From NCBI RefSeq assembly GCF_947495625.1, contig NZ_CANLZW010000043.1:1-38187 (forward strand): a stretch of DNA of 38,187 bases, in the 5' to 3' direction. The notes beneath the pieces are model-generated. The model saw only the letters and a list, made by a program, of their open reading frames with translations. It ran no database searches and was not told the origin of the DNA. The stretch is from an uncultured Cocleimonas sp. (GTDB lineage Bacteria; Pseudomonadota; Gammaproteobacteria; Thiotrichales; Thiotrichaceae). Shown piece after piece: positions 1 through 38,187 of this stretch (within the stretch, counting starts at the first letter, position 1; every line of letters starts with the position of its first letter). The position numbers and the translations under genes were made by a program.

Positions 1-26
1 CTTGAGGCTAGAGCCTTGAACCTCTT

Positions 27-45
27 CCACGTCCTAAGGACGTGG
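27..45. repeat. Perfect hairpin CCACGTCC-TAA-GGACGTGG
   Basis: An 8-bp perfect stem with a TAA loop. A matching hairpin with one compensated base pair (C-G changed to T-A) lies at the other end of the window (38128-38146). Hairpins of this style occur at ends of IS200/IS605-type elements, but they also serve as terminators. No transposase or tnpB is visible here, so the assignment is open. Confidence 0.5.
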
Positions 46-292
46 TTCTTATGTGTAATAGAATTTATGCAGAGCTAAGCACTTTTTTAAGCCAGATTGC
101 GGTTCTCATAAAACAATAAATTATTTCATTCACCGAATGTAATATTCGTTTTTATATTCTTGTTTTCTCTTTTTATATCTTCTTAAATTTCTCTAATAGT
201 CTCACTTTATTTACATCTCTAAGCTAGTTTTAATGCAAAAAAATGTATTGTATATTATGTGTTTTTAACCAAAAGTAAAATTGAACACAAAA

Positions 293-308
293 TACGTATT
301 ACTACGTA
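293..308 (+). promoter_or_regulatory. Regulator box A with promoter before gfa
   Basis: TACGTA-TTAC-TACGTA. The box ends exactly 23 nt before a -10-like TATACT (332-337), placing its centre near -43 of the predicted start, and no -35 is evident. Five other units in the window have the same arrangement. It is probably the activator site of a FixJ/LuxR-type response regulator. That is inference; the repeated geometry is seen directly. Confidence 0.8.
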
Positions 309-385
309 GTTTAATTTAAGTTATTGTTTTTTATACTATTAATACCCAAATAAACTATCCTTCCTTTTTCAAAAAAATCTATCAA

Positions 386-414
386 TTGACTAGAATGAAT
401 ATTCATTTTATATA
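386..414 (+). promoter_or_regulatory. Second gfa promoter with TetR-type operator
   Basis: TTGACT (386-391) and TATATA (409-414) are spaced 17 bp. The perfect palindrome AATGAATATTCATT (394-407) fills the spacer, which is the classical layout of a TetR-repressed promoter. The same palindrome occurs before the first kinase gene, the flavoprotein gene and the tetR gene. Confidence 0.75.
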
Positions 415-524
415 TTGGCTTATTACTATTTTCGTAAAATAGTACAAGTGAGCAAACGAGGGGAGAAATCATCTTAATGTGTATTTTTTCTAAAATTTTA
501 AAAATGTTTCAAGGAGAAACCGCT

Positions 525-1088
525 ATGAATATTCATCCAGCCATGAACAATGGTATCCAGGCTGCATCAGATAATTTTGCAGGAGGCACTCTTACCTGTC
601 TTTGTGATAGTAATCCTGTGAAAGTGAGCGTCGGAGCACAAACGGCACACAATCATGCCTGCGGTTGTACCCAATGTTGGAAACCTGAAGGAGCGCTATT
701 CTCACAAGTAGCTGTGGTGGGCCGCGATAACGTTAATGTTACGGAAAACGCTAACAAACTATCGATTGTTGATCCTAGTCAGACTATTCAACGCTACGCC
801 TGTAAGGACTGTGGCGCTCATATGTATGGTCGTATTGAGGATACTGGTCATCCATTTTATGGTCTTGATTTTATTCATACCGAGTTATCCGATGACTCTG
901 GTTGGTCACAACCTGAATTTGCCGCATTTGTTTCTTCAGTTATAGAAACTGGCGTAAATCCTGATGATATGGGTGCAATAAGAAGCCGTCTGACTGAAAT
1001 TGGATTACCGACATACGATTGTCTATCACCACCTTTAATGGATGCAATTGCAACGCATACCGCTAAAGCATCTGGCGCTTTGGCATAA
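525..1088 (+). CDS. gfa: Glutathione-dependent formaldehyde-activating enzyme (GFA family)
   Basis: 187 aa from the ATG at 525, chosen because AAGGAGAA lies just upstream; an in-frame ATG at 477 has no such site. GFA proteins bind zinc through cysteines, and this one has the expected clusters: [14 protein letters not shown] and [12 protein letters not shown]. The length is close to the Paracoccus protein. The family is credited with speeding condensation of formaldehyde with glutathione to S-hydroxymethylglutathione, though that catalytic role has been disputed and a glutathione-carrier role proposed. The next gene is gshA, and adhC, fghA and formate dehydrogenase lie further along, so a role in formaldehyde handling is well supported. 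Two tandem promoters, one with regulator box A and one with a TetR operator, precede it. A strong terminator follows. Confidence 0.9.
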
Positions 1089-1133
1089 ATAACAATTTGA
1101 ATATAAATAATTTTTAACAACTTTGGTGGCTTA

Positions 1134-1168
1134 TGTATTGACTGTTTATCAGTCAATACATCTTTTTT
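1134..1168 (+). terminator. Intrinsic terminator after gfa
   Basis: A perfect 11-bp stem TGTATTGACTG/CAGTCAATACA with loop TTTAT is followed by TCTTTTTTAT. It lies 46 nt after the gfa stop and separates gfa from gshA transcription. Confidence 0.9.
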
Positions 1169-1210
1169 ATAAGTCCTGATTTATTAATAAATATCTTATT
1201 TAATGATACA

Positions 1211-1227
1211 CACCCCCCTACTTTTTA
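1211..1227 (+). repeat. C-rich motif copy 1
   Basis: CACCCCCCTACTTTTTA followed by GCC and a T-rich tract. It lies 91 nt before the gshA start. It is one of eight such copies, all on the plus strand. Confidence 0.8.
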
Positions 1228-1318
1228 GCCTGTTTTTATTTTGAAAAATGTAATTAGAATTTAATCAAAGCCAGCCACTTTTTTTACTGAATATGCATTA
1301 TTACCCCGAGTCTTTTCT

Positions 1319-2848
1319 ATGCAGATAAATATCGATAATTTACCTACTTCATGTTTTACAGGTAACAGAATTGGCCTGGAAAAAGAAGGTCTTAGAACGT
1401 TAAAAGATGGACAACTAACAACAAGCAATCACCCGGAAGTACTTGGCTCAGCACTTACACATCAATCAATCACTACAGATTTTTCTGAGTCACAACTCGA
1501 ACTCGTTACTCCACCTTGCTGGAGTAGTGAAAACGCACTTACCAATTTAGATAAACTACAAACCTTTGTGTATAAAAAGTTACCTGCAGATGAATTGATC
1601 TGGACTGCCAGTATGCCTGGGGAACTAGACAACGAAGATGATATCCGAATTGCAGAATATGGAAGCTCTAAATCAGGCATGATGAAAACGATATATCGCC
1701 GTGGACTAGCACAGCGGTATGGAAAGAAAATGCAACTCATCTCCGGGATACATTTTAATTACTCATTTGCCGATGAAATATGGCCTGTTCTTCGTGAGCT
1801 GGAGAAAAGTAAAGAAGCGTTGCAACACTTCACTTCAGAACGCTATATGTCAACGATTCGAAATATCCAGCGTTATGATTGGTTATTATTGTATTTGTTT
1901 GGCGCATCACCAGCGATTTCCAGCTCTTTTTGTAACAAACAAACATCACTACAAAAATTCAATAGAAATACGCACTTCAATCCTTTCGCCACCTCCCTGC
2001 GTATGAGTGATATTGGTTATACCAATAAATGGCAACCACAAAACCAAAACTTCATAAGCTGCCAGTCATTAGAGTCTTATTTGAACGCTCTGACTGCCGC
2101 GATCAATACACCAAATCTGGAGTATCAACGCATTGGTCTGTATAAAAATAATGAGAGAATTCAATTAAGTACCAATGAATTACAGATTGAAAATGAATAC
2201 TACAGTAGTGTTAGACCGAAACAGATTCCACATAATGGCGAGTCATACCTTGACGCTCTGCAACACAGGGGCGTGAGATATTTGGAGATTCGTTCCATTG
2301 ATATCAACCCATTTAGTGCTTCAGGGCTTGATCTTCAGCAACTTCATTTCACCGAGTTATTTGTAAACTATTGTTTAATCAAAAATAGCAAAACACATAA
2401 TCGACACAATGAAGAAATGAACCGTTCTAACTTAAATCAAACGGCATATTTCGGAAGAAAGCCTGGAATAAAACTTCACACAGAAAACGCTGAAATCCAA
2501 TTACAAGATTGGGCAGAAAAACTATTAGATGAAATGCAGCCAATCGCCGCAAAGCTAGATACAACTCATCGAAATCCAGTGTATAGCAATGCCTTAGCCC
2601 ACTACCGACAAATGATTCTGCATCCGGAATTAACGCCATCAGCGAAGGTTCTTGATGAAATACGGCACAACAAAGAAGGTCACACTGACTTTGTCCTGCG
2701 AAAATCACAAGAACATCATCAAACTCATATCAACAAAACAATGTCAGATGAAGCTCTGGAGTTTCATGAGGCCTTAACAAGACAATCGTATCGCCAATTA
2801 GAAGGTCTTGAACAAAGCACTGAGAAACAGGCACAATCAAACAGTTAG
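1319..2848 (+). CDS. gshA: Glutamate-cysteine ligase (gammaproteobacterial class)
   Basis: 509 aa, a normal length for the E. coli-type GshA. It makes gamma-glutamylcysteine from ATP, glutamate and cysteine, the first committed step of glutathione synthesis, in the cytoplasm. The N-terminal motif IGLEKEGLRT matches the conserved GLExExLR segment of the family. Other typical parts are the HFNYSF segment near residue 145 and RYLEIRSIDINPF near residue 320. There is no clear Shine-Dalgarno before the ATG at 1319. The gene sits between gfa and an AAA+/VWA pair instead of in a housekeeping context. I infer that it is a local supply of glutathione for formaldehyde oxidation. No gshB is seen in the window. 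Confidence 0.93.
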   Translation: MQINIDNLPTSCFTGNRIGLEKEGLRTLKDGQLTTSNHPEVLGSALTHQSITTDFSESQLELVTPPCWSSENALTNLDKLQTFVYKKLPADELIWTASMPGELDNEDDIRIAEYGSSKSGMMKTIYRRGLAQRYGKKMQLISGIHFNYSFADEIWPVLRELEKSKEALQHFTSERYMSTIRNIQRYDWLLLYLFGASPAISSSFCNKQTSLQKFNRNTHFNPFATSLRMSDIGYTNKWQPQNQNFISCQSLESYLNALTAAINTPNLEYQRIGLYKNNERIQLSTNELQIENEYYSSVRPKQIPHNGESYLDALQHRGVRYLEIRSIDINPFSASGLDLQQLHFTELFVNYCLIKNSKTHNRHNEEMNRSNLNQTAYFGRKPGIKLHTENAEIQLQDWAEKLLDEMQPIAAKLDTTHRNPVYSNALAHYRQMILHPELTPSAKVLDEIRHNKEGHTDFVLRKSQEHHQTHINKTMSDEALEFHEALTRQSYRQLEGLEQSTEKQAQSNS

Positions 2849-2984
2849 ATTTTTATTATCACAAACAGCATTATATTTACCGTAACATCATCTAGCGTAT
2901 TCGTTGAAAGCATCACAAGAACCATCACAGGAGCCAATAGACAGAAAGCGCTAGCTGATAATTCTTTCTCAAGTCAGGAGAAGT

Positions 2985-5072
2985 ATGGGTTTTTTCAAAA
3001 ACCTACTGAAAAGATATAGGGAACCACTTAAATTCAAACTCCCTGAAAGTGGTCCCACGTTAACGGCTGTCTCTGGCGGCATGGGTACAACTGAGCTGCT
3101 AATTCGCTTAGAAATGGTCCTCAATGATATCAAATCAAAAAAACCAATCATCGATCATGCCTACGAACTAGCTGGTTTCAGTCACAACTTACAATCACGC
3201 TTACTCTCTGATCTCTCTGATATTTCAGAAACTTCATATGAACATGGTTATGAGTTTTTGACCGTATCTGCTGCTGCTATTTCTAGCATGGAACAGACTC
3301 AGTATGACAAGTGGGTTTACGATATTAAAAGCCTGTTAGCTGATGGTTATGATGACAAGGCTAGCGAACTTATCAGTAAGCATCCCAGTTATATTGAAGC
3401 ACCTCACATTGTTAATTTGAACACCATAAGCGAAAAGCTGGAGAAACTGATTTACAGTATCTATGAAAAAGATATCCCGATCCTGGTCGCAAATGAGGTG
3501 GCGAAACAGTCGTCAGAACTTTCTACAATCAATACAGCTTACACGGATGGTTTTCAAATATATCTACCTGCCAAGATTTCTTATTTCGATAATTATGAAG
3601 ATAATTTCAAACTATTTAAAATCCAGATGTTTCATTTATTAGAACAAATCCAATCTATTAATCCAAATATAATCAATGCATTAGGAGATGGAATTAAAAA
3701 TCATGGAAAGCATTATCTGAAACTCTTTGGTGATATTGAAACGCTAAGAGTAGATCAAACGATTAAGGACAATTTCCCGGGGGTTTGGCGAGATATTGAT
3801 GCTATCAATAATAAAACAGACACCCCCCACCTTATAGGCACTTTTTCTAACGATGCATTAAACACAATTGAAGATAGTCTGCGATTGACCACTAAATACA
3901 TCAACAATCCCCCTGCTCTTCCTGAATTAATTTACCAACCCGTTTTTATACCTGAGCTAACTCGTGAAGCGATGAAGGATGGAAAGGCATCTCCTTTAAA
4001 TGAGGAAAAAGATGAGAATGCCATTGAAGAGGCTATCGCAGATATAAACAATACGAACAATGAATTTAGACAAGAAACAAACCTAACAGACCAAATGCTG
4101 TATGACGATGACGAGCAAGTTAAAGAACAAGACAGTGATAAACAACAGAATATTGAAGATGTTTCCAGTGCTAATCAGGAGCTTGAAAAACCTAAAGCAA
4201 TAAATAAGTTCTACTATAAAGAGTGGGACACCTCTTTAAAAAAATACCGAAAAGATTGGTGTCAGGTTGAAGAAGTGGTATCTGATAACCTTATTGAAAA
4301 CAAACAAATAGAAACTAGTCCTCATTTAAAACATATCGAATCCCGAATTAAAAAAACGCTAGATTTACTGGTTAACGAACAAAAATCCATGCGCTTTCAA
4401 AGCGATGGTGATGACATCGATATTGATGCCTGGGTAGACGCGCGCAGTAATAGAAGTAAAAACGCCGATGACTATCAAAACCTATATATCAGGAATAATA
4501 AAAGTACGCGGAATGTTGCGATTATGTTTGCGGTTGATATAAGCGGTTCGACACGTGGCTGGAAAAATACTGCGATTAAAGAATCGACTTCAGTGTTGTG
4601 TAAAACCCTGGCACGTCTTGAAGATCAATATGCCGTTTACGCTTTCTCTGGCTCTGGACGAAATAACTGTCAGATCTACCCGATAAAAAGTTTTACGGAA
4701 AGTAATAACAACAAGATTCAATCACGGATTTTTTCCATGCAACCACAACAATATACACGTATGGGTGCCGCTATAAGGCATTTAGGAACTGTACTCAGTA
4801 AGACGTCTGCCAAAACCCGAATTTTATTTGTGCTCACTGATGGTAAGCCAGACGATGTGGATAGCTATCGGGGTCAATATGCGATCGAAGACACACGCCG
4901 TGCTTTGAATGAAGCTAAAGCCTTACAATTAAACCCATTCGTTTTAACGTTTGATAAAGAAGGAATGGACTACCTGCCTCATATGCTGGGATCAAACCGT
5001 TACCAGTTAATTTCAGATGTATCACAACTACCCGTCCAAATATCAACCATTTACAAACACCTTACAAGCTAG
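2985..5072 (+). CDS. VWA-domain protein of the NorD/CbbO type
   Basis: 695 aa; AGGAG sits 4 nt before the ATG. The N-terminal two thirds is helical with no recognised motif, followed by an acidic, low-complexity linker around residues 330-400. The last 190 residues form a von Willebrand A domain: the MIDAS motif is complete, with DISGSTRG, the ARMGAA-like TRMGAA threonine and LTDGKPDD. NorD and CbbO proteins of this design work with a MoxR-family ATPase to load metal into, or remodel, a client enzyme. The ATPase gene follows after 9 nt, so the two form a complex-type pair. Neither nitric oxide reductase nor RuBisCO is nearby, so the client is unknown. A degenerate copy of the C-rich motif lies inside the gene at 3821-3846. 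Confidence 0.85.
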   Translation: MGFFKNLLKRYREPLKFKLPESGPTLTAVSGGMGTTELLIRLEMVLNDIKSKKPIIDHAYELAGFSHNLQSRLLSDLSDISETSYEHGYEFLTVSAAAISSMEQTQYDKWVYDIKSLLADGYDDKASELISKHPSYIEAPHIVNLNTISEKLEKLIYSIYEKDIPILVANEVAKQSSELSTINTAYTDGFQIYLPAKISYFDNYEDNFKLFKIQMFHLLEQIQSINPNIINALGDGIKNHGKHYLKLFGDIETLRVDQTIKDNFPGVWRDIDAINNKTDTPHLIGTFSNDALNTIEDSLRLTTKYINNPPALPELIYQPVFIPELTREAMKDGKASPLNEEKDENAIEEAIADINNTNNEFRQETNLTDQMLYDDDEQVKEQDSDKQQNIEDVSSANQELEKPKAINKFYYKEWDTSLKKYRKDWCQVEEVVSDNLIENKQIETSPHLKHIESRIKKTLDLLVNEQKSMRFQSDGDDIDIDAWVDARSNRSKNADDYQNLYIRNNKSTRNVAIMFAVDISGSTRGWKNTAIKESTSVLCKTLARLEDQYAVYAFSGSGRNNCQIYPIKSFTESNNNKIQSRIFSMQPQQYTRMGAAIRHLGTVLSKTSAKTRILFVLTDGKPDDVDSYRGQYAIEDTRRALNEAKALQLNPFVLTFDKEGMDYLPHMLGSNRYQLISDVSQLPVQISTIYKHLTS
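3821..3846 (+). repeat. Possible ninth, degenerate C-rich motif inside the VWA gene
   Basis: CACCCCCCACCTTATAGGCA followed by CTTTTT. It resembles copy 5 (CACCCCCCTACTTTAGGGCA then CTTTTTTT) along its whole length and has the same orientation. It is translated in frame, so it may be chance. Confidence 0.35.
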
Positions 5073-5081
5073 GTTCTAGAT

Positions 5082-5912
5082 ATGACTACCGAAAAGATGA
5101 ATACTGAAACTACTATTATCAACTCTGAAAACTACATCACTGAAGAACCCTATTACTTAGCAACAGGTGATGAAATAGAAGTCTTTAATTCTGCCCTCGC
5201 TGAAAAAATACCGGTGCTGTTAAAAGGTCCAACCGGTTGTGGCAAGACCCGCTTTATGGAATATATGAGCTGGTATAACAAACTGCCATTAATCACCGTA
5301 TCATGTCATGATGATTTAACCACCTCAGATCTGGTAGGTCGCTATCTGATTCAAAACGACACTACGATTTGGCAAGATGGTCCGCTTACAACAGCTGTGA
5401 GAAACGGTTGTATTTGTTATCTGGATGAAGTGGTGGAAGCCCGTAAAGATACCACCGTCGTGATTCATCCTCTGTGTGATGACAGGAGAATCCTACCGTT
5501 AGAAAAACGCGGTGAAATACTCAAAGCAGCACCTGATTTTTTTCTCACTATTTCGTATAACCCGGGTTATCAAAGTGCGGTAAAAGACCTCAAACCCAGC
5601 ACGCGACAACGTTTTCTATCCATCGATTTTAGCTACCCTCCGGAAGATGCCGAAACCCGCATAGTTCACGAAGAAACTGCACTCCCTACAGAAATGGCCC
5701 AACGATTGGTAAAACTTGCTTCGATGACTCGCAATTTAGTCGGTAATGGTTTGGAAGAAGGCGCAAGTACTAGGCTGCTGGTACACACAGCAAAACTGAT
5801 TAATCGGGGCTTTGATCCTAAAATCGCATGCAGATATGGCATCGCTGATGTGCTTTCTGATGATTCGGAAACACTTGGATTACTGCACGATATGATTGAG
5901 ACTCTGTTTTAG
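5082..5912 (+). CDS. MoxR-family AAA+ ATPase (CbbQ/NorQ type)
   Basis: 276 aa. Walker A is GPTGCGKT (about residues 46-53) and Walker B is CICYLDEVVEAR (about residues 109-120). The segment DLTTSDLVGRY and the C-terminal CbbQ-like part (RLVKLASMTRNL, EGASTRLLV) are family traits. Members use ATP to remodel or activate metalloenzymes together with a VWA partner, here the gene 9 nt upstream; translation is probably coupled since the ribosome site is weak. Possible clients in this window are the di-iron XylM-like monooxygenase, MtoX or formate dehydrogenase. This is only inference from context. The family is certain; the subtype (CbbQ versus NorQ) cannot be settled by eye. Confidence 0.9.
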   Translation: MTTEKMNTETTIINSENYITEEPYYLATGDEIEVFNSALAEKIPVLLKGPTGCGKTRFMEYMSWYNKLPLITVSCHDDLTTSDLVGRYLIQNDTTIWQDGPLTTAVRNGCICYLDEVVEARKDTTVVIHPLCDDRRILPLEKRGEILKAAPDFFLTISYNPGYQSAVKDLKPSTRQRFLSIDFSYPPEDAETRIVHEETALPTEMAQRLVKLASMTRNLVGNGLEEGASTRLLVHTAKLINRGFDPKIACRYGIADVLSDDSETLGLLHDMIETLF

Positions 5913-5961
5913 CTAAAGCAGAAAATATAGCTTAGATAGTTTAGGTAATATGGTTTAGATA

Positions 5962-5995
5962 ACGTAGGTAATGGCAATAGAGTCATTACCTACGT
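5962..5995. terminator. Long perfect hairpin between convergent genes
   Basis: A 12-bp perfect stem ACGTAGGTAATG/CATTACCTACGT with a 10-nt loop. It lies between the 3' ends of the AAA+ gene (plus) and the DUF1326 gene (minus). There is no long T-tract, so termination efficiency is uncertain. Confidence 0.6.
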
Positions 5996-6017
5996 AGATT
6001 CGATATTGAACTGTTTA

Positions 6018-6629
6018 TTAGTTAGCAGGACCGTATAGGAATGGTGATGCTAAACCCGCTTTTCCAGAATGTTTCCAGCTGTCGCCGTTGTCATTGTAAT
6101 GAGCATTTACGGACTCACATACGACAATTGGAAAACCTGGTGCTACCTGCAATGGCGGATCAGTCACAATGACATGGCGACCTTCACCGCCTTCCATTGG
6201 CACCATTTCATTTTCACCGACACCATCGATAATTAAATGCTTTTTAGTATCAGTGCTTTCAAATGATATTTTGGCTTTTTTAACGCTTTTTACTTCGCTA
6301 ACCAAACTGGCGATTACACCGAGATGGCCGCCACCTTCACCACTCCAAAGAGCGCTGACAGCATCAAACTGTTCCTGACTCGCTTCTTCATCTACATACA
6401 ATGCCAGATTCCAATTACCATCAGTTAAATTTCCCGGTGAATGCAGCCACACACCTACTTTTATTCCATCGAGTGAAACATCATTGCAGTGACCTTTCTC
6501 AATGTGCCAACCAACCATCGCTTCACAGAATTCTTCTGTAGGAGCCTGCAGTAAAATGCACGGACATATATTGTCGCAATTACACGATTCGAAATAATTC
6601 CCTTCAATTTTCCAATTTTCAATAGCCAT
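6018..6629 (-). CDS. DUF1326 family protein
   Basis: 203 aa, a normal DUF1326 size. The defining cysteine cluster is present near the N-terminus (ESCNCDNICPC, residues 14-24). It is followed by a central GEGGGHLG segment and a C-terminal beta-rich part. There is no signal peptide or membrane segment. DUF1326 proteins are often encoded beside DUF2182 membrane proteins, as here (divergent, starting 156 bp away). The biochemical role is unknown to me. The cysteine cluster suggests metal or thiol chemistry, but that is inference. Regulator box B (6707-6722) sits in the correct orientation to drive this gene, tying it to the methanethiol/monooxygenase regulon. Confidence 0.8.
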   Translation of the reverse strand: MAIENWKIEGNYFESCNCDNICPCILLQAPTEEFCEAMVGWHIEKGHCNDVSLDGIKVGVWLHSPGNLTDGNWNLALYVDEEASQEQFDAVSALWSGEGGGHLGVIASLVSEVKSVKKAKISFESTDTKKHLIIDGVGENEMVPMEGGEGRHVIVTDPPLQVAPGFPIVVCESVNAHYNDNGDSWKHSGKAGLASPFLYGPAN

Positions 6630-6706
6630 AATATTCTGCTCTCTAATGGGGGTTAAGGGTTAAAAATGGGTTAATTCAGTTTAGCTTTTGTGAAGGACGT
6701 GAAAAA

Positions 6707-6722
6707 TACGTATTAATACGTG
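6707..6722 (-). promoter_or_regulatory. Regulator box B with promoter before the DUF1326 gene
   Basis: Read on the minus strand: CACGTA-TTAA-TACGTA, then exactly 23 nt, then TAAACT (6683-6678) as -10. The predicted leader is about 42 nt. In the plus direction no -10 occurs at the same spacing, so the box probably serves the DUF1326 gene; a TATTTA at 6749 could still serve DUF2182. Confidence 0.75.
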
Positions 6723-6784
6723 TATTACTTTTTTCAGAAATAACCCACTATTTAAATTACGATTTTTAATGATTTAACTAAAAC

Positions 6785-7582
6785 ATGCTGACTCAACACA
6801 TAAATACAAATAGTTTAAATCCAAGAGATAAAAAAATAATCTACAGTGGCTTATTTATCGTCGCTAGTGTGGGTTGGTTATATATGTTCTATATGGCTTG
6901 GGCGATGCAGAATATGCACCTCGTAGACATGTGGATGCCACCCGTTGGAAGTGCAAGAACCTGGACTGGCTACGATTTCTTCATGTTGTTTATGATGTGG
7001 TTCACCATGATGATCGCAATGATGACACCCACAGTCGTCCCGATGGTGATGATGTTTACTACCGTAAACAAAGCTAAAAAGAAAAAGCAGCAACCGTATG
7101 CGCCTACCTGGCTTTTTTTATCAGGCTATCTACTTGCATGGGGCTTATTCAGCCTAATCGTTAGCCTCATACAATGGCCATTACATGGCAGTGGTTTACT
7201 CAACCCAATGATGGATAGCCGTAGCTATTTACTCAGTGGCGGCATTCTAATTCTCGCTGGCATTTATCAATTTACATCACTAAAAGATGTCTGTTTGGAT
7301 CAATGCCGAACACCGCTTGGTTTCATTATGACATCATGGAAAGATGGTCGTATTGGCGCATTAAAAATGGGCTTACATCATGGCTTATTTTGTGTCGGCT
7401 GTTGTTGGGCGTTAATGCTGATTTTATTCGCTGTCGGTGTGATGAATATGCTTTGGGTAATTCTAATTACACTGTTTGTATTATTGGAAAAAATACTACC
7501 TATCCCATCAGAATTAATGAGAAAGATTACAGGGATCGCATTAGTGATTTGGGGTGTTTACTGGTTATCGCTTTATAGCTAA
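6785..7582 (+). CDS. DUF2182 integral membrane protein
   Basis: 265 aa with about six to seven hydrophobic helices. Methionine-rich stretches (WFTMMIAMMTPTVVPMVMMF, about residues 75-95) and a cysteine pair in GLHHGLFCVGCCWALM are typical of DUF2182, described as predicted metal-binding membrane proteins. The ATG has no clear Shine-Dalgarno site, so the start is tentative. It is divergent from the DUF1326 gene, a pairing common for these two families. No function is established. Methionine/cysteine/histidine clusters would suit copper or another soft metal, which is inference. Copper-dependent MtoX and Sco proteins in the same window make that worth noting. Confidence 0.82.
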   Translation: MLTQHINTNSLNPRDKKIIYSGLFIVASVGWLYMFYMAWAMQNMHLVDMWMPPVGSARTWTGYDFFMLFMMWFTMMIAMMTPTVVPMVMMFTTVNKAKKKKQQPYAPTWLFLSGYLLAWGLFSLIVSLIQWPLHGSGLLNPMMDSRSYLLSGGILILAGIYQFTSLKDVCLDQCRTPLGFIMTSWKDGRIGALKMGLHHGLFCVGCCWALMLILFAVGVMNMLWVILITLFVLLEKILPIPSELMRKITGIALVIWGVYWLSLYS

Positions 7583-7641
7583 TCAATACAGCTAGTCAAT
7601 ATAGTTAGACAATCCAGATAAATGAATAATCACTAAATGTA

Positions 7642-7660
7642 CACCCCCTACTTTAAGGCC
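7642..7660 (+). repeat. C-rich motif copy 2
   Basis: CACCCCCTACTTTAAGGCC followed by TTTTTTTATT. This copy has five Cs in the run instead of six. Confidence 0.75.
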
Positions 7661-7880
7661 TTTTTTTATTCTATTCCTGTTAAAACCAATATTTATACTT
7701 TCTATAAATTCGTTTCATTAGTGTCATTGATGCATTCCCACTTAATCAAATTGAATACCAAAACTCTATTCTAATAATAATAATATCTGTCTCTATACTC
7801 AACTGAAAAAGTTCTTTTAACCTGAGATATGTAGTTATTGATTCATTAATTGATGAGTGATCAACATGTGCGCACATAAA

Positions 7881-7919
7881 GAAATGAATATTCATTTCAT
7901 TCAATTTCTATTCTATACT
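7881..7919 (+). promoter_or_regulatory. Promoter with TetR-type operator before kinase 1
   Basis: The 18-bp perfect palindrome GAAATGAATATTCATTTC (7881-7898) covers a -35-like TTCATT (7891-7896). TATACT (7914-7919) follows at 17 bp. Repressor binding would block this promoter. Confidence 0.75.
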
Positions 7920-7992
7920 CTGTTTTCTATGGCTTTTAATACTTCGATTTAAAGCAGTCATTGTCCCGCTAAATATTTAAGGAAGAATAATC

Positions 7993-9525
7993 ATGATTCC
8001 ACTGACTATTGATGCCACAAAAGATGAAATGGGTAATGAATTTTTTCAGACCATTTTCGAATCTGCCCCCGAGTGCATAAACCTGCAAAATAAGAATGGC
8101 ATGATTGAGTTGATGAATAACGCAGGTTTGAAACTGCTGAAAGTGGCATCTCTGTCTGATATTGCAGGCACGTCTATTTATGATTTGATTGCACCTCAAT
8201 ACCATCAAGCTTACGAGGAAATGAGCCTAAAAGTATTTCAGGGGGAACAGGGGAATCTTGAATACGAAGTTATTACAGCCGATGGCAATAAACGCTGGAT
8301 GAAGACTAAAGCGGTTCCACTGAAAAACGCTAATCAAGACATCATAAGCCAGCTTTCGGTTACTCAGGACATTACTGAACATAAATCCATATCGCAGCAA
8401 CTGGAATCACAAAACAACAAATTACAGACTATTATCGAATCAGAGCCTGAATGCGTAAAACTCCAGGATGCTCATGGAAAGATTATCGAGATGAATCCCG
8501 CGGGTCTTTCCCTACTCAAGGCTGACAATCTTAAAGACGTCATTGGTAAAAGTATTTATGCGTTTATGGCGCCAGAGTATAAAGTTTCTTATCAGGCGTT
8601 AACCAAAGATGTTTTTAACGGCAGATGCGGTGATATGGAATTTGAAGTGTTCTGCCTTAATGGAAGTAAACGCTGGCTTGAAACGCACGCTGCACCGCTG
8701 ATAGATACCAATGGTAAAGTGCTAGCACTGTTAGCGATTACCAGAGATATCGATGAGCGTAAAAAGAACGAAGCGCAGTTATACCAACAGCAAACCGAAT
8801 TAGCACATGTTTGTCGTTTGAGCACTATGGGTCAAATGGCTTCGAGTCTGGCGCATGAACTTAATCAGCCGCTTTGTGCTGTTTCAAGCTATGCTGAGTC
8901 TGCCCACAAAATGAGTTCCTCGGCGCAACCTCATCCTCAATTAAAGTCCTTACTAGAAAAAATAGTAGATCAAAGCCAGCGTGCTACTCAAATTATTGAA
9001 AATATCAGAGACTTTGTCCGCAAGCAGTCACCAATGCACGAGACGATATCAATAGAAATGACCATCAATAGAGTCCTTGAATTTATTAAAACAGATATTC
9101 GCAGACATCAAATCAGTCTACAGCTGCAAATTGCAGATGACTTGATGGTGATTAAGGCGGATCGCATACAAATAGAACAGATATTGTTAAATTTACTCAC
9201 CAATGCCATTCATGCGGTTCAAGATCTGGACGTCGATCAACACCAGATAATCGTTCGAGCAACAAACACACCAGATCATGAAGTCCTGATTCAAGTTTGT
9301 AATGCAGGGCCAGCGATTTCGGAAGAGAATGCGGCTGATTTATTTACGCCGTTTTATACAACGAAAACCACAGGATTAGGTATGGGTTTGCCAATCAGCC
9401 GATCTATTGTTGAAGCTCATGGTGGACACATCTGGTATGAAAATACCAAAGAAGACAACTCTTGTTTTAACTTCACTTTATCAGCAGAAAACTATCAAAA
9501 TAGTGTGAAAGCCTATGATGAATAA
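7993..9525 (+). CDS. PAS-PAS sensor histidine kinase (FixL/TtrS-like)
   Basis: 510 aa; AAGGAAG precedes the ATG. There are two PAS domains in tandem (about 8-130 and 134-258). They are clearly duplicated, as both contain an ESEPEC/ESAPEC start and a KRWxxT segment. A HisKA domain follows with the phospho-acceptor His288 in SSLAHELNQP. The HATPase has an N-box (LLNLLTNAIHAV) and G-box (GLGMGLPISRSIVEAHGG). There are no membrane segments, so it senses a cytoplasmic signal. I cannot see a heme-binding signature by eye and do not claim oxygen sensing. The gene overlaps the next regulator by 11 nt, so they form a cognate pair. A TetR-type operator in the promoter suggests it is itself repressed until a signal appears. 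Confidence 0.9.
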   Translation: MIPLTIDATKDEMGNEFFQTIFESAPECINLQNKNGMIELMNNAGLKLLKVASLSDIAGTSIYDLIAPQYHQAYEEMSLKVFQGEQGNLEYEVITADGNKRWMKTKAVPLKNANQDIISQLSVTQDITEHKSISQQLESQNNKLQTIIESEPECVKLQDAHGKIIEMNPAGLSLLKADNLKDVIGKSIYAFMAPEYKVSYQALTKDVFNGRCGDMEFEVFCLNGSKRWLETHAAPLIDTNGKVLALLAITRDIDERKKNEAQLYQQQTELAHVCRLSTMGQMASSLAHELNQPLCAVSSYAESAHKMSSSAQPHPQLKSLLEKIVDQSQRATQIIENIRDFVRKQSPMHETISIEMTINRVLEFIKTDIRRHQISLQLQIADDLMVIKADRIQIEQILLNLLTNAIHAVQDLDVDQHQIIVRATNTPDHEVLIQVCNAGPAISEENAADLFTPFYTTKTTGLGMGLPISRSIVEAHGGHIWYENTKEDNSCFNFTLSAENYQNSVKAYDE

Positions 9526-10135
9526 TCCTCAGAATGTATATATTGTGGACGATGATGCGGCAGTTCGTGATGCTTTATCGATTCTAGTTCAATCGGTTGG
9601 ACTTACGCCGTTTGAATATGAATCTGCGAACCTGTTTTTAGATCAGTTTGAGTTGCAACACAAAGGCGTATTAATCACCGATGTTTACCTGCCTGGAATG
9701 GATGGTGTCGCCCTGCAAAAACACCTCAATAAAATAGGAAGTTATATGCCTGTGATCGTGATGTCAGGGCATGGTGATATTCCGATGGCTGTAAAAATGA
9801 TCCATAGAGGTGCCATAGACTTTATTGAAAAGCCGTTCAGGAATCATCAAATGCTGGAACGCATCCAACAGGCATTGAGTCAGGATGAAGTAGTACGTAG
9901 CAATGATGTAAATAGAGATCAGTTAGAAAATAACTTATCGGGTCTGACACCAAGGGAAAAAGAAACGCTGAATTATCTTATCCATGGGCATGCGAATAAA
10001 GTGGTTGCCCGAAAAATGGATGTAAGCCCGAGAACTATCGAAGCCCATCGAGCCAATATTCTACGAAAAATGAAATCAAAATCTGTCGTCAAATTAGCCC
10101 AACAAATATCCTCCTTAAATCTAAGCCTAGAGTAG
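9515..10135 (+). CDS. FixJ-family response regulator (pair 1)
   Basis: 206 aa. The receiver has the acidic pair in VYIVDDDAAV, phospho-acceptor Asp56 in LITDVYLPGMDG and Lys106 in DFIEKPF. The C-terminal LuxR-type helix-turn-helix contains SPRTIEAHRANILRKMKSKS, close to the FixJ recognition helix (established family knowledge). It overlaps the kinase stop by 11 nt. It is a good candidate to bind the TACGTA-N4-TACGTA boxes, as FixJ sites contain a GTAMGTAG-like core. Which of the two FixJ-like proteins binds them cannot be decided from sequence. Confidence 0.92.
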   Translation: MMNNPQNVYIVDDDAAVRDALSILVQSVGLTPFEYESANLFLDQFELQHKGVLITDVYLPGMDGVALQKHLNKIGSYMPVIVMSGHGDIPMAVKMIHRGAIDFIEKPFRNHQMLERIQQALSQDEVVRSNDVNRDQLENNLSGLTPREKETLNYLIHGHANKVVARKMDVSPRTIEAHRANILRKMKSKSVVKLAQQISSLNLSLE

Positions 10136-10301
10136 CTAAAAAATAAGCTGGGACAGTTTGTCGCATTGACCTCCAGCACCGTAATACTACTAATAACACT
10201 CGTAATTCTGCGAATATCTAATTTTACACAGCTCCTTATACTCAGCTTGAGTAACAACTCAAATGGCATTCAAGCCATATTGAGCCAAAGGAGGAAAACC
10301 C

Positions 10302-10829
10302 ATGTCACAAGCTACACTAAAAGAATCGTTAACCAAAACCATCGAACACTTAACGGCAAATCCCGCTGAGGCCAATGTACTTTTTAGAGCCAATACAAAG
10401 CTCGAAGAAAATGTCAGATGCTCTGCAACTGTGAGAGATTTCCCTCCGATGTATATTGATGAGCCACCCACACTCGGTGGTAAAGATAGCTCATATAGCC
10501 CTGTCGAAATCGTACTAGTTGCCTTAGGCTCGTGTCAGGAAATCATGTATTCAGCCTATGCTGCGGTAATGGGTATTGAGTTAAAAACTGTCGAAGTGGA
10601 TGTAAAGGGTTACCTTGATTTACAAGGTCTATTTGGCATGGGCGAAAATATCCCGCCAGGTTTTAAAAACATAAAATTTGAAACACGACTCGAAAGCGAT
10701 GCCAGTGATGAAGAAATTGCGGGTTTAATAAAAATGGTAGAAAGCCACTGTCCTGTATTAGATATATTGCTTACGAAACAAGACGTTAAGGGCTCGGTTA
10801 GCTTGAATGGAAAAGAGCTGTCTCATTAG
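10302..10829 (+). CDS. OsmC-family peroxidase/hydroperoxide reductase
   Basis: 175 aa; AAAGGAGG lies ahead of the ATG. The two redox cysteines of the family are present: Cys78 in LGSCQE and Cys150 in ESHCPVLD. OsmC/Ohr proteins reduce organic peroxides and H2O2 through this thiol pair in the cytoplasm. The gene follows the first regulator after 166 nt on the same strand and may be co-transcribed. Methanethiol oxidation by MtoX yields H2O2, so a peroxidase fits the neighbourhood. That link is inference. The substrate preference is not visible. Confidence 0.9.
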   Translation: MSQATLKESLTKTIEHLTANPAEANVLFRANTKLEENVRCSATVRDFPPMYIDEPPTLGGKDSSYSPVEIVLVALGSCQEIMYSAYAAVMGIELKTVEVDVKGYLDLQGLFGMGENIPPGFKNIKFETRLESDASDEEIAGLIKMVESHCPVLDILLTKQDVKGSVSLNGKELSH

Positions 10830-10966
10830 GCAATAACTACCAACACAATCAATCTTCGGTTTTGTTTAATAACTTCTTTGCTTTGGCCATGCTCATTTTT
10901 CTAATTATGAGAAGGCCGAAGTAAAGCCAAGGTATTGAAGTCTTATATTTGATCAGAAAATTAAGT

Positions 10967-10981
10967 CACCCCCCTACTTTT
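10967..10981 (+). repeat. C-rich motif copy 3
   Basis: CACCCCCCTACTTTT, continuous with the dispersed repeat at 10983-11016. Confidence 0.8.
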
Positions 10982-10982
10982 G

Positions 10983-11016
10983 AATGATATTTATGCGGCT
11001 TCGCCTTTCCTCTGGA
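10983..11016 (+). repeat. Dispersed 34-nt repeat, left copy
   Basis: Starts AATGATATTTATGCGGCT and continues with GCCTTTCCT. It matches 38021-38054 at about 30 of 34 positions. Both copies lie just downstream of a C-rich motif, so the two may be parts of one larger element. Confidence 0.75.
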
Positions 11017-11125
11017 TAGACGAAATAAAACTTTGTCGGCTACCTTTTGTTTTGAAAAAATTAAAACAATTAGATCTTTAATTCTGTTTCTTTTTATCAA
11101 TTTCAAAATATCTATTTTCAACATA

Positions 11126-11141
11126 CAAGTAATACTACGTA
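11126..11141 (+). promoter_or_regulatory. Regulator box C with promoter before the secreted unknown
   Basis: CAAGTA-ATAC-TACGTA, then exactly 23 nt, then TAAAAT (11165-11170). The distal half-site is the most degenerate of the six; the proximal half and the spacing are conserved. The predicted leader is about 100 nt and includes C-rich copy 4. Confidence 0.65.
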
Positions 11142-11196
11142 TATGAGGAAACTCCTCGATTAGATAAAATTTAAACTAATTATTTTAAGTATTGGT

Positions 11197-11215
11197 CACC
11201 CCCCTACTTTTAGGC
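11197..11215 (+). repeat. C-rich motif copy 4
   Basis: CACCCCCCTACTTTTAGGC followed by TGTTTTTTC, within the predicted leader of the next gene. Confidence 0.8.
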
Positions 11216-11279
11216 TGTTTTTTCTAATGGATTTAGAAAAAATTTATACTAAATGTTCACCAAACACTAAAGGCTATTT

Positions 11280-11837
11280 ATGAAACACTTCTTTTTTAAA
11301 GCAATTTCTCTATTGTTACTCGGCCTGAGTTTTGGTGTTAATTCTTCGTGGGCAGATAGTATGCCAAGTATGAAAGATACGATTACCTGTTCTGAAAAAA
11401 CGAACACAAAATCAGATCCCACGATCCAGAGTTTAAAAGAGAAATTACAGCACCAACTTGAGGCTTATACTGTCGCACGCTTCAAAATGTCTGATGTATT
11501 ACGTGCGATGGTGGTTGATTATTCTTTGCAGGGGTATTCTAAAAAGCGGCTTTTAAGCTATGCCGAACACTTTGAAGACATGCGAAAAAGCATCCCTAAT
11601 TTTAACCCGAATACGGCTGAATATAAAAACTTCGATTTTCGACTTGGTATGAGTTTCGCTTCCACCGTTATCTTTTTAAATAGTACAGCAGATGTTTTGG
11701 AGAAATTTCAGGCAGACCAAAAAAATCCAGAGAGTAATATCAATAAGTACATTGTTGAAATAGACAAGGAAGAAGGTAAATATACTCATCTGTTAAATGA
11801 GTTTAAAAAGAAAGATGCAGAGAGTTGTGTCAGTTAG
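11280..11837 (+). CDS. Secreted protein of unknown function
   Basis: 185 aa that I do not recognise. It begins with a clear Sec signal peptide (MKHFFFKAISLLLLGLSF, cleavage likely near SSWA-DS at residues 23-27). The mature part is rich in predicted amphipathic helices. Two cysteines (near residues 37 and 183, almost at the two ends of the mature chain) could form a disulfide. The mature protein would be a periplasmic helical bundle. Box C at -43 of the predicted promoter places it in the same regulon as mtoX and the monooxygenase operon, which is the only hint to its role. The next gene converges on it after 23 nt with no obvious terminator. Confidence 0.7.
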   Translation: MKHFFFKAISLLLLGLSFGVNSSWADSMPSMKDTITCSEKTNTKSDPTIQSLKEKLQHQLEAYTVARFKMSDVLRAMVVDYSLQGYSKKRLLSYAEHFEDMRKSIPNFNPNTAEYKNFDFRLGMSFASTVIFLNSTADVLEKFQADQKNPESNINKYIVEIDKEEGKYTHLLNEFKKKDAESCVS

Positions 11838-11860
11838 ATAATCGCACTAATAAAATAGAT

Positions 11861-13084
11861 TCAGTAATTCTGTTTTTGTAGGACACGATAAACCTTATCT
11901 TTATTTTTTGCTTCCTGACGTAACGCCTCTTCAATCGCCAGGGAATATTGACTTATCGTGACATCAGGCTCGATCTTACTCGCTACAATCGTTGAATAAT
12001 AGCTAACCTCCCCTATTTCACTTAGTAGTCTATCGACTACTTCAAGAGTACGATGATCATTTGACAGATCATCAAATAAAATCAGCAAGCCATTCGTATT
12101 TAAATGTGTCCATGCCTGTTTCAGTAACGATTCAAAAGCACCAATATCTCTTTGACAAAGTAGATCTCTCAAAATAATGACATCCTGAGAATCTACCAAA
12201 CTCACTTCATTAATGGGACCTTGATTTACCTCATGACTACCTTTCGTTATCGGATCAAAATAACGACCAATATTCTCGATTAACATTGGTATTGTAGAAC
12301 CTATATGACAACTGGTGCCTTGTTCTACCATTAATTGAGGAGTTAACATCAAATCATTGATTAATAAGCCGTAATCAGCACCAATATGCATGATATCCAT
12401 AGGCTTCTTGGTGTTGCAATTATCCTGAATGATACGTTCAACAATGGCGCTAGATTGATACTCTTCCCATATTAAATGGCACAGACTATTAAGGGTGTCT
12501 TTTATCTGATTCTTAATTGGAGAGTCAATATGACTATATTGGATACTATTAAGCAATAGGTTGCTTCTTTCCCGATAAAACCATTCAATCGAACTAGGAC
12601 GAGGTTCAGGCCACTTTTTTCCTACACGCAATGACATCACACCATCATTTTCGGCATTTACATTGCTCATACCTTTCCAGCTCGAACGACTAAGGAAAAT
12701 ATTCTCCAGAAAACTTCTAGACCAATATCCTTTCTCTGCGGCTTGAGTTTCGGGGTAAACCGGAAGAATAATGACCCCACCCGGTTTTACTAATTTCAAA
12801 AGTTCGATTAATAAGGAGGCTCCCCACTGGTTTGAAAACAGAGAAACACTGATGCCTAAATAGATTCGATCTAATTGATTTGGAAGCTGAGGATAAAAGA
12901 AATTACTGATTGTTCCAGCGTTTAAATTATCAAAGTTACCTTCGATATCTCCAAAAACTGGAAGCATGCTGACGACTGTTGTATCCGGTCGAATTTGATT
13001 ATTTTTATCTCGTTCTGTAGAGAAATAATAATCGAGGTCCTCCGATATATATTCTTCTCCAGCATGTAATATTACTTGAGTCAT
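11861..13084 (-). CDS. Protein with methyltransferase-like halves, function unknown
   Basis: 407 aa. The sequence suggests two degenerate Rossmann methyltransferase-like segments. One has LLIELLKLVKPGGVIILPVY around residues 90-110. A second starts with MDIMHIGADYGLL near residue 229 and reaches LLKQAWTHLNTNGLLILFDD near residue 330. The glycine-rich SAM motif I is poor (IGADYG), so activity is doubtful. No signal peptide or membrane segment is seen. It lies alone between convergent and co-directional genes with no regulator box. It might be a methyltransferase acting on a one-carbon or sulfur substrate, or an inactive relative; I do not assign a function. Confidence 0.55.
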   Translation of the reverse strand: MTQVILHAGEEYISEDLDYYFSTERDKNNQIRPDTTVVSMLPVFGDIEGNFDNLNAGTISNFFYPQLPNQLDRIYLGISVSLFSNQWGASLLIELLKLVKPGGVIILPVYPETQAAEKGYWSRSFLENIFLSRSSWKGMSNVNAENDGVMSLRVGKKWPEPRPSSIEWFYRERSNLLLNSIQYSHIDSPIKNQIKDTLNSLCHLIWEEYQSSAIVERIIQDNCNTKKPMDIMHIGADYGLLINDLMLTPQLMVEQGTSCHIGSTIPMLIENIGRYFDPITKGSHEVNQGPINEVSLVDSQDVIILRDLLCQRDIGAFESLLKQAWTHLNTNGLLILFDDLSNDHRTLEVVDRLLSEIGEVSYYSTIVASKIEPDVTISQYSLAIEEALRQEAKNKDKVYRVLQKQNY

Positions 13085-13206
13085 TTCACACTAATTCTTC
13101 TCTAAATGTTTCATAAATCAAGGTTCTATGAATCTGATTTTTTAACCAAAAAAATGACTGAATGTTATTTTCATCCAGCCATTCGTTTTCACAAAATAGT
13201 TAACTG

Positions 13207-14454
13207 TTAGAATTTCCAGGTTAAGCCAAAACCTGTGTGCCATGAACTCACATCAGCTCGGGTATGTCCTCCACCTGCTAATGAGCCAGTACCGTACTCT
13301 CTTGATTCTTCAAACTGATAACCAACATGAGCATCTAAATCTAATCCTTTGACACCAAGCATATTTTGATAACCTAAACCTGCAGTTAGACGATGCTTGT
13401 AAATAACTTCTGCTTCAGCAGCCTGAAGGTATTCAACCACCCCCTGACTTACAGGGATTTGACCGAATTGATTGGTTACAACTGACCCTAAAGAACCAAT
13501 ACCTGCTGTCACATTCTCCTTAGTTGGATCATCAGCATAGCCATAACCTAAGCGGTATTTCCAATTGCCTTTAGTAAGTTGAGCACCCAGTGAATAGACT
13601 TTTTGGTTTTCGTAAATATCCTGCCAGAAGTCCGCATCGTCCCATTGCTTGTAGATAAAATCTGCAGACAATAACAGATTACCATCCATCAAACTTTCAT
13701 TCGAAATACCTATACCGAAGTTAGCGGGTTGAGAAATTCGAGTATCGTCGTATACCCCGGGCGTTACCTCCACCAGACTGTCGAATTTATGATCTTGTTT
13801 AGTTTGGTAGAATGCACCAATCGTGGTTTTGCCTATATCATAGGTCGCACCTAATGTTGCACGAAGTCCTAAATCATGGGTTTGCGCTCCGGTCGAAGAC
13901 AGTCCCAGATCCATTTGTGCAAAACTAATTGTTGCTGCACCACCCACAGATAAATTATCAGTAATTTCGTAGCCGAGTCCTGCGTTAACACCGAAAATGA
14001 TAAATTCAGCACCCGCGCCAAGAGATCCAGGCGTTTTCCTGAATTCAGCACCAATACCAGAGGTTGCAGTCAGTCCTAACCCAATGGTCGCTGGAATATT
14101 AAGGCCGCGTAAATCCTGTGTTACTGCTATTTGTGGAACTGGAAATATATCAGTACCTGATTTTGCTTCATTGAAAGCGGTTCCCGTCACACTGCCATCA
14201 TGGGTTAAGTCCACTTCTGGCATGTAAAAAGTGGCACCAAAGGTAAATTGTGTGCCTTCGTAGTCAGCCAAAGTAGCTGGGTTACCAAAGACTGCGGATA
14301 CAGTATCGGGGGACTTGGCGATACTTGTTCCCGCCATACCTGCTGCGGCTGGAGCCAGGGTATTATGGAGATCATATCCATAGGGTCCTGCAAATATAGA
14401 TGTAGAACTTAGTACTGTGAAAACAACAAGTGTGCGTTTATTTATTAGGTTCAT
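13207..14454 (-). CDS. FadL/OmpP1-type outer-membrane channel
   Basis: 415 aa from the ATG at 14454, chosen because AGGAGGAG lies just upstream; a start at 14490 would add residues ahead of a good signal peptide. The signal peptide ends at SIFA-GPYG. The mature N-terminus has the FadL hallmark of an N-terminal plug with an NPAT motif (SAVFGNPATLADYEG). Alternating beta strands run to a C-terminal aromatic (GLTWKF), as expected for an outer-membrane barrel. FadL-type channels pass hydrophobic molecules such as fatty acids, alkanes and aromatics. Divergent from the flavoprotein gene and near the XylM-like operon, it may admit the monooxygenase substrate (inference). Confidence 0.9.
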   Translation of the reverse strand: MNLINKRTLVVFTVLSSTSIFAGPYGYDLHNTLAPAAAGMAGTSIAKSPDTVSAVFGNPATLADYEGTQFTFGATFYMPEVDLTHDGSVTGTAFNEAKSGTDIFPVPQIAVTQDLRGLNIPATIGLGLTATSGIGAEFRKTPGSLGAGAEFIIFGVNAGLGYEITDNLSVGGAATISFAQMDLGLSSTGAQTHDLGLRATLGATYDIGKTTIGAFYQTKQDHKFDSLVEVTPGVYDDTRISQPANFGIGISNESLMDGNLLLSADFIYKQWDDADFWQDIYENQKVYSLGAQLTKGNWKYRLGYGYADDPTKENVTAGIGSLGSVVTNQFGQIPVSQGVVEYLQAAEAEVIYKHRLTAGLGYQNMLGVKGLDLDAHVGYQFEESREYGTGSLAGGGHTRADVSSWHTGFGLTWKF

Positions 14455-14696
14455 TTCTTCTCCTCCTGAATTAAAAAATCTTAAGGGCATTTCTCATTAA
14501 TCAATTTACGATTAACTGCTCTGCTCTATTTTTTAAGATTACATTTTTGGCGTAGATTGCTTAAATGACACATACACAGAATTATTTTTTGCGCTTGTAT
14601 ATCTATTTTTTTAGATAATTAAATATTTTTAATTCTGCTAATAACTCAGGCTTTTTCTGCACTAGATCCTGTTTAGTTGGTAAGAAACATAAATAG

Positions 14697-14732
14697 AATG
14701 AATGTTCATTGCTATTCTTATCATGCTATATT
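14697..14732 (+). promoter_or_regulatory. Promoter with TetR-type operator before the flavoprotein gene
   Basis: The palindrome AATGAATGTTCATT (14697-14710) overlaps a -35-like TTCATT. A TATATT -10 (14727-14732) follows at 16 bp. Confidence 0.65.
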
Positions 14733-14752
14733 TATTGCAGGATGTTGGTAAA

Positions 14753-14768
14753 TACGTAGAAGTACGTA
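14753..14768 (+). promoter_or_regulatory. Regulator box D with promoter before the flavoprotein gene
   Basis: TACGTA-GAAG-TACGTA, exactly 23 nt, then TATAAC (14792-14797). It lies downstream of the TetR-controlled promoter, giving two tandem promoters. Confidence 0.8.
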
Positions 14769-14952
14769 AAAGAATTCTCAGGCTTTTATGCTATAACTTG
14801 TTTTGAGTAATTTGATCTATTTTCAACTTAGATCGCATGATAATTAAAATACCTTCTATACTTTTTTCAAAATAATAATAATTTTTAAATAACGTTAGAC
14901 CTACAATTTTAAACATAAGTAAGGACCAGTTTTTCTATTATTGAGGAGTAAT

Positions 14953-16152
14953 ATGGAATCACCGAAAACCAATTCTGTGCCCTTGAAGAGATATCCACTT
15001 GAACTTGAGGTAATCCTCGAATCTGTTCAAGATATAGCTCATTCTATCGTTGCTCCTAATGCAGAAGAGATAGATCGAGAAGGTTTTTGGCCCGAAGAAA
15101 GTATACGAGCATTGCAATCTGCTTCTTTAGGTGGCTTGACTATTCCTGAAGAATTTGGAGGGCTTGGCCAGGGTTCTTTTGGAATACTCCGAGTCAGTGA
15201 AATTCTCGGTCAAGAATGTGCATCTACCGCTATGTGCTTTGGCATGCATTGTGTAGGGTCAGCAGTGTTATCAGCTAAAGCGACCCCCGATCAAATCGAT
15301 AGATACCTAACACCCATTGTTCAAGGAAAACACCTGACAACATTATCGTTAAGTGAATCAGGATCTGGTTCTCACTTTTACATTCCTGATACTAAGCTCG
15401 AAGCTACTTCAAACGATCAGTATAAAATTAATGGCAATAAGACCTTCGTTACCAATGGTAGCCATGCAGATTCTTATGTGATTTCTACAGTAGCCGCAGA
15501 ACCCGATGCACCCATAGGACAATTTTCCTGCATTGTTGTTAGTGATGATGCGAAAGGTTTGAAATGGGGGGAAGCCTGGGACGGACTGGGTATGCGTGGT
15601 AACTCATCCCGCTCATTAGATCTCAATGATGTTCTTGTACCTAAAAGTGATTTACTGGGTGAAGAAGGTGATCAAATTTGGTATGTATTTCAGGTAGTAG
15701 CGCCCTACTTTTTGATGGCAATGTCTGGTGCGTATCTAGGAATTGCCAGCAGTGCGATCGAAATAGCCAGAGAACATTTAATCAAACGAAATTATTCTGC
15801 AACGGGCTCCAATCTTTCTCAATTTACTGTGTTACAACATAGATTGGGAACACTTTGGGGAAATCTAGAACGTACTCGAAGACTTGCTTATCATGCAGCC
15901 GCCAGCTTTGACTCTGGTGATCCAGATTCCCTACCTGCTGTATTTACGACTAAAGCAGAAGTTGCAGAATGCGCTGTTACTATTGTGAATGAAGTGATGA
16001 CACTAACTGGTGGTATGGCTTATCGAAACGGTTCTAAATTACATCAGCTTTTACGCGATGCCAGAGCATCACATGTGATGGCTCCGACAACCGATATGCT
16101 GAGAATCTGGACGGGAAGAACTTTACTTGGCCAGCCAATATTAGGAGCATAA
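14953..16152 (+). CDS. Acyl-CoA-dehydrogenase-like flavoprotein
   Basis: 399 aa from the ATG at 14953; the TTG at 14941 is rejected because GAGGAG lies between them. The full acyl-CoA dehydrogenase fold is readable: N-terminal helical part, the flavin-binding LSLSESGSGSH and KTFVTNGSHAD segments, and the C-terminal helices with LTGGMAYRNGS. At the place where many members have YEGTSE with the catalytic glutamate, this one reads VMAPTTD, so that base is absent. Relatives lacking it include dehydrogenases using another base and the DszC/SfnC-type flavin monooxygenases. The reaction is therefore uncertain. The gene runs straight into the second kinase (1-nt gap) and is driven by a TetR-type operator and box D. 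Confidence 0.8.
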   Translation: MESPKTNSVPLKRYPLELEVILESVQDIAHSIVAPNAEEIDREGFWPEESIRALQSASLGGLTIPEEFGGLGQGSFGILRVSEILGQECASTAMCFGMHCVGSAVLSAKATPDQIDRYLTPIVQGKHLTTLSLSESGSGSHFYIPDTKLEATSNDQYKINGNKTFVTNGSHADSYVISTVAAEPDAPIGQFSCIVVSDDAKGLKWGEAWDGLGMRGNSSRSLDLNDVLVPKSDLLGEEGDQIWYVFQVVAPYFLMAMSGAYLGIASSAIEIAREHLIKRNYSATGSNLSQFTVLQHRLGTLWGNLERTRRLAYHAAASFDSGDPDSLPAVFTTKAEVAECAVTIVNEVMTLTGGMAYRNGSKLHQLLRDARASHVMAPTTDMLRIWTGRTLLGQPILGA

Positions 16153-16153
16153 A

Positions 16154-18184
16154 GTGGGCTCCGAAAAACTATTGAAAACAGCTTATTTATCAGCATATAA
16201 AGATTCAAAAAATCAAACGCTTAAAAAAAGTCATATCGTTTTATTAAATGTTGATTTAAAGGTCAGAAACTTATTATTTAATCAGGTTGATACTGATTTT
16301 AATTTTGAAGAAGCGGCTAACACCGAAATGCTTTTTCAAATGCTGAAAGAAAAGACGAGTAATATTGATGCTTTAGTATTGGGGGTCGAACATAAAGAGC
16401 CCGTTAGAATAGCTCAACGAATTCATTCTCTGGATAAAAATATTCCCCTACTTATTCTGACAGAACCAAATAAAAATCAACAACTTAAAAATGCGCTGCA
16501 GTTTTCTCCTTTTCTTGGAAGTGATGTCTTAATATTAGCCACTGATTCATTTGAAAAACTTCCCGTTACACTCTCTGAAATGGTTTTACGTGCTCAAAAA
16601 CGCCGCGCTTATCGTGGCACTATAGCCGCATCACAAAAAAGAATGGGTAGCAGCTATCCGGATAAACCTCGTGTTAAACAATATTTAGATCGTCTACTCG
16701 ATCATGCACCCATTGGTGTCGTTAATATCAATATACAAGGTTCAATTCTGGCACTTAATCGCCGCGCTGGACAGATTCTTAAGCTTTCGGAACGCGATGC
16801 GATAGGGACATCACTCATTGATATGTTTCCTGAATCTGAACGCGTCGCATTCCATAATATCATTGCCAAATGTGTTGCACCTTCTACACAGCGTTCACCC
16901 GAAGTATTTGATATTAGTGAAACAGTCGGTACCGTTCGACATATAGAAGTTATCGCCTCCTCTTTGGTTGATCGTTCAGGACAGTTAGGCGCTACAGTTA
17001 TCATTCAGGACATTACCGACAGAGTAGAAGCTGAATTACGACGCAATGAGGCCGAATCTGCTCTAAGATTCAGTGAAAGACGATACCGTGAACTGGTTCA
17101 AACAATGAGTGAAGCATTAGCGCTGACTGATAATGAACATAAGATTACATATGTAAATGATAGTTTTTGTTCAATGTTTGGATATAACAACAAGGAAGTC
17201 ATAGGTAAGTCGTTGTTGGATTTTGTGCACGACAACGATAAAGAGATGATGCAACAAAATATGTCGAATCCAACCAAATCGAGTGAAATTCAACGATTCG
17301 AAACAGCCTGGGTTACTAAACACAATGAGAAATTTTATACATTAACCTCTCCAAAAAGAATTTTTGACCCAGACGAAGGATATATAGGTTGTCTTGGCGT
17401 TTTCACAGATATCACTGAACGAAAAAAATCTGAAGAATACGATAAAAAACAAATGATGGAACTCGCTCATGTATCAAGAGTAACAACAATCGGCGAAATG
17501 AGTAGCCAGATAGCCCATGAATTAGCTCAACCATTAACCGCAATCGCAGGTCTAAGCACAGGTTGTGAAAAAATGATTAAGGCGAAAACAGGAAATCAGG
17601 ACGAGATTCTTGAAGCCATTACTTACATCAGTCAACAAGCAAAACGTGCTAGAGAAATTGTCGTTAGATTACGAAATTTTGTAAGAAATGAAGAAATTAA
17701 ACAAACTCAGATCAGCATGAATCAGCTGGTTAAAAATGTTGTCCATTTAGTAGAAGTAGAAGCTCGCTGGCATAATATTCCGGTTAAATTAGAGTTATTC
17801 AAACCTTTACCATACATAGTGGGAGACAGACTTCTGATTGAACAAGTAGTGCTTAATCTTGTGCATAATGCCATTGAAGCCATGCAACAAATTGAGCAAC
17901 CTAAGAGAAAGCTCATCATTCAAACATCAATGCCCGAAAAAAACATGGTGGAAATAGAAATAATAGACAGTGGTCCGGGAATTGATCAAGTCCATCAAAA
18001 GAAAATTTTTGAGCCATTTTTTACCACCAAAAAAGATGGAATGGGTATGGGACTAGCAATTACCCGATCTATCATCGATGCGCATGGGGGCAAAATAGTT
18101 GCCGAAAGAAATACGCAAGGCGGCACTACATTTTGTTTTAAATTGGAAGCACATATGAAAGAAGAGATGAGCAATGTCCATTGA
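16154..18184 (+). CDS. PAS sensor histidine kinase (pair 2)
   Basis: 676 aa with a GTG start; AGGAG at the end of the flavoprotein gene is correctly placed. The first ~145 residues resemble a degenerate receiver domain (IVLLNVDLKVRN start, no intact acidic pocket). PAS 1 covers about 175-290 (HAPIGVVNINIQGSILALNR) and PAS 2 about 305-425 (LALTDNEHKITYVNDSF). The HisKA domain has His455 in SSQIAHELAQP. The HATPase follows with VVLNLVHNAIEAM and GMGMGLAITRSIIDAHGG. There are no membrane helices. It overlaps the next regulator by 11 nt, exactly as in pair 1, so the two pairs look like paralogues. Transcription comes from the flavoprotein promoters. Confidence 0.9.
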   Translation: MGSEKLLKTAYLSAYKDSKNQTLKKSHIVLLNVDLKVRNLLFNQVDTDFNFEEAANTEMLFQMLKEKTSNIDALVLGVEHKEPVRIAQRIHSLDKNIPLLILTEPNKNQQLKNALQFSPFLGSDVLILATDSFEKLPVTLSEMVLRAQKRRAYRGTIAASQKRMGSSYPDKPRVKQYLDRLLDHAPIGVVNINIQGSILALNRRAGQILKLSERDAIGTSLIDMFPESERVAFHNIIAKCVAPSTQRSPEVFDISETVGTVRHIEVIASSLVDRSGQLGATVIIQDITDRVEAELRRNEAESALRFSERRYRELVQTMSEALALTDNEHKITYVNDSFCSMFGYNNKEVIGKSLLDFVHDNDKEMMQQNMSNPTKSSEIQRFETAWVTKHNEKFYTLTSPKRIFDPDEGYIGCLGVFTDITERKKSEEYDKKQMMELAHVSRVTTIGEMSSQIAHELAQPLTAIAGLSTGCEKMIKAKTGNQDEILEAITYISQQAKRAREIVVRLRNFVRNEEIKQTQISMNQLVKNVVHLVEVEARWHNIPVKLELFKPLPYIVGDRLLIEQVVLNLVHNAIEAMQQIEQPKRKLIIQTSMPEKNMVEIEIIDSGPGIDQVHQKKIFEPFFTTKKDGMGMGLAITRSIIDAHGGKIVAERNTQGGTTFCFKLEAHMKEEMSNVH

Positions 18185-18788
18185 ACAAACCGTTTACATC
18201 GTCGATGACGAGGAGCCAGTTCGTAAAGCCTTAAGCTTATTAACGAAGTCTGATGGATTACAATCCAGAAGCTTTGAAAATGCTCAGGCATTTCTCGATC
18301 AGCTCTCTGAAATCGGCCCCGGATGTTTACTACTTGATGTCTGCATGCCAGATATGAGTGGACTTGAGTTACAGAAAATTCTTCATGAACAGAGTTTCGA
18401 TATTCCAGTAATAGTTCTTACAGGTCATGCTGACATCCCTACTGCCGTCCGAGCGATGAAAGGTGGTGCAACTGACTTTATCGAAAAACCTTTTGACAGC
18501 GAAGAATTACTGCGTCGAATTCATCAGTGTTTAAATGGTGAAAAAGAACGCCAAAAAGATATTGAATGGCGTATGCAAGCAGCGCAAAAAATGTTGACGT
18601 TAACAAAGCGAGAACGCCAGGTAATGCAAGGTATGGTTGAAGGAAAACGCAATAAACAAATTGCCGATGCTCTCTTCATTAGTTTTCGTACCGTTGAACT
18701 GCATCGTTCCAGTTTAATGCACAAACTCGATGCTGGCTCACTTTCAGATGTCGTTCGTATTAGTATTTTAGTAGATTCAGACGCCTAA
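18174..18788 (+). CDS. FixJ-family response regulator (pair 2)
   Basis: 204 aa. Receiver: VYIVDDEEPV, Asp55 in LLLDVCMPDMSG and Lys105 in DFIEKPF. The LuxR-type helix-turn-helix has SFRTVELHRSSLMHKLDAGS, less like FixJ than the pair-1 protein. It overlaps the kinase by 11 nt. It is the regulator gene nearest to the XylM-like operon, whose promoter and box E start only about 60 nt downstream. It competes with the pair-1 protein as the binder of the YAMGTA-N4-TACGTA boxes. Confidence 0.92.
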   Translation: MSIEQTVYIVDDEEPVRKALSLLTKSDGLQSRSFENAQAFLDQLSEIGPGCLLLDVCMPDMSGLELQKILHEQSFDIPVIVLTGHADIPTAVRAMKGGATDFIEKPFDSEELLRRIHQCLNGEKERQKDIEWRMQAAQKMLTLTKRERQVMQGMVEGKRNKQIADALFISFRTVELHRSSLMHKLDAGSLSDVVRISILVDSDA

Positions 18789-18851
18789 TTAGCGTTTCTC
18801 ACCCAAGCCAATAATCCTTATTTTTAGTATCAATTTCACAAATAAATAATT

Positions 18852-18867
18852 CACGTATTTCTACGTA
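18852..18867 (+). promoter_or_regulatory. Regulator box E with promoter of the monooxygenase operon
   Basis: CACGTA-TTTC-TACGTA, exactly 23 nt, then TAGCAT (18891-18896). The predicted transcript starts near 18903 and has a leader of about 136 nt beginning with a stem-loop. Confidence 0.75.
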
Positions 18868-18900
18868 TTACCTTCCTCCAGTTGAAAATATAGCATGTAG

Positions 18901-18925
18901 TTAGACACAAAAAGTTGTGTCCTAA
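18901..18925 (+). promoter_or_regulatory. Stem-loop at the predicted 5' end of the monooxygenase mRNA
   Basis: TTAGACACAA/TTGTGTCCTAA pair around the loop AAAG with a single bulged C. It sits at the predicted transcription start, where such stems often protect an mRNA. The function is inferred. Confidence 0.45.
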
Positions 18926-19038
18926 TCTAAGCTCGATGTGACTTACTAGCCGTTAAAACGTCGCTAGCTAAACCTAAAGTAAATAACTTAAGTCTATCGA
19001 AAAGGTATCACTAAAACTATCTATTGGAGGAAGTCTTG

Positions 19039-20193
19039 ATGAACAAAATTTTAATCAACGCTCGATATTGGTTTGCCCCATTATTGATCATAGTCTCAAT
19101 GATCGGCGTACTTATTGGAGGAATGTTCTCCTGGTTAGGTGTGCTACTTCTTGGCGTCGGCATTCTAATAGACACCCTAATGCATTATCAAACAGATGGC
19201 GCAGGATTCGATGAAAATGGTGAAACCAATGGTATAGCCTGGCTACAAAATGCAGTTATGTACACAATGCTTGGTGTATTTGTTTTACTTCAAGTTGCAT
19301 TAGCATGGCGTATCAATATGTATGTGTCTGGAGCACCACTAAGTGCTGGATATCACCATACATTATTTGGCATTTTACCTTATCAAGCAGGTATATCAGG
19401 TCTAGACCTTATCGGAGCAACGATCTCTTCGGGTATTTTTGCAGGTATCGGTATTATTTACGGACATGAACTCAGCCATACCAAAGGTTATACCTTCGCT
19501 ATATCTCGCTGGATGATGGCGTTAAGTGGTAAAGCTCATTTCAGTTATGCGCATGTTTACAATCACCATCTTGAGTTAGCACATGAAGATGACCCTGCAA
19601 CCTCACCTCGTGGTCGCAGCTTATTTCAACATTACCCACTCGCTGGAATCGGACAATCTAAATTCCTGTACCGCATGGAACAGCAACGTCTAGCTCGTTC
19701 TGGTAAATCTTTCTTCACTTGGGAAAATCGCTGGTTACGCGGTTATGCCATGAGCTTACCGACTATTTTCTTATTCTGGTTCGCTGGTGGATGGATAGGA
19801 ATTGGCTGTCTAGCCATAGTCTGGTTCATTTCTAACTTTGAATTAGAAGCACTTAACTATATGGAACACTACGGTCTGATTCGTGAAAAAGGTCAGCCTA
19901 TCGATTACCGCCATTCATGGGATAACTCTACTGCATTTACCAGCTGGTTCTTTATTGAAATTGGTAGACAGGCAGATCATCACGACCGCGGTGAAACACA
20001 CTTCTGGGAGCTTGATGAGGTTGGAGCACCCAATGTTGGATGGGGTTACTTTACTCTATTCGCACTCGCTTTAGCTCCGCCTCTTTATCATGCTTATTAC
20101 AAGAAGGAACTTGCAAAATGGGATGAGGAATTTGCCTCAGAAGGTGAGCGCAAAATAGCTGACCGCATCAATAAGCAAGTAGGTTATGCATAA
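19039..20193 (+). CDS. AlkB/XylM-type membrane di-iron monooxygenase, divergent
   Basis: 384 aa from the ATG at 19039 (GGAGGAA upstream; the in-frame TTG at 19024 precedes that site and is rejected). It is a fatty-acid-desaturase-fold membrane protein with several hydrophobic helices. The histidine boxes are HELSH (143-147), HVYNHH (172-177), NYMEHYG (His277) and GRQADHH (His314-315). In AlkB the second box is EHNxGHH and the last QRHSDHH. Here the glutamate of the second and the first histidine of the last are changed, and the EDDPATSPRG stretch after box 2 is kept. Such enzymes hydroxylate methyl groups using O2 and electrons from a reductase. A XylA-type reductase is encoded in the same operon. 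The substrate is unknown; mtoX and formaldehyde genes nearby suggest a methylated sulfur compound. Confidence 0.85.
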   Translation: MNKILINARYWFAPLLIIVSMIGVLIGGMFSWLGVLLLGVGILIDTLMHYQTDGAGFDENGETNGIAWLQNAVMYTMLGVFVLLQVALAWRINMYVSGAPLSAGYHHTLFGILPYQAGISGLDLIGATISSGIFAGIGIIYGHELSHTKGYTFAISRWMMALSGKAHFSYAHVYNHHLELAHEDDPATSPRGRSLFQHYPLAGIGQSKFLYRMEQQRLARSGKSFFTWENRWLRGYAMSLPTIFLFWFAGGWIGIGCLAIVWFISNFELEALNYMEHYGLIREKGQPIDYRHSWDNSTAFTSWFFIEIGRQADHHDRGETHFWELDEVGAPNVGWGYFTLFALALAPPLYHAYYKKELAKWDEEFASEGERKIADRINKQVGYA

Positions 20194-20242
20194 ACTTTAG
20201 TACTAATTAACAGCACAAAAAAGTGCTCATTAAAGCAGTATT

Positions 20243-20265
20243 CCCGCATCTAACAAAGATGCGGG
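20243..20265 (+). repeat. Intercistronic hairpin
   Basis: CCCGCATC/GATGCGGG perfect stem with a 7-nt loop between the monooxygenase and haemoglobin genes. There is no T-tract, so it more likely adjusts mRNA stability or relative expression than ends transcription. Confidence 0.6.
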
Positions 20266-20298
20266 GTTAACCCAAAACAACCAAGAGAGGAAATAACA

Positions 20299-20661
20299 AT
20301 GAGTGAAGCCAGTTTATATGAAAGATTAGGTGGCGCAGAAGGAATTGCAGCGATTACCGAGGATATCTGGGGTAACCATACTTCTAACCCGCTAGTTCAA
20401 AATCGATATGCTAAATCTGATCCAGAGCATGTAAAAAAACAAGTTCGCGATTTCTTTGGTGCAGGCACTGGAGGATCTGAAAATTACACCGGTGATGACA
20501 TGTTGACAGCCCATACAGGTATGAATATCAACGACCAGGAATTTAATGGTGTGGTTGATGATGTATTAAAAGCGCTTAAATCAAATGGTATTGGTGATAA
20601 AGAACACGATGAAGTACTTGCTATTTTGTACTCCATGAAGGGTGACATCGTAGGCGTTTAG
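20299..20661 (+). CDS. Truncated haemoglobin (group I-like)
   Basis: 120 aa; GAGAGGAA precedes the ATG. It opens with SLYERLGGAEGI, the standard start of truncated globins, and has the proximal-histidine motif LTAHTGMNINDQEF with His72. The length matches group I. Truncated globins bind O2 or NO at a heme. Encoded directly behind an O2-consuming monooxygenase, it could deliver oxygen or protect the di-iron site from NO; both are inference. I did not identify the usual distal B10 tyrosine with certainty. Confidence 0.9.
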   Translation: MSEASLYERLGGAEGIAAITEDIWGNHTSNPLVQNRYAKSDPEHVKKQVRDFFGAGTGGSENYTGDDMLTAHTGMNINDQEFNGVVDDVLKALKSNGIGDKEHDEVLAILYSMKGDIVGV

Positions 20662-20717
20662 TCTAGATGTTTAATTAAGTATTTGAGTAACTAACAAATT
20701 TGTAAAGGAGCTAGAAA

Positions 20718-20906
20718 ATGAAAGTAACTTGGGATGAATCCACATGTATTCACGCTGGTAAATGCGTTCAGGGTAGCCCTGATGTTTTTAAGGTTGAAGA
20801 CGGACAATTTAAAATAAACCTTGATGCCGGTGAAGAAAGCCAAATTCGAACCACCGTTGCATCATGCCCCTCAGGTGCTTTACAAATCCACGAAGACGAA
20901 AGTTAG
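20718..20906 (+). CDS. Small ferredoxin-like iron-sulfur protein (YjdI/Fer4_19 type)
   Basis: 62 aa; AAAGGAG precedes the ATG. The pattern is CIHAGKCVQGSPDVF (Cys10, Cys16) with ASCPSGAL (Cys50) near the end, typical of the short divergent mono-cluster proteins with three cysteines. It lies between the globin and the first GST-like gene of the monooxygenase operon. It is probably an electron carrier for the monooxygenase or a sensor of its redox state. The XylA-like reductase already has its own 2Fe-2S domain, so this one may have a different partner. Confidence 0.85.
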   Translation: MKVTWDESTCIHAGKCVQGSPDVFKVEDGQFKINLDAGEESQIRTTVASCPSGALQIHEDES

Positions 20907-20988
20907 GCTGTTAATTGGAGATCTTTTTTTATCACCAATATCAGAGAGAACACGGAAGCTTCGAAAAGAATCGATCATAGGAGGATAT

Positions 20989-21669
20989 ATGCTAGGTGAT
21001 CACTTACAAGACAAGATGAAACTATATGGAAATCCTGCCTGTCTAAATACAGCTAAATGTTTATTTACTGCAGCTGAAAAAGGCATTGATATAGATGCAC
21101 ATTTTATAGGAGAAAACGGTGAAGGAGATGCTGCTGCCGCTGCAGATATTTCTCCACATGGTTCATATCCTGTATTAAGAGACGTTGACTTTGTCGTATT
21201 CGGAACAAATGCCATGATGTCATTTTTAGATGACAAGGGCTTTGGTCCATCCTTAGTCCCTCGTAACGCAACTATTCGAACCATTATGTACAAAATGATT
21301 CATATCGCATCTGAATTAGCCCAACCTGATGTTCAAAACTTGCTAGCAGGTGAGGAAAATAAAGACAAGGTGGCTGCATGGTTTGATGTCCTGGAATCTC
21401 ATTTAAACAATAAAGATACGGCGTTACGCGGAGAATATATTTGTGGCGCATTTAGTTTAGCCGACAGCCATTGGGCGGCGCTGGCACAAGGCTGTGAAAT
21501 AGCCAATGCTGGAGATATTCTTTCCTCCAGACCTGCCGTTAACGCTTGGTGGGGACTAATCAAAGCACACCCGAGCACAAGCAAGGAAAATATCAAAGCA
21601 TACGATGTATTGCCAACGGCATCAGATATACAGAGCAACGCATTGAGAGATATTCATATTAATGCCTGA
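20989..21669 (+). CDS. GST-like protein 1
   Basis: 226 aa from the ATG at 20989, chosen for AGGAGG just before it; the longer frame upstream overlaps the ferredoxin gene. It has an N-terminal thioredoxin-like fold (NPACLNTAKCLFTAAEKG, then SPHGSYPVLR with the cis-proline) and an all-helical C-terminal domain with the GST motif AFSLADSHWAAL. The residues TAKCL place a cysteine at the start of helix 1, shared with the two other paralogues. GST-like proteins bind glutathione; whether this one conjugates a product, carries a hydroxymethyl-glutathione or is structural cannot be read. Confidence 0.82.
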   Translation: MLGDHLQDKMKLYGNPACLNTAKCLFTAAEKGIDIDAHFIGENGEGDAAAAADISPHGSYPVLRDVDFVVFGTNAMMSFLDDKGFGPSLVPRNATIRTIMYKMIHIASELAQPDVQNLLAGEENKDKVAAWFDVLESHLNNKDTALRGEYICGAFSLADSHWAALAQGCEIANAGDILSSRPAVNAWWGLIKAHPSTSKENIKAYDVLPTASDIQSNALRDIHINA

Positions 21670-21710
21670 TATGACTACAACATTCTCCCTTACAAAATAG
21701 GACGACATTG

Positions 21711-22799
21711 ATGTTTGGAATCTTTAAAAAACAGAAAAAACAGGACTGGAATGCGGAAATAGGAGTATCCGGTAAAACTTTTACAGTGACCGCTGGAGAT
21801 AATCTTCTTAAGTCTGCATTAGGTTCTGGAGTGCAATGGCCTCATGACTGTAGAGTGGGGAGTTGTGGTACGTGTAAATGCAAACTTAAATCAGGTCAAA
21901 TCAAAGAACTATCCGATTTTTCCTACGTGCTATCACAGGAAGACTTGCAAGCGGGAATGATTCTCGCTTGCCAGTCAGAATTACAAAGTGATGTTCAGAT
22001 TGAAGTAAACCTATTAGAAGATTCAGAACAAAGCCTGAACATTAGCTCTCATAAAGGGTTGATTCATAGTATGAATGCCTTGACTCACGATATTGTGGAG
22101 CTGGTTATTAAAGCCGATGAAGATATTCCACGGAATGCCCTGGCAGGACAATACGCTGAAATATCTGTAAGTAATATCGATCAACCTAGATCCTATTCAT
22201 TCGCTAAATCTCCAACCAAGGAGAATGATCGTGAAGTCAGCTTTTTTGTAAGACGAGTTCCAGATGGAGAGTTCACAGAGTGGCTTTTCGCTGATGATCG
22301 CGTTGGAGAATCTGTAGATATAACCGGACCCTATGGATCATTTTATTTACGCCCTGGTCAATCCCCCATTGTCTGTGTAGCAGGTGGAAGTGGAATGGCT
22401 CCCATCAAAGCATTATTAGAACATGCTCGTGATAATAACTGTAGACGAGAAGTACTGTATTTATTTGGCGCACGTAGCCAAAAAGACCTCTACTGTCTGG
22501 ATACAATGGAACAACTAAAAAGTAACTGGAAAGGAAAATTCGAATTCATTCCAGTTCTGTCAGAAGAGCCCGAAGATTCCGGCTGGGAAGGTGCACGTGG
22601 CTTCGTCACTGACCATTTAAAACAAACATATATCGACACAAACAAAGTGAATATGGCAAAAAGTCAAGGCTACCTATGTGGTCCTCCTCCCATGATTGAT
22701 GCTGCGATTGAAATTTTTACAGCAGCAGGTATGGATAAAGATGATGTTCACTTTGATAAATTTCTGGACGCTAGCAGTATGCCTGGGGGCAGAAACTAA
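21711..22799 (+). CDS. XylA-type ferredoxin-NAD(P)H reductase
   Basis: 362 aa from the ATG at 21711 (the TTG at 21708 is one codon earlier). The N-terminal plant-type 2Fe-2S domain has Cys47-x4-Cys52-x2-Cys55 and Cys87. The middle FAD-binding barrel carries QPRSYSFAKSP. The C-terminal NAD(P)H domain has VCVAGGSGMAPIKALLEHA and YLCGPPPMIDAA. This ferredoxin-FAD-NAD order is that of XylA, the electron donor of xylene monooxygenase XylM, and of CymAb. The pairing with the AlkB/XylM-like gene at the head of the operon makes it the electron supplier. It is complete with no missing cofactor motif. Confidence 0.92.
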   Translation: MFGIFKKQKKQDWNAEIGVSGKTFTVTAGDNLLKSALGSGVQWPHDCRVGSCGTCKCKLKSGQIKELSDFSYVLSQEDLQAGMILACQSELQSDVQIEVNLLEDSEQSLNISSHKGLIHSMNALTHDIVELVIKADEDIPRNALAGQYAEISVSNIDQPRSYSFAKSPTKENDREVSFFVRRVPDGEFTEWLFADDRVGESVDITGPYGSFYLRPGQSPIVCVAGGSGMAPIKALLEHARDNNCRREVLYLFGARSQKDLYCLDTMEQLKSNWKGKFEFIPVLSEEPEDSGWEGARGFVTDHLKQTYIDTNKVNMAKSQGYLCGPPPMIDAAIEIFTAAGMDKDDVHFDKFLDASSMPGGRN

Positions 22800-22877
22800 C
22801 ATCCTTGTAATAACGAATGTGACTCTAGATAGAAACTTACATTCATAGATAACTTATACACCTTAAGGAGATTAAAA

Positions 22878-23084
22878 ATGGCTTCATTAAAAGCAATCGC
22901 CGCAATGGCAATTTTTTCTGTCGTAGTATTTTTTGGTATGAACGCAGTTGGATTAACTGATAAACACTCAGACCCTTTATTTGCCTTATTGGGAGCTGTA
23001 GTACTACTTGTAGCTCTTGTCATTAACGTCACACTTTATTTAAAGATAGCAGGTGAAGCTCCATTTAAATGGTTTAATGATTAA
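22878..23084 (+). CDS. Small two-helix membrane protein
   Basis: 68 aa; AAGGAG precedes the ATG. It has two hydrophobic segments (about 5-25 and 36-56) with a short loop (GLTDKHSD) between them and an amphipathic end. I do not recognise a family. Sitting inside the monooxygenase operon just after the reductase, it may be a membrane subunit or assembly factor of the complex (inference). Confidence 0.75.
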   Translation: MASLKAIAAMAIFSVVVFFGMNAVGLTDKHSDPLFALLGAVVLLVALVINVTLYLKIAGEAPFKWFND

Positions 23085-23156
23085 TTCTATATAAATGAGT
23101 AGCATGAAAACTTGAGTATATGAAACTGAGTGATTAAAAAAGTAAGGATGTAAATT

Positions 23157-23855
23157 ATGGGTTTTTTTTCTAGAAAAAAGAAAGTAATCAAAAAACTACA
23201 GTTAAAAGGTTTCCCTGGGCATATTGATACGTGTAAATGTCTTTACCTTGCAGCTGAAAAGAAACTAGATATCGAATTAGCTTTATTGGATCTTGTTGAA
23301 CAAGATCAGAATAAAGATGCGTACCTAAGTATCTCACCATTTGGAAAAATACCCAGTCTAATTGATGATTCACTGGTGGTTTCAGGTGTAGCTGCGGTTC
23401 TACCTTATATTGATATCAAGGGAAGTGGTCAATCACTAACGCCAAAAAAAGCAGCCAATCTGGGGCAACAAAATTACTGGATTGAAGTAGGAACAGAAAA
23501 GCTATTACCCCATATAAACACCCTGATTGAAGAGCGTTTTATCAATCCGATGCATGACACGTCTTATGTTGAAGATCAGGAAAAAATCACAATGGCCAAG
23601 GATAAAATTAATCACGCTTTTGAAATTGCTGATAAACACCTAAGCGATAAAAACCATTTTGCGAATGACTACACCTTTGCAGAAGTTCATTGGGTACCTT
23701 ATCTACACTTTTGTTCCATTACCAATCAACAGGATTTGATAGATAAGCACCCTTCTCTCAAACAATGGTTTGAGAAAATGCAGAGCAAACCTTCCTACCA
23801 GGTTTTACCTTCTGATGAAGAGATCAAAGTGAAAGACTTCAAAAATGTTGCCTAA
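23157..23855 (+). CDS. GST-like protein 2
   Basis: 232 aa; start region has AAGTAAGGATG, giving a usable site. A basic N-terminus (FFSRKKKVIKK) is followed by the thioredoxin-like motif KGFPGHIDTCKCLYLAAEKK, then SPFGKIPSL and the helical domain with YTFAEVHWVPYLHF. It has the DTCKCL cysteine seen in its paralogues. The GFPGHxDT motif is shared with GST-like protein 3 and differs from standard GST active sites with S/Y/C in a different position. It is part of a three-copy set unique to this operon here; the exact role is unknown. Confidence 0.82.
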   Translation: MGFFSRKKKVIKKLQLKGFPGHIDTCKCLYLAAEKKLDIELALLDLVEQDQNKDAYLSISPFGKIPSLIDDSLVVSGVAAVLPYIDIKGSGQSLTPKKAANLGQQNYWIEVGTEKLLPHINTLIEERFINPMHDTSYVEDQEKITMAKDKINHAFEIADKHLSDKNHFANDYTFAEVHWVPYLHFCSITNQQDLIDKHPSLKQWFEKMQSKPSYQVLPSDEEIKVKDFKNVA

Positions 23856-23948
23856 TACAACAATTAAATAAACGTAAATTATTAGAAATACAAAGGGTAG
23901 ATAAGTAAATATCAAATATTTTATTAAAAAAGAAAAGAGAGTTATCAA

Positions 23949-24728
23949 ATGAGTGAGTTATTTGCATTTGGTAGAGCAGCTGAAAATTCTGATGTCAGTT
24001 ATGGCTCTGCTGGAGATATGAAAAAGACCCAATACGTCTTGCAGTTGCTCGGTTTTCCGGGGCATGCTGACACTATTAAATGTTTAATCACCGCTGTAGA
24101 AATGGGTTTAGAAACTGATTCTGCAGTACTGGATATTCTTGATTCAAACGTCAAAAACGATGAATACAATCAGCTATCACCGTTTGATATGTTACCTATC
24201 CTAAAAGAAGCTGATTACTATGTTTCCGGTGCTTTAGGAATCATGAGTTATATAGAAGCCCGGGGTTTAGGAACAAGATTACCTCCGAATAATGTTGGAC
24301 TTTTAGCTAAACAAAATTACTGGTCGGACATCGCTTGTTCAGATGTTGGACCACATGTTGATGCCATCGTTCAACAAGTAGTACTGGCCCCATTGAGTAA
24401 TATCGGCCCTGACGAAAATGTTATTCAACAGGCTCTTGCTGCATTATCAGCACCATTAGTAGCTTTAGATAATGAACTAGCAAATAACGAATATATCATT
24501 GGGAAATATTCGTTTGCCGATATTCATTGGTCAGCCTATATCCATCTTTTATATGAAGCCAGCCAAGCTGATTTCATCGATAAACATAGCAATATTAAAC
24601 GATGGTTTGACTTGATACGAACACGTAAAAGTTTTTCCGGGCAAAACATTATCGCCTATGACTTATTACCTAAATTAGGTGACATCCAAAACAAACAGTT
24701 AAATTCTGTCGTTATAGACGATTACTGA
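23949..24728 (+). CDS. GST-like protein 3
   Basis: 259 aa; GAAAAGAGAG ends about 8 nt before the ATG. A 30-residue N-terminal extension (SELFAFGRAAENSDV) precedes the thioredoxin-like motif LGFPGHADTIKCLITAVEMG, then SPFDMLPILK and SFADIHWSAYIHL. The conserved cysteine (IKCL) and HxDT are kept. It is paralogous to GST-like proteins 1 and 2 over the whole length. The ends of copies 1 and 3 (ENIKAYDVLP / QNIIAYDLLP) match especially well. This suggests tandem duplication and divergence, perhaps forming a heteromer. Confidence 0.82.
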   Translation: MSELFAFGRAAENSDVSYGSAGDMKKTQYVLQLLGFPGHADTIKCLITAVEMGLETDSAVLDILDSNVKNDEYNQLSPFDMLPILKEADYYVSGALGIMSYIEARGLGTRLPPNNVGLLAKQNYWSDIACSDVGPHVDAIVQQVVLAPLSNIGPDENVIQQALAALSAPLVALDNELANNEYIIGKYSFADIHWSAYIHLLYEASQADFIDKHSNIKRWFDLIRTRKSFSGQNIIAYDLLPKLGDIQNKQLNSVVIDDY

Positions 24729-24743
24729 TTAAAAGAGCAAATT

Positions 24744-25163
24744 ATGATCTGGCCTTTAAAAAACACAACCGCTCAACTGGATCATTCAGCACTCGCTTTA
24801 GATCCTTTTATTTCCTTGGCACTAAAGGGCCAGGAGAAAGCTATAGAATCAAAAAACAAAGCCAAGACCGGTCAGTTAATACAATGTTATATCTATGGAG
24901 CCATTCGGTACATAGCTTCTTACGATGATTTAAATACCGAGAACTCTAAAGTATTACTGCATAAGATGCTATCAGCCCATTTTGACGAAAATGACGATGA
25001 AGTGAATAAAAGTATAAAGCGTTTATCAGAACCGCAAAAAGATAAAACAGAACAGTTATTTATGATTGAGGGTGCAAGTGCTCTAAGACGTTATCTAGTC
25101 AATGGCGACAGAACCGTAAGGACCAACTTAATTGAATTGTTAGATCTACATAAAACACATTAG
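24744..25163 (+). CDS. Hypothetical helical protein
   Basis: 139 aa; unrecognised. It starts 15 nt after GST-like protein 3 with a weak ribosome site (AAGAG). The sequence is charged and mostly helical. A central segment (TGQLIQCYIYGAIRYIASYD) has a lone cysteine, and the C-terminal part has GASALRRYL. There is no signal peptide or membrane segment. It might be an assembly or regulatory factor of the monooxygenase operon; this is context only. Confidence 0.65.
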   Translation: MIWPLKNTTAQLDHSALALDPFISLALKGQEKAIESKNKAKTGQLIQCYIYGAIRYIASYDDLNTENSKVLLHKMLSAHFDENDDEVNKSIKRLSEPQKDKTEQLFMIEGASALRRYLVNGDRTVRTNLIELLDLHKTH

Positions 25164-25217
25164 CAAAATATCTAAACGACTTAATTTAGATTAATTAATA
25201 ACAGAGGAGGAGTAGAA

Positions 25218-25334
25218 ATGTCGAATAAAGAAGGTGGAAACAACTCAATGGTATTTATGACCGCAATGATTAGCGGTACTGTAATAATCGTTGTTGCACT
25301 ATGGTTATCGGGTGCATTGGGAATGATTTTTTAA
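25218..25334 (+). CDS. 38-residue single-helix membrane protein
   Basis: A short gene with a strong ribosome site GAGGAGG 8 nt before its ATG. The product starts MSNKEGGNNS and then has one hydrophobic helix of about 23 residues (VFMTAMISGTVIIVVALWLS, GALGMIF). It is the last gene of the monooxygenase operon, 54 nt after the previous one. Tiny single-helix proteins often act as stabilisers of membrane complexes, which is a reasonable guess here but not shown. Confidence 0.6.
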   Translation: MSNKEGGNNSMVFMTAMISGTVIIVVALWLSGALGMIF

Positions 25335-25351
25335 ATCTCAAACTAGCTTCG

Positions 25352-25448
25352 GAGTTTCTCTAATTAACATTTTTTGAATGAATATAATCACACCCCGATG
25401 TATTTATTTATTGCCAATATGAAACATTATGTGATTAGAGAAATTCCG
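25352..25448. repeat. Imperfect inverted repeat after the operon
   Basis: GGAGTTTCTCTAATTAACA (25352-25370) and TGTGATTAGAGAAATTCC (25431-25448) are imperfect complements around a ~60-nt loop. It could fold as a stem at the 3' end of the operon mRNA. Confidence 0.4.
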
Positions 25449-25468
25449 TCTTCAATTATCAAATATGA

Positions 25469-25498
25469 AAAAAACCTATCTATTTAGATAGGTTTTTT
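25469..25498. terminator. Bidirectional terminator
   Basis: AAAAAACCTATCTA and TAGATAGGTTTTTT form a 14-bp stem with a TT loop, with A-tract and T-tract on either side. It ends the monooxygenase operon and, on the other strand, the formate dehydrogenase operon. Confidence 0.9.
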
Positions 25499-25561
25499 AT
25501 TGCGTTTTTAATTGTATTTTAAATTCATAGTTATCAATGCGTTAAATACGATTAAATAACA

Positions 25562-25580
25562 CACCCCCCTACTTTAGGGC
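25562..25580 (+). repeat. C-rich motif copy 5
   Basis: CACCCCCCTACTTTAGGGC followed by ACTTTTTTTAG. It lies directly 3' of the minus-strand formate dehydrogenase stop codon, so its orientation is opposite to that gene. Confidence 0.8.
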
Positions 25581-25587
25581 ACTTTTT

Positions 25588-28326
25588 TTAGTTAACTGCC
25601 GATAATTTCACCGCACAATACTTCACTTCTGCAATTTTAGCTGCTGGATCTAATGCTGCATTTGTCAGTACATTGGCTGCCGCTTCAAAATAACAAAATG
25701 GCATAAATACTGTTCCTACCGGAGAATTATCGGTAATCTTGATTTTCGCTTGAAGCTCTCCACGTCTGGTTTCGAGCTTGAGCATATCGCCGTCATCTAA
25801 ACCTAATTTCAAGGCATCACGCATATTCACCGAGATCCATGGTTCTGGTTCCAAAGTATCCAATACCGTTGCCCGACGAGTCATACTGCCCGTATGCCAA
25901 TGTTCTAATTGTCGACCTGTGATAAGTACAAAGGGGTATTCTTCATCAGGTTGCTCATCTGGAGGAACGATATCCGCAGGAACTAGTTTCACTCTTCCGC
26001 TGGCTGTTGGGAAATCATTCTTGAATATGACTGGCTCGCCAGCATCTCCTTCGTTCTCACATGGATAAGTCACACTTTCGTTTTCTAAACGCTCCCAGGT
26101 AATGCCTGCAATAGAATCCATTGCCTGTCGCATTTCATTGAAAATATCTTTAGGTCCCTGGTAGTTCCAATCCAGACCTAAGCGTTTCGCAACTTCCTGA
26201 ATAATCCACCAGTCCTGTTTTGCATCACCAGGAGGAGTAATAGCCTGACGTCCCATTTGTACAGCACGATCAGAGTTACTATAAGTCCCTGTTTTTTCTG
26301 GGTTTGCCGCAGCGGGAAGCACAACGTCCGCATAGAATGCCGTTTCTGTAAGGAACAAATCTTGCACCACAAAATGTTCTAATTTTGCCATTGCCTCACG
26401 CGCATGTAATACATCTGGATCAGACATGGCTGGGTTCTCACCTTCTACATACATACCTTTGATGGCTCCATCGTATGCAGCATTCATCATCTCGACAGTG
26501 GTTATACCTGGTTTGTCATCGAGCGATTCCACATTCCAGAGTTTTCTAAATCGATCTTGATTCTTTTCGAGTGTCACTGGTTGATAGTCAGGGAATACCA
26601 TCGGAATCAAACCAACATCTGATGCACCCTGCACATTATTCTGTCCACGTAAGGGATGCAAGCCAGTGCCATCACGACCAATTTGCCCTGTAATCATACA
26701 CAGTGAAATCAAACATCGTGCATTGTCGGTGCCATGTACATGTTGTGAGATGCCCATACCCCATAAAATCATGGCATTGTTTGCGGTTGCATACATACGT
26801 GCAACATCACGAATTTGTTCTGCACTGACACCGCAAATAGACGACATGTCTTCAGGCGAATAATCCTGTAGATGTTCTTTTAGTTTTAAGAAATCTTCCG
26901 TACGGGTTTCTATAAATTCTTTATCGGTCAGCCCTTCATTGACAATCACATGCATCATCGCATTGAGTAATGCTACATCTGATGATGGTTTGAATTGCAC
27001 ATGCTGAGCCGCGTGTCGCTTCATATCTGAACCACGAGGATCCATTAAGATCAACTTCGTACCATTCTTAATGGCATTCTTCATCCACGTCGCACCCACC
27101 GGATGATTAACGGTCGGATTGGCGCCGATAATAATAATCACATCAGATTTAGTCACATCAGCCATTGGGTTTGAAACCGCACCCGAACCAAAACCTTCCA
27201 GCATTGCAGTCACTGAAGATGCATGACAAAGGCGCGTACAATGATCGACGTTGTTGGTTTGGAAGCCGGTACGAATGAGCTTTTGGAAGATATATGCTTC
27301 TTCGTTACTACCTTTAGCAGAACCTAATCCTGCGAGTGCATATTTCCCGTCTTTCTCGATGATTTTCTTTAAACCATCTGCGGCAAAATCGAGTGCTTCA
27401 TCCCACGTTGCTTCGCGGAAAATATCTAAAGGCTTGCTTGGATCAAAATCCAGTAAGTCTGTTTTTGGCACATCATCACGACGAATTAAAGGAACAGTAA
27501 GGCGTTCCGGACTGTGAATATAATCAAAGCCATAACGACCTTTTACACACAAACGCCCTTCATTAGCGGGGCCATTTCGTCCTTCGACATGTAGGATTTT
27601 ATTGTCTTTAACATTGTAAGTCAGCAAACAGCCAACACCACAATAGGGACAAACCGAATCGACTTTCTTATCTGGCACAATCATACCGACGCCATTAGCA
27701 GGCATTAACGCACCTGTCGGACAGGCTTGCACACATTCGCCACAGCCGACACAGGTACTCTCACCCATCGCATCGTCTACATCGAAGACAATTTTGGTTT
27801 CGCCACCGCGTTTTGCCAAGCCAATAACATCATTGACCTGGACATCACGACACGCACGCAAGCAACGCGTACAGTGAATACAGGCATCAAGGTTTACACC
27901 AATAGCCGGGTGTGAAAAATCATATTCAACTTTGGCTCGTGATTCAAAACGAGAAGGTTGAACGGAAAGTTTTTGCGACCACTGTTGAAGTTCGTTATTG
28001 AGTGTGTACTGTTCTTCTGGCATATCAGCATTGAGTAATTCCAATACCATTTTCTGTGCATTTACAGCTCGATCATTATCTGATGATACTTTCATATCCG
28101 CGCTAGGATAACGACAACAGGATGGAGCTAATACTCGCTCACCTTCAATCTCAACCATGCAGGATCGACAGTTACCCACTTCTTCCAGACCATCTTTGTA
28201 ACAGAGATGGGGTATCTCAACACCATGGCGTTGCGCCGCTTTCAATATGGTTTCACCTGGGTTTGCGCTGACTGTTTTACCGTTTAACTGGAATTCGGTG
28301 ATTGTATGGCTAGAAGTAGAACTCAT
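25588..28326 (-). CDS. fdsA: NAD-dependent formate dehydrogenase, catalytic alpha subunit
   Basis: 912 aa. Order of domains: plant-type 2Fe-2S (CRSCMVEIEGE, residues ~47-65), NuoG-like Fe-S segment, two 4Fe-4S clusters (CIHCTRCLRACRD and CVGCGECVQACPTG), the CPYCGVGC iron-sulfur cluster, then the molybdopterin oxidoreductase domain. The metal ligand is an ordinary cysteine, Cys367 in VDHCTRLCHASS, with no selenocysteine. It oxidises formate to CO2 with Mo or W cofactor and passes electrons to the beta subunit. ATGA overlap with the beta gene. The two-subunit layout matches FDH1 of Methylorubrum, which is tungsten-containing; metal here unknown. It is the last step of the one-carbon route. Confidence 0.95.
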   Translation of the reverse strand: MSSTSSHTITEFQLNGKTVSANPGETILKAAQRHGVEIPHLCYKDGLEEVGNCRSCMVEIEGERVLAPSCCRYPSADMKVSSDNDRAVNAQKMVLELLNADMPEEQYTLNNELQQWSQKLSVQPSRFESRAKVEYDFSHPAIGVNLDACIHCTRCLRACRDVQVNDVIGLAKRGGETKIVFDVDDAMGESTCVGCGECVQACPTGALMPANGVGMIVPDKKVDSVCPYCGVGCLLTYNVKDNKILHVEGRNGPANEGRLCVKGRYGFDYIHSPERLTVPLIRRDDVPKTDLLDFDPSKPLDIFREATWDEALDFAADGLKKIIEKDGKYALAGLGSAKGSNEEAYIFQKLIRTGFQTNNVDHCTRLCHASSVTAMLEGFGSGAVSNPMADVTKSDVIIIIGANPTVNHPVGATWMKNAIKNGTKLILMDPRGSDMKRHAAQHVQFKPSSDVALLNAMMHVIVNEGLTDKEFIETRTEDFLKLKEHLQDYSPEDMSSICGVSAEQIRDVARMYATANNAMILWGMGISQHVHGTDNARCLISLCMITGQIGRDGTGLHPLRGQNNVQGASDVGLIPMVFPDYQPVTLEKNQDRFRKLWNVESLDDKPGITTVEMMNAAYDGAIKGMYVEGENPAMSDPDVLHAREAMAKLEHFVVQDLFLTETAFYADVVLPAAANPEKTGTYSNSDRAVQMGRQAITPPGDAKQDWWIIQEVAKRLGLDWNYQGPKDIFNEMRQAMDSIAGITWERLENESVTYPCENEGDAGEPVIFKNDFPTASGRVKLVPADIVPPDEQPDEEYPFVLITGRQLEHWHTGSMTRRATVLDTLEPEPWISVNMRDALKLGLDDGDMLKLETRRGELQAKIKITDNSPVGTVFMPFCYFEAAANVLTNAALDPAAKIAEVKYCAVKLSAVN

Positions 28327-30023
28327 GATGTCACCCCCCCACTTTTAGGGCTTTTTTTATCAAAACCCTTTTTTGTTTCATTTGGGAAATACTTAATCAC
28401 ACAATCCATAGGGTTTGGTGCTGCCTGACCCAGACCACAAATAGATGCATCCATCATCACCGTCGATAATTCACCCATCAAATCCGTATTCCATTCATCC
28501 TGTTGCATCAGTTTCATCGCTTTTTCTGTACCAACACGACACGGCGTACACTGACCACATGATTCATGACGGAAAAAATTCATCGCATTAGTTGCGACTT
28601 CACGTGCAGAATCTTGATCAGAAAACACAATCAGCGCAGCTGAACCAATAAAAGCACCGTGTTCATTCAAGGTGTCAAAATCAAGCGGTATATCTGCTTT
28701 ACTTGCGGGTAAAATCCCTCCTGATGCACCACCTGGGAAGTAGCCATAGAGTTCCTGCCCATCCAACATTCCACCACAATATTCATCGACTAATTCGCGC
28801 AAGGTGATGCCCGCCGGTGCCAAGTACACTCCAGGATTTTTAACCCGTCCACTCACTGAAAAAGAGCGCAAACCTTGACGACCATTGCGACCATGAGAGA
28901 TAAACCAGTCTGCGCCTTTTTCCACTATTTCACGCACCCAATAAAGCGATTCCATATTGTGCTCAAGTGTCGGACGACCAAATAAGCCAACCTCTGCCAG
29001 ATAGGGTGGACGTAAACGTGGCATGCCTCGTTTACCTTCAATAGATTCGATCATTGCCGACTCTTCACCGCAAATATATGCACCCGCACCTCTGCGCAAA
29101 TAGATTGGGGGTACGTCTGGAAGTTTTTCTTTTATAACGGCTAATTCTTGTTCGAGTAATTCTCGTAAGCCTGCATATTCATCGCGCAAATAAATATAGA
29201 TAGCCGCTGTTCCTACGACTTCAGAAGCGATTAACATGCCTTCAAAAAAACGGTGTGGATCACGCTCTAAATAATAGCGATCTTTAAATGTACCGGGTTC
29301 ACCTTCGTCGATATTGACTGCCATGAGTCTAGGGGCTGGCTGATCTCTAACAATGCGCCATTTACGTCCAACCGGGAATCCTGCACCACCCAATCCACGT
29401 AACTTAGAGTCATCTTTAGCGGCTAGGATATCTTCGTGATGATGCTCTTTTTCAACCACTCTTTTATATAATTCATAGCCGCCATCTTTCACATAATTAT
29501 CGTAACGAATTGCATTTTCTGGAGCAGAATCAGATGTATTCCCCGCTTTAACTTCATCGATCACTTTTTCTGTAGTGGCCTGACTCACTGGATTTGTTCC
29601 CACAACAGCAATCGGCGCAGATTCACAACGACCGACACAGGGCACGCGTTGCACACGTACTTCTTTACCTATGGCTGATTCCAGAGTTGCGACTAACTCT
29701 TCTGCACCTGCCAATTCGCAACTAACAGAGTCACAAACCCGAACGGTAAGACTAGCCGGTTTTTGATCACCTTCTTTGACGATATCGAAATGGTGATAAA
29801 AACTTGCAACTTCGTATACTTCCGTCTGACTGATTTTTAAGATAGTAGCCAGTGCATGCAGATGTTCTACGGCAAGACACTGATATTTATCTTGAATCAG
29901 GTGCAGATACTCAATCAATAAATCACGCTGCAAAGGCATGTCTTTTATAAGAGCTTGAACGTCTAGTAACGCCTCGTTAGATAAAGGACGCCCTCTTCTT
30001 TTGATGTTTTTTCTCTTTTTCAT
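28323..30023 (-). CDS. fdsB: Formate dehydrogenase beta subunit (NuoE-NuoF fusion)
   Basis: 566 aa. The N-terminal ~150 residues are NuoE-like with a 2Fe-2S site (CDSVSCE and CVGRCESAP). The remainder is NuoF-like: LRGLGGAGFPVGRKWR for NADH, GAGAYICGEESAMIESIEGK for FMN and ESCGQCTPCRVG for a 4Fe-4S cluster. It takes electrons from formate to NAD+. The fusion is the same as in FDH1 of Methylorubrum extorquens. Its last residues (KKSPKSGGVTS) are encoded by C-rich motif copy 6. The stop overlaps the alpha start (ATGA), and the run of Gs from that motif sits where a ribosome site for the alpha gene should be. A tandem 17-bp repeat lies upstream. Confidence 0.93.
   Translation of the reverse strand: MKKRKNIKRRGRPLSNEALLDVQALIKDMPLQRDLLIEYLHLIQDKYQCLAVEHLHALATILKISQTEVYEVASFYHHFDIVKEGDQKPASLTVRVCDSVSCELAGAEELVATLESAIGKEVRVQRVPCVGRCESAPIAVVGTNPVSQATTEKVIDEVKAGNTSDSAPENAIRYDNYVKDGGYELYKRVVEKEHHHEDILAAKDDSKLRGLGGAGFPVGRKWRIVRDQPAPRLMAVNIDEGEPGTFKDRYYLERDPHRFFEGMLIASEVVGTAAIYIYLRDEYAGLRELLEQELAVIKEKLPDVPPIYLRRGAGAYICGEESAMIESIEGKRGMPRLRPPYLAEVGLFGRPTLEHNMESLYWVREIVEKGADWFISHGRNGRQGLRSFSVSGRVKNPGVYLAPAGITLRELVDEYCGGMLDGQELYGYFPGGASGGILPASKADIPLDFDTLNEHGAFIGSAALIVFSDQDSAREVATNAMNFFRHESCGQCTPCRVGTEKAMKLMQQDEWNTDLMGELSTVMMDASICGLGQAAPNPMDCVIKYFPNETKKGFDKKSPKSGGVTS
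28332..28351 (+). repeat. C-rich motif copy 6 (inside the beta gene)
   Basis: CACCCCCCCACTTTTAGGGC followed by TTTTTTTATC. On the minus strand it encodes the last residues of the beta subunit and ends a few nt before the alpha start, giving GGGGGGGTG as a possible ribosome site. Confidence 0.75.
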
Positions 30024-30094
30024 TTACTTCTATGCCTTTGCAAAAGCTGAAATTCGTTAAAAATGTGTTTATTAGTCTGACCTATCGACATTTC

Positions 30095-30128
30095 TAATAT
30101 GTATAAACATGTAATATGTATAAACATG
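30095..30128 (-). promoter_or_regulatory. Tandem 17-bp repeat upstream of formate dehydrogenase
   Basis: TAATATGTATAAACATG occurs twice head to tail without a gap. Each unit holds an ATGT-N4-ACAT dyad. Placed about 70 nt ahead of the beta gene, it looks like a paired operator for an unknown regulator. Confidence 0.6.
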
Positions 30129-30202
30129 CAGAACTGACATATCCATAACTGACTATAGCTAATGACAATTCAATTTATGTTTTGATTGCGAACATAACAG
30201 TC

Positions 30203-30236
30203 TGATTAATCACCATAAGACTGTGGTGATTAATCA
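30203..30236 (-). terminator. Hairpin after the S-formylglutathione hydrolase gene
   Basis: TGATTAATCACCA and TGGTGATTAATCA form a perfect 13-bp stem around an 8-nt loop. No T-tract follows on the minus strand. It probably separates fghA from the formate dehydrogenase operon. Confidence 0.55.
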
Positions 30237-30272
30237 AATATAAAAAATATTAGAAATAGTATTGTTTACTAT

Positions 30273-31115
30273 TTAACTTCTTAACTGTTTTTCATGAAAA
30301 GCTAGATGCTCACCAATGAATGTAGAGATAAAATGATAGCTATGATCATAACCATCTTGCATTCTTAATGTGATAGGGAAATCAGCAGCTTCGCAGGCAT
30401 CGAGCAAATTTTGAGGATGCAGTTGCTCAGCAAGAAACTCATCATCTAATCCATGATCAATTAACACTGGGAGTTTTTCTGCTCCATGTTTGACTAAACT
30501 CGTTGCATCGTAGTCTTCCCATTTATCTTTATCATCACCTAGATAAGCGCTGAAACAACCTTCACCCCAACCGCAATTAACAGGATTACAAATGGGTGCA
30601 AACGCTGAAGCAGATTTATACATTCCGGCATTTTTAAAGGCACAAATCAACGCACCATGACCACCCATTGAGTGCCCTGTGACCGAACGCACACCTGGAA
30701 TAATCGGGAAGTTTTCTTCAGCTAATTCAACCAGTTCTTTGGTAACATAATCATACATTTGGTAGTTTTTTGACCATGGCTCTTGTGTCGCATTGACATA
30801 AAAACCAGCACCTTTTCCAAGATCATAACGATCTTCTTCATCAGGTACATCATCACCGCGCGGGCTAGTATCCGGAATGATTAATGCAATTCCTAATTCT
30901 GATGCGTAACGCTGTGCGCCAGCTTTAGTACGAAAGTTATCGTCAGTGCAGGTAAGGCCAGATAACCAGTACACAGCAGGTACTTTTTCTGTTTCTGCTA
31001 AAGGTGGCAGATAAACCGAGAAAGTCATCTCACAATTACAGCTTGATGATTCATGCGTGTAACGTTTAAGCCATCCGCCAAACTCTTTTACGCTTTCAGT
31101 TTCTTGAATAGACAT
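30273..31115 (-). CDS. fghA: S-formylglutathione hydrolase
   Basis: 280 aa from the ATG at 31115, chosen for AAGGAA ahead of it and because MSIQETESVKEFGG aligns with the usual family start; a start at 31169 adds unsupported residues. It is an alpha/beta hydrolase of the esterase D family, cytoplasmic. The nucleophile serine sits in GHSMGGHGAL, the histidine in GYDHSYHF, and the oxyanion segment is WLSGLTCTDDNF. It hydrolyses S-formylglutathione to formate and glutathione, after AdhC, whose gene is directly upstream. The length and motifs are fully normal. Confidence 0.95.
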   Translation of the reverse strand: MSIQETESVKEFGGWLKRYTHESSSCNCEMTFSVYLPPLAETEKVPAVYWLSGLTCTDDNFRTKAGAQRYASELGIALIIPDTSPRGDDVPDEEDRYDLGKGAGFYVNATQEPWSKNYQMYDYVTKELVELAEENFPIIPGVRSVTGHSMGGHGALICAFKNAGMYKSASAFAPICNPVNCGWGEGCFSAYLGDDKDKWEDYDATSLVKHGAEKLPVLIDHGLDDEFLAEQLHPQNLLDACEAADFPITLRMQDGYDHSYHFISTFIGEHLAFHEKQLRS

Positions 31116-31182
31116 AGTTATTCTATTTCCTTCTTTTTTGTATTTGATACTCAAATAGGAGGATGCCAATTAATAATAATGA

Positions 31183-31198
31183 CACCCCCCTACTTTTA
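31183..31198 (+). repeat. C-rich motif copy 7
   Basis: CACCCCCCTACTTTTA, followed by an inverted repeat. It lies between fghA and adhC, opposite to their direction. Confidence 0.8.
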
Positions 31199-31231
31199 TG
31201 AGGTTTTTTGTTTTATCTAATGAAAACCTCA
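31199..31231. repeat. Inverted repeat adjoining C-rich copy 7
   Basis: TGAGGTTTT (31199-31207) and AAAACCTCA (31223-31231) pair perfectly around a 15-nt loop. Lying after adhC on the minus strand, it could attenuate transcription into fghA. Confidence 0.5.
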
Positions 31232-31306
31232 CCCTCTGGGCTGTCGTCGCTGTGCTCCAACATTGTCTCGGCTACACCTCGGCTAGGCACTTTTTTATTG
31301 ATTCAG

Positions 31307-32419
31307 TTAAAACTCAATAACAGAACGAATACTCTCGCCACTATGCATTAAATCAAATGCTCTATTGATGTCTTCTAATGGCATCTTGTGAGTAACCAAA
31401 CTATCCAGCTCGATCTCACCTGCCATATAACGATCAACATAACCCGGAAGTTCTGTTCTACCTTTAACGCCACCAAATGCCGTTCCCATCCAGGTACGAC
31501 CAACAACCAAGTTGAATGGACGAGTTTGAATAACCTGACCAGCGCCAGCTACACCGATTACCACTGACTTACCCCAGCCCATGTGTGTACATTCAAGCGC
31601 ATCACGCATTACATGAACATTACCGATACATTCGAATGAGTAATCTGGACCACCATTAAACGTGTCCTGCATGTACTCAACAAAACCACCTTCAGGAAGA
31701 TCTTTAGGATTAACAAAATCAGTACAACCTAACTGCTTCGCGAATTCGAATTTATCAGGGTTAATATCGATACCGATAATGCGCGTCGCGCCAGCCATTA
31801 CTGCACCTTGAATACATGAAAGACCGATGCCACCTAAACCAAATACCGCTACAGTAGAACCTGGCTCAACTTTCGCTGTATTTAGTACAGCACCGATTCC
31901 TGTTGTCACACCACAACCTAACAAACACGCTTTATCAAGCGGTGCTGCTTTGTTGATTTTTGCTAATGCGATTTCTGGAACAACGGTGTACTCAGAGAAT
32001 GTTGAACATCCCATATAATGGAAAATGTCTTTGCCACCTTGTGAGAAACGACGTGTGCCATCCGGCATATAACCTGTCCAGATTGTGCCAGCAATTGTCT
32101 GACATAAATTCGACTTGGTTGAATTACAGTATTCACAATCACCACACTCAGCGATGTAAAGTGGAATAACGTGATCACCTACCTCCAGGTCCTTAACCCC
32201 GGGGCCTAATTCAACAACTTCACAACCACCTTCATGCCCTAAAATACAAGGAAATGAGCCTTCTGGATCATCACCTGAAAGCGTAAATGCGTCTGTATGA
32301 CATACGCCAGATGCTATTACTTTAAGAAGAACCTCTCCCTCTTTTGGCCCCATTACTTCTACTTCCTCTATGACTAAAGGCTTTTTTGGTTCCCACGCTA
32401 CTGCTGCTTTACATTTCAT
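31307..32419 (-). CDS. adhC: S-(hydroxymethyl)glutathione dehydrogenase / class III alcohol dehydrogenase
   Basis: 370 aa, a normal length. AAGGAGAATC precedes the ATG. It has catalytic zinc ligands in [13 protein letters not shown] and LGHEGGCEV, structural zinc cysteines in [15 protein letters not shown], and the NAD-binding [13 protein letters not shown]. Motifs are those of the class III enzyme, which oxidises S-hydroxymethylglutathione to S-formylglutathione with NAD+. It is followed by fghA and formate dehydrogenase and lies after the methanethiol oxidase operon, so it acts directly on the formaldehyde that MtoX makes. I see no regulator box immediately upstream; it may be read through from the mtoX operon or use a promoter I did not define. 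Confidence 0.96.
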
Positions 32420-32509
32420 CTGAATGATTCTCCTTATTTAAAATGTTGTGTAGTTTTGTTGTAATGTTTTGCTTAGTATTACTAGTTATATAAGCCTTCT
32501 ATTCGAAGA

Positions 32510-33109
32510 CTATAGTTTATTAAGATGATTTATTTCGTTTTTTACCACCTGCAGAATATGCTCAGTTGGTAGTCCAAAAGGTATGATGTTTAACATTTTG
32601 CCATCGGCCCCAAGCACATATAAATTAGCAGAATGATCTACCAAATAATACTCACTGTCTTTTTTCTTTGAATGAATTTTGGTTTGTACCCGATAAGCAT
32701 CTGCAACCGCACTAATCTCACTTTCACTACCGGTAAGCCCAATCAAATTAGGGCTGAAAAAAGGCACATAATTTTTCAATTTATCGGGGGTATCTCGTTC
32801 TGGATCTACGGAAATAAATAATGCACTTACCTTTTCTGCATCATCTCCAAGTGATCTTAACACCTTGGCTAATGAAGATAACTCAGTTGGGCAGATATCA
32901 GGACAAAAAGTATAGCCAAAGAAAATGAGGACCAACTTGCCACGTAATTGCTGCAGCTCAAATTTCTTGCCATTATGATCAGTTAGTGTGAAATCACCAC
33001 CCACATTAGATTTTTCACCAGCATAAACTATTGCAGAATTTGATTGCAGCGTTAACGCCAAAAGCAATACAAGCCCTACTATCTTTAATTGTTTTAGTAT
33101 TTTACTCAC
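32510..33109 (-). CDS. Sco1/SenC-type copper chaperone
   Basis: 199 aa with a GTG start that shares one base with the upstream TAG. The hydrophobic N-terminus (VGLVLLLALTL) is a signal peptide or anchor. The thioredoxin-like Sco fold has the copper-binding Cys69 and Cys73 in FCPDICPTEL and a histidine in VDHSANLYV. It delivers copper or keeps thiols reduced in the periplasm. MtoX is a copper enzyme and its known operons encode a Sco1/SenC-domain protein, so it is the likely metallochaperone of MtoX (established context). Confidence 0.92.
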   Translation of the reverse strand: MSKILKQLKIVGLVLLLALTLQSNSAIVYAGEKSNVGGDFTLTDHNGKKFELQQLRGKLVLIFFGYTFCPDICPTELSSLAKVLRSLGDDAEKVSALFISVDPERDTPDKLKNYVPFFSPNLIGLTGSESEISAVADAYRVQTKIHSKKKDSEYYLVDHSANLYVLGADGKMLNIIPFGLPTEHILQVVKNEINHLNKL

Positions 33110-35091
33110 TAATATTCACTTCTTCCGTGCGCCCAATTTGGGTCGCTATTAGTAAGGTCTCCAATGGGTGCATCAAACGCATCCGAAACCAGCGTATCCA
33201 CATTACTACCGGTTAACGCTTGTAAAAAAGTGACTAGATCGCTCTGTTCTTGATCGGATAGATTTAATGGTGTGATCAAAGGATCTAAAAGGTCGTTTGC
33301 TACTCCGCCTTTATTATAAAAACTGACAACATCGTTCAATGTCTGCAATGACCCGTTGTGCATATAAGGCGCAGTTAAATTAACATTGCGTAGACTTGGC
33401 GTTTTATACTTCCAGCGGTCGTCTGGGTTTTGTGTTATTTCGTATAAACCGGTATCCGCGGCTTTCTTTTCACCCACTGAATCTATAATCGCTGTATCGA
33501 CATCAACAAAAACGCCTGGTGCTAGAACAACCCTTTCTTTAGCCGGCTTTATTCCCATTGCTTCGTTATAACCAATTCCGGTGTTATGCATTTTTTGATC
33601 AGTAAACAACGCATGTTTGTCACTGATTGTATGACAGGTACTGCACCTGCCTTTACCGGAAAAAATCTGAAATCCGCGTTGTGCTTTTTTGCTTAGTGCA
33701 TCTTCTTGTTTTCCAAAGTACCAACGATCAAACGAAGAGTCAGCAGATACCAATGTCCTCTGATAGTCAGCTAATGCCCTACCCAGATTTCTCATATTTA
33801 CGCCGCCACCATCGAATGCTTTTTCAAACAGACCTTTATAGTCCGGCATTTTTTTAATTTTATTAATCACATAGCCAACAGATGGATTAGACATTTCATT
33901 ATGAGCTAAAAGTGGTCCCCATATTTGTTGCTCCAACGTTTCCTCGCGCCCATCATGAAACAAGCTGGTGTTATAGGCTACGTTATAAAGGGTCGGAGAG
34001 TTACGCCTGTGACTTCTACCTTCAATACCTATCGCCATCGCCAGTTCATTATTGGCAAAGCCTTGCTCTGGTATATGACAAATTGCGCAAGAAAAAGTAT
34101 CGTTAAAAGACAACCTGCGATCAAAAAACAACCTTCGACCAAGCTCGATTTTTTCAGCCGTTAACGGATTGGTTTCTGGCTCAGGAACTGCGGGTAACCC
34201 TAGTGGTGGATTTTTTGCTAACGCTAATAAATCAGCCTTTGCACCACGGCGAGCAGTTATAGATTTACTTCTGGTTGTGTAACTACCTGTTTCATAGCCA
34301 TCTTTATCATCACCTGGAACAGATAAAATAGGAGCTAGGTGATCTTGGTCTGGCTCATCATTACTCGAAATTTTATAAGCATCATCTTCGAGAATGAGTG
34401 TTTTTATATCAGCCAATATGACTTCGGGATGTAAAAAACCTAAGCTATAAATATTACGAACTTTTAATTTCGGATCGACTAGAAACACTCTTAAAATATG
34501 TGATATGTCACCCGTTTCTTCGCCGTTGACACTCATCTCACGCTGAATATCCTGATTGTAAGATTGCAGGATCGGGTCGAGTGCAGCTAGTGATGGCGTG
34601 GTTAAAAAACGCCATTCTCCCTTGTCACCTGCAAATTTAAAATTAGCACCATATAGACGCATTACTTCAGGAGAATCATGTTCGGGATCAAAACTAAGAC
34701 TGGCTAAACGTAATTTATCCGCAAGCTCAGGATCTTTTTTCATTAGGGTTTTCAGTTTATAGAAGACAAATGAAGCTAAAGGGCATCCATTGACATCTTT
34801 ACAGTTGCTGTAGATAAAGCTCAACAGCGTATATTTACCCTTGTAAATATTATGTAACGTATCTTCACGCCCCTGTTCATCAAGAATTTTACCGTCTGCT
34901 GCGTCACCCAATGGCGGAAGTTTATAACTTCCTGCGGCGGCCATCTTATAGCCTAAAGAACCGAAACCCGGAGCCAATGGAATAGTTTCAATTGTTTTTG
35001 ATGTCGAATTGTTCTCAAGCGATGTAGCACTAGTCTCAAACATAGCAAGGAAACAACCAAACAGAATTACCCCCACACTAAATACTTTCAT
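33109..35091 (-). CDS. Sco-domain / MauG-type di-heme peroxidase fusion
   Basis: 660 aa. Signal peptide, then a Sco/thioredoxin-like domain (about 40-240) whose cysteine pair is Cys97 and Cys103 (NCKDVNGCPL), spaced x5 and not the usual x3, with DISHILRVFLVD as the later histidine segment. The C-terminal domain (about 295-640) is a MauG/cytochrome c peroxidase type with two heme-c sites: CAICH (335-339) and CSTCH (483-487), plus LFHDGREETLEQQ and LRNVNLTAPYMHNGSL. MauG proteins do oxidative maturation or peroxide chemistry in the periplasm. In known mtoX operons the Sco and MauG proteins are often encoded apart; here they are joined, and a second stand-alone Sco follows. Confidence 0.9.
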   Translation of the reverse strand: MKVFSVGVILFGCFLAMFETSATSLENNSTSKTIETIPLAPGFGSLGYKMAAAGSYKLPPLGDAADGKILDEQGREDTLHNIYKGKYTLLSFIYSNCKDVNGCPLASFVFYKLKTLMKKDPELADKLRLASLSFDPEHDSPEVMRLYGANFKFAGDKGEWRFLTTPSLAALDPILQSYNQDIQREMSVNGEETGDISHILRVFLVDPKLKVRNIYSLGFLHPEVILADIKTLILEDDAYKISSNDEPDQDHLAPILSVPGDDKDGYETGSYTTRSKSITARRGAKADLLALAKNPPLGLPAVPEPETNPLTAEKIELGRRLFFDRRLSFNDTFSCAICHIPEQGFANNELAMAIGIEGRSHRRNSPTLYNVAYNTSLFHDGREETLEQQIWGPLLAHNEMSNPSVGYVINKIKKMPDYKGLFEKAFDGGGVNMRNLGRALADYQRTLVSADSSFDRWYFGKQEDALSKKAQRGFQIFSGKGRCSTCHTISDKHALFTDQKMHNTGIGYNEAMGIKPAKERVVLAPGVFVDVDTAIIDSVGEKKAADTGLYEITQNPDDRWKYKTPSLRNVNLTAPYMHNGSLQTLNDVVSFYNKGGVANDLLDPLITPLNLSDQEQSDLVTFLQALTGSNVDTLVSDAFDAPIGDLTNSDPNWAHGRSEY

Positions 35092-35208
35092 TGTCTAACA
35101 CCTTGATTATTACTATTACTGATAGCTACTAAAGCGAATCAGTTTTGCCACTAGGACAAAACCGATTCAAAATACCTCAAAGATTATGAGGCACTAGGAG
35201 ACTTGTTA

Positions 35209-36609
35209 TTACTCTACGATACTAGCGACTTTTTTCACCTCGCTCATTTCTGGCTTCTTTTTGCTATATAAAGAATAGGCTCCGAAACGCATTTGGTGAG
35301 CTCTACCTAATTTTAAGGCATTGAAATCGATACTGAATTTTTCATCCAGCTCTTTTCCATTCCAAACATAGCTTTTAAAGTACTGTGAATTATCATCGCC
35401 TTTCTTATCCCAGTTCGCTAACAATGAAGAGGTGTAATAAACTCGCTTTCCATCCCAGCTAGAAGACGCCATATTGACTTGTTTATCGATTTGCTTCTCA
35501 TAAGTTTGCTTAGGCGCATTGATATCAGAAAGATCAAAGTAACGTGTCTTACCGTCCATAAAGGTATTCACCCAAAGACCTGAATCATCTGATGTTAGTG
35601 AGATATCTACTGGTAATGGTATTTTTGATGCATCACCAATATCTGCCACATCCTTCGCTTGCCATTCACCTTTGTCATCTTCATAGATTAACCAGATTTT
35701 TGATGTTAAGGCTGTGGTAGTTAAACACCAGTTGTGATTTGGCTGCCATGCACAACGAACTTCTAGAGGTGCACCAGGCACATCTAGTATTTTCTTTGGC
35801 TTTCTTGTATGTAAATCCCAAATAACAACGGTATTTCCGAAACGCTTCATGGCTTCTGGATCTTTTACCATTTTACCGAGGTCCATCATGTAGTTAGACC
35901 AACCAGTAAATGATGATGTCACCATCACATTGCGTCTAGGTAAAGCGCGTAAGTCATAACCATAACCATCAGCATACTTTCCTGATTTTTTCGCACCATT
36001 TAGGTTTTCATCCGTTGGCATCCAGTGAGTCGCTACAAATTTACCTTCATTGGTGTATTCCACCATTGCCGTTCTTCCGCCGTGATCGGCATTATTTGAT
36101 AAACCAGTTACCATCATTCGGCCAGGTAACGCATAAGTTGTATGTGGGCCAACAACGCCACCACTAGCTGATACAAAATCGGTGATTACTTTGTTTAAGG
36201 TTGGTTTAGCAGGATCAGTATGAACATCAAATACAAAAATCTTGTTTGTATCTAAACCGCCCGCCCACAGGTATTTACGATCATCTGTTAAACCAGAATG
36301 ATGCGCCTCATTACGACCACCAACCGAAAGGGTTTCGATTACTTTTCCATATTTAGGCGAATTAGGATTTACATCAACGGTAACTAACTTGTCTTGGCCG
36401 TCACCTAGCCCTTCAACACCTAGAGTCCATATATAAACAAAATCTTCCTGGCCTACGATTTTAGCCATGTATGGCGACATACAAGTCTCGTCAGCATGCG
36501 TTGTAGAAACCAACCCAGTAACTGAGCATAAAAGAGTAGAAACAGCTACAGCAATACCCACCTTTCTTTTTACTAAAGATAACAATTTGTTACTTTTTTT
36601 ATTGTTCAT
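35209..36609 (-). CDS. mtoX: Methanethiol oxidase (SBP56 family)
   Basis: 466 aa; GGAGGA sits about 9 nt ahead of the ATG. An N-terminal signal peptide (VGIAVAVSTLLCSVTGLVS, cleavage near THADE) sends it to the periplasm. It has the selenium-binding-protein fold with ETCMSPYMAK, GGRNEAHHSGL, PHTTYALPGRMMVTGLSN and WQPNHNWCLTTTAL. Bacterial members are copper-dependent oxidases that turn methanethiol into formaldehyde, H2S and H2O2 (established for Hyphomicrobium). The following Sco-MauG and Sco genes match the known mtoX operon. Regulator box F (36884-36899) drives it. Confidence 0.95.
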   Translation of the reverse strand: MNNKKSNKLLSLVKRKVGIAVAVSTLLCSVTGLVSTTHADETCMSPYMAKIVGQEDFVYIWTLGVEGLGDGQDKLVTVDVNPNSPKYGKVIETLSVGGRNEAHHSGLTDDRKYLWAGGLDTNKIFVFDVHTDPAKPTLNKVITDFVSASGGVVGPHTTYALPGRMMVTGLSNNADHGGRTAMVEYTNEGKFVATHWMPTDENLNGAKKSGKYADGYGYDLRALPRRNVMVTSSFTGWSNYMMDLGKMVKDPEAMKRFGNTVVIWDLHTRKPKKILDVPGAPLEVRCAWQPNHNWCLTTTALTSKIWLIYEDDKGEWQAKDVADIGDASKIPLPVDISLTSDDSGLWVNTFMDGKTRYFDLSDINAPKQTYEKQIDKQVNMASSSWDGKRVYYTSSLLANWDKKGDDNSQYFKSYVWNGKELDEKFSIDFNALKLGRAHQMRFGAYSLYSKKKPEMSEVKKVASIVE

Positions 36610-36883
36610 TTATAGTGTCCTCCGAGAGTTAAAAAATATTGATTTCCTGGTATTACTAGAAAAACTCTTAAGCTAATGGGTTTTCACTAAAAACTATCCC
36701 AAACTCTTTTAATTAAGACTTTCTAACTACTAATCACCAAGTTGACAATTCAAGCTTTTCACTTCAGCACTACCAAGGGTTAATACAATAAATACAGCAA
36801 CATAAAATCCAATTGTTTTTACCCAAAGTAAAATTGAAATAATTTCTTCTAACCAGTCTATCTTCTGTCTAAAAATGGTTAAA

Positions 36884-36899
36884 TACGTAGTACTACGTG
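36884..36899 (-). promoter_or_regulatory. Regulator box F with promoter of mtoX
   Basis: On the minus strand: CACGTA-GTAC-TACGTA, exactly 23 nt, then TAGACT (36860-36855). It is the same geometry as the five other boxes and links mtoX to the monooxygenase operon. Confidence 0.8.
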
Positions 36900-37121
36900 T
36901 ATTATTTTGTTCTCATTTAAACAGCATAATTATCTTGCGAGATAGCAACAATCCATCCTATCAAAGTAGCTGAGAAGCCTTATTAAAGTATGTTTCACTT
37001 TTGCAACTTAACCACTAATTCTGCTTCAAACTAACCGAATTTATATAATTGCTTGTAAACTCTTTTTATTCCCTAGCGACAAACAAATAATAACTTTGTG
37101 CTATATATAAGTTAGCTTTAG

Positions 37122-37161
37122 TTGAATTTGATATAAATCAAAGATAGAATGAATGTTCATT
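37122..37161 (+). promoter_or_regulatory. tetR promoter with Fnr-type box and TetR-type operator
   Basis: TTGAAT (37122-37127) and TAGAAT (37145-37150) at 17 bp. The palindrome AATGAATGTTCATT (37148-37161) overlaps the -10, suggesting autorepression. TTGATATAAATCAA (37128-37141) fits the Fnr/Anr consensus TTGAT-N4-ATCAA, but it lies in the spacer, where it could only repress, or it is chance in AT-rich DNA. Confidence 0.6.
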
Positions 37162-37232
37162 TTTGTCAATTGCATTTTGATATTTTTTTCTCTAATATGT
37201 TTTATTTCTTAAACTTCTGATAGGACTTTTTC

Positions 37233-37868
37233 ATGCCATACTTAAAGCGCGAGGCTCCTATTCCAGAACCTACCGACTGCAAAATTCTTACCGCAGCTTT
37301 AGAATTATTTGTTAACAATGGTTTTCATAACGTATCTGTTCATGAAATTCAAAAGCAGGCGAATGTTAGTATTGGCTCTATTTACAAGCACTTTGGCGGC
37401 AAAGAAGGCATAGCTAAAGCGCTGTATAAGCATATTTTAAATGAGATGGATGAACTGGTTGACGACGTAATAAAAGAACACCAATCGCCGACCAAACAAT
37501 GCGAAGAAATAATTAGATTATTGTGTGGATATACCGAAACGCATTACGACATTATGGCATTCATATTTCATGCAAAACACACTGAGTTTGTGCCAGATGA
37601 ACCCCTGATTTGTAACACCATACCCTTTATTAAAATAAGAGATATAGTGAAAGCCGGAATGAAAAATGGCGAATTTAGAAAAATCGACTCATGGGTAGCT
37701 GCATCAACAATTTTCGGGGGAGTCATAAGAATGATCCAGCTACGACTAGACAATATGATTGAAGAACCATTACCTACTTATTTTGAAACTCTTATAGATG
37801 CTTCACTAAATGGCGTTCTAACAAACAATAAGACTGAAGTGGATAATAAAATAACTGCTGTTTCATAA
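37233..37868 (+). CDS. TetR-family transcriptional regulator
   Basis: 211 aa. The N-terminal helix-turn-helix is clear (ALELFVNNGFHNVSVHEIQ then ANVSIGSIYKHFGGKEGI, residues ~15-60). The helical ligand domain carries no recognised signature. Four AATGAATRTTCATT palindromes lie at promoters in this window, one over its own -10, so it probably represses itself, gfa, the first kinase pair and the flavoprotein operon until a ligand is bound. Formaldehyde, its glutathione adduct or the sulfur substrate would be sensible ligands (inference). The start has a weak AGGA. Confidence 0.88.
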   Translation: MPYLKREAPIPEPTDCKILTAALELFVNNGFHNVSVHEIQKQANVSIGSIYKHFGGKEGIAKALYKHILNEMDELVDDVIKEHQSPTKQCEEIIRLLCGYTETHYDIMAFIFHAKHTEFVPDEPLICNTIPFIKIRDIVKAGMKNGEFRKIDSWVAASTIFGGVIRMIQLRLDNMIEEPLPTYFETLIDASLNGVLTNNKTEVDNKITAVS

Positions 37869-37951
37869 AGATATAAAATTTCAATTAAGTAACCTGGTGC
37901 AATAAGGTGAAATTTACGTTTTATTTATTCAAAGCACTTATTATTTTTACA

Positions 37952-37967
37952 CACCCCCCTACTTTTA
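37952..37967 (+). repeat. C-rich motif copy 8
   Basis: CACCCCCCTACTTTTA followed by AGTGACTTTTC. Confidence 0.8.
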
Positions 37968-38020
37968 AGTGACTTTTCATTTCGTAGTTTGAAATGACTA
38001 AAGGAACTTATGCTTTGCGA

Positions 38021-38054
38021 AATGATATTTATGCGGCTATGCCTTTCCTTCGGA
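38021..38054 (+). repeat. Dispersed 34-nt repeat, right copy
   Basis: Starts AATGATATTTATGCGGCT. It matches 10983-11016 at about 30 of 34 positions, and T-rich similarity continues for some tens of bases beyond. Confidence 0.75.
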
Positions 38055-38127
38055 CCAACGTAAAAAACTACGTTGTTGTCTCACAGCGTTTGGCTCGTTT
38101 TTGATTTTTGAAAACGTAAGTAAAAAT

Positions 38128-38170
38128 CCACGTTCTAAGAACGTGGTTTTGTGTTCGCCCTAGAAGGGCG
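38128..38170. repeat. Two consecutive hairpins at the right end
   Basis: CCACGTTC-TAA-GAACGTGG (38128-38146) is the covarying partner of the left-end hairpin, then CGCCCT-AGA-AGGGCG (38156-38170). Confidence 0.6.
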
Positions 38171-38187
38171 TATGAAGACTAGCCCTC

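Follow-up and report, generated by a model that had tools for sequence, protein, structure and literature searches.

Introduction

Dimethyl sulfide (DMS) is a central, climate-relevant biogenic sulfur gas, and marine microbes are reported to oxidise 80% of the DMS made in the sea (PMC13352529). A June 2026 review assigns its conversion to methanethiol to DmoA (PMC13360808). Six Methylophaga genomes are reported to have no DmoA homolog (PMC6548844), and metagenomes from soil and sediment fed with DMS, in which Thiobacillus and Methylophilaceae occurred, did not yield dmoA (PMC4611497). For Methylophaga thiooxydans, PMC6548844 leaves the first DMS enzyme unidentified; it cites Boden et al. 2010 for a failure to detect DMS monooxygenase activity in DMS-grown cells and for the proposal of a methyltransferase. 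As late as 2022, the gene of the presumed DMS methyltransferase was described as unidentified (PMC9563715). The alkane monooxygenase AlkB possesses nine invariant iron-binding histidines (PMC10110569), and a literature search that had preprints and most subscription journals outside its reach found no AlkB-type DMS enzyme.

Here we analyzed a 38,187-nt stretch of DNA (the window) of contig NZ_CANLZW010000043.1 from the 4.6 Mb genome of an uncultured Cocleimonas sp. An earlier note had interpreted a di-iron enzyme encoded in it as a DMS hydroxylase feeding the methanethiol oxidase MtoX, and our analysis supports this interpretation. Judging from sequence and gene context, we consider it likely that the operon with the gene at 19039–20193 provides the first step of the methanethiol-oxidase pathway, with a membrane di-iron oxygenase that would hydroxylate DMS or a close methyl thioether.

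Results

The di-iron protein belongs to a separate clade with an altered ligand motif

The gene at 19039–20193 (+ strand) encodes a membrane di-iron protein with an AlkB/XylM-like fold, the proposed DMS hydroxylase. The protein matches the FA_desaturase domain (PF00487) with 89.4 bits (cut-off 29.7), and both matches of a PDB sequence search (8sbb and 8f6t) are alkane 1-monooxygenases. Foldseek searches with a predicted structure (mean pLDDT 79.7) matched 8f6t (E 2.5e-12, TMq 0.78) and 8sbb (E 1.7e-10); the FA_desaturase domain is thus accompanied by a predicted AlkB fold. HExxH, HxxxHH and EHYG motifs are present. In the alignment, Gln occupies position 311, the first His of the HxxHH motif, in 77 of 77 clade members, and the clade retains eight of the nine iron-ligand histidines of AlkB, as mapped by motif rather than from coordinates. 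For the tree, 132 rows were reduced to 116, rows shorter than 330 aa and 16 duplicates being left out. The 77 clade rows fell on one side of a branch with SH-aLRT 100 and a different branch with equal support joined the 3 XylM rows, which places the clade protein outside the XylM branch, the sister relation being unsure with this quick method and its long-branch warning. By sequence, the clade is neither AlkB nor XylM, because Gln is found in all 77 members where 39 of 39 relatives have the ligand His. Hence, the description of the enzyme as AlkB/XylM-like in the earlier note holds for the fold but not for the clade, a separate, long-stemmed lineage whose changed ligand could alter its chemistry.

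Electron-transfer and glutathione S-transferase genes follow the di-iron gene

Downstream of the di-iron gene and on the same strand lie, in this order, genes for a truncated (bacterial-like) haemoglobin (20299–20661; PF01152, 44.3 bits), a small ferredoxin (20718–20906; Fer4_19, PF06902, 56.7 bits), a glutathione S-transferase (GST)-like protein 1 (20989–21669; GST_N_2), for which the ATG at 20989 is a more likely start than the TTG at 20821 that opens the ORF, and a XylA-type 2Fe-2S/FAD/NAD(P)H reductase (21711–22799). The domains Fer2, FAD_binding_6 and NAD_binding_1 bear out the earlier assignment of this reductase; its best NCBIfam model was BenC (241.4 bits, under the cut-off of 430). 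They are followed by genes for a small membrane protein found repeatedly in the vicinity of clade alkB genes (22878–23084), GST-like proteins 2 (23157–23855) and 3 (23949–24728), a 139-aa protein (24744–25163) and a 38-aa small membrane protein (25218–25334); the two membrane proteins and the 139-aa protein gave no Pfam match. The ferredoxin and both membrane proteins are too short for the ORF list, which holds proteins of 100 aa and more. A domain scan of the operon found no rubredoxin gene beside those of the Fer4_19 ferredoxin and the 2Fe-2S/FAD reductase.

We counted homologs of these partners in the clade loci, which are the best 80 of 113 from a genome scan keyed on two peptides. BLAST matches below 45 bits were dropped and any match within the fetched locus (at most 10 kb on each side) was counted; some of the counted matches are weak paralogs, and contig ends cut off many of the loci. 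On this basis the reductase had a homolog in 26 of the 80 loci, the 22878–23084 membrane protein in 22, the ferredoxin and GST-like protein 1 in 21 each, GST-like protein 3 in 17, GST-like protein 2 in 14, the haemoglobin in 13, the 139-aa protein in 4 and the 38-aa protein in none. None of 12 partner gene types was present in 35 of the 80 loci. A MerR/B12-binding regulator gene adjoins alkB in 17 of them.

The window encodes MtoX and a glutathione-dependent route for formaldehyde

The mtoX gene (35209–36609, − strand) exceeds the cut-off of the methanethiol oxidase model (NF052453, 781.8 bits; cut-off 650) and adjoins genes for an SCO1 copper chaperone and an SCO1-MauG fusion (32510–35091, −; PF02630, PF03150) for MtoX maturation, as expected of a genuine MtoX. 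The route from formaldehyde to CO2 through glutathione that the earlier note had described is present as well: frmA (S-(hydroxymethyl)glutathione dehydrogenase; 31307–32419, −) and fghA (S-formylglutathione hydrolase; 30273–31169, −) surpass their curated cut-offs (TIGR02818, 617.7 bits against 543.95, and TIGR02821, 396.8 bits against 281.7), and an fds-like formate dehydrogenase pair (25588–30023, −), made of a molybdopterin subunit and a fused NuoE/NuoF subunit, is assigned by its domains and not by a curated model. This route is outside the conserved set of the clade loci, in which frmA had a homolog in 1 of 80 and fghA in 0 of 80 (best 80 of 113).

A domain scan identified gfa-like, gshA, VWA and MoxR/CbbQ genes (477–5912, +). 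The gshA and gfa-like genes possibly serve glutathione supply, and the VWA and MoxR/CbbQ proteins are a possible metallo-enzyme activator pair; a VWA-MoxR pair is divergent from the clade alkB gene in both Methylophaga genomes that carry it. The window also contains a DUF1326 (−) and PpoB2 copper chaperone (+) gene pair (6018–7582; PF07040, PF09948) and a FadL/TodX outer-membrane channel gene (13207–14490, −; PF03349) with a homolog in 14 of the 80 loci (best 80 of 113). As the earlier note had claimed, no luciferase-family (DmoA-type) match was found among the window ORFs scanned. The one PF00296 protein of the genome is TIGR03571 (395.8 bits, cut-off 303.9), a family without any reference to DMS in its name.

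A regulator box is shared within this genome

The FixJ-type box TACGTAGNANTACGT had 10 matches in the window at up to 2 mismatches, where 0.56 would be expected; this number was reached in 0 of 100 shuffles. They cluster at 6 places (about 300, 6714, 11134, 14760, 18860 and 36891). Copies lie upstream of the alkB operon (18853–18867, −; exact TACGTAGAAATACGT) and in front of both mtoX, whose start is 275 bp away, and a divergent tetR gene (36884–36898, +; exact TACGTAGTACTACGT). The pattern search placed others upstream of gfa (293–308), between the divergent DUF1326 and PpoB2 genes (6707–6722) and upstream of an operon (14753–14768) that encodes an acyl-CoA-dehydrogenase-fold flavoprotein, a sensor histidine kinase and a response regulator (acad-HK-RR). 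The exact sequence TACGTANNANTACGT had 6 matches at 5 places, all on this contig and none elsewhere in the 4.6 Mb genome, and at up to 1 mismatch there was no genome-wide excess (21 matches versus 37 for a reversed control pattern). Among the clade loci, the box preceded the clade alkB gene in 4 of 80 loci as an exact match and in 5 of 80 at up to 1 mismatch (best 80 of 113; at most 450 bp upstream, less at contig ends), while 20 mononucleotide shuffles gave 0 or 1. Before mtoX of other genomes it was found in 0 of 32 loci at up to 1 mismatch, some of these loci being shortened by contig ends. The box common to the alkB operon and mtoX is therefore confirmed for this genome and ruled out as a general mark of clade and mtoX genes.

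The PAS sensor histidine kinase (16154–18184, +; domain match) is followed by a FixJ/NarL-type response regulator (18174–18788, +; Response_reg, GerE), the candidate box-binding protein, which scores 232.7 bits on the FixJ model, under the cut-off of 255. The flavoprotein (14941–16152, +), with a homolog in 13 of 80 loci (best 80 of 113), scores on the DszC and SfnB models far under their cut-offs. Its gene accompanies that of the sensor kinase, and we saw no flavin reductase gene next to it; for these reasons a role as DMS flavin monooxygenase is not our preferred reading.

Clade genomes nearly always carry mtoX

If the two enzymes act together, as the earlier note proposed, their genes should co-occur across genomes, and they did. 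In an even class sample of 369 genomes, the clade (at least 265 bits; next best 227) was found in 13 genomes of 8 families, one of them (G339) counted on truncated clade copies only. All 13 had mtoX, 11 over the curated cut-off and 2 as contig-end fragments. Over the cut-off, mtoX was present in 11/13 clade genomes versus 21/356 others (Fisher p 2e-11); counting the two contig-end pieces of the clade genomes and no pieces of the others gave p 3e-15, and adding one contig-end piece (G325) to the others gave p 5e-15. Genomes with only non-clade AlkB relatives had mtoX in 6 of 31 cases, below the clade (p 9e-5) and above the 15 of 325 genomes without any relative (p 0.006). Among the 67 genomes behind the 80 loci (best 80 of 113), mtoX was over the cut-off in 49 and partial in 10; one (G100) had a remote match only, and 7 had no match, six of which measure 0.8–1.4 Mb (completeness not given). 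The converse does not hold. Among 57 relatives, 6 of the 8 genomes with mtoX over the cut-off lack the clade gene; three of these belong to the genus of the window (G003, G004 and G011), in which G008 has a partial mtoX. Because the link is one-way, the presence of mtoX was rejected as proof.

The alkB and mtoX genes are close together in several lineages. Among the best 80 of 113 loci, six marine ones have the order fdsA-fdsBG-sco/alkB-fdx-gst1-red-fadL-mtoX-mauG and two Thiobacillus ones the order mtoX-mauG-fdx-acad-HK-RR-alkB-glb-red; in G205 the order is alkB-tm1-glb-mtoX.

The clade gene of Methylophaga thiooxydans is probably induced on DMS

In Methylophaga, the clade gene and mtoX occurred in the same 2 of 24 genomes. 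We identify one as M. sulfidovorans, which grows on DMS, and infer that the other is M. thiooxydans: G474 fits the latter in having two mtoX genes and an mto-cluster 1 with APS kinase and MGMT genes. It has two FA_desaturase genes, and the one that belongs to the clade is 7.7 kb away from mto-cluster 1. PMC6548844 reports strong upregulation on DMS in M. thiooxydans of the 'fatty acid desaturase' MDMS009_226, of both mtoX genes and of an NAD(P)H flavin reductase. MDMS009_226 is probably the clade gene, as matched by position and family count. This induction is not specific, because 280 transcripts were highly upregulated on DMS and 1,340 more at least twofold (PMC6548844). The same source reports upregulation of H4F enzymes on DMS and fghA in 0 of 6 Methylophaga genomes.

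Discussion

The clade enzyme is probably the missing first DMS-breakdown step of many sulfur-oxidising bacteria, because its gene is paired with mtoX in the cluster and the genomes of its relatives nearly always have mtoX. NAD(P)H would supply electrons, by way of the XylA-type reductase, the small ferredoxin or both, to the membrane di-iron oxygenase, which would hydroxylate one methyl group of DMS, or of a close methyl thioether, to CH3-S-CH2OH. This hemithioacetal may fall apart into methanethiol and formaldehyde alone or with a GST passing the C1 unit to glutathione. Methanethiol would be taken over by the periplasmic, copper-dependent MtoX, and formaldehyde would be converted as S-hydroxymethylglutathione by FrmA to S-formylglutathione, then by FghA and formate dehydrogenase to CO2. 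The PAS kinase and FixJ-type regulator may turn on the gene set through the shared box. Several observations speak against this reading: 35 of the 80 clade loci (best 80 of 113) have no partner genes close by, mtoX is often present where the clade is not, 7 of the 67 clade genomes gave no mtoX match, frmA and fghA are outside the conserved set, and in M. thiooxydans DMS monooxygenase activity went undetected (Boden et al. 2010, cited in PMC6548844) and the induction on DMS is unspecific.

Alternatively, DMS may not be the main substrate, and the enzyme may act on one or several other small methylated sulfur compounds from which methanethiol is released (dimethyl disulfide, methylthio acids or other thioethers). 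Dimethyl disulfide (DMDS) needs reduction and not oxygenation, which counts against this possibility. The link to mtoX is compatible with any methanethiol source, several clade copies per genome (G037, G129 and G269) suggest several substrates, and the T. thioparus strains Tk-m and E6 use DMS, DMDS and CS2 (PMC5248467); however, the expression data that we found concern growth on DMS only, and we regard a different main substrate as unlikely. A lipid desaturase or hydroxylase protecting membranes during growth on DMS, as the authors of PMC6548844 proposed for MDMS009_226, would agree with the FA_desaturase domain, with fabA near 14 of 80 clade genes (best 80 of 113 loci) and with the H2O2 stress reported to accompany growth on DMS (PMC6548844). 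This role seems quite improbable for a protein whose nearest fold and sequence matches are alkane and xylene hydroxylases, whose operon includes reductase, ferredoxin and GST genes with a FadL gene near, and whose gene is distributed over families in step with mtoX.

A short-chain alkane or methyl-aromatic hydroxylase might stand beside mtoX by chance, and the XylA-type reductase, the FadL/TodX channel and the mtoX enrichment among non-clade AlkB relatives (6/31 versus 15/325) point that way. Yet frmA is the only alcohol-dehydrogenase-type gene and no ring-cleavage gene was found among the window ORFs scanned, and the clade's link to mtoX (11/13) is stronger than that of the other relatives (6/31), which makes such a hydroxylase very improbable. 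We give equally little credence to an oxygenase that detoxifies methanethiol or sulfide beside MtoX while a methyltransferase of the kind that Boden et al. 2010 put forward (cited in PMC6548844) opens DMS: many carriers are named as sulfur oxidisers, but methanethiol is already covered by MtoX, and PMC6548844 names no candidate DMS methyltransferase induced on DMS.

Returning to the DMS hydroxylase, we lean, with less assurance than for the operon itself, towards the wider view that the clade constitutes a new class of DMS-opening enzyme (membrane di-iron, with an eight-His-plus-Gln site) and also supplies the first DMS enzyme that has long been missing in Methylophaga and Thiobacillus as well as in numerous uncultured sulfur oxidisers from the sea and from symbioses, where the name 'fatty acid desaturase' has hidden it. 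With a gene clade defined, metagenomes could be screened for it, it could be knocked out in a bacterium that grows in culture, and the AlkB fold would gain a new chemistry.

The proposed reaction, from DMS to methanethiol and formaldehyde feeding MtoX, is that of DmoAB of Hyphomicrobium, which in contrast is a flavin-dependent luciferase-type enzyme, a type without a match among the scanned window ORFs and represented in the genome by the TIGR03571 protein. M. thiooxydans mto-cluster 1 (PMC6548844) resembles the locus: in G474, 7.7 kb separate its mtoX and SCO1-MauG genes from an operon with the clade alkB. It differs in lacking the FrmA-FghA route, and PMC6548844 interprets the desaturase as serving membrane repair and assigns the opening of DMS to an unknown methyltransferase. 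With AlkB (8f6t, 8sbb) the clade protein shares the membrane fold and the HExxH, HxxxHH and EHYG motifs, but it is 22–23% identical, has Gln for the first His of HxxHH, and is encoded with a reductase and a ferredoxin and no rubredoxin in its operon. Like the xylene monooxygenase XylM/XylA (pWW0, L196), it combines a membrane di-iron protein with a 2Fe-2S/FAD reductase; unlike XylM, to which it is about 27–29% identical, it forms a separate clade with Glu (Gln in XylM) in the EHYG motif and Gln (His in XylM) at position 311, and its gene stands amid C1 and sulfur genes instead of a ring pathway.

Gene content of the window

The window is the complete contig G000:C43 of a 4.6 Mb genome. The alkB-like gene at 19039-20193 (+), which encodes the proposed dimethyl sulfide (DMS) hydroxylase, opens a plus-strand operon that continues with genes for a truncated globin, a Fer4_19 ferredoxin (fdx), a GST (gst1) and a XylA-type reductase (red), and downstream of the reductase with a small membrane protein, 2 GSTs, a protein of 139 aa and another small membrane protein. 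The AlkB/XylM-like protein and its XylA-type reductase are thus encoded together, as the earlier note described. On the minus strand follow a formate dehydrogenase (fds) pair, fghA, frmA, SCO1 (sco), a SCO1-MauG fusion (mauG) and the methanethiol oxidase gene mtoX (35209-36609); the glutathione-linked formaldehyde oxidation genes reported in that note (frmA, fghA and the formate dehydrogenase pair) are therefore present. To the left of the operon lie a gfa-like gene, gshA, a VWA-MoxR/CbbQ pair, a DUF1326/PpoB2 copper-chaperone pair, two PAS kinases each paired with a FixJ-type regulator (that at 9515 assigned by eye), an acyl-CoA-dehydrogenase-fold gene (acad) and a FadL/TodX channel gene. MtoX is copper-dependent according to PMC5739008. 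The gene set is coherent, combining C1 oxidation, glutathione supply and copper delivery to a copper enzyme. The DUF1326 and PpoB2-type genes (6018-7582) diverge around one TACGTANNANTACGT box and are candidate extra copper-delivery factors for MtoX.

The alkB-like gene belongs to a separate clade with a changed metal motif

Scanning one genome per species (84,980 species) gave 113 relatives, of which the best 80 were kept; these sit in 67 genomes, counted by contig prefix. Carriers among the best 80 of 113 include Methylophaga sulfidovorans DSM 11578, other Piscirickettsiaceae/Methylophagaceae, Thiobacillus, Candidatus Porisulfidus, Candidatus Thiodiazotropha, Thiohalocapsa, Thiogranum, records labelled Thiothrix and many uncultured gammas; several of these names are those of sulfur oxidisers. 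In BLAST against the window protein, clade members scored between 412 bits (54% identical) and 708 bits (88%), and the next best match scored 192 (31%). In a 116-row tree the 77 clade rows formed one group (SH-aLRT 100) on a long stem (1.39), distinct from both pWW0 XylM and rubredoxin-linked AlkB; the tree was built by a quick method, which warns that the nearest neighbours of the clade are uncertain. The AlphaFold2 model of the window protein has the AlkB fold (mean pLDDT 79.7, pTM 0.85), with 8f6t as top structural match. The AlkB/XylM-like assignment of the earlier note thus holds for the fold but not for the branch, the protein falling in a clade of its own outside XylM and AlkB.

The clade keeps eight of the nine AlkB histidines. 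In the final motif, HxxHH, the leading residue is Gln in 77/77 clade rows and His in 39/39 other rows, AlkB and XylM included. Asp295 is a second mark of the clade (77/77), with Asn in 32/39 other rows. Because (H/Q)xxHH occurs in front-end desaturases, the Gln change need not abolish iron binding in the clade.

Co-occurrence with mtoX

In a sample of 369 genomes drawn evenly from the window's class, with mtoX scored against a curated cut-off, 32 genomes exceeded it. Clade genes were found in 13 genomes of 8 families (G000, which is the window's own, G037, G124, G129, G205, G226, G264, G269, G331, G339, G371, G434 and G447). Eleven of them have mtoX over the cut-off and the other 2 (G205 and G434) a piece ending at a contig end, versus 21/356 genomes without a clade gene that are over the cut-off (Fisher p 2e-11 on over-cut-off counts, genomes treated as independent). 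The co-occurrence that the earlier note proposed to check is hence seen in all 13 clade genomes of this sample. Genomes with only non-clade AlkB relatives had mtoX over the cut-off less often than clade genomes (6/31, p 9e-5) but more often than genomes without any relative (15/325, p 0.006), so part of the mtoX signal is common to the wider AlkB family. Among the 67 genomes behind the best 80 of 113 loci, mtoX was over the cut-off in 49 and partial in 10 (32 residues only in G093); G100 has a remote relative only, and no match was found in 7 (G061, G087, G089, G092, G478, G481 and G485). Among 24 Methylophaga genomes, 2 carry the clade gene and 2 mtoX, both in G099 and G474. The link is one-way: of 57 relatives, 8 have mtoX over the cut-off and 6 of these 8 lack the clade gene.

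Gene order around clade genes

Six marine loci (L092, L099, L100, L104, L112 and L122) have fdsA-fdsBG-sco divergent from alkB-fdx-gst1-red-fadL-mtoX-mauG, with alkB and mtoX 5.7-5.8 kb apart. In the Thiobacillus loci L118 and L120, mtoX-mauG is followed by fdx-acad-kinase-regulator-alkB-globin-reductase (9.3-9.8 kb). The distance is 7.7 kb in G474 and about 22 kb in G099, and the G205 mtoX begins about 1.2 kb beyond alkB and ends at the contig end. Across the best 80 of 113 loci, many of them short, we counted the reductase in 26, small membrane protein in 22, ferredoxin in 21, GST1 in 21, FadL in 14, acad in 13, globin in 13, fdsA in 12, fdsBG in 12, mtoX in 8, frmA in 1 and fghA in 0. None of the 12 partner types was found in 35/80; among the same 80, a MerR/B12-binding regulator adjoins alkB in 17 (16 of these solo, that is, partnerless) and fabA is near it in 14 (13 solo). 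At several solo genes (L048, L051, L055, L062, L068 and others) the divergent MerR gene with B12-binding domains lies about 1.1-1.2 kb away, with fabA beyond. Two genomes hold a solo copy and a second copy beside mtoX (L081 and L092; L115 and L122). A 407-aa protein (11861-13084) without a Pfam match has homologs in 3 of the best 80 of 113 loci, one being that of M. sulfidovorans; in G474, too, a homolog lies close to clade alkB.

Shared sequence boxes

At up to 2 mismatches, TACGTAGNANTACGT matched 10 times at 6 places versus 0.56 expected. Every exact match in the genome of its looser form, TACGTANNANTACGT, falls on the window contig. Of the 5 places, four precede gfa, the acad-kinase-regulator operon, alkB and mtoX, and one lies between DUF1326 and PpoB2. 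With up to 1 mismatch TACGTANNANTACGT showed no genome-wide excess (21 versus 37 for a reversed control pattern). An exact copy of the box stands before clade alkB in 4 of the best 80 of 113 loci (L058, L098, L101 and L102), and the box stands before mtoX in 0/32 loci of other genomes; the regulator box that the earlier note saw as common to the alkB operon and mtoX, and with it common control, is thus found in the window genome only.

A second shared palindrome, GAATGAATNTTCATT (up to 2 mismatches, 10 matches versus 1.2 expected), occurs before gfa (393-408), the first kinase pair (7882-7897), the acad-kinase operon (14696-14711) and the TetR gene at 37233 (37147-37162), which makes it the probable TetR operator. 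CACCCCCCTACTTT (up to 1 mismatch, 0.00 expected) has 7 copies, all on the plus strand at or near gene ends (1211, 10967, 11197, 25562, 28332, 31183 and 37952).

Proposed reaction and other readings

A thioether hydroxylated at the alpha carbon gives a hemithioacetal that decomposes to formaldehyde and thiol. The clade enzyme would hydroxylate the methyl group alpha to sulfur, and the hemithioacetal would yield thiol and formaldehyde. By eye, MtoX starts with an apparent Sec signal sequence, and PMC5739008 places it in the periplasm, so methanethiol would exit the membrane enzyme outward; formaldehyde would pass inward to glutathione. This glutathione part is the window genome's own choice of C1 route, since a search of six Methylophaga genomes found no fghA (PMC6548844). 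The VWA-MoxR pair is divergent from alkB in Methylophaga and, as a guess, may activate the metal enzyme. Soluble assays often lose membrane di-iron enzymes. One finding speaks against the proposed reaction: Boden et al. 2010, as PMC6548844 cites them, detected no DMS monooxygenase activity in M. thiooxydans.

Kroeber and Schaefer 2019 studied M. thiooxydans grown on DMS versus methanol, and their paper (PMC6548844) reports a 'fatty acid desaturase', MDMS009_226, and both mtoX genes as strongly up on DMS and MDMS009_61, an NAD(P)H flavin reductase, as highly upregulated. The authors ascribe the desaturase to membrane repair and state that the first DMS enzyme has yet to be identified. Induction was not exclusive: 280 transcripts rose strongly and a further 1,340 at least twofold. 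G474 is among the two mtoX-bearing Methylophaga genomes and carries two copies of the gene. The copy on contig C25 is followed by SCO1-MauG, thioredoxin-like, beta-lactamase-rhodanese, pyridine nucleotide-disulfide oxidoreductase, SulP, APS kinase and MGMT genes, a row that fits mto-cluster 1 as given in that paper. Of its two FA_desaturase genes, the clade gene lies on C25 with mtoX and the other on C9. The mto-cluster 1 tags (211, 140, 284, 274 and 261) share their range with 226 and 61, tag ranges being read as contigs by inference. Judged by the cluster likeness, the FA_desaturase count and the tag range, MDMS009_226 is probably the clade gene.

Other substrates are possible, given the solo copies, the genomes with several paralogs and those that lack mtoX. 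Something else must serve M. aminisulfidivorans, since this species is reported to grow on DMS without mtoX (PMC6548844). Within the clade tree L088 (a Rhodobiaceae record) and L114 (a Porticoccaceae record) form a sister pair in which globin and reductase genes adjoin the clade gene; of their genomes, G092 shows no mtoX and G100 only a remote relative. Another substrate or a binning error is possible for this pair.

Comparison with known enzymes

An AlkB-type DMS enzyme was not found in the titles and abstract openings searched. In a June 2026 review, DMS is converted to methanethiol by DmoA and to DMSO by DdhA, DsoB and Tmm (PMC13360808); the DMS enzymes given in another June 2026 paper are DmoAB, DdhABC and Tmm (PMC13352529), a figure legend giving DMSO as the DmoAB product. 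In AlkB, two irons are held by nine histidines, called invariant and indispensable in PMC10110569. The clade, with eight His and Gln, lacks a defining feature of AlkB. The fold is known, and what is new is the clade, its changed metal motif and, as a proposal only, the reaction assigned to an AlkB fold.
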